NCBI RefSeq assembly: GCF_034009455.1
Contig: NZ_CP125380.1
Location: 4,167,501 to 4,231,500, forward strand
Direction: 5' to 3'
DNA length: 64,000 bases
Source: Pseudomonas sp. P5_109
GTDB taxonomy: Bacteria > Pseudomonadota > Gammaproteobacteria > Pseudomonadales > Pseudomonadaceae
Numbering within the stretch: position 1 is the stretch's first letter; each line of letters begins with the position of its first letter. Made by a program: the position numbers and the translations under genes. The notes under the pieces are model-generated. The model was given only the letters and a program-made list of their open reading frames with translations, was not told the origin of the DNA and did not search any database. This document shows positions 1 to 64,000 of this stretch, piece by piece.

Positions 1-687
1 GTAATCACCGCCCAGATACGCCATGTGCGAGGTGGTGGCAGCGCCGTTGAAACGCCGGTTCGGCGAGGCGATGGTCATGGCCTGGTAGTCCGTGGAATCG
101 CGCTTGTTGATGCGATCGATGTAACCGGTATTCAGGGTCAGGCCATCGATATCCCTGGAGCTGAGCGTGGTACCGCGAAAGGTCTGTGGCAGCAGTCGCG
201 ACGGGCTGGCAAAGGCGAACGGCAGGAAGATCGAGACATCGCCACTCTTGACCGTTGTCTGGGCAAACCGCAGCTTGGCCGTCGGCGCCAGCCGCGAATA
301 GTCATCCGCCGCGCGCTTGTCGCTGGCCGATACCGGCAATAGTTCGGTGCCGCTGCGATCCGGCGCGGAGTCGAGCTTGACCCCTAGCAGCCCGCGCACA
401 TCCAGGCCAAAGCCTACAGTCCCTTGGGTAAACCCGGACTCCATGCCCAGGATGAAACCCTGGGCCCACTCCCGCGCGGCAGACTTGGCGCCGCCGTCCT
501 GATATTCACGGTCCAGGTAGTAATTGCGCAGGGTCAAGTTTGCGTGGCTGTCCTCGATAAACCCCTCGGCCCGCAGTTGAGAGGGCAGAACGCTGACGCC
601 TAGCAGTGCCACGACCCACCCTGGATGGGTGCGGGAGAGACAGGCGAGTGATGCTGATGAACCGGTGTTCATGGGGCGTTTTGGCAT
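1..687 (-). CDS. OprD-family outer-membrane porin (3' part outside window)
   Basis: This is the N-terminal part of a substrate-specific outer-membrane channel; the frame stays open off the left edge. I translated about 229 codons on the minus strand. A signal peptide ends near LRAEG, followed by the OprD-like start GFIEDSHANLTLRNYYLDREY and later KLRFAQTTVKSGD and DGLTLNTGYIDR, which are typical of the family. The start is either ATG at 687, with a weak AGAAG upstream, or ATG at 672. It is divergent from an aromatic-acid-type MFS gene, which suggests the pair moves a small organic acid across both membranes. OprD subfamily and substrate are not assignable from this fragment. Confidence 0.88.
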   Translation of the reverse strand, partial: MPKRPMNTGSSASLACLSRTHPGWVVALLGVSVLPSQLRAEGFIEDSHANLTLRNYYLDREYQDGGAKSAAREWAQGFILGMESGFTQGTVGFGLDVRGLLGVKLDSAPDRSGTELLPVSASDKRAADDYSRLAPTAKLRFAQTTVKSGDVSIFLPFAFASPSRLLPQTFRGTTLSSRDIDGLTLNTGYIDRINKRDSTDYQAMTIASPNRRFNGAATTSHMAYLGGDY

Positions 688-1018
688 GTTCGATGTCCAC
701 TTCTTATTGTTGTTTTCGGGTGCCGGCCCCACACGGGAGTACCGGCTTCACGAACAGAGAATGGAAACAGCCAAGGCTCGTCGTCAATTGCAAGTGACCG
801 ATAATCGAACATTAATATTATTATCTATTTTTCATTTCTACCAAAAACGAATACATAAGAATTTGTTTTTGAAGGTTTTATTTGTTGTTTTCGGCAGTTT
901 TTACGATGCGATTCTTTTTTTAGTTATCTTTGTTATCTTAATCACCAGCGGTCACTGACGGCGCACCCGACGCACGAAGGGCTCGACTGCATAACAAAAA
1001 CAACAATGAGGTTCACCC
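688..1018. other. AT-rich divergent intergenic region
   Basis: Non-coding stretch between the divergent porin and MFS genes. Roughly 790-950 is strikingly AT-rich compared with its surroundings and should hold both promoters. The MFS gene has a GAGG ribosome-binding site close before its ATG. I could not pick a convincing -35/-10 pair or a clear operator palindrome. Confidence 0.5.
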
Positions 1019-2236
1019 ATGGACAGTCCATCGCGTCGCTCGACGCTGACAATCGCTTTGTGCTTTATCGTTGCGTTGATCGAGGGGTTCGATCTGCAGG
1101 CCGCCGGCACCGCTGCCGCAGGATTGCGCCAGAGCTTTGCCCTGGACCCGAAGATGATGGGCTGGGTGTTCAGCGCCGGGATCATCGGCCTGCTGCCCGG
1201 CGCGTTTTTTGGCGGCTGGGTGGCCGATCGTATCGGCCGCAAGAAAATCCTCGTCGGCGCCGTGCTGCTGTTCGGTGTCTTCTCGCTCTGCACTGCCTAT
1301 GTCGAGAGCTACTCCAGCCTGCTGCTGGTGCGCTTCATGACCGGCCTGGGCCTGGGTGCCGCCCTGCCCAACCTGATTGCCCTGTGTGCCGAGGCGGTGA
1401 GCGAGCGCCATCGCGGCACCGCCATCAGCGTCATGTACTGCGGCGTCCCCCTGGGTGGCGCGCTGGCGGCGGTGGTGGCGATGTTTTCCAGTGAACACTG
1501 GCAAACCACCTTCATCATCGGCGGTCTGACGCCCTTGCTGGTGGTGCCGCTGATGGCCCTGCTGTTGCCCGAATCCACGGCGTTCCGCCAGCAACACGTC
1601 TCGACCAGCAGCCCACGCTCGTCCACCGCCCAGGCACTGTTCGGCGAAGGACGCGCACGCTGCACGCTGGCCTTGTGGTTGAGCTACTTCTTCACCCTGA
1701 CCGTGATGTACATGCTGCTCAACTGGCTGCCCTCGCTGTTGCTGGAACAGGGTTTCACCAAGCCCCAGGCAGGCATGGTGCAGATGCTGTTCAACATCGG
1801 CGGTGCCATTGGTTCACTGCTCGGCGGGGTGATGCTGGACCGCTGCAACGGCCTGAAAGTGGTCCTGTTCGTGTACGCCGGAGTGTTGGCGGCGCTGGCC
1901 GGGGTCGGCCTGTCAGTGGGTATCGTGCCGATGGCAATCGCCGGGTTTGCCGTCGGGCTGTTCGTCATGGCCGCACAGCTGGTGCTGTACGCCCTGGCGC
2001 CCCCTTCCTATCCGACTTCGGTGCGCGCCACCGGTGTCGGCGCCGCCGTGGCCATCGGCCGGCTCGGTTCGGTGGCGGGTCCCCTGGCCGCCGGCCAGAT
2101 CCTCGCCGCCGGCGCCGGCACCACTGGCGTACTGCTCGCAACTTCACCAGGGTTGGTGATTGCCGCGCTGTCGATCCTGACCGTGATCACCCGCACCGGA
2201 GCGACCACCAAGTCTCAACCGCAAGCGGCAAACTGA
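1019..2236 (+). CDS. MFS transporter, aromatic acid:H+ symporter type (MhpT-like)
   Basis: A 405-residue inner-membrane permease with about 12 hydrophobic segments. TM1 contains the IEGFDLQAAG stretch; the acidic residue after a glycine-rich TM1 is characteristic of the aromatic acid/H+ symporter (AAHS) group. The loop between TM2 and TM3 carries the MFS signature GGWVADRIGRKK (about residues 66-77), and RFMTGLGLGAALPN follows in TM4. Overall it reads like 3-(3-hydroxyphenyl)propionate or related aromatic-acid carriers. It is divergent from the OprD porin, a common pairing for uptake of one carboxylate. No catabolic enzymes are adjacent in the window, so the substrate is inferred only from family resemblance. 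Confidence 0.85.
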   Translation: MDSPSRRSTLTIALCFIVALIEGFDLQAAGTAAAGLRQSFALDPKMMGWVFSAGIIGLLPGAFFGGWVADRIGRKKILVGAVLLFGVFSLCTAYVESYSSLLLVRFMTGLGLGAALPNLIALCAEAVSERHRGTAISVMYCGVPLGGALAAVVAMFSSEHWQTTFIIGGLTPLLVVPLMALLLPESTAFRQQHVSTSSPRSSTAQALFGEGRARCTLALWLSYFFTLTVMYMLLNWLPSLLLEQGFTKPQAGMVQMLFNIGGAIGSLLGGVMLDRCNGLKVVLFVYAGVLAALAGVGLSVGIVPMAIAGFAVGLFVMAAQLVLYALAPPSYPTSVRATGVGAAVAIGRLGSVAGPLAAGQILAAGAGTTGVLLATSPGLVIAALSILTVITRTGATTKSQPQAAN

Positions 2237-2282
2237 GCCCCGCCCGGCGTATCACCTGTTTCGGGTTATGCGCCCTACGGTT

Positions 2283-3089
2283 CTAGCGATGATTGCGATA
2301 GCGTTCGGTCAAGGACTGCACGCGGCTGACGTAGGATTGCGTCTCGGCGTAGGGAGGCACCCCGTTGTACTCGACCACGGACGCTTCGCCGGCGTTGTAA
2401 CCTGCCAACGCCAGCACCTGGTTGCCGTTGAAGCGCTTGAGCAGCCAGGCCAGGTAGCGCACGCCGCCACGAATGTTCTGACGTGCGTCGAACGGATCGG
2501 CCACGGCGAAGCGCTCGGCGGTGGCGGGCATCAACTGCATCAGTCCCTGGGCACCGGCTTCGGAAATGGCGTTGGGGCGAAACGCCGATTCGGCATGCAT
2601 CACTGCGCGGACCAGCGCCCTGTCGACACCATAATCCCCCGAAGCCGCTTCGATCTCCCGTCGATAGGATTGGGTGTCCAGGCGCAGTGAGGTGACCTTG
2701 AAATCCTTCGGCACCATACATAGGTAGCAGCCCTTGATGACATAGAGCTCAAGGACATCGACCCGTGCGGAGATCCCGACGGGGCGCCGGCTCACATATT
2801 GACGTTTACCCTTGTGGATGAAGGTGAAGACCCGGACCCGCACCGCGCCCGGGTCGTCGTCCTGCATAAGCCGTGGCAGGGGCTTTGCCTTGGCGCCGAC
2901 ACCGGCGCCTGCCATGCCATTCACGCGAGTGCAGCGGGCGCTGGCGATGGCTTGGCTGGTGTAGCTGATGGCTCCGTCACTGGCTTGGCACTTGAACATG
3001 GCGCTGGCGCACAGTGGAGCGACCAGCAAGGCCAGCTCGATGCAGCCAAGAAGGCTCTTGCGAGCCCATCGCCATGTTCTGGAACTCAT
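2283..3089 (-). CDS. Lytic transglycosylase with N-terminal DUF4124-like segment
   Basis: A 268-residue exported protein. An N-terminal hydrophobic signal (about 12-31, ending CASA) is followed by a short FKCQASDGAISYTS motif resembling DUF4124. The C-terminal half is an SLT goose-lysozyme-like domain: the catalytic Glu is about residue 167 in HAESAFRPNAISEAGAQGLM, followed by QLMPATA and LAGYNAGEASV, the three standard motifs. It should cleave peptidoglycan glycan strands in the periplasm. I prefer ATG at 3089 because GGAG lies 7 bases upstream; a GTG one codon earlier is possible. It converges on the MFS gene. The 270 bases upstream (3090-3359) show no gene. Confidence 0.87.
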   Translation of the reverse strand: MSSRTWRWARKSLLGCIELALLVAPLCASAMFKCQASDGAISYTSQAIASARCTRVNGMAGAGVGAKAKPLPRLMQDDDPGAVRVRVFTFIHKGKRQYVSRRPVGISARVDVLELYVIKGCYLCMVPKDFKVTSLRLDTQSYRREIEAASGDYGVDRALVRAVMHAESAFRPNAISEAGAQGLMQLMPATAERFAVADPFDARQNIRGGVRYLAWLLKRFNGNQVLALAGYNAGEASVVEYNGVPPYAETQSYVSRVQSLTERYRNHR

Positions 3090-3359
3090 CACATCGCTCC
3101 GCGCCGCAGGCGTCGATCAGGCCAGGGGCGCCTGGCCCGGACGCTGCCTTTGGAGGGCCTATTCCGGGTGACCCGCCTTTTGTTCTGATAGTTATACCCC
3201 TTGTAACCGGCCTTGGAACTCGCATTGACGTACGGACTGCCTGGGCCGGACGCGCTCATCCAGATACGCATTGAAAAACTCATGCCCGCGAACGTACCGC
3301 AGAGATGAGAATTTGCCGCCCCGAGTCAGTTCCCCCCCAAGCCCCGACGCTCGCCCGCC

Positions 3360-3956
3360 TTAAAGAAACCGCGAAATGTTCGCCATCGCCCGCGTTATGT
3401 AAATGTCCTTCTCCCCCACCGGGGCAACATAGTGCAGCGCATTGCGTGCGGCCTCGACACCGGCAAGACGCGAGATGAACCAGGCGGCCAGATACTGCGA
3501 CGACAAGCACCCGCCAGCGGTTGCGACATTGCCCTTGGCCACGAACGGTTGATTGAGTACCGCCACACCGGCCTCTTCAACCCATGGCTTGGTGATCAGA
3601 TCCGTGCAGGCCGGCACGTCATCCAGCAGGCCCAGCTTTGCCAGTATGAGCGTGCCCGAGCACTGGGCGCCCAGCAGTTGACGCGCAGGATCAAGCTTGA
3701 GGCGAGACATCAGCGCGGCATTCGCGACGACGTCCCGGGTCATTCTCCCGCTACCCACCAGCACGGCGTCCGCTGCGCATGCGTCCTCCAACGATGTCTG
3801 CGCCTCGATCATCAGGCCGTTCATTGACAGCACCTTGTCGCTGGGGCTGGCGATAGACACTCGCCAACCAGGCTGTTGAACCCGGTTGAGGATGCCGAAC
3901 GAGATCAGCGAATCAAGTTCGTTGAAACCTTCGAAGGTAAGGATGGCGATGTGCAT
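3360..3956 (-). CDS. DJ-1/PfpI family protein
   Basis: A 198-residue protein with the DJ-1/PfpI (class I glutamine amidotransferase-like) fold: MHIAILTFEGFNELDS at the start and a nucleophile elbow AQCSGTLIL with Cys near residue 99. Close relatives include isonitrile hydratase-like and GlxA-type domains, but there is no AraC DNA-binding part, so this is the stand-alone form. The start at 3956 fits the conserved N-terminus and has GGGG upstream; the frame extends 21 codons further. It lies in the same orientation as parA, about 115 bases downstream of it. Specific activity is unknown. Confidence 0.8.
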   Translation of the reverse strand: MHIAILTFEGFNELDSLISFGILNRVQQPGWRVSIASPSDKVLSMNGLMIEAQTSLEDACAADAVLVGSGRMTRDVVANAALMSRLKLDPARQLLGAQCSGTLILAKLGLLDDVPACTDLITKPWVEEAGVAVLNQPFVAKGNVATAGGCLSSQYLAAWFISRLAGVEAARNALHYVAPVGEKDIYITRAMANISRFL

Positions 3957-4070
3957 GGTGAGCCCCGGGGCAGTGAAGTCTTGAGACCCAGCATAAAATC
4001 GAACAACCAGTACATTCAAAAAATTGTCATGGATACATTCAGACCCACTACAGCAACCTTGCTGTGGCGA

Positions 4071-4844
4071 TCAACTGGCCCGCTCCAATGCGCAAAACAG
4101 GCTGACGAACTCCAATGAAAGCTTATGGCGTGGCGCCAGGTGGATCATCGGCACCGACGTTTCATGGGACTCACGCATTTTGACCGTGCTACTCAAATAA
4201 TCCGGCAATACGGGCAAGCCCTCGGCCACCAACTCGTCGATCAGCGTCTGGTGCAAGCTGGCACGCGCGACAAACTGGTTGACCACCACGCCTTCGACGA
4301 TCAACGACTCATTATGGTCAGCTCGCAACTCGGCCACTTGCGCGATGACGCTGTAGAGCGCCTGACGGGAAAAGCTGTCGCAATCGAAAGGAATCAGCAC
4401 GCGGTCGGCGGCGATGAGTGCGCTGATCGTGTAGAAATTCAGGGACGGCGGCGTATCGATGTAAATCCGCTCGTAATCTTCGGACAGCTCCACCAACAAG
4501 CGGCGCAGCTTATTGATCTTGAATTTTGACTCAAGCTTTGACTGCAGGTCAGCAAGCTCGCGGCTTGCCGTGACCAGGTGCAGATTGTCGTAGCGAGTAT
4601 CAGTGATGGCCACCCGATTCTTTTTGCTGGCCGGGCCACTGGACAAGGTTTGCTTGAAGAAATCGGCAATCCCCACGGGGATATCATCGCCTGTCAGCCC
4701 AGTCAGGTATTGGGTCGAGTTAGCCTGGGGATCGAGATCCACGAGGAGCGTCCTGTAGCCTTCGGCAGCGCTGACAGCCGCGAGATTGCAGGCGATGCTT
4801 GATTTGCCAACGCCCCCTTTTTGATTGAACACAGCTCGACGCAT
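4071..4844 (-). CDS. ParA family ATPase (orphan)
   Basis: A 257-residue deviant-Walker ATPase. [12 protein letters not shown] near the N-terminus is the ParA P-loop with the signature lysine; [12 protein letters not shown] is the A' motif and [13 protein letters not shown] the B motif. Such proteins position DNA, chemosensory arrays or other cargo on the nucleoid. No ParB, parS-like repeats or cargo gene lies beside it, so it is an orphan. The start at MRRAVFNQ (4844) matches family N-termini, but no strong ribosome-binding site precedes it; the frame runs up to 28 codons further. It is divergent from msuE and probably unrelated to sulfur use. Confidence 0.85.
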
Positions 4845-5043
4845 GAGAGAGGTAACCTGAAGAAGATCTGCCTCGATCATAGGTTTGAAACATTTCAGTA
4901 ATATTTCTACGCGACAATTTTGTTTCATTTTTAAGACACCCTCCCACCGCGCTGGTCACGCAGACTCCTCCCCCGCATACAAACCAAAAGGAATATCAAA
5001 ATAATTATTAATTCCTTTGAAGAATATAAACAATCTCCTATAA

Positions 5044-5061
5044 CTGTCCGAAATCGAACAG
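5044..5061. promoter_or_regulatory. Candidate SfnR upstream activator site of msuE
   Basis: The 18-bp imperfect palindrome CTGTCCGAAATCGAACAG has the form CTGT-N10-ACAG with inner CGA/TCG symmetry. It lies about 130 bases upstream of the -12 element of msuE. The same CTGT-N10-ACAG architecture occurs upstream of sfnB (14872-14889). Binding by SfnR is inferred from context; enhancer sites at this distance are normal for sigma-54 activators. Confidence 0.6.
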
Positions 5062-5168
5062 CTCGCAAGTGTTCCCTGGCCAACAGCACTTCAACAAAAA
5101 GTGGCCTGGCAGCCACACACCAACCCAGAAAATCAAACAAAACCCTTTAGTTTCATATAGATAAAAAC

Positions 5169-5184
5169 TGGTTCGGTTCTTGCT
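5169..5184 (+). promoter_or_regulatory. Sigma-54 (-24/-12) promoter of msuEDC-sfnR
   Basis: TGGTTCGGTTCTTGCT matches the RpoN consensus TGGCACG-N4-TTGCW with GG and GC exactly 10 bases apart and an intact TTGCT. The predicted transcript starts about 40 bases before the msuE ATG at 5235. It fits known RpoN/SfnR control of pseudomonad sulfonate genes. Confidence 0.78.
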
Positions 5185-5234
5185 GAGTACTGCCACCGAC
5201 TCTGTTTGTAGAGCGACAGCACAGGAATCAAACA

Positions 5235-5795
5235 ATGACTGCCCCCTTGAACGTAATCGCAGTATCCGGCGGTGCCTATCGCCCTTCGCGTACCCAGGTA
5301 CTCAGCCAGGCCATTCTCGACGAGGTCGCAAGCAAGCTGAATATTGTTGGCCGGGTGATCGAGCTTGCCGATCTCGCCCGCCCTGTTGGTGGCGCCCTCA
5401 GCCGTAAGGAACTGTCTGCGGAAGTCGAGGCACAGCTGCAAGCCATCGAGAACGCCGATCTGCTGATTGTCGCTTCGCCGGTCTATCGCGGCGCCTATCC
5501 GGGCCAGCTCAAGCACCTGTTTGACCTGATCGACCAGGATGCCCTGATCGACACGCCGGTACTGCTTGCCGCTACGGGTGGCAGCCCTCGCCACGCGCTG
5601 GTGATCGATCACCAGCTACGGCCACTGTTCAGTTTCTTCCAATCGCTGACCCTGCCATTGGGCGTGTACGCCAGCGAATCCGACTTCAGCAATTACCGCA
5701 TCAGTTGCGACTTGCTCCAGGCTCGCATCGGCCTGGCCGTAGAGCGCGCCCTGCCGTTTTTCAGCAGCCACCAACGCTTGCGCCAGAGCGCCTGA
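5235..5795 (+). CDS. msuE: NAD(P)H-dependent FMN reductase MsuE
   Basis: A 186-residue flavodoxin-like reductase (NADPH-dependent FMN reductase family). [14 protein letters not shown] at the N-terminus is the phosphate-binding loop for FMN and [16 protein letters not shown] the second flavin-contact motif. It supplies FMNH2 in the cytoplasm to the two-component monooxygenase MsuD encoded 11 bases downstream. The ATG follows an AGGA site. It is the first gene of msuE-msuD-msuC-sfnR behind a sigma-54 promoter, so expression is expected under sulfate limitation. Length and gene order match the msu locus of Pseudomonas; the name rests on that synteny plus family membership. Confidence 0.92.
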
Positions 5796-5806
5796 GGAGC
5801 AGCACG

Positions 5807-6952
5807 ATGAATGTTTTCTGGTTCCTCCCGACCCACGGCGACGGGCACTTCCTTGGCACCAGCCAGGGCGCTCGCCCGGTGACCCTCAACTACCTCAAGC
5901 AGATTGCCCAAGCGGCGGATGGCCTGGGTTACTACGGGGTGCTGATTCCCACCGGACGTTCCTGCGAGGACTCCTGGGTCATCGCATCGGCCCTGACCCC
6001 GCTGACCGAACGCCTGCGCTATCTGGTTGCGATTCGCCCGGGGATTATTTCGCCAACGGTGTCCGCACGCATGGCCGCCACCCTTGACCGGTTATCTGGC
6101 GGGCGCTTGCTGATCAATGTAGTGACTGGCGGTGATCCGGACGAAAACCGTGGCGATGGCATCCACCAAAGCCATGCCGAGCGCTATGAAGTCACCGATG
6201 AATTCCTGCGGATCTGGCGCCGCGTACTGCAAGGTGAAGCCGTGGACTTCCATGGCAAGCATTTCCAGGTGGAAAACGCCAAGGCCCTCTACCCACCGGT
6301 GCAGAAGCCTTACCCTGCGCTGTATTTCGGCGGTTCTTCGGACGCGGCCCACGACCTGGCCGCCGAGCAGCTCGATGTCTACCTGACGTGGGGTGAGCCG
6401 CCGGCCGCGGTGGCCGAAAAGATCGCCGATGTCCGCGCCCGGGCAGCCAGGCATGGGCGGACCGTAAAGTTCGGCATCCGCCTGCACGTGATCGTGCGCG
6501 AGACGGCTGCCGAGGCCTGGCAGGCCGCCGACCGACTGATCGAGCACATATCCGACGAGACCATTGCCGCGGCGCAAAAGTCATTCGCACGTTTCGACTC
6601 CGAAGGCCAACGGCGCATGGCCGCGCTGCATGACGGGCGCCGGGACAATCTGGAAATCGCCCCCAACCTGTGGGCCGGCGTCGGCCTGGTGCGCGGTGGC
6701 GCCGGCACGGCACTGGTCGGTGATCCACAACAGGTGGCTGCGCGCATCAAGGAGTACGCCGACCTTGGCATCGAAAGCTTCATCTTTTCCGGTTATCCCC
6801 ATCTCGAAGAAGCCTATCGCTTCGCCGAACTGGTCTTCCCGTTGTTACCCGAACCCTATGCCAGCCTGGCAGGTCGCGGCGTGACCAATCTCACCGGGCC
6901 GTTTGGCGAAATGATCGCCAACGATGTCCTGCCACGGACACACAACGCATGA
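5807..6952 (+). CDS. msuD: FMNH2-dependent alkanesulfonate monooxygenase MsuD
   Basis: A 381-residue bacterial-luciferase-family enzyme closely resembling SsuD/Msu[48 protein letters not shown] and [20 protein letters not shown] are all present. It uses reduced flavin and O2 to split the C-S bond of alkanesulfonates, giving an aldehyde and sulfite. The ATG at 5807 is set by GAGGAG 7 bases upstream; the frame extends 34 codons into msuE and that extension is not real. Placement between msuE and the MsuC-type gene supports MsuD (methanesulfonate pathway) over SsuD, as does the absence of ssuABC. Confidence 0.93.
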
Positions 6953-7007
6953 GCCTGTCGTCAACGACCTGCCTGGCGGGCACCCAAGAAAAATCGAGGA
7001 ATGGCGA

Positions 7008-8195
7008 GTGAGCACCCAATTACAAACTTCTGTACTGAGCCCCTTGCAGATCGCGCGCAAACTGGCCGCCACCTTTGCGCAAACGGCCGCCGAACGGGAC
7101 GAGCACGGCGGTACGCCGAAAGCCGAGCGCGATGCCCTTCGCCACAGCGGCTTGCTGGCCCTGAGCATCCCCACCCAGTTCGGTGGCCTGGGTGCCGACT
7201 GGAGCGAGACACTCGGCGTGGTCCGCGAGTTCGCCAAGGTCGACAGCTCCATCGCCCACGTCTTCGGTTTCCAGCACCTGATGCTGGCCACCGTGCGTCT
7301 GTTCTCGCGACCCGAGCAATGGCAACCCTGGTTTGAACAGACCGCGCGCAACAACTGGTTCTGGGGCAACGCACTCAACCCCCTCGACACCCGCACAGTG
7401 GTGAAGAAGTTCGATGGCTGGCGTGAGTTTTCCGGCAAGAAAAGTTTCTGCTCCGGCGCCAGCGACTCGGAAATGCTGATTGCCTCGGCGGTCGACGAAA
7501 GCGCCGGCGGCAAGCTACTGATCGCGGCCATTCCCAGCGGTCGCACCGGCATCACCCTGCATGGCGACTGGGACAACATGGGCCAGCGCCAGACAGACAG
7601 TGGCAGCGCCACCTTTGAGCGGGTGCGCGTGGAGGAGTCTGAACTGCTGCTCGATCCAGGTCCGTTGAGCACCCCGTTCGCCTGCCTGCGCCCGCTGATC
7701 GCCCAACTGCACTTCGCGCACATTTTCCTGGGCATCGCCGAAGGGGCTTTCGAGGAAGCACGGCATTACACCCTCAAGGAGGGACGCCCGTGGTTCACCT
7801 CCAAGGCCCGCCATGTCAGCGAGGATCCCTACATCCTGCGTCACTACGGCGAGTTCTGGGTCGGCCTGGAAAGCGTGCGTGTCCTGGTTGAACGCGCCGC
7901 GACACAACTCGACGAAGCCTGGCGCAAGGGACACGCCCTGGGCAGCGAAGAGCGTGCGCAACTGGCGCTGTCGATCGCCTGCGCGAAAGTGGCAGCGACC
8001 CGTACCGGCCTCGATCTGTGCACCCGCTTGTTTGAAGTCACCGGGGCGCGCGCGACTCACGCCTCACTGCGGTTCGACCGTTACTGGCGCAACCTGCGCA
8101 CCCAGACACTGCATGACCCGGTGGACTACAAAATTCACGAGTTGGGTGACTGGGCGCTGAACCAGAACCGCCCCACTCCCACTTTCTACTCATAA
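7008..8195 (+). CDS. msuC: MsuC/SfnC family flavin-dependent monooxygenase (acyl-CoA dehydrogenase fold)
   Basis: A 395-residue flavoprotein with the acyl-CoA dehydrogenase fold of the DszC/SfnC/MsuC group. The GTG at 7008 is preferred because GAGGA lies 7 bases before it and the product then starts STQLQTSVLSPLQIARKLA, at the usual length; an upstream frame opens at 6924. Family members use FMNH2 from a partner reductase; MsuC is described as oxidising methanesulfinate to methanesulfonate ahead of MsuD. It shares the ACAD-like scaffold with sfnB across the island. Third gene of the msuEDC-sfnR unit; sfnR begins 12 bases after its stop. Confidence 0.88.
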   Translation: MSTQLQTSVLSPLQIARKLAATFAQTAAERDEHGGTPKAERDALRHSGLLALSIPTQFGGLGADWSETLGVVREFAKVDSSIAHVFGFQHLMLATVRLFSRPEQWQPWFEQTARNNWFWGNALNPLDTRTVVKKFDGWREFSGKKSFCSGASDSEMLIASAVDESAGGKLLIAAIPSGRTGITLHGDWDNMGQRQTDSGSATFERVRVEESELLLDPGPLSTPFACLRPLIAQLHFAHIFLGIAEGAFEEARHYTLKEGRPWFTSKARHVSEDPYILRHYGEFWVGLESVRVLVERAATQLDEAWRKGHALGSEERAQLALSIACAKVAATRTGLDLCTRLFEVTGARATHASLRFDRYWRNLRTQTLHDPVDYKIHELGDWALNQNRPTPTFYS

Positions 8196-8207
8196 GCGAG
8201 GGAGCCC

Positions 8208-9311
8208 ATGCAACTGCTGACTCTGCCCCCATCTCCATCGTTAGCCACCTCGATCCGGGCCACCGCCCAGGTCTTCGAAGACCCCAAGTCGCAGGCCCTG
8301 CTCGCCCATTTGCAACAGGTCGCGCCGAGCGAGGCCAGCGTGCTGATCATTGGTGAAACCGGAACCGGGAAGGAGTTGGTCGCACGCCATATCCATAACC
8401 TCAGCCGCCGCAACCAGGGTCCTTTTGTGGCCGTCAACTGCGGCGCCTTCTCCGAATCACTGGTCGAGGCCGAATTGTTCGGCCATGAGAAAGGCGCCTT
8501 TACCGGCGCCATCAGCGCCAAGCCGGGCTGGTTCGAAGAGGCCAATGGCGGCACCTTGTTCCTCGATGAGATTGGCGACTTGCCGATGCCCATCCAGGTC
8601 AAGTTGCTGCGTGTCCTGCAAGAGCGTGAAGTGGTGCGACTGGGCTCGCGCAAGAGCATTGCGATCAACGTGCGAGTGTTGGCGGCGACCAATGTGCAGC
8701 TGGAGAAAGCGATCAACGCCGGGCATTTCCGCGAGGACCTCTACTACCGCCTCAACGTGGTCAGCCTGCATTTGCATCCGCTGCGCGACCGCCCCGGCGA
8801 CATCCTGCCCCTGACCCGACACTTCATCCGCACCTACAGCGAACGCCTCGGATACGGCCAGATTGCCCTCAGCGCCGACGCCGAACGCAAGCTGGCCGGC
8901 TATGGCTGGCCCGGCAACATTCGCGAACTGGAAAACGTCATCCACCACACCTTGCTGATCTGCCGGGACGGTCTGGTCCGGCAGGAGGACTTGCGCCTGT
9001 CGAACTTGCGTATCGAGCGCCAGGAGGAACGAGTCAACTCAACTGAAGAGTCTGCCCAGGCGCTCCTGCAAAGGGCGTTCAAACGACTCTTCGAAGAACA
9101 CCAGGGTGCGCTTTACGAGAAGGTTGAGGACAGCCTGCTGCGCGCCGCGTATCAGTTCTGCCATCACAACCAGGTGCATACCGCCAGCTTGCTCGGCCTG
9201 TCCCGCAACGTGACCCGCGCACGCCTGATTGCCATCGGTGAACTGGTGGTCAACAAGCGCCGCGCCATCGATGACGAGCCGGACAATCGGGTTATCCAGC
9301 TTTCGATATGA
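8208..9311 (+). CDS. sfnR: Sigma-54-dependent activator SfnR
   Basis: A 367-residue bacterial enhancer-binding protein without an N-terminal receiver or sensor domain. The AAA+ core begins almost at once: Walker A GETGTGKE (about 49-56), the RpoN-contact loop GAFTGA (about 96-101), Walker [12 protein letters not shown] (about 114-124) and the [13 protein letters not shown] motif. A C-terminal Fis-type helix-turn-helix lies around [18 protein letters not shown]. Lack of a sensor implies control by its own expression level, as described for SfnR of P. putida. It closes the msu operon, so it may amplify its own transcription. Likely targets here are the two sigma-54 promoters at 5169 and 14789. 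Confidence 0.92.
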
Positions 9312-9342
9312 TCGCCCGGCGTAGCCGCCGCCAATTGCAACC

Positions 9343-10389
9343 TCAGGCACCGGCCCGCTCGACCCGATCGGCTATCTGGTGCGCCTGTTGCAGCAACGCC
9401 TCCAACCCGCCACTGGATGCTTCCACGCGCACCCGCAGGCAGCCCAATGCACGGCCCTGGATGCGCTCGATACCGCCCTGCACCAGGTGCGTCCGGCAGC
9501 CGAACAGTGCGGCGATCGCCGACAATTCCGGCTCGTGGCCACGGGCACCGGTGTAGTGCAGGTCCAGCAGCACCTCGGTCGACTCAGGCGTAGACGGCAC
9601 GTCATGCTCGGCGGACTGCAGCGTGCCAAGCAAGGCGCGGGTGACGTCGTGTCGCGGGTCACCGAACACTTGCCAGACGTCGCCCTGCTCGACCACCTCC
9701 CCGTGTTCCAAAACCACCACGCGGTCACAGAGATCGCGGATCACTTCCATCTCGTGGGTGATCAGCACGATGGTCAGCCCCAGGCGTCGGTTGATATCGC
9801 GCAGCAACGCCAGAATCGCCTGGGTGCTCTCCGGATCGAGTGCCGAGGTGGCCTCGTCGCACAGCAGTAAATCGGGCTGCAACACCAACGCACGGGCAAT
9901 GCCGACCCGCTGCTTTTGCCCGCCGGAGAGTTGCGCCGGGTAAGCGTCGCGCTTGTCCTGCAGTCCGACCAGATGCAACAGCTCGTCAACTCTTCGCCCA
10001 CGCTCGGCACGCCCGATGCCCGCCAGCCGCAGCGGCAACCCTACGTTGTCGCCGACGGTTTGCGAGGCCATCAGGTTGAAGTGCTGGAAGATCATCCCGG
10101 TACGCTGGCGCAAACCCGCCAGGCGCGCACGATCGAAGCCGACGATATCCTCGCCGTCGATCAATACCTGGCCGCTGCTCGGCTGCTCCAGGCGGTTGAG
10201 CGAGCGCAGCAGCGAGGATTTGCCGGCGCCGCTGCGACCCATGATGCCGAACACCTCACCGCGGCGAATGTCCAGGTTGATGTCCTGCAGCGCGTGCACG
10301 CTCTGCGACCCGAGCCGGTAATGCTTGCCCAGGCCCACCAGGCGTATATGCACGGCGGCAGCCAGGGCCTGAGGATTGAAACTGACCAT
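9343..10389 (-). CDS. metN: MetN-type ABC transporter ATPase with NIL domain
   Basis: A 348-residue ATPase of a methionine/organosulfur ABC importer. It shows Walker [10 protein letters not shown] (about 51-59), signature LSGGQKQR, Walker [13 protein letters not shown] and a C-terminal ferredoxin-like NIL domain, the regulatory domain of MetN. The ATG at 10389 has AGGAC upstream; the 44-codon extension reads through a REPIN and is rejected. It is the last gene of the minus-strand sfnB unit. A REPIN separates it from metQ. Because the operon also encodes SfnB and a flavin monooxygenase under a sigma-54 promoter, the transported compound is probably a sulfonate, sulfone or other organosulfur source rather than free methionine. 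Confidence 0.87.
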
Positions 10390-10430
10390 GAACGAAAGTC
10401 CTGCACAAACATAAGTGACCCTGCCCCCCT

Positions 10431-10522
10431 GTGGTGAGGGAGCTTGCTCCCGTTGGACTGCGTAGCAGTCCCATCTTTTGGGGCTGCTGCGCGACCCAAC
10501 GGGAGCAAGCTCCCTCGCCACG
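10431..10522. repeat. REPIN between metQ and metN
   Basis: Two inverted REP arms, GAGGGAGCTTGCTCCC and its complement, enclose a loop containing a further inverted repeat (ACTGCGTAGCAGT). It is the same sub-family as 59152-59286 and 62429-62522 (ends GTGGCGAGGG). It lies inside an apparent operon and may stabilise the upstream mRNA or lower metN expression. Confidence 0.85.
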
Positions 10523-10561
10523 GAAGGGTGTTCGTCTTTGAGTGAACGGTTTTGCTGCCGA

Positions 10562-11332
10562 TCAGAAACCGGGAGCGATCTGGCCCTTGTAGCGGGTCAG
10601 GATGAAATCGCGCACTTGCGGTGAGTTCAGTGCCTTGGCCAGCTTCTGGATGCCAGGGTCGTTGATGTTGTCCGGACGGGCGACCAGGAACTCGACGTAC
10701 AGGTCCTTGCCCTTCTCGACGATCAGCGCGCTGTTGGTGTCGATACCGGCCTCCAGTGCGTAGTTGGCAAACACGAAGGCCAAGTCCACCTGGCTGACCG
10801 CACGGGCCAACAACGCGCCTTCCAGCTCACGAATCTTCAGCTTGTGCGGGTTCTCGACGATATCGTGTTGCGTCGCCAGGGTATTGCTCGGGTCCTTGAG
10901 CTTGATCAACCCGGCCTCGTGCAACAACACCAGGGCGCGCCCGGTATTCACCGGATCGTTGGGGATGGCGACACTGGCGCCTTCGGGCAGATCAGCGAGT
11001 TTCTTGATCCTGGTCGAATAGGCGCCGAACGGCTCGATGTGCACGCCCACGACCGGCACCAGATCGGTGTGCCGGGTCTTGTTGAAGTCATCGAGGAACG
11101 GCCGGTACTGATAGTAGTTGGCGTCGAGGTTTTTCTCGGCCAGTTGCAGGTTGGGCTGGATGAAGTCGCTGAAGACCTTGATATCCAGATCGACACCTTC
11201 TTTGGCCAGCGCCGGTTTGACGAACTCCAGTATCTCCGCGTGGGGAACCGGGGTGGCACCCACCACCAGTTTTTCATTGGCGTGGGCGCTCAGGGATAAA
11301 ACGGCAGCGAGGGCGGCCAGGGTCTTTTTCAT
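10562..11332 (-). CDS. metQ: MetQ/NlpA-family substrate-binding protein
   Basis: A 256-residue periplasmic binding protein. The signal peptide [18 protein letters not shown] is followed by [20 protein letters not shown], the MetQ/NlpA start. There is no cysteine at the cleavage site, so unlike classical MetQ it looks soluble rather than a lipoprotein. [14 protein letters not shown] is the family ligand-pocket region (normally NYFQHxPYL). ATG at 11332 has GGAG 8 bases upstream; an in-frame ATG at 11338 is only 2 bases from it. It lies with metI and metN, downstream of sfnB and an LLM monooxygenase. Confidence 0.88.
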
Positions 11333-11430
11333 GCTCATGACTCCAGAATGATCAGAAAGTGGCCGTCGTGAGGTGGACGTAGGGCCTGCAGCAGCGGTAC
11401 CCGGCTACTGCGTTCGGGTAGGTCCGGCGT

Positions 11431-12096
11431 TTAACGCCGTGTGTAATGTCGTACCAGGCGATCGCCGCTCATCTGCAAGGCCTGCACCAGCAGGATCAGC
11501 AGCAACACGGTGACCACCATCACATCGGTCTGGAAACGCTGGTAACCGAAACGAATCGCCAGGTCGCCCAGGCCGCCACCGCCGACTACGCCGGCCATGG
11601 CGGTGTAATCCACCAACACGATGGCGGTGACCGTGACGGCGGCGATCAGCCCGGTCCGGGCTTCGGGCAACAAGGTAAACAGGATGATTTGCGGGGTACT
11701 GGCGCCCATCGATTGCACGGCCTCGACCAGGCCGCGATCGACTTCACGCAAGGCACTTTCCACGAGCCGGGCGAAGAACGGCGTGCACCCGACCACCAAG
11801 GGCGGAATCGCGCCGCGCACGCCCAGCGAGGTTCCCGTGACCAGGGTGGTCACCGGGATCAGCACGATCAACAGGATGATGAAGGGCATCGAGCGCAGCA
11901 CGTTGGCCACCACCGACAACAGCCGGTACAGCCTGGGCGATTCGAGCAACTGGCGCTGGCCCGTCAGGTACAGCAGCACACCCAGCGGCATCCCGAGCAA
12001 CACCGTGCAGCCCAACGCCACGCCGAGCATGCTCGTGGTGTCCAGGCAAGCCTCGGCCACTTCGCCCCAATTGACGTGAGCGAACCATTCGTTCAT
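11431..12096 (-). CDS. metI: MetI-type ABC transporter permease
   Basis: A 221-residue inner-membrane permease with about five to six hydrophobic segments and the EAA coupling loop EAVQSMGASTPQIILFTLLPEA, which docks the MetN ATPase. ANVLRSMPFIILLI and TAIVLVDYTAMAGVVGGGGLGD are typical of MetI. Its ATG overlaps the end of the LLM monooxygenase gene by four bases, so the two are translationally coupled. This ties transport to an oxidative desulfurisation enzyme. Confidence 0.9.
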   Translation of the reverse strand: MNEWFAHVNWGEVAEACLDTTSMLGVALGCTVLLGMPLGVLLYLTGQRQLLESPRLYRLLSVVANVLRSMPFIILLIVLIPVTTLVTGTSLGVRGAIPPLVVGCTPFFARLVESALREVDRGLVEAVQSMGASTPQIILFTLLPEARTGLIAAVTVTAIVLVDYTAMAGVVGGGGLGDLAIRFGYQRFQTDVMVVTVLLLILLVQALQMSGDRLVRHYTRR

Positions 12097-13466
12097 CGCC
12101 GTTCTCCCACACGCAAGGCCGCCGCCGGGTGCGGAGCGGCCAGGCGATCGCCCTGCCCGAAGAGCTTGTGGCGCAGGGTGCCATCCTCGTATTCGCGCTT
12201 GAACAGCCCGCGTGCCTGCAACTCCGGCACCAGCAGATCGACCACCGCCTCAAAGGTCTCGGGCGCGACCACGCTGGCCAGGTTGAAGCCATCGACATCG
12301 GTTTCCTCGACCCACTCCTGGAGCTGATCGGCCACGGTCTGCGCCGAGCCGACCAGCACCGGGCCATCGCCACCGATGGCGCAGTAGTCGGCAATTTCCG
12401 CAGTGGTCCAGGTTCGATTCGGGTCGGCGCGGGTAAATGCCTCTACGGTCGACTGGATGGCATCGCTGGGCACTTCACGCAGCACCTGGTCCGGCGAGTA
12501 TTCGCCGAAGTCGATCCCGGTCCATCCCGACATCAAGGCCAGGGCGCCGCTCGCACTGGCGTACTCGCGGTACTCGCGCAAGCGCTCCAGGGCCTCGGCG
12601 TCCGTCGCGGCGACAATCACCGTGAGTTGTTCGAAAACCAGCACCTGATCGGCCTCGCGACCGGCAGCCCGGACCGCGGCACGCAGATCCGCGACCTGCT
12701 TTTTCAGGACTGCCTTGCTCGGCGCGGCAACAAACACGCACTCGGCATTGGCGGCGGCGAAGACCCGGCCACGGCTCGAAGCGCCGGCCTGATAGATCAC
12801 CGGCGTGCGCTGCGGCGATGGCTCGCTGAGGTGGAAGCCGGGCACCGTGAAAAACTCGCCCTGGTGAGCGATGCCGTGCACCTTGCGTGGATCGGCGTAA
12901 ACGCCACTGGCGCGGTCGGCCTGTACCGCGCCCTCCTCCCAGCTGGCTTCCCAGAGTTTGTAGCAAACCTGCAGGTACTCCTCGGCCAGCGCATATCGCT
13001 GATCGTGGGACAACTGCCGCTGCTGGCCCATGTTTCGCGCGCCACTGCCCAGGTAGGAGGTGACGATGTTCCAGCCCGCACGCCCCGACGTCAGGTGATC
13101 GAGGGTCGACATTCGCCTGGCGAACGGAAACGGATGCTCGAACGACACCGACGCCGTCACGCCAAACCCCAGGTGACGAGTCGCCGCAGCCATCGCCGGC
13201 ACCAGTTGCAACGGGTCATTGACCGGTACTTGCGCGGCACTGCGCAGCGCCTCGTCGGCACTGCCCTGGTAGACGTCATACACGCCGAGCACATCGGCGA
13301 TGAACAGCCCGTCGATCTTGCCGCGCTCCAGGGTTTTCGCCAGCTCGATCCAGTAATGGATGTCGGTGTAGCGCGTGGACTGATCACGCGGGTGCCGCCA
13401 CTGGCCGGGCGACAAGTGCCCTACGGTGTTCATGCTGAAGGCGTTGAGACGAATTTGCTTGGGCAT
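12093..13466 (-). CDS. LLM-class flavin-dependent monooxygenase (NtaA/SnaA/DszA-like)
   Basis: A 457-residue luciferase-like enzyme of the NtaA/SnaA/DszA/SoxA group. Diagnostic stretches are MPKQIRLNAFSMNTVGHLSPG, HPFPFARRMSTLDHLTSGRAGWNIVTS and PVIYQAGASSRGRVFAA. It should use FMNH2 and O2; MsuE could supply the flavin. The start at 13466 is set by GAGG 8 bases upstream; a longer start at 13490 would overlap sfnB. It sits between sfnB and metI, with a four-base overlap into metI, so substrate oxidation and uptake are coupled. DszA-like relatives open C-S bonds of sulfones and NtaA relatives oxidise amines; here a sulfur compound is the more likely substrate. Confidence 0.88.
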   Translation of the reverse strand: MPKQIRLNAFSMNTVGHLSPGQWRHPRDQSTRYTDIHYWIELAKTLERGKIDGLFIADVLGVYDVYQGSADEALRSAAQVPVNDPLQLVPAMAAATRHLGFGVTASVSFEHPFPFARRMSTLDHLTSGRAGWNIVTSYLGSGARNMGQQRQLSHDQRYALAEEYLQVCYKLWEASWEEGAVQADRASGVYADPRKVHGIAHQGEFFTVPGFHLSEPSPQRTPVIYQAGASSRGRVFAAANAECVFVAAPSKAVLKKQVADLRAAVRAAGREADQVLVFEQLTVIVAATDAEALERLREYREYASASGALALMSGWTGIDFGEYSPDQVLREVPSDAIQSTVEAFTRADPNRTWTTAEIADYCAIGGDGPVLVGSAQTVADQLQEWVEETDVDGFNLASVVAPETFEAVVDLLVPELQARGLFKREYEDGTLRHKLFGQGDRLAAPHPAAALRVGERR

Positions 13467-13476
13467 GTGCGCGACC

Positions 13477-14691
13477 TCAAGACCAGTCATGGCGTGGCGG
13501 CTTGATGCCGTTGAGCAGCCAGTTGCCGATCACGTGGTACTTCCAGCGCACAGGGTCGTGCAGGGTATGGACCCGCGCGTTGCGCCAATGGCGATCGAGG
13601 TTGTGCTTGCGCAGCGTCGACCGGGTACCGCCCAGTTCAAACAGCTTGTTGCTGGCCTCGATGGCGATTTCGGTGGTCAACACTTTGGCCCTGGCGACCG
13701 CCAGCGATGCCTGCGCGACGGAGTGTTCATCGGGTGCCGACCTGGCCTGGTCGAGCACCAGGCCGGCACGCTCGAGCAACGCTTCGGCGGCTTCCAGGCG
13801 GATATCCAGTGCGCCGACCTGAATGATGGTCAACGGATCTTCGCTGGCCTTTTCCACCCCGGCATCGATCCATGGCCGCGCCTGCTCACGCACAAAACCG
13901 ATGGTGTCGCGCAGTGCTGCACGGGCAATGCCGGCATCGATGGCCGCCGTGGTGATCTGCGCAAAGGGCCCGGCCAGGGTCGGACGCTCGTAGGAGCGGT
14001 AAGTCGGGAACAGATTGAAGGCCGGCACCCACAACCCCTCGACCAGCACGGTACCGCTGGACGTGGTGCGCTGACCGATACTGTCCCAGTCGTCCACCAC
14101 ATTCAAACCCTCGGTATGACGCGGTACGAAGGCCAGTTGTGCACGGTCCTCGCTGTCCAGGGCCAACACACCCAGCCAATGGGCATAGAGCGATCCGGTG
14201 CAATAACCCTTGCGCCCATCGATGCGATAACCCTCGCCCTCCGCGACCAGGCGGGTACGGATGTCCTGCACGTTCTTGCCGCCGGTTTCCGACAGCGCAT
14301 TGGCAAATCGATTTCCCGCCAGGGCCAGCCCGAAGAAGAACTGCTTCTGCTCGTGGCTGCCCTGCAAGCGGATGTCTTCCAGCAGGCAGTAATGATTCTG
14401 CGGGATCTGGCCAAGGGACGGGTCGGCCGCCGAGACAATCGCGATGACCTGGGCCAGGGTCGCATAAGACACCTCGGCGCCGCCGTACTCCCGAGGCACC
14501 GTAATGCCCCAGAGTCCGCTGTTGGAAAAAGCATCGACCACCTCGGCCGGCACCTGGCGCGTCAGATCGCGCTCGCTGGCGCCAACCTGCAACAGCGCAG
14601 CGATTTCATGGGCGATGCCAATGGCTTCGGCGTCATCACGGATCACGTGGGCCGAGGGTGGATTGATCGGGTATGCGGCTGAAACTGACAT
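13477..14691 (-). CDS. sfnB: SfnB family sulfur-acquisition oxidoreductase
   Basis: A 404-residue flavoprotein with the acyl-CoA dehydrogenase/DszC fold assigned to the SfnB family. Features include GLWGITVPREYGGAEVSYATLAQ, PQNHYCLLEDIRLQGS, GRKGYCTGSLYAHW and the C-terminal HWRNARVHTLHDPVRWKYHV, which is close to the MsuC end RYWRNLRTQTLHDPVDYK. The ATG at 14691 follows GAGGAATCC. It is the first gene of the minus-strand unit sfnB, LLM monooxygenase, metI, metQ, metN, behind a sigma-54 promoter with an upstream palindrome. The reaction is not established for this family member; a role in using sulfones or sulfonates as sulfur source is inferred. Confidence 0.88.
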   Translation of the reverse strand: MSVSAAYPINPPSAHVIRDDAEAIGIAHEIAALLQVGASERDLTRQVPAEVVDAFSNSGLWGITVPREYGGAEVSYATLAQVIAIVSAADPSLGQIPQNHYCLLEDIRLQGSHEQKQFFFGLALAGNRFANALSETGGKNVQDIRTRLVAEGEGYRIDGRKGYCTGSLYAHWLGVLALDSEDRAQLAFVPRHTEGLNVVDDWDSIGQRTTSSGTVLVEGLWVPAFNLFPTYRSYERPTLAGPFAQITTAAIDAGIARAALRDTIGFVREQARPWIDAGVEKASEDPLTIIQVGALDIRLEAAEALLERAGLVLDQARSAPDEHSVAQASLAVARAKVLTTEIAIEASNKLFELGGTRSTLRKHNLDRHWRNARVHTLHDPVRWKYHVIGNWLLNGIKPPRHDWS

Positions 14692-14773
14692 GGATTCCTC
14701 ACTCTAACGGTGGCTCCGCCAACGGCCGCACAGTCTTGCAAATGACTGTCGGCACGGAGCCTTGATCAGAATG

Positions 14774-14789
14774 AGCACGATCCATGCCA
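14774..14789 (-). promoter_or_regulatory. Sigma-54 (-24/-12) promoter of the sfnB operon
   Basis: On the minus strand TGGCATGGATCGTGCT matches TGGCACG-N4-TTGCW, with GG and GC separated by exactly 10 bases. Transcription would begin about 70 bases before the sfnB ATG. It combines with an IHF-type site and an upstream palindrome in the standard order. Confidence 0.8.
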
Positions 14790-14807
14790 TGAAACTTAAA
14801 CGTTAAA

Positions 14808-14820
14808 TATCAATAACTTA
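14808..14820 (+). promoter_or_regulatory. Consensus IHF site in the sfnB promoter
   Basis: TATCAATAACTTA is an exact match to the IHF consensus WATCAA-N4-TTR, in an AT-rich tract. It lies between the upstream palindrome (14872-14889) and the sigma-54 promoter (14774-14789), where IHF bends DNA to bring an enhancer-bound activator to RpoN polymerase. Confidence 0.65.
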
Positions 14821-14860
14821 TATAAATCAGCAGAAACTGGAGTAGGTAACCGGACACTTG

Positions 14861-14890
14861 CTGTTGAAGTACTGTTGAGAATTCAACAGT
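14861..14890. promoter_or_regulatory. Candidate SfnR upstream activator site of sfnB
   Basis: A perfect inverted repeat, ACTGTTGA then four bases then TCAACAGT (14871-14890), contains CTGT-N10-ACAG as at msuE. An extra half-site CTGTTGAA lies directly upstream at 14861-14868. Its centre is about 105 bases from the -12 element. SfnR is the only enhancer-binding protein in the window and the obvious candidate. Confidence 0.65.
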
Positions 14891-14963
14891 GGTCGGGCCA
14901 TTCCCGGTTTTTCTCGGCGACTGGCCCGATCGGGTCATTGAATTGAAAAAACACTCGCCGCCG

Positions 14964-15050
14964 TCAACGCAGTTGCCGTGGCGTGGCGTTGAGCATTTTT
15001 TTCATCAGTCGCCGCAGGCGATGTAGCATCCCTGTATCCGACGCGGATGC
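14964..15050 (-). pseudogene. Possible frameshifted AraC-family C-terminus remnant
   Basis: On the minus strand VGYRDATS (around 15020-15042) in one frame continues as LRRLMKKMLNATPRQLR then a stop (TGA at 14964) in the next frame. One extra base at about 15018 separates them. Joined, they read like the second helix-turn-helix and end of an AraC/GlxA-type regulator. I find no convincing upstream part before the IS element at 15.33 kb, so only about 25 residues support this. Confidence 0.35.
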
Positions 15051-15329
15051 GAGTTCGCAAGCCAAGGATGACCCGCGGATCATCATGACTTCGATCATCC
15101 TTGAAGAAGTCGACGGCGGATTCTGGGCCGCCAACGGGACGATCTGGCACTTGGCCGTTTTCATACAGGCGGCCGGGTACCGACATCTGCAGGTGGAGCA
15201 ATAAGGCACCGCACGAAGCAGATGCGCGCAGGACATTTGTTGCGTCAGCCTGATTGAAAAAGATGGGTTGCGGATTATCGCCAAGGGTTGTTTTGGGTTG
15301 GTTGCTGCCTTTTGTGGCGGGTAGCAATT

Positions 15330-16946
15330 GGCCGATTCTGTTGAAAAAGTAGCTCCCCTGTCTGGCCTGCGGCAAAATCTCTGCATTGGCCAGCAGGGAA
15401 GCACGCAGCATGATGGGACAGTTATCGAGTGGGCAGGAACGGCTGTTTTACTCGTTCAACCTTGAAGACCACATCCCCGCCAATCACCTTCTGCGTAGCA
15501 TTGATCGGTGTCTCGATCTGAGCGACTTGCGCCATTACCTCGCCGATTTTTACAGCCCAATTGGGCGTCCGTCGATTGACCCTGAGTTGATGATCCGCAT
15601 GCTGATCGTGGGCTATTGCTACGGCATTCGCTCAGAGCGTCGGCTGTGCGAAGAAGCCCATTTGAACCTGGCGTATCGCTGGTTCTGCCGGTTAAGCCTT
15701 GAAGATGAAGTCCCCAATCACTCGACCTTTTCCAAAAATAGGCACGGCCGTTTTCGGGACAGCGATTTGTTTCGCTGGCTGTTCAACGAAGTGCTGCGTC
15801 GTTGCATGGACGCCGGCCTGGTCAAGGGCGAAGGCTTTGCCGTGGACGCCAGCATCATCAAAGCGGATGCCAGCCGGCAGCGCGGTGTACCGGGTGATGA
15901 ACCGGTCAACTGGAACGATCCGGCCCTGAGCACCCGCGCCGTGCGTGAGTATCTTGAGGCACTCGATGAAGAGGCTCTGGCCGAAACGCTACCGAAGCGC
16001 CTATCGCTGACTGATCCTCAAGCCCGCTGGACCGCAGCTCCAGGTGGCCCAGCGTTCTACGCTTATTCCACGAATTATCTGATCGATACCGAGCACGGCG
16101 TGATCATGGACGTGGAACCCACACCGGCTCATCGAACCGCAGAAGTCGAGAGCACCAAGACGATGATCGAACGGGTCGAAGCGCAGTTCGACATCAAGCC
16201 GGAGCGCCTTATTGGCGACACCGCTTACGGCACCGCGCCGATGCTGGCCTGGATGGTGGAGGAAAAAGACATCGAGCCGCATGTGCCGGTGTGGGACAAA
16301 ACCGAGCGCAAGAACAACAGTTTTTCGAGCAACGATTTCCACTGGAATGAAGAGGCTGAGGAATACCGCTGCCCGGCCGGAAACCCATTGCGCAGCGAAT
16401 GGCGAGCCTTCAAAAATGAGCGTTCACACGTCACCAAAGCCAACACCATTATCTTCCGATCCCGGCAGACCGACTGCGTTGCCTGTCTGATGAAAGCCAA
16501 GTGCTGCCCGAACACTGCGTGCCGCAAGATCGCCCGCAGCGTCCATGAAGCCGCGCGCGATGTGGCTCGGCGAATCGCAGCGACACCTGGGTACGTGCGC
16601 TCTCGCCACGAACGTAAGAAGGTCGAAATGTTGTTTGCCCACCTCAAGCGCATCCTGAAATTGGATCGCCTGCGACTACGTGGCATGAGTGGCGCGACTG
16701 ATGAATTCACGCTGGCCGCTGCGGTGCAGAACCTGCGACGGCTGGCCAAATTTACATCTCAAGGGCCACCTGCCACGGGATAGGTGCGCCTGCACGAAGC
16801 AAAAAACCTCAAATTAACCCAATAACAGAGCAGCAAAGGTCAACGAAGAGCCGAGAAACCACTCGATGTGGTGAGTAGGTTCTCCGATGGTGGTCGTGCC
16901 TTAGTTCAGGCCAGCTGAAAATCCGACTTTTTCAACAGAATCGGCC
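15330..16946 (+). mobile_element. IS1182-family insertion sequence
   Basis: A complete element of about 1.6 kb. Perfect inverted terminal repeats of about 21 bp lie at 15330-15350 (GGCCGATTCTGTTGAAAAAGT) and 16926-16946. The outer GGCC is present at both ends and could instead be a 4-bp target duplication, since it is self-complementary. A single transposase gene fills the interior; about 140 bases at the right end are non-coding. Both flanks resemble a repeated intergenic family seen again at 19.7 and 22.2 kb, so the insertion probably hit such a repeat. The intact frame and ends suggest recent arrival. Confidence 0.85.
15410..16783 (+). CDS. IS1182-family DDE transposase
   Basis: A 457-residue transposase. 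The N-terminal domain is the IS1182-typical LLRSIDRCLDLSDLRHYLADFY through EEAHLNLAYRWFCRLSLEDEVPNHSTFSKNR. DDE-type catalytic residues fit GFAVDASIIKAD, LIGDTAYGTAPML and HERKKVEMLFAHLKRIL. A Cys-rich stretch (CVACLMKAKCCPNTAC) lies before the last motif, as in the family. The ATG at 15410 is chosen; an upstream TTG in frame has no support. The frame is undisturbed, so it is probably functional. Confidence 0.93.
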   Translation: MMGQLSSGQERLFYSFNLEDHIPANHLLRSIDRCLDLSDLRHYLADFYSPIGRPSIDPELMIRMLIVGYCYGIRSERRLCEEAHLNLAYRWFCRLSLEDEVPNHSTFSKNRHGRFRDSDLFRWLFNEVLRRCMDAGLVKGEGFAVDASIIKADASRQRGVPGDEPVNWNDPALSTRAVREYLEALDEEALAETLPKRLSLTDPQARWTAAPGGPAFYAYSTNYLIDTEHGVIMDVEPTPAHRTAEVESTKTMIERVEAQFDIKPERLIGDTAYGTAPMLAWMVEEKDIEPHVPVWDKTERKNNSFSSNDFHWNEEAEEYRCPAGNPLRSEWRAFKNERSHVTKANTIIFRSRQTDCVACLMKAKCCPNTACRKIARSVHEAARDVARRIAATPGYVRSRHERKKVEMLFAHLKRILKLDRLRLRGMSGATDEFTLAAAVQNLRRLAKFTSQGPPATG

Positions 16947-17092
16947 AGAAACTGCCCTTCGCAAAAGAGAGCAGTCGGCCAAAAGCTGCCTCTCACCAAG
17001 GGCAGCCATCAGCCATTTGCGTACATGCCATTGCTTTCCATCACCCTGAGCTAGCCGCTAAAGTACTGACTCATGGAACTTAGAGACCAGCA

Positions 17093-17581
17093 ATGAAACT
17101 GAACCACAGGCCAGTGAAGGCTAACGACGTAAAAATGATCTGCGGCTTTCCTCAGAATGCTCAAGAGTTGTTTTTCATGTTTCCGAAGGCGCACTTCCCG
17201 CTAACGGAAACGCAGTTGCATGCCGCGATCTCCCAACGCTTCGACTCTACCGTCGTGGAGATCAATGGGACTGTCGTTGGGTTTGCCAATTTCTATCGAG
17301 CTGAACGCAATGGCGTTTGCTGTATCGGCAATGTCATCGTCTCGCCGAGCGCTCGGGGCGAAGGAGTGGCCACGTTTATCGTGGAGACGATGACCGGCTT
17401 GGCATTCGAGCGTTACGGAGCCGAGGAGGTGCAGATTTCCTGTTTCAACGAAAACACGGCAGGCCTGCTGCTCTACCCCAAGCTTGGGTTTGTGCCTTAT
17501 GCCATTGAGGAGCGACCTTTTTTGGGAAACGGCCGATCGGCCCTCATACACATGACGCGCAGCAGAAGCTCGACAGATTGA
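17093..17581 (+). CDS. GNAT-family N-acetyltransferase
   Basis: A 162-residue GNAT enzyme. The acetyl-CoA pyrophosphate-binding motif A is IVSPSARGEGVATFIVETM (R-G-E-G-V-A), preceded by the strand GVCCIGNV, and FNENTAGLLLYPKLGFVPYA is the C-terminal motif B region. It should transfer acetyl from acetyl-CoA to an amine; the acceptor cannot be predicted. It stands alone just outside the IS right end. Confidence 0.85.
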   Translation: MKLNHRPVKANDVKMICGFPQNAQELFFMFPKAHFPLTETQLHAAISQRFDSTVVEINGTVVGFANFYRAERNGVCCIGNVIVSPSARGEGVATFIVETMTGLAFERYGAEEVQISCFNENTAGLLLYPKLGFVPYAIEERPFLGNGRSALIHMTRSRSSTD

Positions 17582-17878
17582 ATACACCATCGATTGCTAC
17601 CTTGGATGACAGGCAGAAAACGGCCGATTGCGGACACTGCCGACAGTACACATCCGCCCTTAACAGCGAAGCATTCCTCTCCAGGCCAAAGCGATCCCTG
17701 ACCACCGCATCGCCGGGCAGGGTTTACTTAGCATAAAAGGTCACTGTATCGGAGTTTATTGTGGAATCTGTGTCTGACTGTCAGCCCCTTCGCCGCTAGC
17801 ATGGATGCTCTCGCGGTCGAAAACGTGATGAAATCTTCAACCAGACGCTGATACCGATCAGCGCTAAGAGGGATCGAA
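17582..17878. other. Intergenic region, no gene seen
   Basis: About 300 bases between the GNAT and LysE genes. It includes CGGCCGATTGC-like fragments of the same degenerate repeat family found at 18.5, 19.7 and 22.2 kb. No convincing promoter or gene. Confidence 0.4.
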
Positions 17879-18493
17879 ATGTTCGACAGTACTGCGGTAC
17901 TCACTGTTTTCTGGGTTTATCTGGCGGGCGTAGTGATTCCGGGGCCGAACTTCGTCGCCGTTGTTCACAAGGCAGTAGCCGCAACACGTGCCGAGGCGTT
18001 GGCCTTGGTCGCTGGTATAGTGACCGTGAACCTGCTCTGGTCTGGCTGTGCGATCACAGGTCTGGGCCTTGTGTTTGCAGCCTTCCCATGGGCAGTACTG
18101 GTTATGAAGATAATGGGTGCGGCGTACCTGATGTGGTTTGGCGTACGCCTGATCGTTAAAGCAGGCAAACATCCCGCCTTACGGCCTTGTGAGGGCACGA
18201 CTGGCAGCGTCCGGAAATCTTTCTTTCAGGGTGTCGTCACCAACATCGGCAATCCTAAATCCATGGCCTTCTACGCCGCCGTCTTTTCAGCAGCAGCCCC
18301 CGCCCACCCCTCGGTCAGCACCTTCGTCTCAATGCTGGCGGTTGTGGTGGTCGTTTCGCTGACCTGGTATGGACTGGTTGCGGTGGCTTTGTCGCAACCA
18401 AGGATTTCCTCGGCGTATCAGAAGGCTCGGAAAGTGATTGATCGCCTGTGTGGTGGTCTGATTCTGGGCCTAGGAGTACGACAGCTGACCTAA
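17879..18493 (+). CDS. LysE/RhtB-family amino-acid exporter
   Basis: A 204-residue inner-membrane protein of about six hydrophobic segments. The family hallmark VIPGPNFVAVVHKAV near the N-terminus, YLMWFGVRLI and FFQGVVTNIGNPKSMAFYAAVF are all present. Such proteins export amino acids or derivatives such as homoserine, threonine or lysine. AGAGGGAT precedes the ATG. It is a single gene with no obvious partner; the substrate is not predictable. Confidence 0.9.
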   Translation: MFDSTAVLTVFWVYLAGVVIPGPNFVAVVHKAVAATRAEALALVAGIVTVNLLWSGCAITGLGLVFAAFPWAVLVMKIMGAAYLMWFGVRLIVKAGKHPALRPCEGTTGSVRKSFFQGVVTNIGNPKSMAFYAAVFSAAAPAHPSVSTFVSMLAVVVVVSLTWYGLVAVALSQPRISSAYQKARKVIDRLCGGLILGLGVRQLT

Positions 18494-18698
18494 GTATTGA
18501 ATCGACCGCGAGAGGTGGGGAGACTCCGCTATCGGCCAAAAGCGGTCGGTCGAGAGTGAGCGCCAAGATGTATTCATGAGCGCGCTGTTGCGCATGCTCA
18601 GGGAATACTAACGGCGGCATGACGCTCAAGATTGTTCCTGAAAGGCACCACAGCTATGATCGCTGGCTATTTGCTACGATCAGATCAAGGGGGGTGCG

Positions 18699-19574
18699 AT
18701 GGCGGTCTGGGAGCCGATTAACGGCGTGTTTATGGCTGCGACACCATTTCTTGCAAGCCTAGGATGGCTTGAAAAATGGGCTAATTCGCCGCTAAGTTCG
18801 GCTGTTATCGGTGGCATGATTGGCGCGGGTTTCGGGGCCTGGGCCGCAGGATGGATCGCCAAGAGGGACAAACGATACGATTCCGTTAACGAGGAAATTC
18901 GGGCTTGCAACTTAGCAATGCTGCTGGCTCAACAAGCCTTCGGTCTTGCCCTATCGCTAAAGATTGATGCGGTAAAACCCATAACAGATGCCTATAACAA
19001 AGCTCGTAATGAGTATCTGGATCCGAAGGTTGGCGCTGCCTCGGAGACGCAAAACCTACAGAAAGTCAGCCCGATAAACGCGCCGCTCGACGCGTTGCGC
19101 ACCGCTACCCTAGAACGCCTCACTCTGCCAGGCTCCGCCACTCGGGCGGTATTGCAGGTAGTCGAATCGATGAATTGCCTGAACCACGCGCTGACAATTC
19201 GCAACGAGCTAACAGATATGTTTTTGCACAAGCAATACCCGCCAGGTATGGATTTCCACCACATGTATTTCGGGGTACCGAAGGATGGTTCCTGCCACGC
19301 CGGCTACATGGACTGTATGAAGAGCATGGCTAGGTACACTGATGAAGCGCTGTTTTTCAGCATGACGCTATGCCAGATGTTGGATGAGCAAGGGGTACAG
19401 CTGCGGAAAGAGCGTAAAAAGCTAGCTCGAGGCAAAGTGTCCATCAATCGTTTCCGTTTGGCTGCCAGCATTCCCGAGGGGATCATCCCGGACGCCAAGA
19501 ACTACGCGACGTGGTTTGCTGGCTATGAAGTGCAGGCCAATAGTAAAAAATGGTGGCAGTGGGGGAAAAAGTAA
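18699..19574 (+). CDS. Unrecognised membrane-anchored protein
   Basis: A 291-residue protein I do not recognise. One glycine-rich hydrophobic stretch (about 35-55, IGGMIGAGFGAWAAGWIA) is followed by RDKRYD, then a long, mostly helical soluble domain presumably facing the cytoplasm. That domain holds MDFHHMYFG and CHAGYMDCMKSMARY; the C-terminus is Trp/Lys-rich (KWWQWGKK). AAGGGGGG lies just before the ATG, so it is probably translated. It stands alone in the IS-containing accessory stretch and has no identifiable partner gene. Confidence 0.7.
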   Translation: MAVWEPINGVFMAATPFLASLGWLEKWANSPLSSAVIGGMIGAGFGAWAAGWIAKRDKRYDSVNEEIRACNLAMLLAQQAFGLALSLKIDAVKPITDAYNKARNEYLDPKVGAASETQNLQKVSPINAPLDALRTATLERLTLPGSATRAVLQVVESMNCLNHALTIRNELTDMFLHKQYPPGMDFHHMYFGVPKDGSCHAGYMDCMKSMARYTDEALFFSMTLCQMLDEQGVQLRKERKKLARGKVSINRFRLAASIPEGIIPDAKNYATWFAGYEVQANSKKWWQWGKK

Positions 19575-19957
19575 AGCGGCCCCCCACACTCGAACACGCT
19601 GTCATTTCCCCTGCCACCCGCTTACTGAGCATCTGCCTTACGCCGACTGCCACCCTGTGATCCAGCGAGAACGGACCTTTTAATGCGAGACACAGAATGC
19701 GTATGGCCATCGGATAGATGAATGCCGCTTAGGCGATAGTTGACCGTCAGCTTTGGGTCGTTTTCAGCCCGTCGCAAGAGGCAGTAATAGGCCAAAAGCG
19801 GTCTTTCACGACGGCCATTTAAGACGAGCGGACGACCCATCAATGCCAGAGCTCACGATTGTTCCAGTAAGGCAAACCACCTATTGATAGTGCACCCAAA
19901 AATGTTTTGGTCACTTCGAAATCACAGGTACCCGGAAATATCAGCTTACGCCTCCGC
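19575..19957. other. Intergenic region with degenerate repeat
   Basis: About 380 bases between the convergent hypothetical and LysR genes. It contains the repeat copy at 19741-19788 and a nearby GGCCAAAAGCGG fragment, otherwise nothing I can identify. Confidence 0.45.
19741..19788. repeat. Degenerate intergenic repeat, copy 1
   Basis: About 48 bases beginning TGACCGTCAGCTTTGGGTCG and ending GGCAGTAAT. It matches 22214-22261 at most positions. Related fragments (GGCCAAAAGCGG) occur near 18530 and 19790 and next to the IS right end. Confidence 0.6.
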
Positions 19958-20851
19958 TCACATCCGGTGATGTTCCAGCAAGAAGTCAACGAACAATCGC
20001 ACCCGCGCCGGCATTGCCGCCCCGCCGACGAACACCGCATGAATCGGTTCCTGGTCCCCGGGGTTCCAGGCTTCCAACAGCGGAATCAGGTCGCCGCGCT
20101 GCAAATCCTCGCTCACGCTGAACTCACCGATACGTGCAATGCCGGCACCTACTCGCGCGAGTTGTGCCAGCGCTTCACCACTGCTGCATTCGATGTTGCC
20201 GCTGACCTTTTGGGAAAACTCTTTTCCATCGCGGATGAACGGCCAGTTGGGTTCGGCACGCCGGAAGTTGAAGCGCAGGCAGTTGTGCTGTAGCAGGTCT
20301 TCCGGTTCCTGGGGGATGCCGTGGCGCTGCAGATACTCGGGCGATGCCACCACTACCTGGCCGGTGTGGCCGATCCTGCGCGCGGTAAGCGGGCTGTCGG
20401 GCAGATGGCCAAAGCGGACCGCGACGTCGGCCTGCCCGCCGAGAATGTCGACCACTTCGTCGCCGAGGGTGAGGTCGACGACGATGTTCGGGTAACGGGC
20501 GCTGAATGCTGCGACCAAGGGAACGATGGCCAGCCGCCCATGGCCAAGGGCGGCACTGACCCGCAATCGCCCCCTGGGTACGCCCTGGTCGGCGATGGCT
20601 TCTTCGACCTCGTCCATGTCGGCCAGGATACGCCGGGCGCCGCGCAGGAACGCTTCGCCCTCGGCAGTGAAGGTGATCGCTCGGGTGGTGCGCAACAGCA
20701 GGCGGGTGCCAAGACGTTGCTCGGTACGCGCGATGATCCGACTGACTGCCGAGGGTGTCAGGCCCAATGCACGCGCGGCGGCCGACAGGCTGCCTTCCTG
20801 CGCCACGGTGGTGAACACGCTCATTTCACCTGACCTGCCGTTGAAATCCAC
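19958..20851 (-). CDS. LysR-family transcriptional regulator
   Basis: A 297-residue LTTR. The N-terminal winged HTH is MSVFTTVAQEGSLSAAARALGLTPSAVSRII; the substrate-binding domain includes LGDEVVDILGGQADVAVRFG and CLRFNFRR. A GTG at 20851 is the best start because AGGAGG lies 5 bases upstream; a TTG ten codons earlier lies before that site. It is divergent from the adjacent MFS exporter over about 95 bases, the standard arrangement for an LTTR controlling its neighbour. Confidence 0.9.
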   Translation of the reverse strand: MDFNGRSGEMSVFTTVAQEGSLSAAARALGLTPSAVSRIIARTEQRLGTRLLLRTTRAITFTAEGEAFLRGARRILADMDEVEEAIADQGVPRGRLRVSAALGHGRLAIVPLVAAFSARYPNIVVDLTLGDEVVDILGGQADVAVRFGHLPDSPLTARRIGHTGQVVVASPEYLQRHGIPQEPEDLLQHNCLRFNFRRAEPNWPFIRDGKEFSQKVSGNIECSSGEALAQLARVGAGIARIGEFSVSEDLQRGDLIPLLEAWNPGDQEPIHAVFVGGAAMPARVRLFVDFLLEHHRM

Positions 20852-20945
20852 TTGTGCCTCCTGCGCAAAGGTGATTACCAAAAATGCTATCTACCGCCTG
20901 AAAAGACTGGATCGTAGCATCAGCGGCATAGATAAGGAGCCTTCC

Positions 20946-22112
20946 ATGCGTATCAATCCACCACTTGTCGCACTCGCCATTGGTGCCTTTGGCATCGGCG
21001 TTACAGAGTTCGCCCCCATGGGCATGTTGCCAGGTATCGCTGCGGATCTGGGCGTTTCCATTCCCGCCGCCGGTTTGCTGGTCAGTGCCTATGCGCTGGG
21101 CGTATTGCTCGGCGCACCGCTGATGACCCTGACCACCGGCAGGATTCCCCGGCGCTATCTGCTGATCGGGCTCATGGCGATTTTCACCCTGGGTAATCTG
21201 ATGTCAGCCCTGGCCACCGATTACTACAGCCTCATGGTCGCCAGGGTGGTGACCTCACTGAACCATGGTGCATTTTTTGGCGTTGGCTCCATCGTCGCCG
21301 CCAGCGTGGTCGCCCCGGAGAAACGTGCCGGTGCGGTTGCGGCGATGTTCATGGGCCTGACCCTGGCGACCATCGGCGGTGTGCCGCTAGCCGCCTGGTT
21401 TGGTGAACTGTTCGGTTGGCGCACCGCTTTCTGGGGAATTACCGGCCTAGGCGTGGTAACCATGGCCGCGTTGTGGTTCGCCCTGCCTAACCTGAAGACG
21501 CCGCAAAGCGTCGGTGTAATGGCCGAAATTCGGGTACTGGGGCGTGGTCCGGTGCTGGGCGCGTTGGCCCTGACCGTAGTCGGATCGAGCGCAATGTTTA
21601 CCGTCTTCACCTACATCGCGCCGATCCTCAGCAGCGAGACCAATAGTTCCACCGCCTACATCACCGCCATGCTGGTGCTTTTTGGTGTGGGCTTGACGCT
21701 GGGCAATATGTGGGGCGGCAAGGCCGCCGACCGCTCGATAGATCGCACCTTGATCGTCTCGCTAAGCGTTCTGATTCTCGTCTTGCTGGCGTTCACCCTG
21801 CTGATGCGTTGGACGGTGCCGGCTGCTCTGGCCATCCTGATATGGGGTATCGCCAGTTTCGCCCTGGTGCCGCCGCTACAGATGCGCGTCATGGAAGCAG
21901 CGAAGGACGCGCCCAATCTTGCCTCTGCGGTGAACATTGGCGCCTTCAATTTTGGCAACGCGATTGGCGCAGCGCTGGGCGGAGCGGTGATCAACGCTGG
22001 TCTGGGTTATCCGGCGATTTCCCTGGCCGGAGCGGCGATGGCTGCTCTGGGGCTGCTGATGGTGTTGGCTTATGCCTGGCGTTCCAGAACGATTGAAGCA
22101 GCAGTGGTGTGA
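20946..22112 (+). CDS. MFS transporter, drug/sugar efflux (AraJ-like)
   Basis: A 388-residue, 12-segment MFS protein of the DHA1 group. GVTEFAPMGMLPGIAADLGVS near the N-terminus matches AraJ/YdhP-type efflux proteins (usually GxTEFxxMGLLP), followed by GRIPRRYLLIG and the TM5 motif. AAGGAG precedes the ATG at 20946; the longer reading from inside the LysR gene is not real. Probably controlled by the divergent LysR gene. Substrate unknown. Confidence 0.88.
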   Translation: MRINPPLVALAIGAFGIGVTEFAPMGMLPGIAADLGVSIPAAGLLVSAYALGVLLGAPLMTLTTGRIPRRYLLIGLMAIFTLGNLMSALATDYYSLMVARVVTSLNHGAFFGVGSIVAASVVAPEKRAGAVAAMFMGLTLATIGGVPLAAWFGELFGWRTAFWGITGLGVVTMAALWFALPNLKTPQSVGVMAEIRVLGRGPVLGALALTVVGSSAMFTVFTYIAPILSSETNSSTAYITAMLVLFGVGLTLGNMWGGKAADRSIDRTLIVSLSVLILVLLAFTLLMRWTVPAALAILIWGIASFALVPPLQMRVMEAAKDAPNLASAVNIGAFNFGNAIGAALGGAVINAGLGYPAISLAGAAMAALGLLMVLAYAWRSRTIEAAVV

Positions 22113-22663
22113 CGAAGATGGGGGGAGTGGTTCGTTACCATCGATGAGTGGCGGCAAGTAGTAAAATTGCTGCCCTTGGCGAGGCGCGGCAATCGGTCAA
22201 TTTTAGCCATTGCTGACCGGCAGCTTTGGGTCGTTCTCAACCGTTCGCGACAGGCAGTAATCATCCAATCCGCTCTTCCCAGAGAGATCTGGCGACTCTC
22301 CTCCCGAAACCTTCTCGCCCGCTCGAACCTTCCAGGTTATCCCCATCCGTTGCTGCTTTCAGAATCCTAAAAAAACAAAATTATTGCGCATGGCCATATC
22401 ATGACCCATCGGTATTAACCGTGAACGCTGAATTTGCTCGTGTCGATATCAGACAAGGAGGCGACGCGAACAGGTAACTGAATTGTCGGACAAGACGGTT
22501 AAGGTGGCGCATCTTTTCATCGAAGTAACCACATCGTGAAGATGGGTTTAATAAGAACTGCAGCGTTTGAACGGTGCCTCCCTTGGAAAGCCCGGCAGGC
22601 AACAGTGGTGATCCGTTGCCCCTGTCAATTCGCTTAAATGTCGATCAGCAGAGAAAAAAACCA
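22113..22663. other. Long intergenic region before the GabP-like gene
   Basis: About 550 bases without a convincing gene. It holds repeat copy 2 (22214-22261) and an AT-richer stretch around 22370-22420. A strong AAGGAGG at about 22455 has no start codon at proper spacing. The promoter of the downstream permease should be here. Confidence 0.45.
22214..22261. repeat. Degenerate intergenic repeat, copy 2
   Basis: TGACCGGCAGCTTTGGGTCG to GGCAGTAAT, matching 19741-19788 in the same orientation with scattered differences. Confidence 0.6.
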
Positions 22664-24064
22664 ATGATTAGCCCGAGCTCCAAGGATTCGAGTGGCCAAT
22701 TGGCGCAGGGCTTCAAGCCTCGTCACGTAACAATGCTGTCAATCGCCGGCATTATCGGCGCCGGTTTGTTCGTTGGCTCAGGGCATGCCATTGCAGCGGC
22801 TGGGCCAGCGGTCCTCCTGGCCTATCTATTCTCAGGCTTGCTCGTCGTCCTGGTCATGCGCATGCTCGGGGAAATGGCGGTGGCCAATCCGGACACTGGC
22901 TCGTTCTCCACCTATGCCGACCAGGCAATAGGTCGCTGGGCAGGCTTCACCATCGGTTGGTTGTACTGGTGGTTCTGGGTACTGGTGATTCCTATCGAAG
23001 CACTGGCTGCCGGCCATGTGTTGAACCAGTGGTTTCCCCAGGTCGATGCCTGGCTGTTCGCCCTGGTGTCGATCATTGCGTTGGTGATCACCAATCTGTT
23101 CAGCGTCTCCAAGTACGGTGAATTCGAATTCTGGTTCGCCATGGCCAAGGTCGTGGCGATCATCGGTTTCATCGGCGTGGGTTTTGCCGTATTGATGGGC
23201 TGGGTTCCCGATCGGGAAGTCAGCGGATTGAGCGGCCTGATGGCTGAGCACGGCGGATTTGCTCCCAACGGCCTGTCAGCGGTAGTCGGCGCCTTCATCA
23301 CCATCATGTTCAGCTTCATCGGGACTGAAGCTGTGACCATCGCCGCCGCCGAATCCGACAATCCCTCGCAGAACATTGCCAAGGCCACGCGTTCGGTGAT
23401 CTGGCGTATCGGTGTGTTCTACCTGTTGTCGATTTTCGTGGTCATCTCCGTGGTGCCCTGGAACGATCCGCTGCTCGCCCAGGTAGGTTCCTACCAGCGG
23501 GCACTGGAAATCATGAACATTCCCCACGCCAAGTTCATGGTGGACGTGGTGGTGCTGATCGCCGTGGCCAGTTGCATGAACTCCTCGATCTACATTGCTT
23601 CGCGCATGCTGTACTCGCTGGGCCGTCGTGGCGATGCGCCGAAGGCGCTGAAGGCGACCTCCTCCGAAGGCGTGCCACGGGCAGCCGTCATCGCCAGCAC
23701 CGTGCTGGGCGCGGCGATCACCGTGTGGAGCTACTTCATGCCCGCCGGGCTGTTTGACTTCCTGCTGGCCAGCTCCGGCGCGATTGCCTTGCTGGTGTAC
23801 CTGGCCATTGCGGTGTCGCAGCTGCGCATGCGCCGGATGTTGCGTCGGCAGAACGTCGAGCTGACCTTTCGCATGTGGCTGTTTCCATGGCTGACGTGGC
23901 TGGTGATCGTGTTCATTTGCGCAGCGCTGGCGGTCATGATGATCACCCCGGAGCACCGTACCGAAGTGAGCACGACCATTGGCCTGGCGCTGGCAATTTC
24001 CTTTATCGGCCTGGTGACGTCGCGTCACCCTGCGCAGGCTGCGAGCGTGACGTCAGCGGGATAA
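22664..24064 (+). CDS. Amino-acid permease, GABA permease-like (APC family)
   Basis: A 466-residue inner-membrane permease of the amino acid-polyamine-organocation family with about 12 segments. QGFKPRHVTMLSIAGIIGAGLFVGSG is the conserved TM1 region, ending in the GxGxF-type loop, and FSFIGTEAVTIAAAESDNP is the TM6 region typical of GabP/AnsP-like carriers. ATG at 22664 is chosen from the conserved N-terminus; its ribosome-binding site is weak. GabP is the closest type I recognise, but specificity is not fixed by sequence. A small hairpin follows at 24069-24089. Confidence 0.85.
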   Translation: MISPSSKDSSGQLAQGFKPRHVTMLSIAGIIGAGLFVGSGHAIAAAGPAVLLAYLFSGLLVVLVMRMLGEMAVANPDTGSFSTYADQAIGRWAGFTIGWLYWWFWVLVIPIEALAAGHVLNQWFPQVDAWLFALVSIIALVITNLFSVSKYGEFEFWFAMAKVVAIIGFIGVGFAVLMGWVPDREVSGLSGLMAEHGGFAPNGLSAVVGAFITIMFSFIGTEAVTIAAAESDNPSQNIAKATRSVIWRIGVFYLLSIFVVISVVPWNDPLLAQVGSYQRALEIMNIPHAKFMVDVVVLIAVASCMNSSIYIASRMLYSLGRRGDAPKALKATSSEGVPRAAVIASTVLGAAITVWSYFMPAGLFDFLLASSGAIALLVYLAIAVSQLRMRRMLRRQNVELTFRMWLFPWLTWLVIVFICAALAVMMITPEHRTEVSTTIGLALAISFIGLVTSRHPAQAASVTSAG

Positions 24065-24068
24065 CAGT

Positions 24069-24089
24069 GCCTTGTGACCGGGACAAGGC
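24069..24089 (+). terminator. Hairpin after the GabP-like gene
   Basis: GCCTTGT and ACAAGGC form a 7-bp stem around a 7-base loop, 5 bases after the stop codon. No T-run follows, so intrinsic termination is uncertain. Confidence 0.35.
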
Positions 24090-24231
24090 GTACCAGTAAC
24101 CGGACCTGGGCCGAGCCCCGACCAGCGTGCTCAACTCGCGGATGGGCGTGGTGCGTGTGACCGGCTGCCGGAAGGAGTGCCGATCCGCCAGCTACACTCA
24201 TTCGATACATTTGCGCACAGAGACTTCCGTC

Positions 24232-25098
24232 ATGGCGACCAAAACCGCAATCGTATTCGCTGGCGGTGGCAGCTTGGGGGCGGTGCAGGTGGGTATGTTG
24301 CGGGCCCTGGTCGAAGCCAATGTTCGATTCGACATGGTGGTGGGTGCTTCGGTAGGCGCCATCAACGGTGCCTACTTTGCCGCAAGACCCGATTCCGATG
24401 GCGTCGAGGCGCTCGCCGGATTCTGGCGCGGGCTGAGCAAAACCGACATCTTCCCCCTCTCCTGGATCGATACCTGTAGAGGATTGATCAAACGGCGTGG
24501 CTATCTGTTGCAGCCGCAGGCACTGAATCGGCTGCTGGGCCAGGCACTGCCCATTCACCGCATCGAGGATGCGGTGCTGCCCCTGTACATCGTCACCACC
24601 AACCTGCTCAGTGGTGCCGAGACGGTTCTGTCCAGTGGCGAACTCGAACAGGCGTTACTGGCCAGCGCTGCCATTCCGCTGGTGTTCCCCTGCGTACAAA
24701 TCGCCGATCAGTTCCTGGTTGACGGCGGCGTGGCAAGCAATACACCTATTTCGACTGCCGTAGCCCTGGGAGCCACCAACGTCGTGGTAATCCCCACCGG
24801 AGTGAGTTGCGACCTGACGCAACCTCCCCGCGGACTGGTCGCCCTGGCCCTGCACACCGTCAACCTGATGAGCATGCGTCAACTGGTGAGCGACATCGAA
24901 CACTTCCGCACACTCACCAGTCTGCACATCGTCCCGCCCTTGTGCCCGGTGGACGTCTCGGTTTTCAACTTTGACCAGACCGAGTCTTTGCTGCAGCGTG
25001 CCTATGATCAGACCCTCCGGTGGATGGAACGTGGGGGGCTCGAACGCACCAAGGTACCTGGTGCCCTCACCCTCCATTCGCATGCCCATGAGCATTGA
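24232..25098 (+). CDS. Patatin-like phospholipase
   Basis: A 288-residue cytoplasmic-type patatin domain. The oxyanion loop FAGGGSLGAVQ (about 9-19), nucleophile elbow VGASVGAING with Ser near residue 40 (G-x-S-x-G), and the Asp of the Ser-Asp dyad in FLVDGGVASN (about 164) are all present, so it should be an active acyl hydrolase. Length and lack of a signal peptide or beta-barrel match the short RssA-like bacterial patatins rather than secreted ExoU or PlpD types. The ATG at 24232 is set by the conserved N-terminus. The lipid substrate is unknown. Confidence 0.88.
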   Translation: MATKTAIVFAGGGSLGAVQVGMLRALVEANVRFDMVVGASVGAINGAYFAARPDSDGVEALAGFWRGLSKTDIFPLSWIDTCRGLIKRRGYLLQPQALNRLLGQALPIHRIEDAVLPLYIVTTNLLSGAETVLSSGELEQALLASAAIPLVFPCVQIADQFLVDGGVASNTPISTAVALGATNVVVIPTGVSCDLTQPPRGLVALALHTVNLMSMRQLVSDIEHFRTLTSLHIVPPLCPVDVSVFNFDQTESLLQRAYDQTLRWMERGGLERTKVPGALTLHSHAHEH

Positions 25099-25163
25099 GT
25101 GATGTGAGTGACCAAAAAAGAGGCGCGCAGCCGCGAACCTTCAGGTCGATGCCAGGCGGACGA

Positions 25164-26102
25164 TCAGCGCACGTGTTCCAGGGCGGACAAATGCTTGGGC
25201 AGGAACACCTCGGCCAGCATGCAGCGTGCGCTGCCGCCACCGATGCGCTCGATGGTGTCGATGTTCACCGGCAATGGCGTGGTGCGGGTTTCGATCAAGC
25301 GACGCTGATCGGCATCCAGCGATTGCCAGGCGGTGCGCGACATCACCAGCAGCGGCTCGCCCGCTAGGCTGTGCACTTCGAGCATGTTGCCGGCGAAGGA
25401 CTCCAACTGTGCCCAGTTCAAGTCGATGAGCTGTTTGCCACTGGTTTCGAGCCGTTTACGCAACGCCGCACGTTCGTCCGGATCGGCCACGGACGCCAGG
25501 CAAACCACGGCCAGGCGGGTGCCGACACTCATCATCACATTGGTGTGATAAATCGCCACGCCCTGGCGGTCCACCGCGTTGAACGCGCACAGTTCATAGC
25601 CCAGATGGCTGACCAGTTGTTCCAGGGCCTGGGCGTGGGTCCGGGTCGAGTACCCGGCGTAGCAAATCCGCTGTTGCCGATCCAGCACCATGCTGCCGGT
25701 GCCCTCCAGGAAAACCGCTTGCTCTTCGAGGCTGGACAGGTCCAGCACCTGCTCGACCCGGTACTGACCCAACAACCCGTCGAGTACACCTTTATCCCGT
25801 TCCAGACGCCGGTTGTGGCCCTGCATCGGGTACAGCACCAGGGTGCCGTCCGGGTGGCTGCTCCACCAGTTGTTGGGGAAGATCGAGTCCGGGGTATGCG
25901 GTGCTTCGCGATCGTTATGCACCAGGACCTCGACGCCGTGCCGACGCAACGCATCGACATAACCATCGAACTCGGCAAGGGCCTTGAGCTGTACGTCTTC
26001 GGCAACGGCCGCCGGACGCTGGAAACGGTTGTTCGCCGCCGTGTCCTGATTGAAGGAGAAACGTGTCGGACGAATCATTAAAACCGTATTGGTGGTTTGC
26101 AT
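25164..26102 (-). CDS. ctlX: CtlX-like citrulline/arginine hydrolase
   Basis: A 312-residue member of the guanidino-group-modifying (amidinotransferase/arginine deiminase) fold, of the type named CtlX. PDSIFPNNWWSSHPDGTLVLYPM carries the acidic and substrate-contact residues, AIYHTNVMMSVG the catalytic His, and GGGSARCMLAEVFLP the C-terminal nucleophilic Cys. It should hydrolyse citrulline or a similar ureido/guanidino compound towards ornithine. Neighbouring ornithine cyclodeaminase, Lrp regulator and polar amino-acid ABC transporter support that role. The start is taken at ATG 26102; a GTG two codons earlier is also possible. Confidence 0.87.
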   Translation of the reverse strand: MQTTNTVLMIRPTRFSFNQDTAANNRFQRPAAVAEDVQLKALAEFDGYVDALRRHGVEVLVHNDREAPHTPDSIFPNNWWSSHPDGTLVLYPMQGHNRRLERDKGVLDGLLGQYRVEQVLDLSSLEEQAVFLEGTGSMVLDRQQRICYAGYSTRTHAQALEQLVSHLGYELCAFNAVDRQGVAIYHTNVMMSVGTRLAVVCLASVADPDERAALRKRLETSGKQLIDLNWAQLESFAGNMLEVHSLAGEPLLVMSRTAWQSLDADQRRLIETRTTPLPVNIDTIERIGGGSARCMLAEVFLPKHLSALEHVR

Positions 26103-26245
26103 GGGCACAGACTCAATGAGGGTTCAGAGAGGCTCATTGTCTGTTTCGAGGGGGGAAAAACCCGGTTGATAACGGCTGTTGTAGTGATGGAAACGGCTGA
26201 AGATTCTGATCCCATCAGCCGATTTGGTGAACAACACAAATCAAA

Positions 26246-26334
26246 TGTGGGAGCGGGCTTGCTCGCGAAGGCGTCGTGTCAGTCCACATTGATGCTGGAT
26301 GACACATCGCCTTCGCGAGCAGCCCGCTCCCACA
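26246..26334. repeat. REPIN between the Lrp gene and ctlX
   Basis: Inverted REP arms of the GTGGGAGCGGGCTTGCTCGC family enclose about 40 bases. The right arm lacks one A (GCAGCCC instead of GCAAGCCC). It may separate ctlX expression from the upstream operon. Confidence 0.85.
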
Positions 26335-26354
26335 GGTTGTACTTCGTTCGACAC

Positions 26355-26834
26355 CTATTCCATCGTGGTCTTGACCATCGCTAGCTCCGGGTGGCTGACC
26401 AGTTTGTCGATGTGCAGATCCGGGTCGTCAAACCAGACTTCGGTCAACACCCGGTAATGCTCCATGTCACGGCAGCGCATGCGCAGGCTGTAGTCGAACG
26501 CGCCGCTGATCAAGCGACATTCCAGTACCTGCGGGCAGGCGCGGACCTTGGCCTCGAAGGCTTTTTGCGCCGCGCGTCCGCTCTGGTTCGACAAAGCCAC
26601 CAGCACCAGCAACGACAAGCCCGGCGTCAGTTTCTTCTCGTCAAGAATCGCACCATAGCCGCGAATGACCCCGAGCTGTTCCAGCTTGCGTACCCGTTCC
26701 AGACAAGGCCTGGGAGTCAGGTGCACACGTTCGGACAGCTTTTGATAGGTGATGCGCCCTTCGTGACGCAACACTTCAATGATTGCCTGATCGATACGAT
26801 CAAGCACGATCGACAGATCGCGGATATCCGCCAT
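26355..26834 (-). CDS. Lrp/AsnC-family transcriptional regulator
   Basis: A 159-residue Lrp-type regulator. The N-terminal HTH is LDRIDQAIIEVLRHEGRITYQKLSERVHLTPRPCLERVRKLEQLGVI; the C-terminal RAM domain starts near LSLLVLVALSNQSG and ends in the expected alpha-beta pattern. It lies 12 bases after the ABC ATPase gene in the same direction, so it is co-transcribed with the transporter. It likely senses the transported amino acid or a product and controls the ABC, ctlX and ocd genes. Confidence 0.9.
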   Translation of the reverse strand: MADIRDLSIVLDRIDQAIIEVLRHEGRITYQKLSERVHLTPRPCLERVRKLEQLGVIRGYGAILDEKKLTPGLSLLVLVALSNQSGRAAQKAFEAKVRACPQVLECRLISGAFDYSLRMRCRDMEHYRVLTEVWFDDPDLHIDKLVSHPELAMVKTTME

Positions 26835-26846
26835 GTACGCCTTGCC

Positions 26847-27608
26847 TCACTTCAAACGACCCGATAGAAATTGCTGCAAACGTTCGCTGTTTGGCCGGTC
26901 GAGTATCGTAGCATCACCCTGCTCCTCGACACGGCCCTGATGCAAGAACAACACCTGGCTTGAGACCTGCCGGGCAAAGCCCATTTCGTGGGTCACCATC
27001 AACATGGTCCGGCCTTCTTCGGCCAGCGCCTGAATCACCTTCAGCACTTCGCCCACCAGTTCCGGGTCGAGCGCCGAGGTGGGCTCGTCGAACAGCAGGA
27101 TTTCCGGTTCCACCGCCAGGGCACGGGCGATCGCCACCCGTTGTTGTTGCCCGCCCGACAGAAACGCCGGGTACTGGTCGGCCACCCGTTGCGCCAGGCC
27201 GACCTTGTCCAGATACGCCCGTGCGCTCTCTTCGGCGGCCTTGCGGCTCATGCCCAGGACTCGACACGGCGCCAGGACGATGTTCTCCAGCACGGTCAGG
27301 TGACTCCACAGGTTGAAGTGCTGGAACACCATCGCCAGTCGTGTGCGCAGCCGCTGCAACTGCTTCGGATTGGCCACGCGCATGCCGCCGACGCCCTGAC
27401 GGGTGAGGACTCGCTCGCCATCCAGGGCAATGGCGCCTTCGTCGGCCCGCTCCAGAAAGTTGATACAGCGCAGCATGGTGCTTTTGCCCGAACCGCTGGC
27501 GCCGATCATGCTCACCACGTCCCCTGCCCGTGCATTCAACGAGACGCCCTTGAGCACTTCGTTGTCGCCAAAACGTTTATACAGATTTTCAACCGTGAGT
27601 TTGTACAT
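26847..27608 (-). CDS. Polar amino-acid ABC transporter ATPase (HisP/AotP-like)
   Basis: A 253-residue ATPase with Walker A GASGSGKST, Q-loop VFQHFNLW, signature LSGGQQQR and Walker B ILLFDEPTSALD. VEEQGDATILDRPNSERLQQFLS is the HisP-type C-terminus. It powers uptake through the two permeases encoded upstream. Members of this group serve arginine, ornithine, histidine or lysine; neighbours favour arginine, ornithine or citrulline. Confidence 0.92.
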   Translation of the reverse strand: MYKLTVENLYKRFGDNEVLKGVSLNARAGDVVSMIGASGSGKSTMLRCINFLERADEGAIALDGERVLTRQGVGGMRVANPKQLQRLRTRLAMVFQHFNLWSHLTVLENIVLAPCRVLGMSRKAAEESARAYLDKVGLAQRVADQYPAFLSGGQQQRVAIARALAVEPEILLFDEPTSALDPELVGEVLKVIQALAEEGRTMLMVTHEMGFARQVSSQVLFLHQGRVEEQGDATILDRPNSERLQQFLSGRLK

Positions 27609-27664
27609 GCGAATGCTCCTGGAGCGGCACGCTTATCGGCGCCGCTCTGGATGAATGATGGAAG

Positions 27665-28375
27665 TCAGTGGGCCGGGCCGAGAAAGCTCAGCCAGCGCTT
27701 CTCCGCCAGGCGGAACGCGCCGACCAGCCCGAACGACAGCACGAGGTACAAAAGACCGGCAATACCGAAGGCCTGGAATGTCATGAAGGTCGCCGCGTTG
27801 GCGTCCCGGGCGATTTTCAGGATGTCCGGAATCGTTGCGGTAAAGGCCACCGAAGTCGCGTGCAGCATCAGGATCACTTCGTTGCTGTAGTACGGCAGCG
27901 CGCGACGCAGCGCCGAAGGCAGGATCAGTTGCAGATACAGGCGCCAGCCACTCAGGCCATAGGCATGCGCCGCTTCGATTTCACCATAGGGAATGCTGCG
28001 GATCGCTCCGGCGAAAATTTCCACGGTGTAGGCGCAGGTGTTGAGGATGAACGCCAACAGCGTGCAATTCATCGCGTCACGGAAAAACGCTTCGAGCAAG
28101 GGCTGCGAACGGACCACGGCGATGCCGTAGATCCCGCTGTAGCAAATCAGCAACTGGATGTACAACGGCGTGCCGCGAAACACGTAGGTGAACAATTGCA
28201 CTGGCCAACGCAGCAAGCCCCAGCGCGAAACCCGCAGGATCGCCAGGGGCAGTGACAAGGCAAAGCCCATGGCAATGCTCGCCACCAGCAGCCACAGGGT
28301 CATGGCCAACCCGGTGAGGGTCTCGCCGTCGCTGAACAGAAAGGGTTTCCAGTATTCGGCAATCAACTCGATCAT
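27665..28375 (-). CDS. Polar amino-acid ABC permease (HisM-like)
   Basis: A 236-residue inner-membrane permease. LAMTLWLLVASIAMGFALSLPLA is the first segment, FRGTPLYIQLLICYSGIYGI the HisM-typical motif, and EIEAAHAYGLSGWRLYLQLILP the EAA coupling loop. Its ATG overlaps the end of the HisQ-like gene by four bases, indicating translational coupling and a heterodimeric pore. Confidence 0.92.
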   Translation of the reverse strand: MIELIAEYWKPFLFSDGETLTGLAMTLWLLVASIAMGFALSLPLAILRVSRWGLLRWPVQLFTYVFRGTPLYIQLLICYSGIYGIAVVRSQPLLEAFFRDAMNCTLLAFILNTCAYTVEIFAGAIRSIPYGEIEAAHAYGLSGWRLYLQLILPSALRRALPYYSNEVILMLHATSVAFTATIPDILKIARDANAATFMTFQAFGIAGLLYLVLSFGLVGAFRLAEKRWLSFLGPAH

Positions 28376-29097
28376 CGCGCCATCCCCCGTACACCCTGGT
28401 TGTAGCGCCGTTCCAGCACGCGCAAAAGGTAGTTCGAAGCACTGGTGATCAGCAGGTAGAGTGCTGCCGCCAGCAACAGGAAATCAAGCATGTTGAACGT
28501 GCTTTTGCCGGCCTCCTGCGCGACTTTGACCAGGTCTGACAAACCGATGATCGATACCAGCGCCGTGGCCTTGAGCAGCACCAGCCAGTTGTTGCCAAGG
28601 CTCGGCAAGGCAAAACGCATCATTTGCGGGAACACCACGAAACGAAAGCGCTGCCAGCGGTTCAGGCCAAAGCACGCCGCGGCTTCCTGTTGCCCGCGCG
28701 GCACACTGAGAATCGCCCCGCGAAAGGTCTCGGTGAAATACGCCCCGTAGATGAAACCAAGGGTGATGATGCCGGCCACGAACGGATCGATCTCCATGTA
28801 GGGCCAACCCATGGCCTCGGTCAGGGCGCTGAGCCAGCCTTGCAGGCTGTAGAAAATCAGCAGCATCAACACCAGGTCGGGCACGCCACGGATCAGCGTC
28901 GTGTAGAAGGTCGCCGGCAGGTTCAACAGCTTCAGCGGCGACAGCTTGGCCGCCGCGCCGAGCAGCCCCAGCGCCATGCTCACCAAAAGCGCGAGCGCCG
29001 ACAGTTTCAGGGTGACCCAGGTGCCGTGCAGCAACAAAGGGCCATAGCCTTGCAGGGCCGAAAGGTCGAGCCCCAGAACATTCAGGAAGGAATTCAC
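28372..29097 (-). CDS. Polar amino-acid ABC permease (HisQ-like)
   Basis: A 241-residue permease partner. GTWVTLKLSALALLVSMALGLLGA, TLIRGVPDLVLMLLIFYSLQ and EAAACFGLNRWQRFRFVVFPQ are the usual HisQ/ArtQ motifs. A GTG at 29097 is preferred because AGGTGA lies 5 bases upstream; another in-frame GTG at 29106 is closer to nothing useful. Second gene of the transporter unit. Confidence 0.9.
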   Translation of the reverse strand: MNSFLNVLGLDLSALQGYGPLLLHGTWVTLKLSALALLVSMALGLLGAAAKLSPLKLLNLPATFYTTLIRGVPDLVLMLLIFYSLQGWLSALTEAMGWPYMEIDPFVAGIITLGFIYGAYFTETFRGAILSVPRGQQEAAACFGLNRWQRFRFVVFPQMMRFALPSLGNNWLVLLKATALVSIIGLSDLVKVAQEAGKSTFNMLDFLLLAAALYLLITSASNYLLRVLERRYNQGVRGMAR

Positions 29098-29156
29098 GCC
29101 AGTCACCTGTCTTGATGCGCCCCGGTCGCTGCGGCACAGCGACCGGGGTTCGAGGA

Positions 29157-29936
29157 TCAGTTGTTGTAGAGATCCAGGCCAGCGAAGTGTTTCTGCTGGA
29201 TCTGCGCGTAGATGCCCTTGTCGTGCAGGGCCTTGATGGCGGCATTGAGCATGCCTTTGAGCTCTTCGTTGTCCTTGCGCACGCCAATGGCGATTTCCGC
29301 CGGCACCAACGGGTCGCTGATGCCTTCACTGTTCTGGAAGTCCGCCCCTTGTGGCGTGGTGAGGAAACTCATCTGCGCCTGCAACTTGTCCTGGATCGAC
29401 GCATCGAGACGGCCATAGACCAGGTCGGCATAGACCTGATCCTGATTCTGGTAGGCGCGCAGTTTCACCCCGCCCGGCGCCAGCTTGGCCTTGGCGTAGG
29501 TTTCCTGGATCGTGCCCTGCATGTAGCCGATGGTTTTGCCGCGCAGCGATTCGGCAGTAGGCAACAGCCCGGAGTCTTTGCGGGTGACGATGGCGGTCGG
29601 TCCGGCGTACAGTTGATCGGTAAAGTCGATCTGTTTCTTGCGTGCGTCGGTCACGGTCATCGACGATTCGATGGCATCGAACTTGCCGGCCTTGAGCCCC
29701 GGAATCAGCCCGTCGAAATCATTGCTGACCCACACGCAGGTGAGCTTCAACTCGGCACAAATCGCATTGCCCAGATCCACGCCGAAGCCCTGGACCCCGC
29801 CATCGGCCGTGGTGGATTCAAAGGGTGGGTAGCTTGGGTTGACGCCAAATCGCAGCTCCTTCCATTCCTTGGCACTGGCGCCCGTGGTGCAGCACAGCAA
29901 CGCGAGTGCCGGCAAAGTCAGCCATTTGATGTTCAT
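29157..29936 (-). CDS. Polar amino-acid periplasmic binding protein (HisJ/ArgT-like)
   Basis: A 259-residue SBP_bac_3 protein. The signal peptide MNIKWLTLPALALLCCTTGASA is followed by KEWKELRFGVNPSYPPFE, then FGVDLGNAICAEL and FDAIESSMTVTDARKKQIDFTD. These are the hallmark ligand-contact segments of LAO/HisJ proteins. ATG at 29936 is set by the signal peptide; a 51-codon upstream extension is spurious. First gene of the transporter operon, divergent from ocd. Confidence 0.91.
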   Translation of the reverse strand: MNIKWLTLPALALLCCTTGASAKEWKELRFGVNPSYPPFESTTADGGVQGFGVDLGNAICAELKLTCVWVSNDFDGLIPGLKAGKFDAIESSMTVTDARKKQIDFTDQLYAGPTAIVTRKDSGLLPTAESLRGKTIGYMQGTIQETYAKAKLAPGGVKLRAYQNQDQVYADLVYGRLDASIQDKLQAQMSFLTTPQGADFQNSEGISDPLVPAEIAIGVRKDNEELKGMLNAAIKALHDKGIYAQIQQKHFAGLDLYNN

Positions 29937-30535
29937 CTTCTTGAGTCCCGGATTATTTGGATTTATCGCGATCCGGCGCCTGCGTCGGACCACACTTTTT
30001 TGACAGGGGCAGAGAATCGAAGCGGTCTTCACCGCAGCCGTTTTTTGTTGTTGTTTTCGACCGCAAGCAAGCAGTCGTCGCAGTTGCACTCCATCTCAGG
30101 CAGCGAACAACACGTGCTTGAAACGGACCGCCAGAATGCCAAGTGCCGGGATGTTGCGGGTGTCGTAACCCCGGGTTGAAACAGCGTGCCTGTGCTGAAC
30201 GAAGGGCTTTCACAGCCGATTCTGTCGTCTGATGCAAGTCACTGTGGCTGCACTTGAAGGGAGCGGGACAGGACATTAGAGGGTCTTTACGGCCTTCTTT
30301 ATCTGCATGATGAAGCTTCGTGAAGCAGGTGGCGTTCCAGCCGTGACCGATTCCGCTGTGCACTCTCTTTTTTCGACTTCTCTGGCTGTATCCAGGGTCA
30401 GTATTGGCCGAAATCTTCTCTGCATCGCCTCGACAATAGGTCCGTTGCAAATACGTGGACCGCCTCCCGAGTCTCCGCCGCCAAAGCGCCAGGCAGTCCA
30501 GACCGGCACACCCAACATCGCCCAAGGAACCCGAT
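29937..30535. other. Divergent transporter/ocd intergenic region
   Basis: About 600 bases separating the binding-protein gene from ocd. A 190-codon minus-strand frame crosses it but shows no family features and is Cys/Arg-biased, so I do not call a gene. The region must contain two promoters; I saw no clear sigma-54 element or long palindrome. Confidence 0.5.
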
Positions 30536-31582
30536 ATGACCCGTTACATCGACGTCAGTGATCTGAGCCGCCTCGTCCAGGAAAAAGGCTTGCCTCGTTG
30601 CCTGAGCGAAATGGCCGAGTACATCCGCCAGGACTACGTACGCTGGCCGGATTTCGAAAAGTGCGCGCGCCTGGCGAACCACTCACCCGAAGGCGTCATC
30701 GAGCTGATGCCCGTGTCGGATGCAGCGCTCTATGCCTTCAAGTACGTCAATGGTCATCCGAAGAACACGCACAACGGCATGCTGACGGTCATGGCCTTTG
30801 GTGCACTGGGAGACGTCGATACCGGCAAGCCTGTTTTGCTCAGTGAAATGACGCTGACCACCGCCATTCGCACCGCTGCCACTTCCGCGCTCGCCGCCCG
30901 CTACCTCGCCCGACCGGACAGTCGCCGAATGGCGCTCATCGGCAACGGTTCACAGAGCGAATTCCAGGCGGTGGCCTTTCATACCTTGTCAGGCATCACT
31001 GAAATCAGCCTCTACGACATCGATCCGGCCGCGACAGCGAAGCTGGCAGCCAACCTGCGGGCCTACCCTGCGATTCAGGTAAGCATTGCCAAATCCGTCG
31101 CGCAAGCGGTACGTGGCGCCGACATCGTGACCACGGTCACGGCCGACAAGGCCTACGCAACGATCTTAACCCCTGAGATGATCGAGCCCGGCATGCACCT
31201 CAACGCCGTGGGTGGCGATTGCCCCGGCAAGACCGAATTGCACCGGGACATCGTCGAGCGTGCGCGGGTCATGGTGGAGTACGAGCCGCAAAGCCGCATT
31301 GAAGGGGAAATTCAGCAGATGCCCGCCGACTCACCGGTTATCGAATTCTGGAAAGTCATCACCGGTCAGACTCAAGGTCGCCAACATGCCGGGGAAGTCA
31401 CCTTGTTCGACTCGGTCGGCTTCGCCATCGAGGACTATTCCGCCTTGCGCTATGTGCTGGATGTTGCAAGAGAGCTCAACATTGGCAGCGACATCCAACT
31501 GGTGCCAGAGCTGCAAGATCCCAAGGACCTGTTCTCGCTGCTGCTGCCTTCAACGACAGCCGAAACAAGGCTGCGGGCTTGA
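30536..31582 (+). CDS. Ornithine cyclodeaminase
   Basis: A 348-residue member of the ornithine cyclodeaminase/mu-crystallin family, which converts L-ornithine to L-proline and ammonia using bound NAD. FGALGDVDTGKPVLLSEMTLTTAIRTAATSALAARYLAR is shared by the family in pieces. The NAD-binding motif is ALIGNGSQSEFQ and the catalytic-site motif NAVGGDCPGKTEL contains the key Asp. AAGGAA precedes the ATG at 30536. Together with CtlX and the transporter it suggests a route citrulline or arginine to ornithine to proline. Confidence 0.92.
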   Translation: MTRYIDVSDLSRLVQEKGLPRCLSEMAEYIRQDYVRWPDFEKCARLANHSPEGVIELMPVSDAALYAFKYVNGHPKNTHNGMLTVMAFGALGDVDTGKPVLLSEMTLTTAIRTAATSALAARYLARPDSRRMALIGNGSQSEFQAVAFHTLSGITEISLYDIDPAATAKLAANLRAYPAIQVSIAKSVAQAVRGADIVTTVTADKAYATILTPEMIEPGMHLNAVGGDCPGKTELHRDIVERARVMVEYEPQSRIEGEIQQMPADSPVIEFWKVITGQTQGRQHAGEVTLFDSVGFAIEDYSALRYVLDVARELNIGSDIQLVPELQDPKDLFSLLLPSTTAETRLRA

Positions 31583-31593
31583 TTCCACTCGAC

Positions 31594-32385
31594 AGTTAGG
31601 AGCTGGCTTGCCAGCGATGGTCGTTAACGATTACGCGGGTGAGCCGGAAAAACGCGGCGCACTTGCGTCCATCGCCAGCAAGCCGGCTCCTACAGTTTGG
31701 CGTTCACATCATTTCGACCAGGACGCGGTCCCTTGTAGGAGCAGGCTTGCCAGCGATGGTCGTTAACGATAACGCGTGTGGACAGGATAAACGCGGCGCA
31801 CTTGAGTCCATCGCCAGCAAGCCGGCTCCTACAGTTTGGTGTTCACATCATTTCGACTCGGACGCGGTCCCTTGTAGGAGCTGGCTTGCCAGCGATGATC
31901 GTCAACGATAACGCGTACGAACCGGATAAACGCGGCGCACTGGAGTCCATCGCCAGCAAGCCGGCTCCTACAGTTTGGCGTTCACATCATTTCGACTCGG
32001 ACGCGGTCCCTTGTAATTGGAGCTGGCTTGCCAGCGATGGTTGTTAACGATAACGCGTACAAACTGGATAAACGCGGCGCACTGGAGTCCATCGCCAGCA
32101 AGCCGGCTCCTACAGTTTGGCGTTCACATCATTTCGACTCGGACGCGGTCCCTTGTAGGAGCTGGCTTGCCAGCGATGGTCGTTAACGATAACGCGTATG
32201 AACGGGATAAACGCGGCGCACTGGAGTTCATCGCCAGTCAAGCCGGCTCCTACAGTTTGGCGTTCACATCATTTCGACTCGGACGCGATCCCCTTGTAGG
32301 AGCTGGCTTGCCAGCGATGGTCGCTAACGATAACGCGTATGAACTGGATAAACGCGGCGCCCTTGAGTCCATCGCCGGCAAGCTG
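31594..32385. repeat. Tandem array of about six REPIN units, period ~140 bp
   Basis: Units begin TAGGAGCTGGCTTGCCAGCG near 31596, 31735, 31875, 32014, 32155 and 32296. Spacing is 139-141 bases and the last unit is partial. Each unit holds an inverted REP pair (GGCTTGCCAGCGATGG and CCATCGCCAGCAAGCC) around a conserved loop with CGTTAACGATAACGCG, then a spacer with CAGTTTGGCGTTCACATC and GACGCGGTCCCTTG. Near-identity implies recent tandem amplification. Because 140 is not a multiple of 3, the long frames read through it are artefacts. Confidence 0.93.
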
Positions 32386-32464
32386 AACTGGTCAAGTAAT
32401 CTTGGACACCCGTTAAGGTTTTCGCCGGCAACAACCAAGCTGCGAGCACAAGACATCGGTCGCC

Positions 32465-33181
32465 TCAGCCAGTCTTGCACGTCAGCCAGGCACCCCAGAA
32501 CAGGCTGCTGAAGAAACGCGTGGCGTCTGTGAATCCGCAGTCGTGCAACAGCTTTTGCACCGCCGCCTCGGAATGCGGGGGATCGGCGCCTTGAAGAATT
32601 TTCCCAAGCTTGATCTTCACCTCGTCCGGGCTGGCTCCATGCTGGCGCCACCGTTGCCCCCAGGCCGCAAGCAACAGCGGTTGGCTGGCATAGGCATAGT
32701 GATTTCCCGCCACAATCAACGGGGCACCGGGTTTCAGGCGGGCACGAACCGAGCGTAGTAGTTCGCGCTTGGCGTCATCGCCCGGCAGATGATGGAGCAC
32801 ACCGATCAAGGTCGCCGCGTCGAACGACTCGCCGGCCGGCAGGTCTTCAACAGGCCCATGGTGCACGTCCGTTCTTTCCAGCAAGTCGTTTGCCTGTAAC
32901 TGCTGTGTCGCGGCTTCCAGCATCGGTCCGGAAGGATCGACGGCCATGAAGCGCCAATTGGGCTCCAGCGAGGCCATCGCAATGATTTCCCGGGCCGTGC
33001 CGCCCGCGCCAACGGCCAGTACGTTGGCCGAAGGCCTGTTGCCCAGGCTTGCCGCCAGCATGCACGCGGCAAGGTCGTGGCAGGCGTCATACCCTGCCAA
33101 CGCAATACGGCTCTGCTTTGCGTACTCGTTGGCCCGGGAGGTATCAAATTTTTCAGCTGTGTGCGTAGAGGATGATTTCAC
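32465..33181 (-). CDS. Class I SAM-dependent methyltransferase
   Basis: A 238-residue Rossmann methyltransferase. Motif I is NVLAVGAGGTAREI (about 53-66), with an acidic FMAVDPSGPMLEAA after strand 2, the post-I region DVHHGPVEDLP, and LIGVLHHLPGDDAKRELLRS as motif IV. I choose the GTG at 33181 because GGAG lies 7 bases upstream; the frame begins at a TTG seven codons before. The acceptor is unknown. The gene ends next to the REPIN array and is divergent from the reductase gene. Confidence 0.82.
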   Translation of the reverse strand: MKSSSTHTAEKFDTSRANEYAKQSRIALAGYDACHDLAACMLAASLGNRPSANVLAVGAGGTAREIIAMASLEPNWRFMAVDPSGPMLEAATQQLQANDLLERTDVHHGPVEDLPAGESFDAATLIGVLHHLPGDDAKRELLRSVRARLKPGAPLIVAGNHYAYASQPLLLAAWGQRWRQHGASPDEVKIKLGKILQGADPPHSEAAVQKLLHDCGFTDATRFFSSLFWGAWLTCKTG

Positions 33182-33397
33182 GGCGGTTCTCCATGTCCTC
33201 AAATCAAACTACGCCACCCAAACCGATAATAAAAATTCATTAATTTTATGCAATGCATTCCCCAAAGGAATAAAACCCAAGCAGCTTGCTGTCGATTTCA
33301 CGGCGTCTGGTTCGACTATCTTTCAGGGAACGGTCTCACGGTGTCGCCGGCCTCCCTGCCTTAACCCTTGAACCAGAACCCATATCAGGAGAAGAAC

Positions 33398-34027
33398 ATG
33401 CGCACGCTCACCGTTGCCGCGTTCGTGAGTCTGGACGGCGTCATGCAAGCGCCCGGCGGGCCTGAGGAGGACCCCAGTGGCGGGTTCCGCTTCGGTGGCT
33501 GGATAGTGCCCTACGCCGACAAAACCACCGGCCAGGCCGTACAGGACCTGTTCTCCCAGCCGTTCGAGTTGCTGCTGGGACGTCGTACCTACGACATCTT
33601 CGCCGCCTATTGGCCGCACATTCGGTCCGATTCAACCCACCACAGCATCGCCGACCTGTTCAACGGCGTAGCCAAGCATGTGGCCACCCATCGCGGCGAT
33701 TCGCTGGAGTGGCAGAACAGTCATGCACTGGAGGGCAACCTGGTCGAGGCGATCAGCGCGCTCAAGCGCCAGGACGGCCCCCGGCTACTGACACAAGGCA
33801 GTGGCGATCTCGTGCGCCAACTGCTTGCCGCAAGCCTGGTGGACGAGTTGCGGCTGATGATTCACCCCATCCTGCTGGGGCGCGGCAAGCGCTTGTTCGA
33901 CGACAACGCACAAGCATCGGCCTTCACGCTGGCAAGTTCGATCAGTTCGCCCTCCGGCGTGCTGATCGCCCGCTACATCCGCAGCGGCGAAGTACGAACC
34001 GGCAGCTTCGAAGGCGTCCGGCAGTAA
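33398..34027 (+). CDS. Dihydrofolate reductase / RibD C-terminal family protein
   Basis: A 209-residue protein with the RibD C-terminal/DHFR-like fold: MRTLTVAAFVSLDGVMQAPGG, LLLGRRTYDIFAAYWP, RLLTQGSGDLVRQLLAASLVDELRLMIHPILLGRG. These proteins bind NADPH but their substrates are mostly unknown; true folate reduction is unlikely. AGGAG lies 6 bases before ATG 33398. Alone on this strand. Confidence 0.87.
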   Translation: MRTLTVAAFVSLDGVMQAPGGPEEDPSGGFRFGGWIVPYADKTTGQAVQDLFSQPFELLLGRRTYDIFAAYWPHIRSDSTHHSIADLFNGVAKHVATHRGDSLEWQNSHALEGNLVEAISALKRQDGPRLLTQGSGDLVRQLLAASLVDELRLMIHPILLGRGKRLFDDNAQASAFTLASSISSPSGVLIARYIRSGEVRTGSFEGVRQ

Positions 34028-34035
34028 TCCGCTTT

Positions 34036-34392
34036 TGTGGGAGCGGGCTTGCTCGCGCAGGCGGCGGATCAGCCAACATTGATGCAGCTGACACACCGCT
34101 TTCGCGAGCAAGCCCGCTCCCACAGGGGATGTTGGTTGTGGGCTGAGTTTGTGGTCGATGCCGATCAAATGTGGGAGCGGGCTTGCTCGTGCAGGCGGCG
34201 GATCAGCCAACATTGATGTAGCTGACACAACGTTTTCGCGAGCAAGCCCGCTCCCACAGGGGATGTTGGTTGTGGGCTGAGTTTGTGGTCGATGCCGATC
34301 AAATGTGGGAGCGGGCTTGCTCGCGAAGGCGGCGGATCAGCCAACATTGATGTAGCTGACACACCACTTTCGCGAGCAAGCCCGCTCCCACA
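34036..34392. repeat. Three tandem REPINs, period 134 bp
   Basis: Units start with TGTGGGAGCGGGCTTGCTCG at 34036, 34170 and 34304, exactly 134 bases apart. Each has the complementary arm CGAGCAAGCCCGCTCCCACA. The spacers (GGGGATGTTGGTTGTGGGC and following) are nearly identical, so whole units were duplicated. The array lies between convergent genes. Confidence 0.92.
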
Positions 34393-34401
34393 AAGGGGTG
34401 C

Positions 34402-35544
34402 TCAGGCCACCTGCATCAACTTCGCATAGGCCTGCAGATGGTGATCGTCGTCGCCGAACTGACGCGCCACCATCAGCAGATGCTTGGCGTGGTGCGACAG
34501 CATGTACTCCCAGGTCAGGCCGATACCGCCGTGCAACTGGATGCCCTGGTCCGCGACAAAACGGCTGGCGCGACTGACGATGAACTTGGCGGCGGCCAGG
34601 ACGCGGCTGCGCTCGTCACTGTCGGCCTGATCGGCCACGCAGGCGGCGAGCAGGGTCATCGAGGTGGCCTGGTCCAGTTCGATGCGCATATCGACCATGC
34701 GGTGTTGCAGCACCTGGAACTTGCCGATGACCTGGCCGAACTGCTGGCGCGTCTTCAGGTAATCGAGGGTCAACGCGCACGCCGCTTCCATGCTGCCGAC
34801 AGCTTCGGCGCATTGCGCGGCGATGCACCGGCCTTGCTGATATCGCAGCGCCGGCAAGGCCTGCCCCACTTCGCCGAGTACCGCAGTGCTTTTGACGAAC
34901 ACGTCTTCAAGGTACAACTCGCAGGCCATCCGCCCGTCCAGGGTGTCGAAGGTGCGTCGACTGACACCCCTGTCTTGCGGATCGACCAGGAACAGGCTGA
35001 TGCCCTTCTCGTCCCGAACCCCGTGGCTGGTGCGTGCCGAAACCAGCATCAGCCCGGCGCTCTGGCCGCCGATGATCACCGACTTGCGACCATTGAGTTT
35101 CCAGCCGCCGGTGACCGCCTCGGCGATCGTCTGCACGTCGTGCAACAGGTAGTGACTCTGCGGCTCATCGAGGGCCACGGCCAGTTGCAGGCTGGCGCTG
35201 CCGACTGGCGGCAACAGTTGGTCTTTCTGGGCCGCCGTGCCCAACTGCTCGATCAGGCCGCCAGCGAAAATCACCGACTGCAGGTAGGGCTCCAGGCACA
35301 AGCCCCGGCCCAGTTCGGTCATGATCAGCATGTTTTCCACACCGCTGCCGCCGTAACCACCATAGGCCTCGGCAAAGGGCACGGCGCAGAGGCCCAACTC
35401 GCCCAGTTGCTGCATGAACGGGCCGCTGAAACCGTCCCGGCCCTGGCGGTATTGCTCGCGATGCTCAAAACCATACACGTCACGCACCAGGCGCGCGGCG
35501 GTGTCCTGCAGCATCTGTTGCTCTTCTGTCAGTTTGAAATCCAT
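34402..35544 (-). CDS. Acyl-CoA dehydrogenase (pair member A)
   Basis: A 380-residue FAD-dependent acyl-CoA dehydrogenase: MDFKLTEEQQMLQDTAARLV, then GLCAVPFAEAYGGYGGSG and QLHGGIGLTWEYMLSHHAKHLL at the C-terminus. It is short and lacks the usual C-terminal Arg/Glu-rich ending (YEGTxE), like one subunit of heterotetrameric dehydrogenases such as FadE28/FadE29 or ChsE1/ChsE2. The partner would be the dehydrogenase encoded 12 bases upstream. Last gene of the ALDH-ADH-ACAD-ACAD unit, probably acting on a bulky or branched acyl-CoA. Confidence 0.85.
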   Translation of the reverse strand: MDFKLTEEQQMLQDTAARLVRDVYGFEHREQYRQGRDGFSGPFMQQLGELGLCAVPFAEAYGGYGGSGVENMLIMTELGRGLCLEPYLQSVIFAGGLIEQLGTAAQKDQLLPPVGSASLQLAVALDEPQSHYLLHDVQTIAEAVTGGWKLNGRKSVIIGGQSAGLMLVSARTSHGVRDEKGISLFLVDPQDRGVSRRTFDTLDGRMACELYLEDVFVKSTAVLGEVGQALPALRYQQGRCIAAQCAEAVGSMEAACALTLDYLKTRQQFGQVIGKFQVLQHRMVDMRIELDQATSMTLLAACVADQADSDERSRVLAAAKFIVSRASRFVADQGIQLHGGIGLTWEYMLSHHAKHLLMVARQFGDDDHHLQAYAKLMQVA

Positions 35545-35556
35545 GATCGTGGCGCC

Positions 35557-36750
35557 TTACAGTTCGAGGATCATTTTCGCGATGATGTTCTTCTGGATTT
35601 CATTGGCGCCGCCATAAATCGAGGCCTTGCGTGCATCCAGATACTGGTAGGTGGCCGCGCTGCTGTAGTCGGTGTAGAGCAACGGTTCGCTGCCATAACC
35701 CAGTTCATCTTCAATGAACGGCAACGCGTACGGCCCCACGGCCTTGCTGATCAGGTAGGTAATCGCCTGGCGGATCTCAGTGCCCTTGATCTTCAGGAAC
35801 GAGCTTTCGGCACCAGGTACATCGCCGTTCTGGGTCGCCGCCAGCGTGCGCAGGTTGCTCATCTCGGCGGCCATCAGCTGCATCTCGACTTCGGCGATCT
35901 GCGCACGAAACAGCGGGTCTTCGATCAGTGGCCGCCCGTCACGCACTTCCTGACTGGCAATGCGCTTGAGCCGCGTGAGCAAGGCCTTGTTCTGCGCGAT
36001 CCCGCCGATGCTGGTGCGTTCGTGGGTCAGCAAATACTTAGCGCAGGTCCAGCCCTCGTTTTCCTGCCCGACCAGATTGGCCACCGGCACCCGCACATTG
36101 TCGAAGAACACTTCGTTGACTTCATGTTCGCCGTCCAGGGTGATGATCGGTCGCACGGTGATGCCCGGGGTTTTCATGTCGATCAGCAGAAATGAAATAC
36201 CCCGTTGCTGACGGGCCTCGGGGTCGGTGCGCACCAGGCAGAACATCCAGTCGGCGAAGTGCGCCAGCGTGGTCCAGGTTTTCTGGCCATTGACCACATA
36301 GTGATCGCCATCGCGTACGGCGCGGGTTTTCAACGACGACAAGTCAGAACCGGCACCGGGTTCGGAGTAGCCCTGGCACCACCAGTCTGCACAGGACAGT
36401 ATGCGTGGCAGGAAGTGCGCTTTCTGCTCTGCCGTGCCGAACTTGATGATCACCGGAGCGACCATCTTCAAGCCGAAGGACACTACCTTCGGCGCACCGG
36501 CGGCGAAGCATTCTTCGTCGAAAATATGCTTCTGCACGGCGCTCCAGCCAGTGCCGCCGAACTCCACCGGCCAGCCCGGCGCGAGCCAGCCCTGGCGGTC
36601 GAGTATCTGCATCCATTGCACCTGATGCTCCTTGCTCAGGCGTTTGCCGAGGATAATTCGCTCGGACAACTCCTTCGGCAAGTTATTACGCAAAAAGGCC
36701 CGGACCTCCTGGCGAAAGGCTTGTTCGTGCACCGAGAATTCAATGTCCAT
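35557..36750 (-). CDS. Acyl-CoA dehydrogenase (pair member B)
   Basis: A 397-residue acyl-CoA dehydrogenase. MDIEFSVHEQAFRQEVRAFL starts the N-terminal helical domain; GYSEPGAGSDLSSLKTRAVRDGDHYVVNGQKTWTT spans the FAD/substrate region in parts, and the C-terminus ends ASIYGGANEIQKNIIAK. ATG 36750 follows GGAG; the 65-codon extension upstream reads through a REPIN and is not real. It sits directly before pair member A, supporting a heteromeric enzyme. It introduces the alpha-beta double bond in an acyl-CoA. Confidence 0.88.
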   Translation of the reverse strand: MDIEFSVHEQAFRQEVRAFLRNNLPKELSERIILGKRLSKEHQVQWMQILDRQGWLAPGWPVEFGGTGWSAVQKHIFDEECFAAGAPKVVSFGLKMVAPVIIKFGTAEQKAHFLPRILSCADWWCQGYSEPGAGSDLSSLKTRAVRDGDHYVVNGQKTWTTLAHFADWMFCLVRTDPEARQQRGISFLLIDMKTPGITVRPIITLDGEHEVNEVFFDNVRVPVANLVGQENEGWTCAKYLLTHERTSIGGIAQNKALLTRLKRIASQEVRDGRPLIEDPLFRAQIAEVEMQLMAAEMSNLRTLAATQNGDVPGAESSFLKIKGTEIRQAITYLISKAVGPYALPFIEDELGYGSEPLLYTDYSSAATYQYLDARKASIYGGANEIQKNIIAKMILEL

Positions 36751-36789
36751 CCATCCACTCCAAAACCTTGGGGCATACCCACATCCCCC

Positions 36790-36879
36790 TGTGGGAGCGG
36801 GCTTGCTCGCGAAGAGGCCGTCACATTCAACATCTGTATTGCCTGACACGACGCCTTCGCGAGCAAGCCCGCTCCCACA
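36790..36879. repeat. REPIN between ADH and ACAD genes
   Basis: Inverted arms of the GTGGGAGCGGGCTTGCTCGC family around a loop of about 45 bases, inside an apparent operon. Confidence 0.88.
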
Positions 36880-36895
36880 GGGGGAATTACAGTGT

Positions 36896-37978
36896 TTATT
36901 CGAAAACGATGACCGAGCGCGCCAGCTCACCGCGACGCAACTCATCGAACGCCTCGTTGATCTGGTCCAGGCGGATGCGCTGGGAAATCATCTCGTCGAG
37001 CTTGAGCCGACCCTGCATGTAGAAATCCACCAGGCGCGGCATGTCCACCGGGAAGCGGTTGGAGCCCATCAGCGAGCCCTGGATGCGCCGTTCGTGGAGC
37101 AACTGCAGCGGGTCGATTTCGATTTTCAGGCCCGGCTTGAGCATGCCAATCACGGTGGCGGTACCGCCGCGCGCGAGCATGGCGAACGCCTGCTCGGCGG
37201 TCTGCTTGAGGCCGATGCATTCGAACGCGTGGTGCACGCCACCACGGGTCAGCTCCAGCACCTGCTTGGCGGCATCGCCGTCGCGGCCGTTGATCACATC
37301 GGTGGCACCGAACTGCCTGGCCAGTTCCAGCTTCGAGTCGAGCATGTCGATGGCGATGATGCGCCCTGCCCCGGCCAGCGCCGCGCCATTGATCGCGGCC
37401 AGGCCGATACCGCCGCAGCCGATCACGGCCACGGTCTCGCCCGGACGCACCTTGGCGGTGTTGAACACCGCGCCAGTGCCGGTGGTGACCGCGCAACCGA
37501 GCAATGCCGCACGGTCCAGCGGCATGTCGCGGCGGATCGCCACGCAGGCGTTTTCGTGCACCAACATCTGCTCGGCGAACCCGGACAGGTTGACGAATTG
37601 CGGCATCGGCTTGTGCACGTAGGTCAGGCGCGGCTCTTCGTCCTTGCCGCGCTTGGTTTCCGGCGACACGCAGCGCGCCAGGTGACCGGTCACGCAGTGA
37701 TCGCAGTGACCGCAGAACACGGTAAGGCAGGTGACCACATGGTCGCCGGGCTTGACCGAGCGCACTTCGGAGCCGACCTGCTCGACCACGCCAGCGGCTT
37801 CATGGCCCAACACCATGGGGCCCGGGTACGGGAACGAACCGTCGATGACGTGCAGGTCCGAGTGGCAAACGCCGACCGCTTTGGTGCGGATCAACACTTC
37901 GCGCGGACCCGGTTTGCTGATGCCCACTTCTTCAATGACCAGCGGGGCTCCAACCTGATGGAATACGGCAGCTTTCAT
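36896..37978 (-). CDS. Zinc-dependent alcohol dehydrogenase
   Basis: A 360-residue medium-chain dehydrogenase. Catalytic zinc ligands fit GVCHSDLHV and LGHEAAGVVEQVG; structural zinc is held by CGHCDHCVTGHLARC. The Rossmann motif VIGCGGIGLAAI followed by IIAIDMLDSKLELA (Asp after strand 2) indicates NAD rather than NADP. Overall it resembles the class III-like and aryl/allyl alcohol dehydrogenases. It should oxidise a primary alcohol to the aldehyde taken by the ALDH encoded about 30 bases upstream. Confidence 0.9.
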   Translation of the reverse strand: MKAAVFHQVGAPLVIEEVGISKPGPREVLIRTKAVGVCHSDLHVIDGSFPYPGPMVLGHEAAGVVEQVGSEVRSVKPGDHVVTCLTVFCGHCDHCVTGHLARCVSPETKRGKDEEPRLTYVHKPMPQFVNLSGFAEQMLVHENACVAIRRDMPLDRAALLGCAVTTGTGAVFNTAKVRPGETVAVIGCGGIGLAAINGAALAGAGRIIAIDMLDSKLELARQFGATDVINGRDGDAAKQVLELTRGGVHHAFECIGLKQTAEQAFAMLARGGTATVIGMLKPGLKIEIDPLQLLHERRIQGSLMGSNRFPVDMPRLVDFYMQGRLKLDEMISQRIRLDQINEAFDELRRGELARSVIVFE

Positions 37979-38007
37979 GGCAGTTCTCTCGAGAGATGAT
38001 GTGGGGT

Positions 38008-39357
38008 TCAGGCCGGGTTGGCCGTGCGCAAAACGGCTTTGGCGTGGCTGAAGGTGCGGAAACCGTCGATGCCGTGGTAGGCGCCCATGCCGCTCGGGCC
38101 GACGCCGCCGAACGGCAGGCCTTCGGTGCTGGCGTGGCTCATCACGCCGTTGAGGGTCACGCCGCCAGAGCAGGTACGCGTGAGCACTTGCGCTTCTTCG
38201 CTGGCGTCTTTGCCGAAGTAGTACAGCGCCAGCGGACGCGGCCGCGCATTGATCTGGGCGATGACTTCGTCGAGGGTTGCGTAGGGTTTGATCGGCAGCA
38301 GCGGACCAAAGATTTCGTCCTGCATCACCTGCAGATCGTCGCCGGGGTTGCGCAGCAGCGTCGGTACGATCTTGTTCAGCGTCGATTGGCTGAAGTCTTC
38401 CGCCGCGGCGTTCAGTTCGATCAGTTCGACACCGGCGGCGCGGGCCTCGCTCAGGTAACCCTGCAAGCGTTCGACATGGCGGGCGTTGATGATCGAGGTG
38501 TAGTCAGGGTTGTCCTTGAGCGTCGGGAAGAACTTTGCGACCACGGCCTTGGCCACGCCGATGAAGGCGTCCACCGACTCTTGCGGGACGAACACATGAT
38601 CCGGTGCCACGCACAACTGGCCGGCGTTGAGCAGCTTGCCGATCACCACCTTGGCCACCGCGTCGTTGAAGTCCGCCGAGCGCGAGATGATCGTTGGCGA
38701 CTTGCCGCCCAGCTCCAGGGTTACCGGCACCAGGTTCTCCGCCGCCGCCCGCAACACGTGCCTGCCGATGCTGGTGGCACCGGTGAACAGCAGATGGTCG
38801 AACGGCTGGCCGCAGAACGCCTGGCCGACCTGCGCGTCACCCAGGACCACCGCCACTTCCTCTTCGGCGTACACCGAACGAATCAGCCTGGCGATCAGCG
38901 CCGAGGTGTGCGGATTGAATTCCGACGGCTTGATCATCACTCGGTTGCCTGCGGCCAAAGCACCGGCCAGCCCGCTGAACACCATGTAGCCGGGCACGTT
39001 CCACGCGGTGACGATGCCGACCACGCCGAGCGGTTGATACTGCACCCAGGCTTCACCGGCCCGGGCCTGACGTTGTTCCGGGCGCATCCATGACGCCAGT
39101 TCGGCCTTGGTCTGCTTGAGCGTGGCCAACGGCGACAGCACTTCACTACCCTTGGAGAAACCGGGGCTGCGATGGCCGAAATCGGCGGTCAGGGCGTCGA
39201 TGATTTCCTGCTCATGTTCGACCAGCAAACCAATGGCCCGGTCGAGCAACTCACAACGCTCCTCGAAACTATAGGGTTCGCGGGCCAGGAAGGCCGCCCT
39301 TTGCTTTTCCAGGATCGTGCGGATTTCACAGTTCGTCGAACGCTCGATGGCACTCAT
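38008..39357 (-). CDS. Coniferyl-aldehyde-dehydrogenase-like ALDH
   Basis: A 449-residue aldehyde dehydrogenase of the class 3/coniferyl aldehyde type. It shows VVGIVTAWNVPGYMVFSGLAGALAAGN, the general base LELGGKSPT, the nucleophilic Cys in NAGQLCVAPDHVFVP, and the C-terminal PFGGVGPSGMGAYHGIDGFRTFSHAKAV. ATG at 39357 has AGAGGT upstream; the 23-codon extension is rejected. First gene of the ALDH-ADH-ACAD-ACAD unit, with box 1 (39453-39469) about 100 bases upstream. It would deliver the carboxylic acid for CoA activation. Confidence 0.9.
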   Translation of the reverse strand: MSAIERSTNCEIRTILEKQRAAFLAREPYSFEERCELLDRAIGLLVEHEQEIIDALTADFGHRSPGFSKGSEVLSPLATLKQTKAELASWMRPEQRQARAGEAWVQYQPLGVVGIVTAWNVPGYMVFSGLAGALAAGNRVMIKPSEFNPHTSALIARLIRSVYAEEEVAVVLGDAQVGQAFCGQPFDHLLFTGATSIGRHVLRAAAENLVPVTLELGGKSPTIISRSADFNDAVAKVVIGKLLNAGQLCVAPDHVFVPQESVDAFIGVAKAVVAKFFPTLKDNPDYTSIINARHVERLQGYLSEARAAGVELIELNAAAEDFSQSTLNKIVPTLLRNPGDDLQVMQDEIFGPLLPIKPYATLDEVIAQINARPRPLALYYFGKDASEEAQVLTRTCSGGVTLNGVMSHASTEGLPFGGVGPSGMGAYHGIDGFRTFSHAKAVLRTANPA

Positions 39358-39452
39358 CACTACCTCTCTTGTTTTTTTCGGGACGCGGCCACCAGCGGGG
39401 CTGCGATGCGCAGGGTCTGGCTGCATGGTTGATCATCGCTGGCGCCGCGCCG

Positions 39453-39469
39453 CCACCCGGACCGGGTGG
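39453..39469. promoter_or_regulatory. CCACCCG palindrome, box 1 (ALDH operon)
   Basis: CCACCCGGACCGGGTGG is a perfect palindrome. Its centre is 104 bases before the ALDH start codon, in the gap after the LuxR gene. One of seven related boxes in the catabolic cluster. Confidence 0.75.
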
Positions 39470-39489
39470 GTGGCGTCACGTCGATGGAC

Positions 39490-41691
39490 TCAAGCCAGGA
39501 TGCCCATGGCCTTGGCACTGTTGATCGCCTGGGTGCGACGGCATGCGCCGAGCTTGACGTTGATGTTCTTGGCGTGGGTTTTCACGGTGTTTTCCGAGAT
39601 GAACAAGCGGCTGCCAACTTCGCGTACCGACATGCCTTCGGCGAGCAACTTGAGCACCGACACCTCGCGCGGTGTCAGGTCGTCCTGGTAATCCGGCACG
39701 CCGCTCGTGCGCGCAGGCGAGGCTTTGTCGTCGTTGGCCGGTTGCTCGCGGGCGGCGATCCTGGCTTGCTGTCGCGCGATCGGCCCCTGGTAGCACGCCG
39801 CGTGGACCTTGCCCCAATGCATGCGCCGCTCGGCTTCATGCAAATGCCAGCGGGCCTTTTCCAGGTCATGGCTGCGAGCGGCGATTTCCGATAACAGCAG
39901 ATAGGCGTTGAGCACAAAAGGCGCGCAACAGTCGCGAACCTGCAACAGCCCCGCCTGCACCACCACCTCGGCTTCGTTGACGTGGCCCTGTTGCAACAAC
40001 AACTCGCCTTGCTGGAACAACAGTCGACCGCGCAACGGATAAGGCTGTCCCGTACTGACGGTCAACCGGTTGAGCTCGCTGCGCACCAGCGATTGCGCGA
40101 GCCGCGACTGCCCCTGAAGCATCAGCAAGCGCACCCGGTCGACGTTGACCAGCACCTCCGATTCATGGCTGCCCTGGCGTCGGGCCAGCTCCAGCGAGTG
40201 ATCCAGCAGCGACTGGGCCTCGACGAGGTCGCCGGCATCCATCGCGATGCGTGCCAGGATGCAATGGCACAACAGCACCGACAGCCAATCCTCAGCCGTC
40301 AGGTAGTCAAGGGCCGCACGACAATGCAGGCGCGCCGGATCGACATGGCCGCGCTGTGCCTGCAAGGTGCCGTACAAGGCCTGCCAGTTTGCCAGCAGGC
40401 GCTGGTTGCGCCGCGTATCGGCCAACGGCAGAAAGTGCCCGAGTCGCATCAGGCAATCACCGGCTTCGTCCAGCCGCCCGCTGAACAACAACGCCTTGGC
40501 ACACAGGTAAATCAGGCGCGGGCTGCTGTGCAGCAATTGCGGTTCGATACGCTCGCGCCAGTCCATCAGCTTGTTCAGATGCCGTTCGCCGAGGATCCAG
40601 CTCAGCCACAAGCGCTCCATGTAATTGGCCGCCACCTCGGGCTGATCGGCGCATAACGCCTGCTCGACGGCATCGTCGACATGCCCCAGCACGCTGAGCA
40701 ACTGGCAGGCTCGCAAGCGCAAGCGGTTCAGTGCCAGGCCGGTCATCTGCTGCTGTAGCACCCGGGCTACGACGGGTAGCAGCCGGAACCAGCCAGGTTG
40801 TTGATCGATCGGGAACACAAAGGCCTGGCCGTGCAGCAGGCTGTCGAACACCCGACCGCCCTGCTGGCCTTCCCACAACTGTTCGCAGAGGTCGGCACTG
40901 ACCCGAGACAAATGCGCGAGGCCACACAAGACCTCGCGCTGCTCTTCACTGAGCCGCGACAGCAGTTCACGCTCAAGGTACTGACCGAGCAAGGGAGCCG
41001 AAAGCGACAGGCGAACACCGGCGCACCACCCGCCGGTCTCATGCCAGAGCTTTTCCCTGGACAGTGCATCGGTGTGCGGCGCGAGGGCATCGATCAGCGA
41101 TTCGAATTCGTCGGGGCGCAGGGCCAGTTGCCGGGCATCGAGCTCCAGCAGTTGGCCGGTCAGCATCAGGCGCGGCAAATTCCAGTCCGGGCGTTGACGG
41201 CAGGTGACCAGCACTTGCAGGTGCGGTTTTTTCAGGGACAGGAGTTGGTCGAACCAGTGGTTCAGGTCTGGCGGCAGCTGTGCCGGCAGGTCGTCGAAGA
41301 TCAGGCTTAGCTTGAGATCTTCGCTGTCAGCAAGGGCCTCTTCGCGAGCAAGCCCGCTCCCACAGGGGAACGCGGTCAACTGTGGGAGCGGGCTTGCTCG
41401 CGAAAGGGGTGTAACAGGCACCGACACTCCTGAATCGAGAAACGCCAGCACCCCATCCGCCGCCGTATCAACCGCCAACCCCAACGCCCCCGCCAATCGT
41501 GCAATGAAGTGCTCCAGCGTCTGAAGCTGCCCACCCAAAGACACCCACACCACCCGCCCCACCGTCGCGACACCCTGCAAATACTCCTGCAAAACCGACG
41601 TCTTGCCATACCCGGCAGGCGCGCAAAGCAGTTGCAAGCGGCAAGGTTTGCTCTCGAGTACGTCGCACAGATGCGGTCGTGGCACCAACAT
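39490..41691 (-). CDS. MalT-like LuxR-family regulator 1, with REPIN inside the reading frame
   Basis: A 733-residue regulator. An N-terminal NTPase has P-loop APAGYGKTS (about 24-32) and Walker B LSLIFDDLP (about 129-136); a long TPR-like helical middle follows, and a C-terminal LuxR HTH is at LTPREVSVLKLLAEGMSVREVGSRLFISENTVKTH in pieces. Between the Walker motifs, about residues 95-119 (PLSRASPLPQLTAFPCGSGLAREEA in parts) are encoded by a REPIN (41340-41406) that keeps the frame open. ATG 41691 follows GAGG; ATG 41703 is the alternative. Box 2 lies just upstream, suggesting autoregulation. Probably activates the surrounding operons; whether the insertion harms ATP binding is unknown. Confidence 0.87.
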   Translation of the reverse strand: MLVPRPHLCDVLESKPCRLQLLCAPAGYGKTSVLQEYLQGVATVGRVVWVSLGGQLQTLEHFIARLAGALGLAVDTAADGVLAFLDSGVSVPVTPLSRASPLPQLTAFPCGSGLAREEALADSEDLKLSLIFDDLPAQLPPDLNHWFDQLLSLKKPHLQVLVTCRQRPDWNLPRLMLTGQLLELDARQLALRPDEFESLIDALAPHTDALSREKLWHETGGWCAGVRLSLSAPLLGQYLERELLSRLSEEQREVLCGLAHLSRVSADLCEQLWEGQQGGRVFDSLLHGQAFVFPIDQQPGWFRLLPVVARVLQQQMTGLALNRLRLRACQLLSVLGHVDDAVEQALCADQPEVAANYMERLWLSWILGERHLNKLMDWRERIEPQLLHSSPRLIYLCAKALLFSGRLDEAGDCLMRLGHFLPLADTRRNQRLLANWQALYGTLQAQRGHVDPARLHCRAALDYLTAEDWLSVLLCHCILARIAMDAGDLVEAQSLLDHSLELARRQGSHESEVLVNVDRVRLLMLQGQSRLAQSLVRSELNRLTVSTGQPYPLRGRLLFQQGELLLQQGHVNEAEVVVQAGLLQVRDCCAPFVLNAYLLLSEIAARSHDLEKARWHLHEAERRMHWGKVHAACYQGPIARQQARIAAREQPANDDKASPARTSGVPDYQDDLTPREVSVLKLLAEGMSVREVGSRLFISENTVKTHAKNINVKLGACRRTQAINSAKAMGILA
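41340..41406. repeat. REPIN inside the LuxR1 coding sequence
   Basis: Two arms of the GTGGGAGCGGGCTTGCTCGC family, 41340-41364 and 41381-41405, are arranged in the reverse orientation to the other REPINs, with a 16-base spacer. Both arms are intact and the whole element is read through in frame. Confidence 0.9.
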
Positions 41692-41749
41692 GGCGGACCT
41701 CATGGATGGAAAGTGAACTCCATCATTGGGCCAGTCGGCTGTTCAGGCG

Positions 41750-41766
41750 CCACCCGCATCAGGTGG
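41750..41766. promoter_or_regulatory. CCACCCG palindrome, box 2 (LuxR1)
   Basis: CCACCCGCATCAGGTGG, one mismatch from a perfect palindrome. Its centre is 67 bases before the LuxR1 start at 41691. Confidence 0.7.
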
Positions 41767-41773
41767 GTATCAA

Positions 41774-41805
41774 CGCACAACGCCCTGCAAGCAGGGCGTT
41801 GTGCG
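41774..41805 (-). terminator. Strong hairpin after the DUF1329 gene
   Basis: CGCACAACGCCCTG and CAGGGCGTTGTGCG form a perfect 14-bp stem with a 4-base loop, beginning 15 bases beyond the DUF1329 stop. The following T-run on the minus strand is short, but the stem is very stable. Confidence 0.75.
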
Positions 41806-41820
41806 AAGCGGGACAAGCGG

Positions 41821-43188
41821 TCAGCGAATGCCGTCGTTGCGCAGCGCCGCCGGGGTGAAGTCGGTCATTTTCGCGGTCATGCCGTAGGTGGTGGCATGCC
41901 TGGACTGGTTGGTCATCGCCAACACGTTGTAGCGCCCGGCGATCAGGTCGTAGATGCCGAGCATGGCGAAGTTCGACGCACCACGCTCGTAATCGTTGAC
42001 CGCATAACCTTCCGCGACACGCCACAGCTGGCCACGACCGTCGTAGTGATCGACTTCGGCCAGTTGCCAGGTGTCTTCGTCGAAGTACATGTCACGCTTG
42101 GCGTACACGTGGCGCTGCCCCGGCTTCAGCGTGGCCTGCACGTGCCAGACGCGGTGCAGCTCATAACGCGTCAGGTCCTGGTTGATGTGCCCCGGCTTGA
42201 TGATGTCGTCGTATTTCACCTTCGGCGATTGCAACTTGTAGTTGTTGTACGGGATGTACAGTTCCTGTTTGCCCACCAGCTTCCAGTCATAACGATCCGG
42301 CGCGCCGTTCATCATGTCGGTGTTGTCGGCGGTGCGCATGCCGTCGGAGCCGTTGCCCGGCCCGTCATACGCCACTTGCGGAGCACGGCGCACCCGGCGC
42401 TGACCGGCGTTGTAGACCCACGCCAGGCGCGGTTCCTTGACCTGGTCGATGGTCTCGTGGATCAGGATCACGCTGCCGGCCATGCGTGACGGCGCGGTGA
42501 TTTCCTGTTTGTAGTAGTACAGGACATTGTCGGCCTGCCCGGCATCGACGCCTTCCATCAATTGCGGGAAGGCCAGTTTGTCCTCGTACTCGACGATGGA
42601 ATAAGACCCGTTGGTTTGCGGAGCGGCCTGGGCCGCTATGCGTTCCATGTTGCCGCCGCGATAGCGGTTGGTGTGGTTCCAGTACACCTCCACACCGTTC
42701 TTTGGAATCGGGAACGGGTAATAGCGGGTCTGGGTGAAGTTTTCCAGGCCGTTGCCATCGGGGGTCAGTTCGGTGGTCACCGCACTCTTTTTGGCAATGT
42801 CATAGATGTTCTGCGGCGAGGCTGCGGTGCGCTGGGTCTTGAACACCGGGATCTTGTAGCTGTCCGGGTAGCGCTTGAACATCGCCAGCTGGCCGGGGGT
42901 CAGCTTGTCCTTGTACTGGTCGACGTTGGCTGCCGTGATCACGAACTGCGGTTTTTCACCGGCGAACGGATCGCCGAGAAAACCATTGTCGAGTGCCGCC
43001 GCACCGGGTTTGAGGCCACCGGTCCAGGCAGGAATGCTGCCGTTGGCATTGCCCTCTTTCTGCGCGCCCAGTGGCGTCAGAGTGGTACCCAGTTGCGCGG
43101 CTTCCTGCGGGGTAACAGCGGCCATTACACCGCTGGCCAGCAATGACAGACTCAGTGCGCCAGCGCGCAGCATTAAACGTGCGTTCAT
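41821..43188 (-). CDS. DUF1329 envelope protein
   Basis: A 455-residue exported protein with signal peptide MNARLMLRAGALSLSLLASG ending near VMA-AVTP. Typical DUF1329 features are GSIPAWTGGL near the N-terminus, NVLYYYKQEITAPSRMAG, and HRVWHVQATLKPGQRHVYAKR. The family has a LolA/LppX-like lipid-binding-type fold and is nearly always paired with DUF1302. ATG 43188 follows AGAGGAA. It lies 26 bases after the DUF1302 gene. Such pairs accompany clusters for steroids and other hydrophobic substrates, so a role in uptake across the outer membrane or periplasm is plausible but unproven. Confidence 0.9.
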   Translation of the reverse strand: MNARLMLRAGALSLSLLASGVMAAVTPQEAAQLGTTLTPLGAQKEGNANGSIPAWTGGLKPGAAALDNGFLGDPFAGEKPQFVITAANVDQYKDKLTPGQLAMFKRYPDSYKIPVFKTQRTAASPQNIYDIAKKSAVTTELTPDGNGLENFTQTRYYPFPIPKNGVEVYWNHTNRYRGGNMERIAAQAAPQTNGSYSIVEYEDKLAFPQLMEGVDAGQADNVLYYYKQEITAPSRMAGSVILIHETIDQVKEPRLAWVYNAGQRRVRRAPQVAYDGPGNGSDGMRTADNTDMMNGAPDRYDWKLVGKQELYIPYNNYKLQSPKVKYDDIIKPGHINQDLTRYELHRVWHVQATLKPGQRHVYAKRDMYFDEDTWQLAEVDHYDGRGQLWRVAEGYAVNDYERGASNFAMLGIYDLIAGRYNVLAMTNQSRHATTYGMTAKMTDFTPAALRNDGIR

Positions 43189-43214
43189 GTTCAGGTTCCT
43201 CTGGCAGGGTTGCA

Positions 43215-45047
43215 TCAGAAATTCACGCCGAAGCTCAGCGCGGCATAGTCGCGGTCGACGTTGGTATTGAAATCGCCACCGAAGTAGTTGGTGTAACTGA
43301 GGCTGGCGGTGTAGGTGTTCTGGTAGTCGGCATCGACACCGACGCTGACCGCCTTGGAGCCTTCATCGAAGTTCGGGCCGTAGCCCTGGACGTCATGGGA
43401 CCAGGCGATGTTCGGCGACAGGTTGATGCCGGCGATCACGTTCGGGTAATCGAGCTTGCCGCGCAGGCGATAGCCCCAGCTGCTGCTGGTGTAGAAACCA
43501 TCGTTGTTGCATTCCTGCGCCGGGTTGCTGGCGTTGGGCAGGCCCGCTGCGGTGCCACGGCAAGTGGCGGCACCCACAGCACCCGGCAGTTCACCGGAAC
43601 CGAAGGCCGGGCTGCGACCGAAGCGCAAGTCCGTGCCGTCCGCCTTGCCCAGGCCGTTGATCTTGTTGTAACCCACCTCGCCCACCAGGGTCAGGCGACT
43701 GGCGCCGAAGACCTGATCGAAGAACTGCGTGGCGGTCACCTGTGCCTGGGTCACCGGCATGCGCTTGTAGCCATTGACCTCGCCGCCCAGGGTACGTCCG
43801 GCGAAACCGGTGGTGATCAGCGGCGACGTCGCACCGAAGGTTGCCGAAGACAGCAGGTCAGCGGTGTTCAGTTGCAGCGGCATGTTCGGCCGGTAGCTGA
43901 CTTCGCCACCGAGCGAGACGCCGGCGACGTTGGTCTGGAAGCTCAAGCCATACAGGCGGATGTCTTCCGGGTAATCGATGAAGTAGCGGGCACTGCGCGC
44001 CGAAGCGACGCCACCGGCCGGGTTGCTCATCTGGTTGATACTGAGGAACGGGCTGCGACTGTGGTAGTTCATCGCGTAGGCACCGAACTCGGTGTCATTG
44101 GCCTCTGGCACGTACCAGCGCAAGGCCAGGCCGTACTGACCGCTGTCGCGTGCATCGTTGTCTTTGAGGCGCGGAATGAAGGCGTCATCGGTGCCCGCGG
44201 CAATGGCTGCCAAGCCACCGGTGTTCTTCGCCACGCCCGGCGGCAGGTCGAGACCGGCGATCACCAGGCGGTCGTCGCAGCCTTGGGGTACGCCGTCGCT
44301 GCCGAAGAACGTGCCGCAGTTGTCCACCACCGACTTGTCCCATTGCAGCTGATAAAACGCTTCGGCGGTGATGTTGTCGGCCAAGCCCTGGGACACGTAG
44401 AGCAGGTTGACCGGAATCAGGCCCTCCTTCACTTCCGCGCCCGGGCGGCGCAGTGCCGCGACGTCGATCGGGTTGATGCTGTTGATCGAGTTGCCGATGA
44501 AGGTACTCTCGCCCCAGCTCACCACTTGCTTGCCCAGGCGCACGTTGCCGACCTGATCGCCGATCGTGTAGTTGTGGTAGACGAAGCTGTCGAGGAACAT
44601 CGCGCCGGACGACTTGGCCGCACGGTCGCGTCCTGAGTCGTTGATGTCATAGAACGGACGGCTCTCGTCCATCAGCTCGAAGTCGTACCAGTACTTGCCG
44701 CGCACGAAGGCGCCGCTGTCGCCGTACTTCAGCTCCAGGTCATGCACGCCCTTGAAGATCTTCGAGAAGGTCTCACCCTTCTTGAAGTTCAGGCGATTGT
44801 CATCGGTGGTCCGGGACGAGGACTTGCCGCCGGTGACACCCTGGGAGTTGAAGTTGGAGATGAATTGCTTGTCTGGATCAGCCGTCGACCAGCTCGCACC
44901 GATCGACAGCGACGAATCGAAATTTCCCTGGATTTCCCCGATGTTGAAATCAACAGCGTGAGCCTGATTGCTCGCGCAAGCGGCAACCATCACAGCGACG
45001 GCCAGCAGACTCGGCTGGAAGACTCCGCGCATTGTTTTTGTTGTCAT
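43215..45047 (-). CDS. DUF1302 outer-membrane protein
   Basis: A 610-residue protein with a long signal peptide (to about residue 31, NQAHA-VDF) and repeated amphipathic beta-strands ending in a C-terminal Phe (SFGVNF), the mark of an outer-membrane barrel. RLGKQVVSWGESTFIGNSIN and INPIDVAALRRPGAEVKEGLIP are the DUF1302 signatures. GGAG lies about 7 bases before ATG 45047; a longer upstream frame is spurious. First gene of the DUF1302-DUF1329 unit, with box 3 about 75 bases upstream. Likely a channel for a hydrophobic growth substrate. Confidence 0.9.
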   Translation of the reverse strand: MTTKTMRGVFQPSLLAVAVMVAACASNQAHAVDFNIGEIQGNFDSSLSIGASWSTADPDKQFISNFNSQGVTGGKSSSRTTDDNRLNFKKGETFSKIFKGVHDLELKYGDSGAFVRGKYWYDFELMDESRPFYDINDSGRDRAAKSSGAMFLDSFVYHNYTIGDQVGNVRLGKQVVSWGESTFIGNSINSINPIDVAALRRPGAEVKEGLIPVNLLYVSQGLADNITAEAFYQLQWDKSVVDNCGTFFGSDGVPQGCDDRLVIAGLDLPPGVAKNTGGLAAIAAGTDDAFIPRLKDNDARDSGQYGLALRWYVPEANDTEFGAYAMNYHSRSPFLSINQMSNPAGGVASARSARYFIDYPEDIRLYGLSFQTNVAGVSLGGEVSYRPNMPLQLNTADLLSSATFGATSPLITTGFAGRTLGGEVNGYKRMPVTQAQVTATQFFDQVFGASRLTLVGEVGYNKINGLGKADGTDLRFGRSPAFGSGELPGAVGAATCRGTAAGLPNASNPAQECNNDGFYTSSSWGYRLRGKLDYPNVIAGINLSPNIAWSHDVQGYGPNFDEGSKAVSVGVDADYQNTYTASLSYTNYFGGDFNTNVDRDYAALSFGVNF

Positions 45048-45114
45048 GCGGTTTCTCCGGTTAAGGATTAAGTGTTGGAGAGCCCATGCTAGTGGGGCTC
45101 TGGTCCGCTCCTCA

Positions 45115-45128
45115 CACCCGAACGGGTG
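45115..45128. promoter_or_regulatory. CCACCCG-type palindrome, box 3 (DUF1302 operon)
   Basis: CACCCGAACGGGTG is a perfect palindrome but with a 2-base instead of 3-base centre and no outer CC/GG pair conserved. Its centre is about 75 bases before the DUF1302 start; a TAGCAT -10-like element lies between. Confidence 0.55.
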
Positions 45129-45170
45129 ATTTGAAACGGTGTTGTTCGCCGGGTTGGGTCCGACGTAACA

Positions 45171-45197
45171 GCCCGGTGAGCGCAGTGCTCGCCGGGC
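45171..45197 (-). terminator. Hairpin after thiolase 1
   Basis: GCCCGGTGAGC and GCTCGCCGGGC form an 11-bp stem with one G-U-type mismatch, 17 bases beyond the thiolase stop. No clear T-run follows. Confidence 0.45.
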
Positions 45198-45214
45198 GTT
45201 ACGCTCGGTGACAT

Positions 45215-46414
45215 TCACCCGCCGGTTTTTCCGTACAGCGTCACCACGCAGGCCCCCCCCAGGCCGAGGTTGTGCGCCATGGCCAGGCGTGCACCGTCGA
45301 CCTGGCGCTGCTCGGCATTGCCGCGCAATTGCTGGGTCAGCTCGTAGCACTGCGCCAGGCCGGTGGCGCCCAAGGGATGGCCCTTGGAAAGCAGGCCGCC
45401 GGACGGGTTGATCACGGTCTGTCCGCCGTAGGTGTTGTCGCCGTCCATGACGAACTTCTCGGCGCCGCCCTCGGGGCAGAAACCCAGCGACTCGTAGCAG
45501 ATCACTTCGTTCTGGGCGAAGCAGTCATGCAGCTCGCAGACATCGATGTCTTGCGGGCCGACGCCGGCCTTCTCGTAGACCTGGCCCACGGCGGCGTGGG
45601 TCATGTGGGTGCCGACCCAATCGAGCATCGAGGGTTTTTCGAAATTGAAGGATTCGGGGGTGTCGGTGGTCATCGCCTGGGCGACGATTTCCACGTCGCG
45701 GCGCAGGCCATGCTTCTTGGCAAAACGCTCGGACACCAGGATCGCCGCCGCGCCACCGCAGGTTGGCGGGCAGGCCATCAGGCGGGTCATCACGCCTGGC
45801 AGAATCACCGGGTCGTTCATCACGTCTTCGACGCTGAGCACCTTGCGAAACAAGGCGAGCGGGTTGTTGGCGGCATGCCGGCTGGCCTTGGCGCGCACAG
45901 CGGCGAAGGTCTCCATGCGGGTGCCGTATTTGTCCATGTACTCGCGCCCGGCACCGCCGAAGGTGCGGATCGCCTGGGGCATGCCGTCCATGTCGGCAGT
46001 CAGGCCGCGCAGGATCGGCAGGAAACGCTCACGGGTTGGCGGGCGGTCGTCCCAGTGAGACTTCAACGCGCCGGCCTGCATCTGCTCGAAACCCACCGCC
46101 AATACGCAATCGGCCGAACCTGTTTCGATGGCCTTGCGCGCCAGGTACAGCGCCGTGGAACCGGTGGCACAGTTGTTGTTGACGTTGACCACCGGAATCC
46201 CGGTCATGCCCACTTCGTACAGCACGGTCTGCCCGCAGGTGGAGTCGCCGTAGACGTAACCGGCGTACACCTCCTGCACCAGGTTGTAGTCGATGCCGGC
46301 ATCGGCCAGGGCGCGACGCACCGCTTCGGCCCCCATCTGCACATAGCTCGGGCTGTCGCTGGGCTTGCGGAAAGGGATCATGCCGACGCCGGCAACCAGT
46401 ACTTTTTCGCTCAT
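45215..46414 (-). CDS. SCP-x-type thiolase / lipid-transfer protein 1
   Basis: A 399-residue thiolase-superfamily protein of the SCP-x group. The nucleophilic Cys is in VNVNNNCATGSTALYLA (about 92), the His of ELHDCFAQNE and the His of SGGLLSKGHPLGATGLAQC complete the site, so catalysis is expected. It should cleave a 3-ketoacyl-CoA, often with a bulky or branched chain. A close paralogue is at 56193-57377. It lies 28 bases after an LCAD-type dehydrogenase gene, the same pairing as in the second copy. Confidence 0.9.
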   Translation of the reverse strand: MSEKVLVAGVGMIPFRKPSDSPSYVQMGAEAVRRALADAGIDYNLVQEVYAGYVYGDSTCGQTVLYEVGMTGIPVVNVNNNCATGSTALYLARKAIETGSADCVLAVGFEQMQAGALKSHWDDRPPTRERFLPILRGLTADMDGMPQAIRTFGGAGREYMDKYGTRMETFAAVRAKASRHAANNPLALFRKVLSVEDVMNDPVILPGVMTRLMACPPTCGGAAAILVSERFAKKHGLRRDVEIVAQAMTTDTPESFNFEKPSMLDWVGTHMTHAAVGQVYEKAGVGPQDIDVCELHDCFAQNEVICYESLGFCPEGGAEKFVMDGDNTYGGQTVINPSGGLLSKGHPLGATGLAQCYELTQQLRGNAEQRQVDGARLAMAHNLGLGGACVVTLYGKTGG

Positions 46415-46442
46415 GGTGTCACCTGGAAATGAGGGGGAAGGA

Positions 46443-47582
<1,140 letters not shown>

Positions 47583-47660
47583 CGGAATCTCCAGTGGATT
47601 GCCAGGCAGACAAGCGCCTGGTTCGTGAGTCCACTGTATTGATGCGGGTGGGTGGTGAAG

Positions 47661-47677
47661 CCACCCGGATCGGGTAG
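47661..47677. promoter_or_regulatory. CCACCCG palindrome, box 4 (ACAD1-thiolase 1)
   Basis: CCACCCGGATCGGGTAG has one mismatch. Its centre is 87 bases before the ACAD start; a TACAGT -10-like element lies between. Confidence 0.7.
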
Positions 47678-47706
47678 CGAAATAGAAGGTTTGAAACACG
47701 GCTCCC

Positions 47707-47806
47707 TGTAGGAGCGAGCTTGCTCGCGATGGACGCAAGGACGACGCGTCAATTCAGGCAGTACGCGTTTTCGTTGACGTCCATCGCGAGCAAGCTCGCT
47801 CCTACA
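47707..47806. repeat. REPIN overlapping the end of acyl-CoA synthetase 1
   Basis: Arms GTAGGAGCGAGCTTGCTCGC and its complement lie at the two ends. The right-hand arm contains the TAG stop codon (47802-47804, minus strand) of the synthetase gene. Confidence 0.88.
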
Positions 47807-49325
47807 TACGCAGTTCGCGCTTGAGGACTTTGCCGGCCGCCGACAGCGGCAGTTCATCGCGGAACTCCACGCTCTTGGGGCACTTGTAGCCCGCGATGAA
47901 TTCGCGGCAATGCAGGCGCAGTTGCTCTTCATCGACCCGGGCACCCGGTTTGCGCACCACCACCGCATGCACCGCCTCGCCCCACTGCGCATGGGGAATA
48001 CCGATCACCGCGGACATCGCCACGGCCGGGTGCCGCGCGAGGACATTCTCGACTTCCGCCGAGTAAACATTTTCCCCACCACTGACGATCATGTCCTTCA
48101 AGCGATCGACAATGTACAGATAGCCCTGCTCGTCCATCCACGCCGCATCGCCGGTGTACAGCCAACCCTCGCGCAACGCCCTGGCGGTTTCCTCGGGTTT
48201 GTTCCAGTAGCCCTGCATGATGTTCGCCCCGCGCACGACGATCTCGCCTACCGTGCCGCGCGGAACCTCCTGGCCTTGCGGGTCGACAATCTTCACATTG
48301 ACGCCCAGGCCGCCACGCCCCACCGAGCGTGAAAGGCCGCTGATGCGCGCCTCTGGCGTGTGGTTGCATGGCAGGTTGCTCGACACCACAGGGCAGGCCT
48401 CGGTCAGGCCGTAGGAATGTGACAGCTCGATGTCCGGCAGTTTCGCCAGCACTTGCTCGACCATATCCCCGGCACTCGGTGATGCGCCGTAGGTCAGGCG
48501 CTTCAAGCTGCTCAGGTCATAATTGGCGAAGTCGGGATGAGCCAACAGCGCGAGGATCATGGTCGGCACCAGCAACGTCTCGGTGACCCGTTCGCGCTCG
48601 ATCATCTGCAACGTCTGCAGCGGATCGAAACTCGACACCAGCACATGACTTTCGCCGGCCAGAAACTGGATCAACGCTCGGGCCATGCCGGCGACATGGA
48701 ACAGCGGCGCGACATGCATCAGCAGGCCGTCGCGGATCGGCGGCATGTCCACCATGCGTGGCATGCACGCCGACCACAGGTTCAGGTGCGACTGCATCAC
48801 CCCCTTGGGAAACCCGGTGGTGCCGCCGGTGTACATGATGCAGGCGAGGTCTTCACCGCCGCGCCCGGCGTCCTCGACCGGCGCGGATTCGGCAATCAGT
48901 TGCTCGAAACCCAGCATGCCGGCCGGCACGTCACCGTCCCCCGCGTAAATCAACAGCGGCGCACGACGCGCCCTGGCGCAAATGCCTTCGGCCAGCGCAG
49001 TGAAGTGTTCGTCGACGATGAGGATGCCGGTGCTGCAATCGTCCAGCGAATAGACAATCTCCGGCACACTCCAGCGCACATTCACCGGGTTGAGCACCCC
49101 GCCGCCCCACCACACGCCCATGATGTATTCCAGGTAGCGGTCGGAATTGAGCGCGAGCATGCCCACCCGGTCACCGGCCGCCATGCCCAGTGTCTGCAAG
49201 GCCCCCGCCAGGCGCGCGACGCGCTCGCCAAATTCGCGATAGGTCTGACGGCGGTCACCGAAGATAGTGGCGAGGTGTTCCGGGTCCTGTTGCAGGGTGC
49301 GTTGCAGGCATTGGGTCATGTACAT
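47802..49325 (-). CDS. Acyl-CoA synthetase 1 (AMP-forming)
   Basis: A 507-residue ANL-superfamily ligase. The P-loop is CIMYTGGTTGFPKGVMQSH (about 162-180); HSYGLTEACPVV is the A5 motif, LYTGDAAWMDEQGYLYIVDRLKDMIVSGGENVY covers A7-A8 in parts, and the A10 lysine is in AAGKVLKREL. It activates a carboxylic acid to its CoA thioester. It ends abruptly at KRELRM, where a REPIN supplies the stop; the paralogue just upstream continues about ten residues further. It starts four bases after that paralogue and shares the enoyl-CoA hydratase transcript. Confidence 0.9.
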   Translation of the reverse strand: MYMTQCLQRTLQQDPEHLATIFGDRRQTYREFGERVARLAGALQTLGMAAGDRVGMLALNSDRYLEYIMGVWWGGGVLNPVNVRWSVPEIVYSLDDCSTGILIVDEHFTALAEGICARARRAPLLIYAGDGDVPAGMLGFEQLIAESAPVEDAGRGGEDLACIMYTGGTTGFPKGVMQSHLNLWSACMPRMVDMPPIRDGLLMHVAPLFHVAGMARALIQFLAGESHVLVSSFDPLQTLQMIERERVTETLLVPTMILALLAHPDFANYDLSSLKRLTYGASPSAGDMVEQVLAKLPDIELSHSYGLTEACPVVSSNLPCNHTPEARISGLSRSVGRGGLGVNVKIVDPQGQEVPRGTVGEIVVRGANIMQGYWNKPEETARALREGWLYTGDAAWMDEQGYLYIVDRLKDMIVSGGENVYSAEVENVLARHPAVAMSAVIGIPHAQWGEAVHAVVVRKPGARVDEEQLRLHCREFIAGYKCPKSVEFRDELPLSAAGKVLKRELRM

Positions 49326-49329
49326 GCTG

Positions 49330-50886
49330 TCAGCTCACGCCCCGGTCTTTACCGGCCCAGAACGGTTCGCGCAGATCGCGCTTGAGCACCTTGCCCGCGC
49401 CGGACAGCGGCAACGCCGTACGGAACTCCACGGATTTCGGGGTCTTGTAGCCGGCAATCTGGCGACGGCAGTGTTCGATGATCTGGGTGCTTGCCACCTC
49501 GTTATCCGGCTTGAGCACCACCACCGCGTGCACGGCTTCGCCCCACTGGGCACAGGGAATGCCGATCACCGCACAGGCGGCGACCGCCGGGTGGCTGGCG
49601 ATAGCGCTTTCCACTTCGCCGGAATACACGTTCTCGCCACCGCTGACGATCATGTCCTTGAAGCGGTCGACGATGTAGATAAAGCCATCCGCGTCCATGT
49701 AGGCGCCGTCACCGGTGTGCATCCAGCCGCCGCGCAAGGCCTTGGCGGTTTCTTCGGGATTGTTCCAATAGCCGAGCATGATGTTCGGGCCACGCACCAC
49801 CACTTCGCCGACAGTACCGCATGGCACTTCGTTGTCATTTTCGTCGACGATGCGCACCGTGACGCCCAGCCCCGGCCGCCCGGCCGAGCGCAGGCGACCA
49901 TTGGCAATGCCCTCGGCGCTGTGGTTCTCCGGACCGTTGGCGGAAATCGGCGGCGCCGCTTCCGTCATGCCGTAGCCCTGGGTGAACTCGACGTTCGGCA
50001 AGGCTTTCAGGGCCAGTTCGAGCAAGGGCACGGCAATCGGCGAGGCGCCATAAGTCAGGCTTTGCAGGGAACTCAGGTCATGCTTGGCGAAATCGGGGTG
50101 CATGATCAGCGCTTGCAGCATGGTCGGCACGATCAGTATTTCGGTGATGCGCTCGCGCTCGATGGTGCGCATCACGTCCAGCGCATCGAAGGCCGGGACG
50201 AAAATGCTCGGCAGACCCAGTAGGGAAATCAGGATCACCCGTGACAGTGCCGCCAGGTGGAACATTGGCGCGATGTGCAGGGTCAGGGCGTCCGTCGGCA
50301 CTGGCACATCGGCCGCACGGGCCACGGCGGCCGACCACAGGTTCATGTGCGACTGCATCACGCCCTTCGGCCGGCCAGTGGTGCCGCCGGTGTACATGAT
50401 GCTCGCCAGGTCGTCGCCGCCACGAAAGGCGTCGTCCACGGGCGTGGCGTCACGGATCAGCTGTTCGTACGACAGCATGCCCTGCGGCAATGGCCCGTCA
50501 CCGATGTGAATCAGCAACGGCCGCACTTTGGCGCTGCTGGCGATGCCCTCGGCCATGGGCAGGAAGGTGTCGTCGATCAGCAGGATGCGCGTGTCGCAGT
50601 CGTCCAGCGAATAAACGATTTCCGGCACGCTCCAGCGAATGTTCACCGGGTTGACCACGCCGCCGCCCCACCAGGTCGCGAGGAAATACTCGAGGAAGCG
50701 GTCGGAGTTCAGGCCCAGCAGGCCGACGCGGTCGCCGGTGTGCATGCCCAGTTGCTGCAAGGCCCCGGCGAGGCGCGCCACCCGGTCGGCCTGTTCGGCA
50801 TAGGTGCGGCGGCGGTCGCGAAAGACCGTCGCCAGGGCATGAGGGCTTTGCTGCAGCATGCGATGCAGGCCTTGGGTCAGATACAT
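49330..50886 (-). CDS. Acyl-CoA synthetase 2 (AMP-forming)
   Basis: A 518-residue paralogue of synthetase 1, colinear along its length: SIMYTGGTTGRPKGVMQSH P-loop, TQGYGMTEAAPPIS, MHTGDGAYMDADGFIYIVDRFKDMIVSGGENVY in parts, and GAGKVLKRDLREPFW at the end. Differences around the acyl pocket (MFHLAALSRVILISLLG against LFHVAGMARALIQFLAG) suggest different chain or ring preference. It follows the enoyl-CoA hydratase gene by about 50 bases and precedes synthetase 1 by four. It activates an acid produced by the ALDH or a shortened intermediate. Confidence 0.9.
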   Translation of the reverse strand: MYLTQGLHRMLQQSPHALATVFRDRRRTYAEQADRVARLAGALQQLGMHTGDRVGLLGLNSDRFLEYFLATWWGGGVVNPVNIRWSVPEIVYSLDDCDTRILLIDDTFLPMAEGIASSAKVRPLLIHIGDGPLPQGMLSYEQLIRDATPVDDAFRGGDDLASIMYTGGTTGRPKGVMQSHMNLWSAAVARAADVPVPTDALTLHIAPMFHLAALSRVILISLLGLPSIFVPAFDALDVMRTIERERITEILIVPTMLQALIMHPDFAKHDLSSLQSLTYGASPIAVPLLELALKALPNVEFTQGYGMTEAAPPISANGPENHSAEGIANGRLRSAGRPGLGVTVRIVDENDNEVPCGTVGEVVVRGPNIMLGYWNNPEETAKALRGGWMHTGDGAYMDADGFIYIVDRFKDMIVSGGENVYSGEVESAIASHPAVAACAVIGIPCAQWGEAVHAVVVLKPDNEVASTQIIEHCRRQIAGYKTPKSVEFRTALPLSGAGKVLKRDLREPFWAGKDRGVS

Positions 50887-50937
50887 GAGGTGCTCCTGTG
50901 AATTATTGTTGTCAGGTAACGAACGCGACGCTGCGGA

Positions 50938-51741
50938 TCAGGTGCCGGTGTATTTCGGTAGACGTTGCTCGACCTGGGCCATGCGCCCTTCGTTGTGATC
51001 CTCGCTGTCGCGCAGCAGGCCCCAATGCAGATGGGCCTGGGTGACGAAGTCCCGGGGGGCCAGGTGGGCGGTCTGCAGGGCCAGGCGCTTGATCGACTGC
51101 ACCGCCAGCGGGCCGTTGGCGGCAATGCGTTCGGCCAGGGCCAGGGCCGCCGGCAGGACACGGTCCTGGGGCAGGCGCTCGATGATCAAGCCAATCGTCA
51201 AGGCCTCCTCGGCGTTGATCGACTCCCCGGTCAGGGCCATTTTCATGGCGTGGGCCGCTGGAATCGCCCGCAGCAAGTACTGCACGCCACCGGCAGCCGG
51301 AATGGTCGCGTCGCACACTTCGGGCAGCCCGAACGTGGCGCCGATCGACGCGATGCGCAGATCGCATTGCAGCGCCAGCTCAAGTCCGCCGCCCAGGCAA
51401 GCACCATTGATGGCGGCAATCACCGGTTTCCAGATGTCCAGGTCGCTGAGGTCGAACAGCCGGCTGTAGCCGCCCTCCTCGGCTTCGGTCTCGCGGCTTT
51501 TGAGGGTACCGGCGACAAAACCGGATGCCGCCAGCAGCGATTCCTTGTGGCTGGCACCGCTGCAGAACGCGCGCTCACCGGCACCGGTCAGGACGATGAC
51601 CCGCACCTGCTCGTCATCCTGGCAGGCACCCAGGGTCTTGCGCAGGTGCGTCAGGTCGCTGGCGCTCAGCGCATTGTTCGACTGTTGCGCATCGAGCGTG
51701 ATCAGTGCCACGTGATCGATGATCTTGAACTGAATGGCCAT
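50938..51741 (-). CDS. Enoyl-CoA hydratase/isomerase
   Basis: A 267-residue crotonase-fold enzyme. Both catalytic glutamates of hydratases are present 20 residues apart: GGGLELALQCD and FGLPEVCDATIPAAGG. The oxyanion loop FCSGASHKES precedes an insertion (about 75-95). It should hydrate a trans-2-enoyl-CoA; isomerase or dehalogenase activity cannot be excluded. First gene of the ECH-ACS2-ACS1 unit; box 5 (51847-51863) lies between it and the divergent LuxR2 gene. Confidence 0.9.
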   Translation of the reverse strand: MAIQFKIIDHVALITLDAQQSNNALSASDLTHLRKTLGACQDDEQVRVIVLTGAGERAFCSGASHKESLLAASGFVAGTLKSRETEAEEGGYSRLFDLSDLDIWKPVIAAINGACLGGGLELALQCDLRIASIGATFGLPEVCDATIPAAGGVQYLLRAIPAAHAMKMALTGESINAEEALTIGLIIERLPQDRVLPAALALAERIAANGPLAVQSIKRLALQTAHLAPRDFVTQAHLHWGLLRDSEDHNEGRMAQVEQRLPKYTGT

Positions 51742-51846
51742 GGGCTAACTCCTGCGCTCCACTGCTGCTCCGCGGTTTTGATGGAGCGCCACGCGGCACT
51801 CCTGTTGTTATGCCGTCCAGTAGATCAATCCGTGATTCGCCGACGA

Positions 51847-51863
51847 CCACCCGCATCGGGTGG
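51847..51863. promoter_or_regulatory. CCACCCG palindrome, box 5 (ECH operon and LuxR2)
   Basis: CCACCCGCATCGGGTGG is a perfect palindrome midway between divergent genes: its centre is 114 bases from the ECH start and 102 bases from the LuxR2 start, so it could serve both. Confidence 0.75.
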
Positions 51864-51956
51864 TGGATGCACAAGTCAGGGTCATGACTGGCGGGCTCTG
51901 GGTTACACTCGAGTGGATTCGTGCCCTCTTAAAACAAAAATGATTCGGACAGCCCC

Positions 51957-54779
51957 ATGGACAAACACCGCAAGTCCAATGCATCGGACACTATCGCGAG
52001 CCAGGTCTTGAATCCGACACAGTCCCCGATCGTCAGCACCAAACTGATTCCGCCGCGCAGCGCCGGACGCCTGATTTCCCGCGAGCGCCTGCAGGATCAA
52101 ATGCTCAAGGCCCGCCGCCTGCGTTGCATCGTGCTCAAGGGGCCGGCCGGCTGCGGCAAGACCTCGACCCTGATTGCCTGGCGCCAGGCGCTGTTGCCGT
52201 TGGGGTTCGACGTGGCGTGGCTGACGCTGTCGGCGGATGACAACGAACTGACGCGCTTTCTTGACTATCTGCTGGCAAGCCTCGGCCAGATCGACCCGCT
52301 GCTCGTGCGTGAAGCCACGCAACTGGAAGGTCGCGGCATCGACAGCGAAGCCGTGGAGCGCACCGTCATCACCCTGGTGCGCAGCATTGCCAGCCGGGGC
52401 CGCGAACTGGTGCTGGTCCTCGATGACCTGCACCACCTCACCGACGTGGGCATTCACCAGGCCCTGCAATGGCTGATCGACTACGCCCCGGCCAACCTGC
52501 ATCTGGCGGTGGTGTCGCGCAGTGCCGTGCCATTGTCCCTGGCGCGGTTGCGCAGCCAGGAGCTGGTGCTGGAGCTGAACCTGCGGGACTTGCGCTTCAC
52601 CCCGGTTGAGTCTGAACAGTTCCTCAAGGCGCAGTTGGGCGAGATCAACGCCCGCGACGCCAAGCTCATGCACGAGCTGACCGATGGCTGGGTCGCCGGC
52701 CTGCAACTGCTCGCCGTCAGCCGCAAAAAGAACCGCCCGCCCGCCGTCACGGACACCACGTCGGTGCAAACAGAGCTACGGGACAATCAGGCCTTCGCCC
52801 GGTTCTTTGAAATCGAAGTACTGTCCCACCTGTCGCCAACCGACCTCGACCTGCTGCTGCTCATGGCCGTGTGCAACCGCTTCTGCGCCTCGTTGTGCGC
52901 CGCCTTGAGCGGTCACCCGCAAGCGGTCGACGACGCCAATGCGCTGCTGGCGCGGCTGGAGCGGGACAACCTGTTCCTGATCCCGGTCGACAGCGCCGAG
53001 CGTGAAACCTGGTATCGCCTGCACCCATTGCTGCGCGAAACCCTGCTCAAGTATTTCGACTCGCGCAGCAAGGCCGAGCAACAAGCGGTGCACGTGCGGG
53101 CATGGAACTGGTTCCGCGAGCACAATCACCTGGATGAAGCGGTGCACCATGCAGTCATGGGCGGCGACCCGGCTGCCGCCGCCGACCTGGTGGAACAACA
53201 CGCCGAAGCGCTGTACGCCCATGGTGACCTGCGCATGTTGATCGAGCTGGTGCGGCTGTTGCCGGTCGAGCAGGTCCAGGCCCGGATCAAGCTGCGCATC
53301 CTGAAGACGCGGATGCAGCTGTATGCCCGGGATTTCGCGGCCTGCACCGCCAGCCTCGAACAACTGTTCCGCGACGTTCCCGAGAGCGAAGTGCATGACC
53401 GCTTCATGATCTCGCTGCTGCGCGCCTCCCTCGCCCTGCAACGCGATGACACCGACGCGGCCATGACGGTCCTGCCGCAATTGCTCAACCCGCCGCCGGG
53501 CAGCAACAGCGTGGCCATCGGTTCCTGCGCCAACATCCTGTCCTGGCTGTACATGCATCGTGGCGAATACGAAAAGGCCCGGCAGGTACAACTCGACCGC
53601 CCGAACCTGCTGATCAATGGCCAGCCGCTGCTGGGGACCACCGCCGGCAGCCTTCAGGGTCGTTGCATGATTGGCTTGAGCCTGGCCCTCGAAGGCCAGA
53701 TGACCCAGGCGGAACGGGTTTACCGTGACGTGCTGCATGAGGCCAACCAGTGCGGCAAGGCCGGTGCCGACGCGACCTACCTCTCCGCCGCGCTGCTCGG
53801 TGAGGTGCTGTACGAGACCAACGATGTCGACGCCGCATTCAACATGCTCTCGGGCTGGATCGACATCCTCGAACGGATTTCGATTCCCGATTCCGTGCTG
53901 CGTGTGCTGCAAGTGCTGTGGAATGTGCAATGGCTGGCGGGCAACCAGCAGGAGGCCCTGGCGTTTGTCGAGCGCCTGGATGAGTACGCGATCAAACTCG
54001 GCCTGGAGCGCCTGCAAGCCTACTGCCTGACCTGGCAGGTGCGCTGGCTGCTGATTCTCGGGGAGAGCGCACAAGCCCAGGCCAAGCTGGCGCGCCTGGA
54101 AGCCATCGACGCGCGTTACCCGGATGCCGGGCACACGGCGCTCAAGGAAATCCACATCCTGGCCGAGAACGCCCGCGCTCGCTGGCAACTCGCCCAGGGC
54201 GACCTGGACGGAGCCTCCATCCGCATCGAACAGTTGATCGAGACGTGTGAAAAACACCGCCGCCAACTTGGGACGGTACGCCTGATGGTGCTCAGTGCGG
54301 TGATCGAGACCGAACGGGGCCGCCATGAGCAGGCGCGGGACAAGGTCATGGAAGCCTTGCGCCGGGGCCAACGCTTCGGCCTGGTGCGCAGCCTGCTCGA
54401 CGCCCATCCGAATGCATTGAAACTGATCGGCGATATCGCCAGCCGTGAAGCCCTGGACCCGGTGCTGGCGTTTTACGTCGAGCGCCTGCAGGCGGCCGAG
54501 GCCACGGCCCCGACGGTCTCGAAGGCCAAGCCGGCGACAGCGACCACCAGCAAACCACTGGCGGCCGGAATCGAGCCACTGAGCGAGCGCGAAATCGAAG
54601 TCGTGCGCCTGCTGGCCCAGGCCCTGCCCAACAAGAAAATCGCCCGCGCCCTGGGGCTGTCCCCGGAAACCGTGAAATGGCACCTGAGCCATATCTACAG
54701 CAAGCTCGGCGTCAGCAGCCGCGATGAAGCGGTGGCGCGGGTGCGGGATCTGGAATCGCAAAGCGATACCGGCCTGTAG
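51957..54779 (+). CDS. MalT-like LuxR-family regulator 2
   Basis: A 940-residue regulator. The N-terminal STAND-type NTPase has P-loop [13 protein letters not shown] (about 59-71) and Walker [13 protein letters not shown] long helical TPR-like sensor follows, then a low-complexity Ala/Thr/Lys linker (about 845-865) and a C-terminal LuxR HTH at [45 protein letters not shown] in parts. It resembles AlkS/MalT-type activators that sense a ligand and ATP. The ATG at 51957 lacks a good ribosome-binding site. Divergent from the ECH operon; box 5 lies between. Likely a main activator of the cluster. Confidence 0.9.
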
Positions 54780-54786
54780 AGCACTC

Positions 54787-54886
54787 TGTAGGAGCGAGCC
54801 TGCTCGCGATGGACGTCAACGATAACGCGCCCTCGCAGAATGAACGCGGTGTCCTTGAGTTCATCGCGAGCAAGCTCGCTCCTACA
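54787..54886. repeat. REPIN after LuxR2
   Basis: Arms GTAGGAGCGAGCCTGCTCGC and GCGAGCAAGCTCGCTCCTAC enclose about 60 bases containing GTCAACGATAACGCG, the loop sequence shared with the arrays at 31.6 and 63.5 kb. Confidence 0.88.
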
Positions 54887-54921
54887 GGACTACGCGCTCT
54901 GTTCTTCTGAATTTCCGCCCG

Positions 54922-54938
54922 CCACCCACCTCGGGTGG
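54922..54938. promoter_or_regulatory. CCACCCG palindrome, box 6 (ACAD2 operon)
   Basis: CCACCCACCTCGGGTGG has one mismatch. Its centre is 96 bases before the ACAD2 start at 55026; a TATCGT -10-like element lies about 20 bases after the box. Confidence 0.7.
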
Positions 54939-55025
54939 CGTTCGCTCGCGGCCCCCCACCTATCGTAACCCTCAAATCACAGGCGCTTGGCCCAATGCCG
55001 GCCCGCTATCTTTGAGGAGTCTTGC

Positions 55026-56165
55026 GTGCACATCGCCCGAACCGTTTTCCGCGACGACCATGAGATGTTCCGCACCACCGTGCGCCGTTTTTTCGAGCGT
55101 GAATGCCTGCCGCGCCAGGCGGCCTGGGACAAGGCCGGCCAGGTCGACCGGGAAACCTGGCTCAAGGCCGGTCGCGAAGGTCTGCTCGGCATCACCCTGC
55201 CCACCGAGTACGGCGGTGGCGGCGGCGACTTCGGCCACTGTGCGGTGTTCAACGAAGAGTTCGCCCGGGCCGGCGTGAGCGGTGCCTACTTCGGCATGCA
55301 CTCCGACGTGATCGCCCCATACATCAATCGCTGCGGCAATGAAGAGCAAAAGCAAAAGTGGCTGCCAGGCATCTGCTCAGGCGAAATCATCCTCGCCATC
55401 GCCATGACCGAACCCGGCACCGGCAGCGACCTCAAGGCCGTGCGCACCAGCGCCGTGCGCGAGGGTGACGAGTACGTGATCAATGGCAGCAAGACCTTCA
55501 TCAGCAACGGCCTGACCGCCGACCTGGTGATCGTCGTGTGCAAGACCGACCCGGCCGCTGGCGCCAAGGGCATCAGCCTGATTGCCGTGGAGACCAGCCG
55601 CGCCGGTTTCAAGCATGGCCGCAAGCTGGAAAAGGTCGGCCAGCACGCCCAGGACACCGCCGAGCTGTTCTTCGACAACGTCCGCGTGCCGGTCGGTAAC
55701 CGCCTGGGCGAGGAAGGCCTGGGCTTCACCTACCTGATGGGCGAACTACCGCAAGAACGTTTTTCCATCGCGGTCTCCGCCGCCGCCAAGCTGGAGCGCC
55801 TGCTTGAGCAAACCATCGAGTACGTAAAGGACCGCAAGGCCTTCAACCAGACCGTGTGGGACTTCCAGAACAGCAAATTCAAGCTCGCCGACATCAAGGC
55901 CCAGGCCACCGCCCTGCGGGTGATGGTCGACTACTACCTGGGCGAACACATGCGTCGCCGGCTGACCCTCGAAGAAGCCGCCATCGCCAAGCTGCACACC
56001 ACCGAAACCGTGTGGAAATGCATCGACGACATGGTCCAGTTGCACGGCGGCTACGGCTACATGATGGAGTACCCGATCGCCCGCGCGTTCGTCGACATGC
56101 GCGTCAACCGCATCTACGGCGGCACCAGTGAAGTCATGCGCGAAATGATCGCGCGCAAGCTCTGA
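55026..56165 (+). CDS. LCAD-type acyl-CoA dehydrogenase 2
   Basis: A 379-residue paralogue of the dehydrogenase at 46443-47582, colinear from HIARTVFRDDHEMFRTTVRRFF to YGGTSEVMREMIARKL. FAD/substrate motif AMTEPGTGSDLKAVRT is intact and the presumed catalytic Glu is in LERLLEQTIEYVKDRKAF. The GTG at 55026 is set by GAGGAGT upstream and by alignment with the paralogue; the frame extends 13 codons further. First gene of ACAD-thiolase-MaoC-MaoC-SDR, preceded by box 6. Confidence 0.9.
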   Translation: MHIARTVFRDDHEMFRTTVRRFFERECLPRQAAWDKAGQVDRETWLKAGREGLLGITLPTEYGGGGGDFGHCAVFNEEFARAGVSGAYFGMHSDVIAPYINRCGNEEQKQKWLPGICSGEIILAIAMTEPGTGSDLKAVRTSAVREGDEYVINGSKTFISNGLTADLVIVVCKTDPAAGAKGISLIAVETSRAGFKHGRKLEKVGQHAQDTAELFFDNVRVPVGNRLGEEGLGFTYLMGELPQERFSIAVSAAAKLERLLEQTIEYVKDRKAFNQTVWDFQNSKFKLADIKAQATALRVMVDYYLGEHMRRRLTLEEAAIAKLHTTETVWKCIDDMVQLHGGYGYMMEYPIARAFVDMRVNRIYGGTSEVMREMIARKL

Positions 56166-56192
56166 ATCTCTCAAACAACAAGGAAAACAACG

Positions 56193-57377
56193 ATGAGCAA
56201 TAAAGTGTTCGTTGCTGGCGTCGGCATGATCCAGTTCAAGAAACCGGGGACCAACGAGCCCTACGACATCATGGGTGAGCAGGCGATTCGCCTGGCCCTG
56301 GCCGATTGCGGCCTGGACTTCAGTGACATCCAGCAGGCCTACGCCGGTTACGTCTACGGCGACTCCACCTGCGGCCAGAAAGCCCTGTACCGCGTCGGCA
56401 TGACCGGCATCCCACTGGTCAACGTCAACAACAACTGCGCCACCGGTTCCAGCGCGCTGTTCCTGGCTCGTCAGGCCGTGGCCAGCGGTGCGGTGGACTG
56501 CGCCCTGGCATTCGGCTTCGAACAAATGAATCCGGGTGCGCTGAAATCCGCCTGGACCGACCGCGCCCCGGCCACCGAACGCGCCCTCAAGCTGACCAAC
56601 GAACTGGTGGGCATGCCCGACCTGCCGACCGCCATCCGCCAGTTCGCCGGCGCCGGCTACGCGCACATGCAGAAGTACGGCACCCGCCTGGAAACCTTCG
56701 CCAAGATCCGCGCCAAGGCCAGCCGTCACGCGGCCAACAACCCGCTGGCCGTGTTCCGCAACGTGGTCAGCACCGAAGAAGTGCTGGCCGCGCCGATGCT
56801 CTGGGAAGGCGTGTTGACGCGCCTGATGGCCTGCCCGCCGACCTGCGGCGCCGCCGCGAGCATCGTGGTGTCCGAGGCCTTCGCGAAAAAGCATGGCCTG
56901 CGCACCGACGTGCTGATGGCCGGCCAGGCCCTGACCACCGACCTGCCGAGCACCTACGACGCCAAGGACATGATCCGCGTGGTCGGTTTCGACATGACGC
57001 GCATGGCTGCTGATATCGCCTACAACCAGGCCGGCATCGGCCCGGAAGACATCAACGTGATCGAACTGCACGACTGCTTTGCGCAGAACGAACTGCTGAC
57101 CTACGAAGGCCTCGGCCTGTGTGCCGAAGGCGGCGCCGAGCAACTGGTCAACGACGGCGACAACACCTACGGCGGCCAATGGGTGACCAACCCGTCCGGC
57201 GGCCTGCTCTCCAAGGGCCACCCGCTGGGCGCCACCGGCCTTGCGCAGTGCTACGAGCTGACCCACCAGTTGCGCGGCACCGCCGAGCAACGCCAGGTGC
57301 AGAACGCGCGCATCGCCGTGCAACACAACCTCGGCCTGGGCGGCGCCTGCGTCGTCACCGTGTACCAGAAAAACTGA
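56193..57377 (+). CDS. SCP-x-type thiolase / lipid-transfer protein 2
   Basis: A 394-residue paralogue of the thiolase at 45215-46414. The nucleophilic Cys (VNVNNNCATGSSALFLA), His of ELHDCFAQNE and His of SKGHPLGATGLAQC are all conserved. It would cleave a 3-ketoacyl-CoA. AAGGAA precedes the ATG, 27 bases after the dehydrogenase stop. The same dehydrogenase-thiolase pair in both copies shows that the two genes were duplicated as a unit. Confidence 0.9.
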   Translation: MSNKVFVAGVGMIQFKKPGTNEPYDIMGEQAIRLALADCGLDFSDIQQAYAGYVYGDSTCGQKALYRVGMTGIPLVNVNNNCATGSSALFLARQAVASGAVDCALAFGFEQMNPGALKSAWTDRAPATERALKLTNELVGMPDLPTAIRQFAGAGYAHMQKYGTRLETFAKIRAKASRHAANNPLAVFRNVVSTEEVLAAPMLWEGVLTRLMACPPTCGAAASIVVSEAFAKKHGLRTDVLMAGQALTTDLPSTYDAKDMIRVVGFDMTRMAADIAYNQAGIGPEDINVIELHDCFAQNELLTYEGLGLCAEGGAEQLVNDGDNTYGGQWVTNPSGGLLSKGHPLGATGLAQCYELTHQLRGTAEQRQVQNARIAVQHNLGLGGACVVTVYQKN

Positions 57378-57406
57378 AACGGCCAGCGATCCAGGGAGTC
57401 ATTCAG

Positions 57407-57847
57407 ATGATCGACAAAAAACACATCGGCAAGCAGTTGCCCACCTTCCTCGTCACCGCCGAAGCCGGGCAACTGCGCTTCTTCGCCAAGGCCACCGGGG
57501 AAACCAACCCGGTCTACTTCGACGAGCAGGCCGCTCGCGACGCCGGGCATCCAGCCCTGCCGCTGCCGCCAACCTTCCTGTTCTCGCTGGAGTTCCAGAT
57601 CCCGTCCAACGCCTGGCGCGACGAACTGGGCATCGTCACCGCGCGCATCCTGCACGGTGAAGAGTCGTTCCGTTATCACCGCATGGCCTATGCCGGCGAC
57701 ACCCTGCGTTTCGATGTGCGCATCGCCGACATCTACGACAAAAAAGGCGGCGCGCTGGAATTCGTGGTGCGCGAAACCCGAGTCACCAACCAGCATGGTG
57801 AGCACGTCGCGGACCTGCGCAGCGTGCTCGTGCAGCGCAACAGCTGA
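57407..57847 (+). CDS. MaoC-like hydratase subunit (degenerate hydratase motif)
   Basis: A 146-residue hot-dog-fold protein of the FAS1/MaoC N-terminal type. The hydratase-2 motif is altered: FAKATGETNPVYFDEQAA has Glu for the catalytic Asp and Tyr for the catalytic His. It therefore probably serves as the partner of the intact MaoC protein encoded 14 bases downstream, like ChsH1/ChsH2-type heteromers acting on bulky enoyl-CoAs. GGGAG precedes ATG 57407; the longer upstream frame overlaps the thiolase and is rejected. Confidence 0.87.
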   Translation: MIDKKHIGKQLPTFLVTAEAGQLRFFAKATGETNPVYFDEQAARDAGHPALPLPPTFLFSLEFQIPSNAWRDELGIVTARILHGEESFRYHRMAYAGDTLRFDVRIADIYDKKGGALEFVVRETRVTNQHGEHVADLRSVLVQRNS

Positions 57848-57861
57848 AGCGGAGAACACTG

Positions 57862-58278
57862 ATGAACGCGATTAGCCTGGAAAAAATCAACATCGGCGAC
57901 AGCCTGCCACCGCTGGCGATACCGCCGATCAACCGCACCACGCTGGGGCTGTTTGCCGGCGCGTCGGGCGACCACAACGCCATTCACATCGACACCGATT
58001 ACGCACGCAAGGCCGGCATGCCCGACGTGTTCGCCCACGGCATGTTGTCGATGGCCTACCTCGGTCGCTTGCTGACCCAGTGGGTCGATCAGCGCCAGTT
58101 GCGCGAGTTCGGCGTGCGCTTTCTCGGCATTACCCACCTGGGCCACCAGATCAACTGCACCGGCACCGTCGTTGAGCGCTTCGACATCGAAGGCGAGCAA
58201 CGGATCAAGGTCGAAGTGCGCACCACCAACCAATACGGCGAGACCAAGATCGTTGGTGACGCCGTGATCGCTCTGTAA
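57862..58278 (+). CDS. MaoC family enoyl-CoA hydratase
   Basis: A 138-residue hot-dog-fold hydratase. FAGASGDHNAIHIDTDYARKAG fits the hydratase-2 motif with catalytic Asp and His present, followed by VFAHGMLSMAYLG. It should hydrate an enoyl-CoA to the (R)-3-hydroxyacyl-CoA used by the SDR encoded 30 bases downstream. GCGGAG precedes the ATG. Confidence 0.9.
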   Translation: MNAISLEKINIGDSLPPLAIPPINRTTLGLFAGASGDHNAIHIDTDYARKAGMPDVFAHGMLSMAYLGRLLTQWVDQRQLREFGVRFLGITHLGHQINCTGTVVERFDIEGEQRIKVEVRTTNQYGETKIVGDAVIAL

Positions 58279-58308
58279 ACAAACCCAAGAATTGAGGAGC
58301 AACACCCC

Positions 58309-59133
58309 ATGGCAAAACTCGAAGGCAAAGTCGCACTGGTCACCGGTTCCGGTCGTGGCATCGGTCAGCAAATCGCCCTGAAACTGGCGAGCGAAGGCGC
58401 GCGCATCGTGATCAACGACCTGGACGCCGATCCGGCCCACGAGACCGCTGAGTTGATCCGCAAGATGGGTGGCGAAGCCGCCGTGTGCCACGGCAACGTC
58501 AGCGCCCCGGACTTCGGTGACCGCTACGTGAAGACCGCGATGGACAACTTCGGCAGCATCGACATCATCGTCAACAACGCCGGCTACACCTGGGACGACG
58601 TGATCCAGAAGATGAGCGACGAGCAGTGGTACGCCATTCTCGACTGCCACATGACCGCGCCATTCCGCATCCTGCGTGCGGCCTACCCGATCATCAAGGC
58701 CCAGGCCCTGGCGGACGCGGCAGCCGAGCGTGAAGTGTTCCGCAAAGTGGTGAACATCTCGTCGGTTTCGGCTCTCAACGGCAACGCCGGGCAGATGAAC
58801 TATTCCTCGGCCAAGGCCGGTGTGATCGGCATGACCCGCGCGCTGGCCCGCGAATGGGGCCGCTTCAAGGTCAACGTCAACGCCGTGGCCTTCGGTTTCA
58901 TCGAAACCCGCATGACCAAGGCTGATGCCCACGCCGGCGCCACGGTGAACATCGAAGGCCGTGACATCCGCGTCGGCATCAGCCCGGAAGCCGCCAAGTC
59001 GTTCGCCCAGCGCAACCCGCTGGGCCGTCCGGGCACCGTGCAGGAAGCGGCCGACGCCGTGTACCTGTTCTGCTCGCCGGAGTCGAACTACATCACGGCG
59101 CAGACCATCGCGGTGGCGGGCAATCTGCAATAA
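58309..59133 (+). CDS. SDR-family 3-hydroxyacyl-CoA dehydrogenase-type enzyme
   Basis: A 274-residue short-chain dehydrogenase. Cofactor motif TGSGRGIGQ with an acidic VINDLDAD after strand 2 (NAD preference), NNAG, catalytic Ser in VNISSVSA and the Y-x-x-x-K pair in NYSSAKAG are intact. It resembles FabG/HSD17B4-like dehydrogenases that oxidise (R)-3-hydroxyacyl-CoA, matching the MaoC hydratase upstream. GAGGAG precedes the ATG. Last gene of the ACAD2 operon. Confidence 0.9.
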   Translation: MAKLEGKVALVTGSGRGIGQQIALKLASEGARIVINDLDADPAHETAELIRKMGGEAAVCHGNVSAPDFGDRYVKTAMDNFGSIDIIVNNAGYTWDDVIQKMSDEQWYAILDCHMTAPFRILRAAYPIIKAQALADAAAEREVFRKVVNISSVSALNGNAGQMNYSSAKAGVIGMTRALAREWGRFKVNVNAVAFGFIETRMTKADAHAGATVNIEGRDIRVGISPEAAKSFAQRNPLGRPGTVQEAADAVYLFCSPESNYITAQTIAVAGNLQ

Positions 59134-59151
59134 CCGATAAGCACCAATCCT

Positions 59152-59286
59152 TGTGGCGAGGGGGCTTGCCCCCGTTGGGCTGCGCAGCGGCCCCCCAAAC
59201 CCGGCAATCGCATTTTTTCTGACGCATCTCATTGTCCGGTTCTGCGGGTGCTTCGCACCCGAACGGGGGCAAGCCCCCTCGCCACA
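59152..59286. repeat. Long REPIN after the SDR gene
   Basis: Arms GTGGCGAGGGGGCTTGCCCC and its complement enclose about 95 bases. That interior includes a second hairpin, GCGGGTGCTTCGCACCCG. It may act as the transcript end of the ACAD2 operon. Confidence 0.88.
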
Positions 59287-59338
59287 AAAGCTCTTTCGCC
59301 ACAACTCTGATTGAGTTTGATGACCGCAGGATCACACC

Positions 59339-59983
59339 ATGAACATGACTGAAAGCACCATCCGCCTGGCAGCCATCAAACTGATCTCGCGTAACGGCTA
59401 CGGGTCGATGAGCCTGCGTCAGCTGGCTGCCGAATCGGGGATCAACTCCTCGACGCTGTACCTCTATTACCAGGGCAAAGGTGAGTTGCTGCTGGAGCTG
59501 ATCCTCGAATACTTCGAGACAATGTCCCAGGAGTGGGCTCGATGCCGCCCTGCCTTAGCGCGTGCCGATGGCAAACTCCGCGCTTTCGTGGCCTGCCATG
59601 TGCGCTATCACCTGGAACATCAGGACCAGGCAGTACTCGGCAACCTGGAATACCGGAGCCTGGACGAAGAGTCCCTGGCCCTGGTGCGCCAGGCCCGCCG
59701 GGTGTACCTCAAAGACCTGCAAGACCTACTCGAACAAGGCATTCGGGAAGGTTCGCTGAGCTGCGCCGAACCGAAATTGATGGCCCGGACCCTGTTCAAC
59801 ATGCTCACCCACGCCTGTGTCTGGTATCAGGCCGATGGCCGCTGGAGCATCGACGACGTCATCCGCCATTACTCGGAACTGGTGCTGAAAATGCTCGGCG
59901 CCATGCCCATCGCATCACCTCGCACACCCGTGCGCCGTGCGGCCATTACCCGCCGCGCCGCGCCACTGGAGGCCGTTTCATGA
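59339..59983 (+). CDS. TetR-family transcriptional regulator
   Basis: A 214-residue TetR-type repressor. The N-terminal HTH is IRLAAIKLISRNGYGSMSLRQLAAESGINSSTLYLYYQGKGELL in parts (about 8-51); the C-terminal ligand-binding domain resembles the TetR_C_33/KstR2-like types by its EQGIREGSL and LMARTLFNMLTHACVWY segments. ATG-overlap (ATGA) couples it to the following degenerate SDR. No CCACCCG box precedes it, so it is probably controlled differently and may sense an acyl-CoA of the pathway. Confidence 0.88.
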   Translation: MNMTESTIRLAAIKLISRNGYGSMSLRQLAAESGINSSTLYLYYQGKGELLLELILEYFETMSQEWARCRPALARADGKLRAFVACHVRYHLEHQDQAVLGNLEYRSLDEESLALVRQARRVYLKDLQDLLEQGIREGSLSCAEPKLMARTLFNMLTHACVWYQADGRWSIDDVIRHYSELVLKMLGAMPIASPRTPVRRAAITRRAAPLEAVS

Positions 59984-60612
59984 GCGACCTCATGCAACCC
60001 TTTTCCATGGCCGGTAAAACCGTGCTGGTGGCCGATGCCACCACGCAACTCGGTGCCCATTTCGCCCGGCTGATCAGCCTCGCAGGCGCCCGGGTGGCCC
60101 TCGGCGCGCAATGTCCTGCGCAGCTTGAGCAGTTACAAGCCGACCTGCGCTGGGATGGCGGCGAAGTGCTGATCGTCAGCCTCGACAGCACCCGCCGTCC
60201 CAGCATCGAGGCGGCACTCGATGCCGTCGAGGAGCGCTTCGGCAGCGTCGATGTGCTGATCAACAACAGCGCCGAGCGCGAACATTTGGCGCGCAACAAC
60301 CACCTGGTCCATTGCACCAGCCGGCACATGATCAAGGCCGAGCGTGGCGGCAGCATCGTCAACATCGACCCGCCACCGCGCCCGATCAGCGAGCCCAACC
60401 CGTGTTTGCGCGCCAACAGCAGCCTGATCCGCATGAGCCGGGCCATGGCCCAGTCGCTGACGCCGCACCGGATTCGGGTCAACGTGATTGCCGCCGGACG
60501 CGGCAAGGACGCAGGGCTGCAAGAGCTCAACGGCCCCTTGTTGTTGCTGGCCAGCGGCGCCGGTGCCAGCGTCACCGGCGCGGTGCTGCACGTCGACAAC
60601 CGCAATATCTGA
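59980..60612 (+). CDS. Degenerate SDR-fold protein
   Basis: A 210-residue short-chain-dehydrogenase-like protein starting with an ATGA overlap on the TetR gene. The fold is visible (KTVLVADATTQLGAHFARL, DVLINNSAER, IVNIDPPP, RIRVNVIAAGRG), but the glycine-rich loop is altered and the Y-x-x-x-K pair is absent: the position reads PCLRANSSLIRMSRA. At 210 residues it is also shorter than the usual 250. It is probably not a dehydrogenase; translational coupling suggests a job with the regulator. Confidence 0.82.
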   Translation: MSDLMQPFSMAGKTVLVADATTQLGAHFARLISLAGARVALGAQCPAQLEQLQADLRWDGGEVLIVSLDSTRRPSIEAALDAVEERFGSVDVLINNSAEREHLARNNHLVHCTSRHMIKAERGGSIVNIDPPPRPISEPNPCLRANSSLIRMSRAMAQSLTPHRIRVNVIAAGRGKDAGLQELNGPLLLLASGAGASVTGAVLHVDNRNI

Positions 60613-60618
60613 ACAGAC

Positions 60619-60701
60619 GTAGGAGGCGGCTTGCTCGCGATGGCGGCCTTGAATTGTGCAGCGATCTTTCGGGCCTCATCGCTGGCAAGCCAACTCCTAC
60701 A
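60619..60701. repeat. REPIN before the sulfatase gene
   Basis: Arms GTAGGAGGCGGCTTGCTCGC and GCTGGCAAGCCAACTCCTAC are diverged from each other, so this copy looks decayed. Confidence 0.75.
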
Positions 60702-60712
60702 AGGGATGTGTG

Positions 60713-60729
60713 CCACCTGATTTGGGTGG
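60713..60729. promoter_or_regulatory. CCACCCG-type palindrome, box 7 (sulfatase)
   Basis: CCACCTGATTTGGGTGG is the most divergent 17-bp copy, keeping the CCACC and GGTGG ends. Its centre is 84 bases before the sulfatase start at 60805. Confidence 0.6.
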
Positions 60730-60804
60730 CGTGTCGTCGCGGGCAACCCTTGAACATCGGGATCGGTCGCCCTGCGCGACGCCCGTCAACAAGGAGCCAG
60801 TCAG

Positions 60805-62385
60805 ATGACTCGCATAAAAAAGTGGCTGCCGAAACTCGCCTTCATGGCGACAACGGTCATGGCAATCGCGGCGAATGCCGCTGACAAACCCAACATCCTG
60901 GTGATCTTCGGCGATGACATCGGCCAGACCAACATCAGCGCCTATTCCATGGGCGTGGTCGGCTACAAGACCCCGAACATCGACCGCATCGCCCACGAAG
61001 GCATGCTGTTCACCGACTACTACGCGGAAAACAGCTGCACCGCCGGGCGCTCGTCGTTCATCACCGGCCAGTCACCGCTGCGCACCGGCCTGACTAAAGT
61101 CGGCGTGCCGGGTGCACCCATCGGCATTCAGAAGCGCGACATCACCCTCGCCCAGGCCCTCAAGTCCCAGGGCTACGCCACCGGCCAGTTCGGCAAGAAC
61201 CACCTCGGTGATCGCGACGAATACCTGCCGACCAACCACGGTTTCGACGAGTTCTTCGGCAACCTGTATCACCTCAACGCCGAAGAAGAACCCGAGCGCC
61301 CGTACTGGCCCAAGGATGACCCGGACTTCGTCAAATCCCGCACCCCACGGGGCGTGATCCACAGCTACGCCGACGGCAAGATCGAAGACACCGGCGCGCT
61401 GACCACCAAGCGCATGGAAACCATCGACGACGAAACCACGGCGGCCGCGCAAGCGTTCATCGAGAAACAGGCCAAGTCGGACAAGCCTTTCTTCGTCTGG
61501 ATGAACACCACGCGCATGCACGTGTTCACCCACGTGCGCGAATCGATCAAGGGCCAGAGCGGCATGCCCGGCAACGAGTACGCCGACGGCATGCTCGAAC
61601 ACGACGGCGACGTCGGCAAACTGCTGCAGACCCTCGACGACCTGAAGATCGCCGACAACACCATCGTCGTCTACACCACCGACAACGGCCCGAACCAGTT
61701 CTCCTGGCCGGACGCGGCGACCACGCCGTTCCGTAACGAGAAAAACTCCAACTGGGAAGGCGCGTACCGGGTGCCGGCAATCGTGCGCTGGCCGGGCAAG
61801 ATCAAGGCCGGTGAAGTGTCCAACGAGATATTCTCGGGCATGGACTGGTTCCCTACCCTGCTCGCCGCGGCGGGCGATACCGAGGTGAAGGACAAACTGC
61901 TCAAGGGTTGGGCACCCACCTCGGGCGGCACCAGCTTCAAGGTGCACCTGGACGGCTACAACCAGTTGCCATACCTGACCGGCCAAGCACCCAAGGGTGA
62001 GCGCCGCGAGTTCTACTACTTCAACGACGACGGCGTGCTGGTCTCCATGCGCTTCGACAACTGGAAAGTGGTGTTCGCCGAACAGCGCGAACCCGGCGGC
62101 TTTGCAGTGTGGAGCAGCCCCTTCGTGCCGCTGCGCGTGCCCAAGCTGTTCAACCTGCGCATGGACCCCTATGAGCGGGCTGACCTGGTCTCGGATCAGT
62201 ACAACGACTGGCTCGTGAAAAACTCCTACCTGCTGGCCGCCGGCGTGGCCAAGGCTGCGCGCTTCCTGCAAACCTTCATCGAATACCCGCCGAGCCAGAA
62301 ACCCGCGAGCTTCAGCATTGACCAGATCCGCGCTGCGGTAGACGCGAAAATCGAAGAGAAGATGAAAAGCCAGGCCAAACCGTAA
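60805..62385 (+). CDS. Exported type I sulfatase (Cys-type)
   Basis: A 526-residue sulfatase. A signal peptide (to about residue 26, AANA-ADK) sends it to the periplasm. Metal ligands fit VIFGDDIGQ (Asp37, Asp38) and TTDNGPNQF; the formylglycine motif is C-T-A-G-R at about Cys78, so it needs a formylglycine-generating enzyme, which is not in the window. GKNHLGDRDEYLPTNHGFDEFFG matches the arylsulfatase A-like family. AAGGAG precedes the ATG. It could release sulfate from an alcohol or sterol sulfate and hand the alcohol to the cluster. Box 7 upstream ties it to the same regulation. Confidence 0.9.
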   Translation: MTRIKKWLPKLAFMATTVMAIAANAADKPNILVIFGDDIGQTNISAYSMGVVGYKTPNIDRIAHEGMLFTDYYAENSCTAGRSSFITGQSPLRTGLTKVGVPGAPIGIQKRDITLAQALKSQGYATGQFGKNHLGDRDEYLPTNHGFDEFFGNLYHLNAEEEPERPYWPKDDPDFVKSRTPRGVIHSYADGKIEDTGALTTKRMETIDDETTAAAQAFIEKQAKSDKPFFVWMNTTRMHVFTHVRESIKGQSGMPGNEYADGMLEHDGDVGKLLQTLDDLKIADNTIVVYTTDNGPNQFSWPDAATTPFRNEKNSNWEGAYRVPAIVRWPGKIKAGEVSNEIFSGMDWFPTLLAAAGDTEVKDKLLKGWAPTSGGTSFKVHLDGYNQLPYLTGQAPKGERREFYYFNDDGVLVSMRFDNWKVVFAEQREPGGFAVWSSPFVPLRVPKLFNLRMDPYERADLVSDQYNDWLVKNSYLLAAGVAKAARFLQTFIEYPPSQKPASFSIDQIRAAVDAKIEEKMKSQAKP

Positions 62386-62428
62386 ACCGCACTTCACTCA
62401 AAAAGTCCTGGAGGACAAACACCGTACC

Positions 62429-62522
62429 TGTGGCGAGGGAGCTTGCTCCCGCTGGACTGCGCAGCTGGCCCACTTTTTTGGGGCCGCTTCGCGCCCCAGC
62501 GGGAGCAAGCTCCCTCGCCACA
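62429..62522. repeat. REPIN after the sulfatase gene
   Basis: Arms GTGGCGAGGGAGCTTGCTCC and its complement with an inner GGCCCAC/GGGGCC-type stem; same sub-family as 10431-10522. Confidence 0.88.
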
Positions 62523-62614
62523 ATCGGTGCTTTGTCGTCGAGGTGTGAAATTAAGCTTGGGCTAAGGTTGCCTGTTTAATCTTCGACACTTTCGGTTAGT
62601 CGAGCATTTCGAAG

Positions 62615-63403
62615 ATGGCAAAACCTCCGTTCAGCATCGTTCTGGTGAATTACAAAACCCTTGATTTGACCAGGATCTGCCTGGACCTGTTACGCGAGCC
62701 TGCACGAAAAGCCGGAATCCCGGTCTGGGTGGTCGATAACGATTCGGCGGACGCCAGCAGCGAGTATTTGCGCTCACTCGACTGGATCAACCTGATCGAA
62801 CGCGACGCCCCCAGCAAAGAGCCGGGCCACATCGCCCATGGCAAGGCGCTGGACATGGCACTGGCCAGGGTCAATACCGACTATCTGTTCCTGATGCACA
62901 CCGACACCTTCGTCTTCGATGCAGACGTCTTCGCGATGATGTTGGACCACTGCACCAGGGATCGAAAGGTCATCGCGGTCGGCTGCACCGAGCAACTCAA
63001 TCGCGGCTTGCCAAGGACTGTCTGGCGCTTCAGCTCACGCTTCGCCAAGCACCATTTCCGCCGCCTGAAACTGTCCCTGGGCCTGCGTTCAAAAGAACCG
63101 AAACCCTACACCGAGACTTACCTGAAAAGCTTCTGCACCCTGTGGAATTGCAAGCTGATGAAGCAGCAGGGTTTGCATTTCCAGATCGATGATCGTGTGC
63201 CCGGTTATGAGCTGCAAGACCGCGTGATCAACCTTGGCTATAAGGTCATGTTTCTTTCGCCCGGCAAGATCTTCAAGTACCTGGATCACGTGCAGGCCGG
63301 CACCGTTGCTGCCGCTGGAGGATATGGCCAGGGTCATCGGCGGACAAAGATGTACCAGGACATTCTCAAGCGCTTCGGTGCCGCCAACACCTCGATGTCT
63401 TGA
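62615..63403 (+). CDS. Glycosyltransferase family 2-like protein
   Basis: A 262-residue GT-A-fold protein. FSIVLVNYKTLDLTRICLDLL and VVDNDSADASSEYL (about 39-52) form the nucleotide-sugar site; LFLMHTDTFVFDADV near residues 91-105 stands at the D-x-D position. No membrane segment is visible. It would transfer a sugar to an unknown acceptor, perhaps surface polysaccharide. It stands alone and has no CCACCCG box, so I regard it as outside the catabolic cluster. Confidence 0.82.
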   Translation: MAKPPFSIVLVNYKTLDLTRICLDLLREPARKAGIPVWVVDNDSADASSEYLRSLDWINLIERDAPSKEPGHIAHGKALDMALARVNTDYLFLMHTDTFVFDADVFAMMLDHCTRDRKVIAVGCTEQLNRGLPRTVWRFSSRFAKHHFRRLKLSLGLRSKEPKPYTETYLKSFCTLWNCKLMKQQGLHFQIDDRVPGYELQDRVINLGYKVMFLSPGKIFKYLDHVQAGTVAAAGGYGQGHRRTKMYQDILKRFGAANTSMS

Positions 63404-63420
63404 ACTAACCTGCGCCCTCA

Positions 63421-63460
63421 AAAAAGCCCACCGACCGTCGCCGATTCAGTGGGCTTTTTC
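63421..63460. terminator. Bidirectional intrinsic terminator, copy 1
   Basis: AAAAAAGCCCACCGAC, a short loop, then TCAGTGGGCTTTTT: a GCCCAC/GTGGGC stem flanked by A- and T-runs, 18 bases after the glycosyltransferase stop. A near-copy is at 63945-63986. Confidence 0.85.
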
Positions 63461-63493
63461 ACATCAGGCTAAAAATCTGGGGCCTTTGGATAT

Positions 63494-63900
63494 GATCACG
63501 GTCCCTTGTAGGAGCCGGCTTGCCGGCGATGGTCGTCAACGATAACGCCTAAATCGGGTAAAACGCGTTGCCCTGGAGTTTTTCGCGAGCAGGCTCGCTC
63601 CTACAGGGAATCCAGGGTATTTCGAGGGTAGTCATTGGCGATCACGGTCCCTTGTAGGAGCCGGCTTGCTGGCGATGGTCGTCAACGATAACGCGTAAAT
63701 CGGGTAAAACGCGTTGCCCTGGAGTTTTTCGCGAGCAGGCTCGCTCCTACAGGAAGTCCGGGGTATTTCGAGGGTAGTCATTGGCGATCACGGTCCCTTG
63801 TAGGAGCCGGCTTGCTGGCGATGGTCGTTAACGATGACGCGTGTGAACTGGATAAACGCGCTGCACTTGAGTCCATCGCCGGCAAGCCGGCTCCTACAGG
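63494..63900. repeat. Three tandem REPIN units, period 146 bp
   Basis: Units begin GATCACGGTCCCTTGTAGGA at 63494, 63640 and 63786, each 146 bases apart. Units 1 and 2 end with CGCGAGCAGGCTCGCTCCTA; unit 3 ends instead with GCCGGCAAGCCGGCTCCTAC, like the 31.6-kb array. All contain the ATGGTCGT-AACGAT core. Confidence 0.9.
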
Positions 63901-63944
63901 TATTGCGTTATCTGCTTTTCCCGGGATTGCGTAAGGAACCATAC

Positions 63945-63986
63945 AAAAAAGCCCACTGACCGTCGCCGGTTCAGTGGGCTTTTTTG
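63945..63986. terminator. Terminator-like hairpin, copy 2
   Basis: AAAAAAGCCCACTGAC, loop CGTCGCCGGT, TCAGTGGGCTTTTTT. It differs from copy 1 at only a few bases, and both are followed by CATCAGG, so it is a duplicate. The gene it terminates, if any, lies to the right of the window. Confidence 0.8.
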
Positions 63987-64000
63987 CATCAGGTTCACTG

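Follow-up and report, generated by a model that had tools for sequence, protein, structure and literature searches.

Seven palindromic boxes in a catabolic gene cluster of Pseudomonas sp. P5_109 are very probably the operators of one pathway-specific activator, LuxR2, which, judging from the sequence, would drive seven operons and activate its own gene. LuxR2 (51957..54779, forward strand), the proposed binder of all boxes, is a 940-aa regulator with the features of the LAL/MalT type: an N-terminal P-loop NTPase (GPAGCGKT at residue 62; AAA_16 above cut-off), a MalT TPR region (PF17874, residues 485-816, above cut-off), a C-terminal GerE domain (PF00196, residues 874-927, above cut-off) and a length of about 900 aa. 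Of 7992 candidates scored, 667 were related to it at E<=1e-100. A preliminary description of this DNA had proposed a local regulon under one or both of two MalT-like LuxR proteins; box conservation, fixed -10 spacing and co-occurrence agree with that proposal and single out LuxR2.

The boxes and the gene cluster

When the window (the whole analysed stretch of 64,000 nucleotides) was scanned, six 17-bp boxes of the form CCACCCG-N3-CGGGTGG were found with 0, 0, 1, 1, 1 and 2 mismatches, reproducing the positions and mismatch counts first reported. Box 1 (39453..39469, reverse strand; perfect) precedes an operon for an ALDH, a Zn-alcohol dehydrogenase and two PimC/PimD-like acyl-CoA dehydrogenases (34402..39426, reverse). 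Box 2, CCACCTGATGCGGGTGG (41750..41766, reverse; one mismatch), points towards LuxR1 (39490..41703, reverse), a second LAL regulator. Box 3 (45114..45129, reverse), a variant with a 2-bp spacer, TCACCCGTTCGGGTGT, lies before the DUF1302 and DUF1329 genes (41821..45047, reverse), and box 4, CTACCCGATCCGGGTGG (47661..47677, reverse; one mismatch), before ACAD1 and thiolase 1 (45215..47582, reverse). Box 5 (51847..51863) is perfect and bidirectional, with the operon for ECH and two acyl-CoA synthetases (47802..51741, reverse) and luxR2 on opposite sides. Box 6, CCACCCACCTCGGGTGG (54922..54938, forward; one mismatch), precedes ACAD2, thiolase 2, two MaoC hydratases and an SDR (54987..59133, forward), and box 7, CCACCTGATTTGGGTGG (60713..60729, forward; two mismatches), precedes a type I sulfatase with a CTAGR motif at residue 78 (60805..62385, forward). 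As read from the gene content, the encoded pathway probably removes a sulfate ester, converts the alcohol to the acid, activates this with CoA and degrades a bulky or branched chain by beta-oxidation; that one switch would control both the sulfatase and the beta-oxidation genes restricts the range of substrates to be considered. Neither the cluster nor the box was named in the titles or abstract beginnings among the literature matches listed.

The boxes had been placed in intergenic gaps, which held generally; if ACAD1 and DUF1302 are given their longest possible ORFs, the boxes at 47661 and 45115 fall within them, and these two become intergenic only when the downstream ATG starts are used, which were picked by hand and at which the alignment to relatives begins. 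The box centres lie 65-114 nt upstream of a plausible ATG (the ACAD2 start being uncertain), in good agreement with the 67-114 given earlier. REP-like repeats were common near the boxes.

No further site with at most one mismatch was present in the window and only one with two mismatches (27053), in line with the earlier failure to notice any box elsewhere. At up to three mismatches, 15 sites were counted in the window compared to a shuffle mean of 8.4, and 4 of 100 shuffles reached 15; as this only slightly exceeds chance, the signal sits in the sites with 0-2 mismatches. In the 6.96-Mb genome, nine sites with at most one mismatch were found versus two for the reversed control. Five of the nine fell in the 21-kb cluster stretch (binomial P ~3e-11, for a stretch delimited by the boxes themselves), and the remaining four were within called genes, one of which is a weakly scoring ORF. 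The motif is neither frequent across the genome nor located mainly inside genes, either of which the preliminary description had named as evidence against a local regulon. At up to two mismatches the counts were 72 and 69 for the reversed control, indicating no genome-wide excess.

The core of box 3, CACCCG-AA-CGGGTG, had its sole exact genomic match at 45115. In relatives this box was kept before DUF1302 in the spacer-2 register with TAGCAT at +23, and its position scored 3-5 mismatches if read in the 7-3-7 register; two rows (L112 and L126) retained the proximal half alone. The 2-bp spacer is odd for a rigid dimer.

Promoter geometry and the proposed mode of activation

All seven promoters have a -10-like hexamer that begins exactly 23 bp past the box, a regularity matched in 0 of 20,000 shuffles when 60 offsets were tried. 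The best offset was 23, with a mean score of 2.87 against 1.69 for the runner-up, the offset having first been spotted by eye on the same alignments that were later scored. The same offset was recovered across species for five groups of promoters (0 of 5000 shuffles), in a comparison from which the ACAD2 rows L099 and L112 were omitted. The hexamers are AACCAT for the ALDH operon, 23 bp after box 1 (39425..39430, reverse), AATGAT for LuxR1 (41722..41727, reverse), TAGCAT for DUF1302 (45086..45091, reverse), TACAGT for ACAD1 (47633..47638, reverse), TCTACT for the ECH operon, 23 bp after box 5 (51819..51824, reverse), TATCGT for ACAD2 (54961..54966, forward) and GAACAT for the sulfatase gene (60752..60757, forward). 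On the other side of box 5, TACACT of luxR2 lies 41 bp after the box (51904..51909, forward). Identical sequence rows were dropped from the comparison underlying the ACAD1, ACAD2, sulfatase and luxR2 hexamers. TACACT or TACATT was present on this side in 21 of the 22 named Pseudomonas loci, and TCTACT, TTTACT or TTAACT stood exactly at +23 on the ECH side in all 22.

With the hexamer 23 bp behind it, the box covers about -51 to -35 of promoters that lack a -35 element, the position expected of an activator site, and no match to a sigma-70-type promoter was obtained at any box. A site in the -35 region, a fixed -10 distance (7/7) and no consensus -35, relative to predicted starts, make up the layout of class II activation. 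The boxes were also asymmetric: in 70 promoter-oriented boxes, 61 mismatches fell in the distal half versus 8 in the proximal half, so that the half-site adjoining the -10 is nearly invariant (ACAD2 rows L099 and L112, whose nearest match is ACAD1, and ACAD1 row L118 were omitted from this count). An alternative-sigma promoter was considered and rejected, the 22-bp gap from CGGGTGG to the -10 appearing too long for a -35/-10 pair.

In the mechanism that we propose, LuxR2 with inducer and ATP would bind the box (about -51 to -35) through a GerE dimer, which would substitute for the missing -35 element and touch RNA polymerase on a -10 hexamer that follows after exactly 22 bp, as in class II activation. 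The promoter-proximal CGGGTGG would be the fixed half; the distal half would be free to vary and, in one promoter, appears shifted by one base. Box 5 would serve two divergent promoters, that of the ECH-acyl-CoA-synthetase operon, with the usual spacing, and that of luxR2, with its -10 at 41 bp and the box centre at about -61, giving positive feedback on luxR2. LuxR1 would then be a downstream target, and the TetR protein encoded in the cluster a separate, optional layer.

Conservation of the box with LuxR2 and other candidate binders

A box beside orthologous clusters had been suggested as a check, and one was found 107-140 bp before luxR2 in all 22 named Pseudomonas loci (17 perfect, five with one mismatch). 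The sulfatase box was centred at -84 in all 20 box-bearing rows of the 21 examined. Cluster genes without a box gave sites with only 4-6 mismatches (TetR 16/16, Thio1 40/40, SDR 39/39, ACS1 28/29 and ACS2 28/29 rows), ACS1 and ACS2 each having a one-mismatch site in one row. Four genomes (G172, G107, G131 and G089) are probably the same records as the named loci L111, L098, L102 and L107, so the conservation and half-site rows are partly double.

Among 199 genomes of the genus, the composite motif, which was derived from the same Pseudomonas promoters in which it was counted, occurred in six, exactly those with a LuxR2 orthologue (at least 61% identity), and all 13 of its sites were on cluster contigs. 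In LuxR2-negative genomes, none of 10 perfect boxes was followed by a +23 hexamer with A in second and T in sixth place, a test that the ECH hexamer itself would fail at position 2. One LuxR2 copy, in G027, had no box with up to two mismatches directly upstream. Outside Pseudomonas, 14 loci encoded LuxR2 at 49-57% identity, two of the 14 genomes being metagenome-assembled and of unstated completeness. Nine of these loci held sites with at most one mismatch, 17 in all, 11 with an A/T hexamer exactly at +23 and six without. Once weaker sites with a -10 at +23 were counted (ACAD2 rows L099 and L112 again omitted), 12 of the 14 loci were box-bearing; in the other two (L121 and L127) the LuxR2 relative was present and no box was found.

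It is unlikely that LuxR1, alone or with LuxR2, for example as a heteromer, recognises the boxes. LuxR1 also has a GerE domain, lies next to two boxes and, in the six genus genomes, is always found together with LuxR2; because of this co-occurrence, separating the two rests on the non-Pseudomonas loci. There, at E<=1e-20, none of the 14 genomes with a LuxR2 relative yielded a LuxR1, although 12 of the 14 loci carry boxes. Conversely, genus genomes G015 and G093 encode LuxR1-like proteins (45-47%) and have no perfect or composite box. On these two observations LuxR1 was rejected as a necessary binder, and it is dispensable for box conservation. Furthermore, one LuxR2 region (G027a) has boxes but no LuxR1, and the recognition helices differ, SENTVKTHAKN in one of the two proteins versus another 11-residue sequence. 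When loci with LuxR1-like proteins (L160-L167 and L204-L206) were searched for a box of LuxR1's own, the known LuxR1-type box was found in L204; otherwise four scattered palindromes appeared, about the control rate (14 control matches in 138,905 bases).

Far less plausible are operators of an acyl-CoA-responsive, TetR/FadR-like repressor. TetR proteins bind palindromes of such size, and the cluster contains a tetR gene (59339..59983, forward) whose product has a FadR-like C-terminal domain matching PF17932 and a weak match to the FadR model, below that model's cut-off. However, tetR is optional in relatives: none was found (E<=1e-10) in G172 and G089, which both keep the boxes, so the site is conserved without the gene and TetR is excluded as a necessary binder. 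The tetR gene itself had no preceding box in 16 of 16 rows, and boxes at the -35 position of promoters lacking a -35 would fit an activator better than a repressor. That the palindromes, with their GC-rich 7-bp stems, 3-nt loops, mostly intergenic position and REP-like neighbours, form RNA hairpins (terminators) or belong to mobile repeats rather than being protein sites is scarcely credible, since no box matched an intrinsic terminator, box 5 lies between divergent starts, each box keeps a constant distance from the start and the -10 downstream of it whereas its upstream neighbour changes (the sulfatase box, for example, occurs with and without a preceding TetR), and base changes fall mostly in one half with no matching change in the other.

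Known regulators and LuxR2 paralogues

Like E. coli MalT, LuxR2 has a P-loop NTPase, a TPR region and a C-terminal GerE domain. MalT sites are short direct repeats. The NCBIfam MalT model NF003420 matched LuxR2 residues 25-520 with 304.9 bits, below the cut-off of 537 for MalT equivalogues. For AlkS of P. putida GPo1, an inverted repeat at PalkB and PalkS2 and positive feedback are described (PMC8784404), so that a LuxR/MalT-type activator, a catabolic cluster, an inverted repeat upstream of the promoter and positive autoregulation, the last being predicted here, are common to both. The AlkS site is described as a 20-bp inverted repeat and the target is an alkane monooxygenase, whereas the LuxR2 box is 17 bp and GC-rich, and no alkane monooxygenase was present among the cluster genes scanned. 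Unlike the AlkS regulon, the one proposed here has seven promoters and one bidirectional box. A 17-bp inverted repeat at a similar promoter position is also known for the GerE-type (LuxR family) activator CrbR of P. fluorescens, whose ACTU motif at -52 to -36 was shown by mutation to be needed (PMC5715377). CrbR, unlike LuxR2, belongs to a two-component system, its motif, e.g. TACTACCATCGTCGAAT, differs from the LuxR2 box, and the genes it is described to control are separate ones for acetate utilisation.

We tentatively suggest, as a possibility that is more doubtful than the LuxR2 assignment, that paralogous LAL activators of Pseudomonas and Burkholderiaceae follow a shared promoter grammar, in which one base per half-site separates the paralogues. 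This grammar would consist of a 17-bp 7-3-7 palindrome, a 22-bp gap, a -10 and a bidirectional box at the regulator gene. Boxes of the type CCTCCCG-N3-CGGGAGG in the same layout were found in a paralogue region of G173 (regulator 29% identical), and one perfect CCTCCCG box and one with one mismatch in a region of G002 (regulator 31% identical). In the LAL paralogue regions L086-L088 (G027, G089) and L052 (the first G002 locus), no 7-3-7 box was followed by a -10 at +23.

With LuxR2 as the probable activator, an operator, a promoter geometry and a regulon can be predicted for a family of large LuxR regulators that has no name so far, and among the 199 genus genomes the composite search pattern selected all six with LuxR2 and no other. 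If the shared grammar is true, LAL regulators would hold an evolvable operator code, and their specificity would be predictable from sequence.

Box distribution and promoter register

The genome carrying the window is a single contig of 6,956,178 bp in which CCACCCG-N3-CGGGTGG occurred nine times at up to one mismatch, compared to two sites for the reversed control. Five of the nine lay in the cluster, supporting the local motif proposed in the preliminary description, and the six 17-bp boxes were recovered where they had been placed, at 39453 (0 mismatches), 41750 (1), 47661 (1), 51847 (0), 54922 (1) and 60713 (2). The four remaining sites were all within genes called by a simple codon-usage caller; the ORF around the site at 2030263 scored weakly. 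When up to two mismatches were allowed, 72 sites were found versus 69 for the reversed control, and therefore a regulon outside the cluster is unreadable from mismatch counts alone.

A box-anchored alignment of promoters across species revealed a -10-like hexamer conserved at one position, from +23 to +28 after the box. In the window this hexamer was AACCAT at the ALDH promoter, AATGAT at LuxR1, TAGCAT at DUF1302, TACAGT at ACAD1, TCTACT at ECH, TATCGT at ACAD2 and GAACAT at the sulfatase. For these promoters, 23 was the best of 60 offsets by a wide margin and its score was reached at any offset in none of 20,000 shuffles; with columns shuffled jointly inside five cross-species groups, the count was 0 of 5000. 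None of the boxes gave a sigma-70-type site. With the hexamer set at -12 to -7, the box spans -51 to -35, close to the 17-bp repeat of CrbR at -52 to -36, which was tested by mutation (PMC5715377).

The box at 51847 (box 5) has promoters on both flanks. On its ECH side the +23 hexamer was present in all 22 named Pseudomonas loci, as TCTACT (13), TTAACT (5) or TTTACT (4), and on the luxR2 side TACACT or TACATT was found at +41 in 21 of the 22. The palindrome was perfect in 17 of these loci and had one mismatch in the other five. Over 70 promoter-oriented boxes from five groups, the distal half carried 61 mismatches and the proximal half, next to the -10, carried 8, although these counts are not independent as the rows are related and partly double. 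The palindrome is thus symmetric in sequence but asymmetric in use.

The seventh box (45115), TCACCC[G/A]TTCGGGTGT-N22-TAGCAT before DUF1302, was kept in the window, in the genus genomes G172, G107, G131 and G089, and in loci L097, L101 and L103. Of the two LuxR2 regions of G027, one (G027b) had a degenerate copy and no site of this type was seen in the other (G027a), while in L112 and L126 only the proximal half was left and the +23 hexamer was lost. Since the seventh box retains its proximal half and spacing despite a distal half one base closer, it argues that the register is set by the proximal half and the -10. A long hairpin (CACAACGCCCTGC-AA-GCAGGGCGTTGTG, 41776-41803), located between the LuxR1 box and the DUF1329 end, is perhaps the DUF1329 terminator.

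Cluster genes and likely substrate

Gene families were assigned with Pfam and NCBIfam. The cluster encodes a PimC/PimD-like pair of acyl-CoA dehydrogenases, ACAD1 and ACAD2, together with Zn-ADH, ALDH, two acyl-CoA synthetases, ECH, two MaoC-type hydratases, an SDR and two thiolases, both with a Thiolase_C_1 domain. DUF1302, DUF1329, TetR and two MalT-like LuxR proteins are also encoded, as is a type I sulfatase in which the CTAGR motif is present. In Variovorax locus L125, luxR2 and an acyl-CoA-synthetase gene are separated by a box whose -10-like hexamer stands at +23. The gene behind the synthetase gene (L125:6131-8005), judged only by its translation, resembles an SdsA-type alkylsulfatase. 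From these observations it is reasonable to infer that the substrate may be a sulfate ester. Most Pseudomonas loci have a type I sulfatase, in contrast to the SdsA-type-like gene of L125.

Gene content varied among loci. An extra acyl-CoA-dehydrogenase-like gene adjoins thiolase 1 in 15 of the 22 named Pseudomonas loci; in the window (45129-45215) DUF1302 is directly beside thiolase 1 without it. In L094, ECH and luxR2 are separated by a gene resembling a CaiB/BaiF CoA-transferase, which is absent from the window gap (51741-51957); the gap in G172, G107, G131 and G089 is similar in size to that of L094.

Conservation and extent of the regulon

One scan of genome contigs with LuxR2 gave 36 loci, 22 from Pseudomonas and 14 from Paraburkholderia, Caballeronia, Cupriavidus, Variovorax and two metagenome-assembled genomes (L116, L121). 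The box recurs at orthologous clusters: a copy of up to one mismatch lay 107-140 bp upstream of luxR2 in 22/22 Pseudomonas loci. Outside Pseudomonas, nine of the 14 loci held at least one such site (17 in total), 11 of them with an A/T hexamer at exactly +23; among the other six, some hexamers were one base further on or ECH-type. L117, L128 and L129 had weaker boxes, accompanied by a -10-like hexamer at +23, and L121 and L127 had no box, strong or weak. Only in L121 is the SPET of the recognition helix replaced by SYQT, a single case.

A relaxed composite of box and -10-like hexamer was scanned in 15 genomes (the 14 non-Pseudomonas genomes and P. schmalbachii). There were 12 exact sites, eight within LuxR2 loci, one 268 bp past a locus edge on the same contig, one adjoining the LuxR1 orthologue of P. 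schmalbachii and two elsewhere; up to one mismatch gave 57 strand matches versus 16 for the reversed control. In the genome carrying the window, a looser composite at up to one mismatch returned six cluster promoters, six scattered sites and two further matches that were cluster boxes read on the opposite strand. The reversed control gave 5, so the off-cluster sites did not stand clear of it and no distal regulon member was seen in this genome. In G089, a gene on a different contig, whose product looks secreted, is preceded by a perfect box (L081:9479-9495) followed by TAAGGT at +23; the gene is possibly a distal regulon member.

Within the cluster, a sequence-blind search for any 7-3-7 palindrome with a -10 at +23 upstream of a gene returned four of the boxes plus one palindrome unrelated to them; 119,004 control bases gave none. 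In G173 the search gave three matches, which fell at two sites next to a regulator of 29% identity and had halves CCTCCC...GGGAGG. The wider region (L207, L208) held four CCTCCCG-N3-CGGGAGG-type boxes of up to two mismatches, one of them perfect and one, with TAGTAT at +23, separating the regulator from a divergently oriented gene. G002 (L209, L210) carried a perfect CCTCCCG-N3-CGGGAGG beside a 31%-identical regulator, with the -10-like CATGCT at +24, and a second, one-mismatch box further away. Such boxes beside LuxR2 paralogues are a lead, made up of two cases recognised post hoc; the sequence-blind search drew a blank in L086-L088, three further paralogue regions. Each of the two sets of boxes belongs to a different cluster that also contains acyl-CoA dehydrogenase genes.

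Regulator of the boxes

A LuxR2 (51957-54779, + strand) orthologue (at least 61%) was present in six of 199 genus genomes, our own included; two further genomes matched at 30-32% only and were taken as having paralogues. Perfect boxes occurred in 16/199 genomes, including all six with LuxR2 (Fisher P 1e-7). The composite CYACCYGATNCGGGTGG-N22-NANNNT was found in exactly these six, at 13 sites, all on cluster contigs. LuxR2-negative genus genomes held ten perfect boxes, none followed by an A/T hexamer at +23; five of the ten were outside called genes.

TetR (59339-59983, + strand) relatives were searched for in G172 and G089 and were not found. LuxR1-like proteins (LuxR1, 39490-41703, - strand) were present in the same six genus genomes and in two more without boxes. 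Of the proposal that one or both LuxR proteins read the boxes, the LuxR2 part is supported by composite co-occurrence and LuxR1 is probably not needed, as no LuxR1 relatives were found across the 14 non-Pseudomonas genomes. In the window luxR1, an in-frame inverted pair of a short repeat scattered through the genome, which we take to be REP-like, lies within the NTPase region (41337-41407); LuxR1 alignments to relatives in G089 and G027 start only downstream of it.

AlkS already exemplifies the kind of system, in which a LAL activator is combined with an inverted repeat and positive feedback; this box sequence, seven-promoter grammar and regulator family are not described in the literature searched. 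The cluster forms a genuine and compact regulon whose operator and promoter rule are clear, and from sequence comparison its boxes are predicted to be read most likely by LuxR2.
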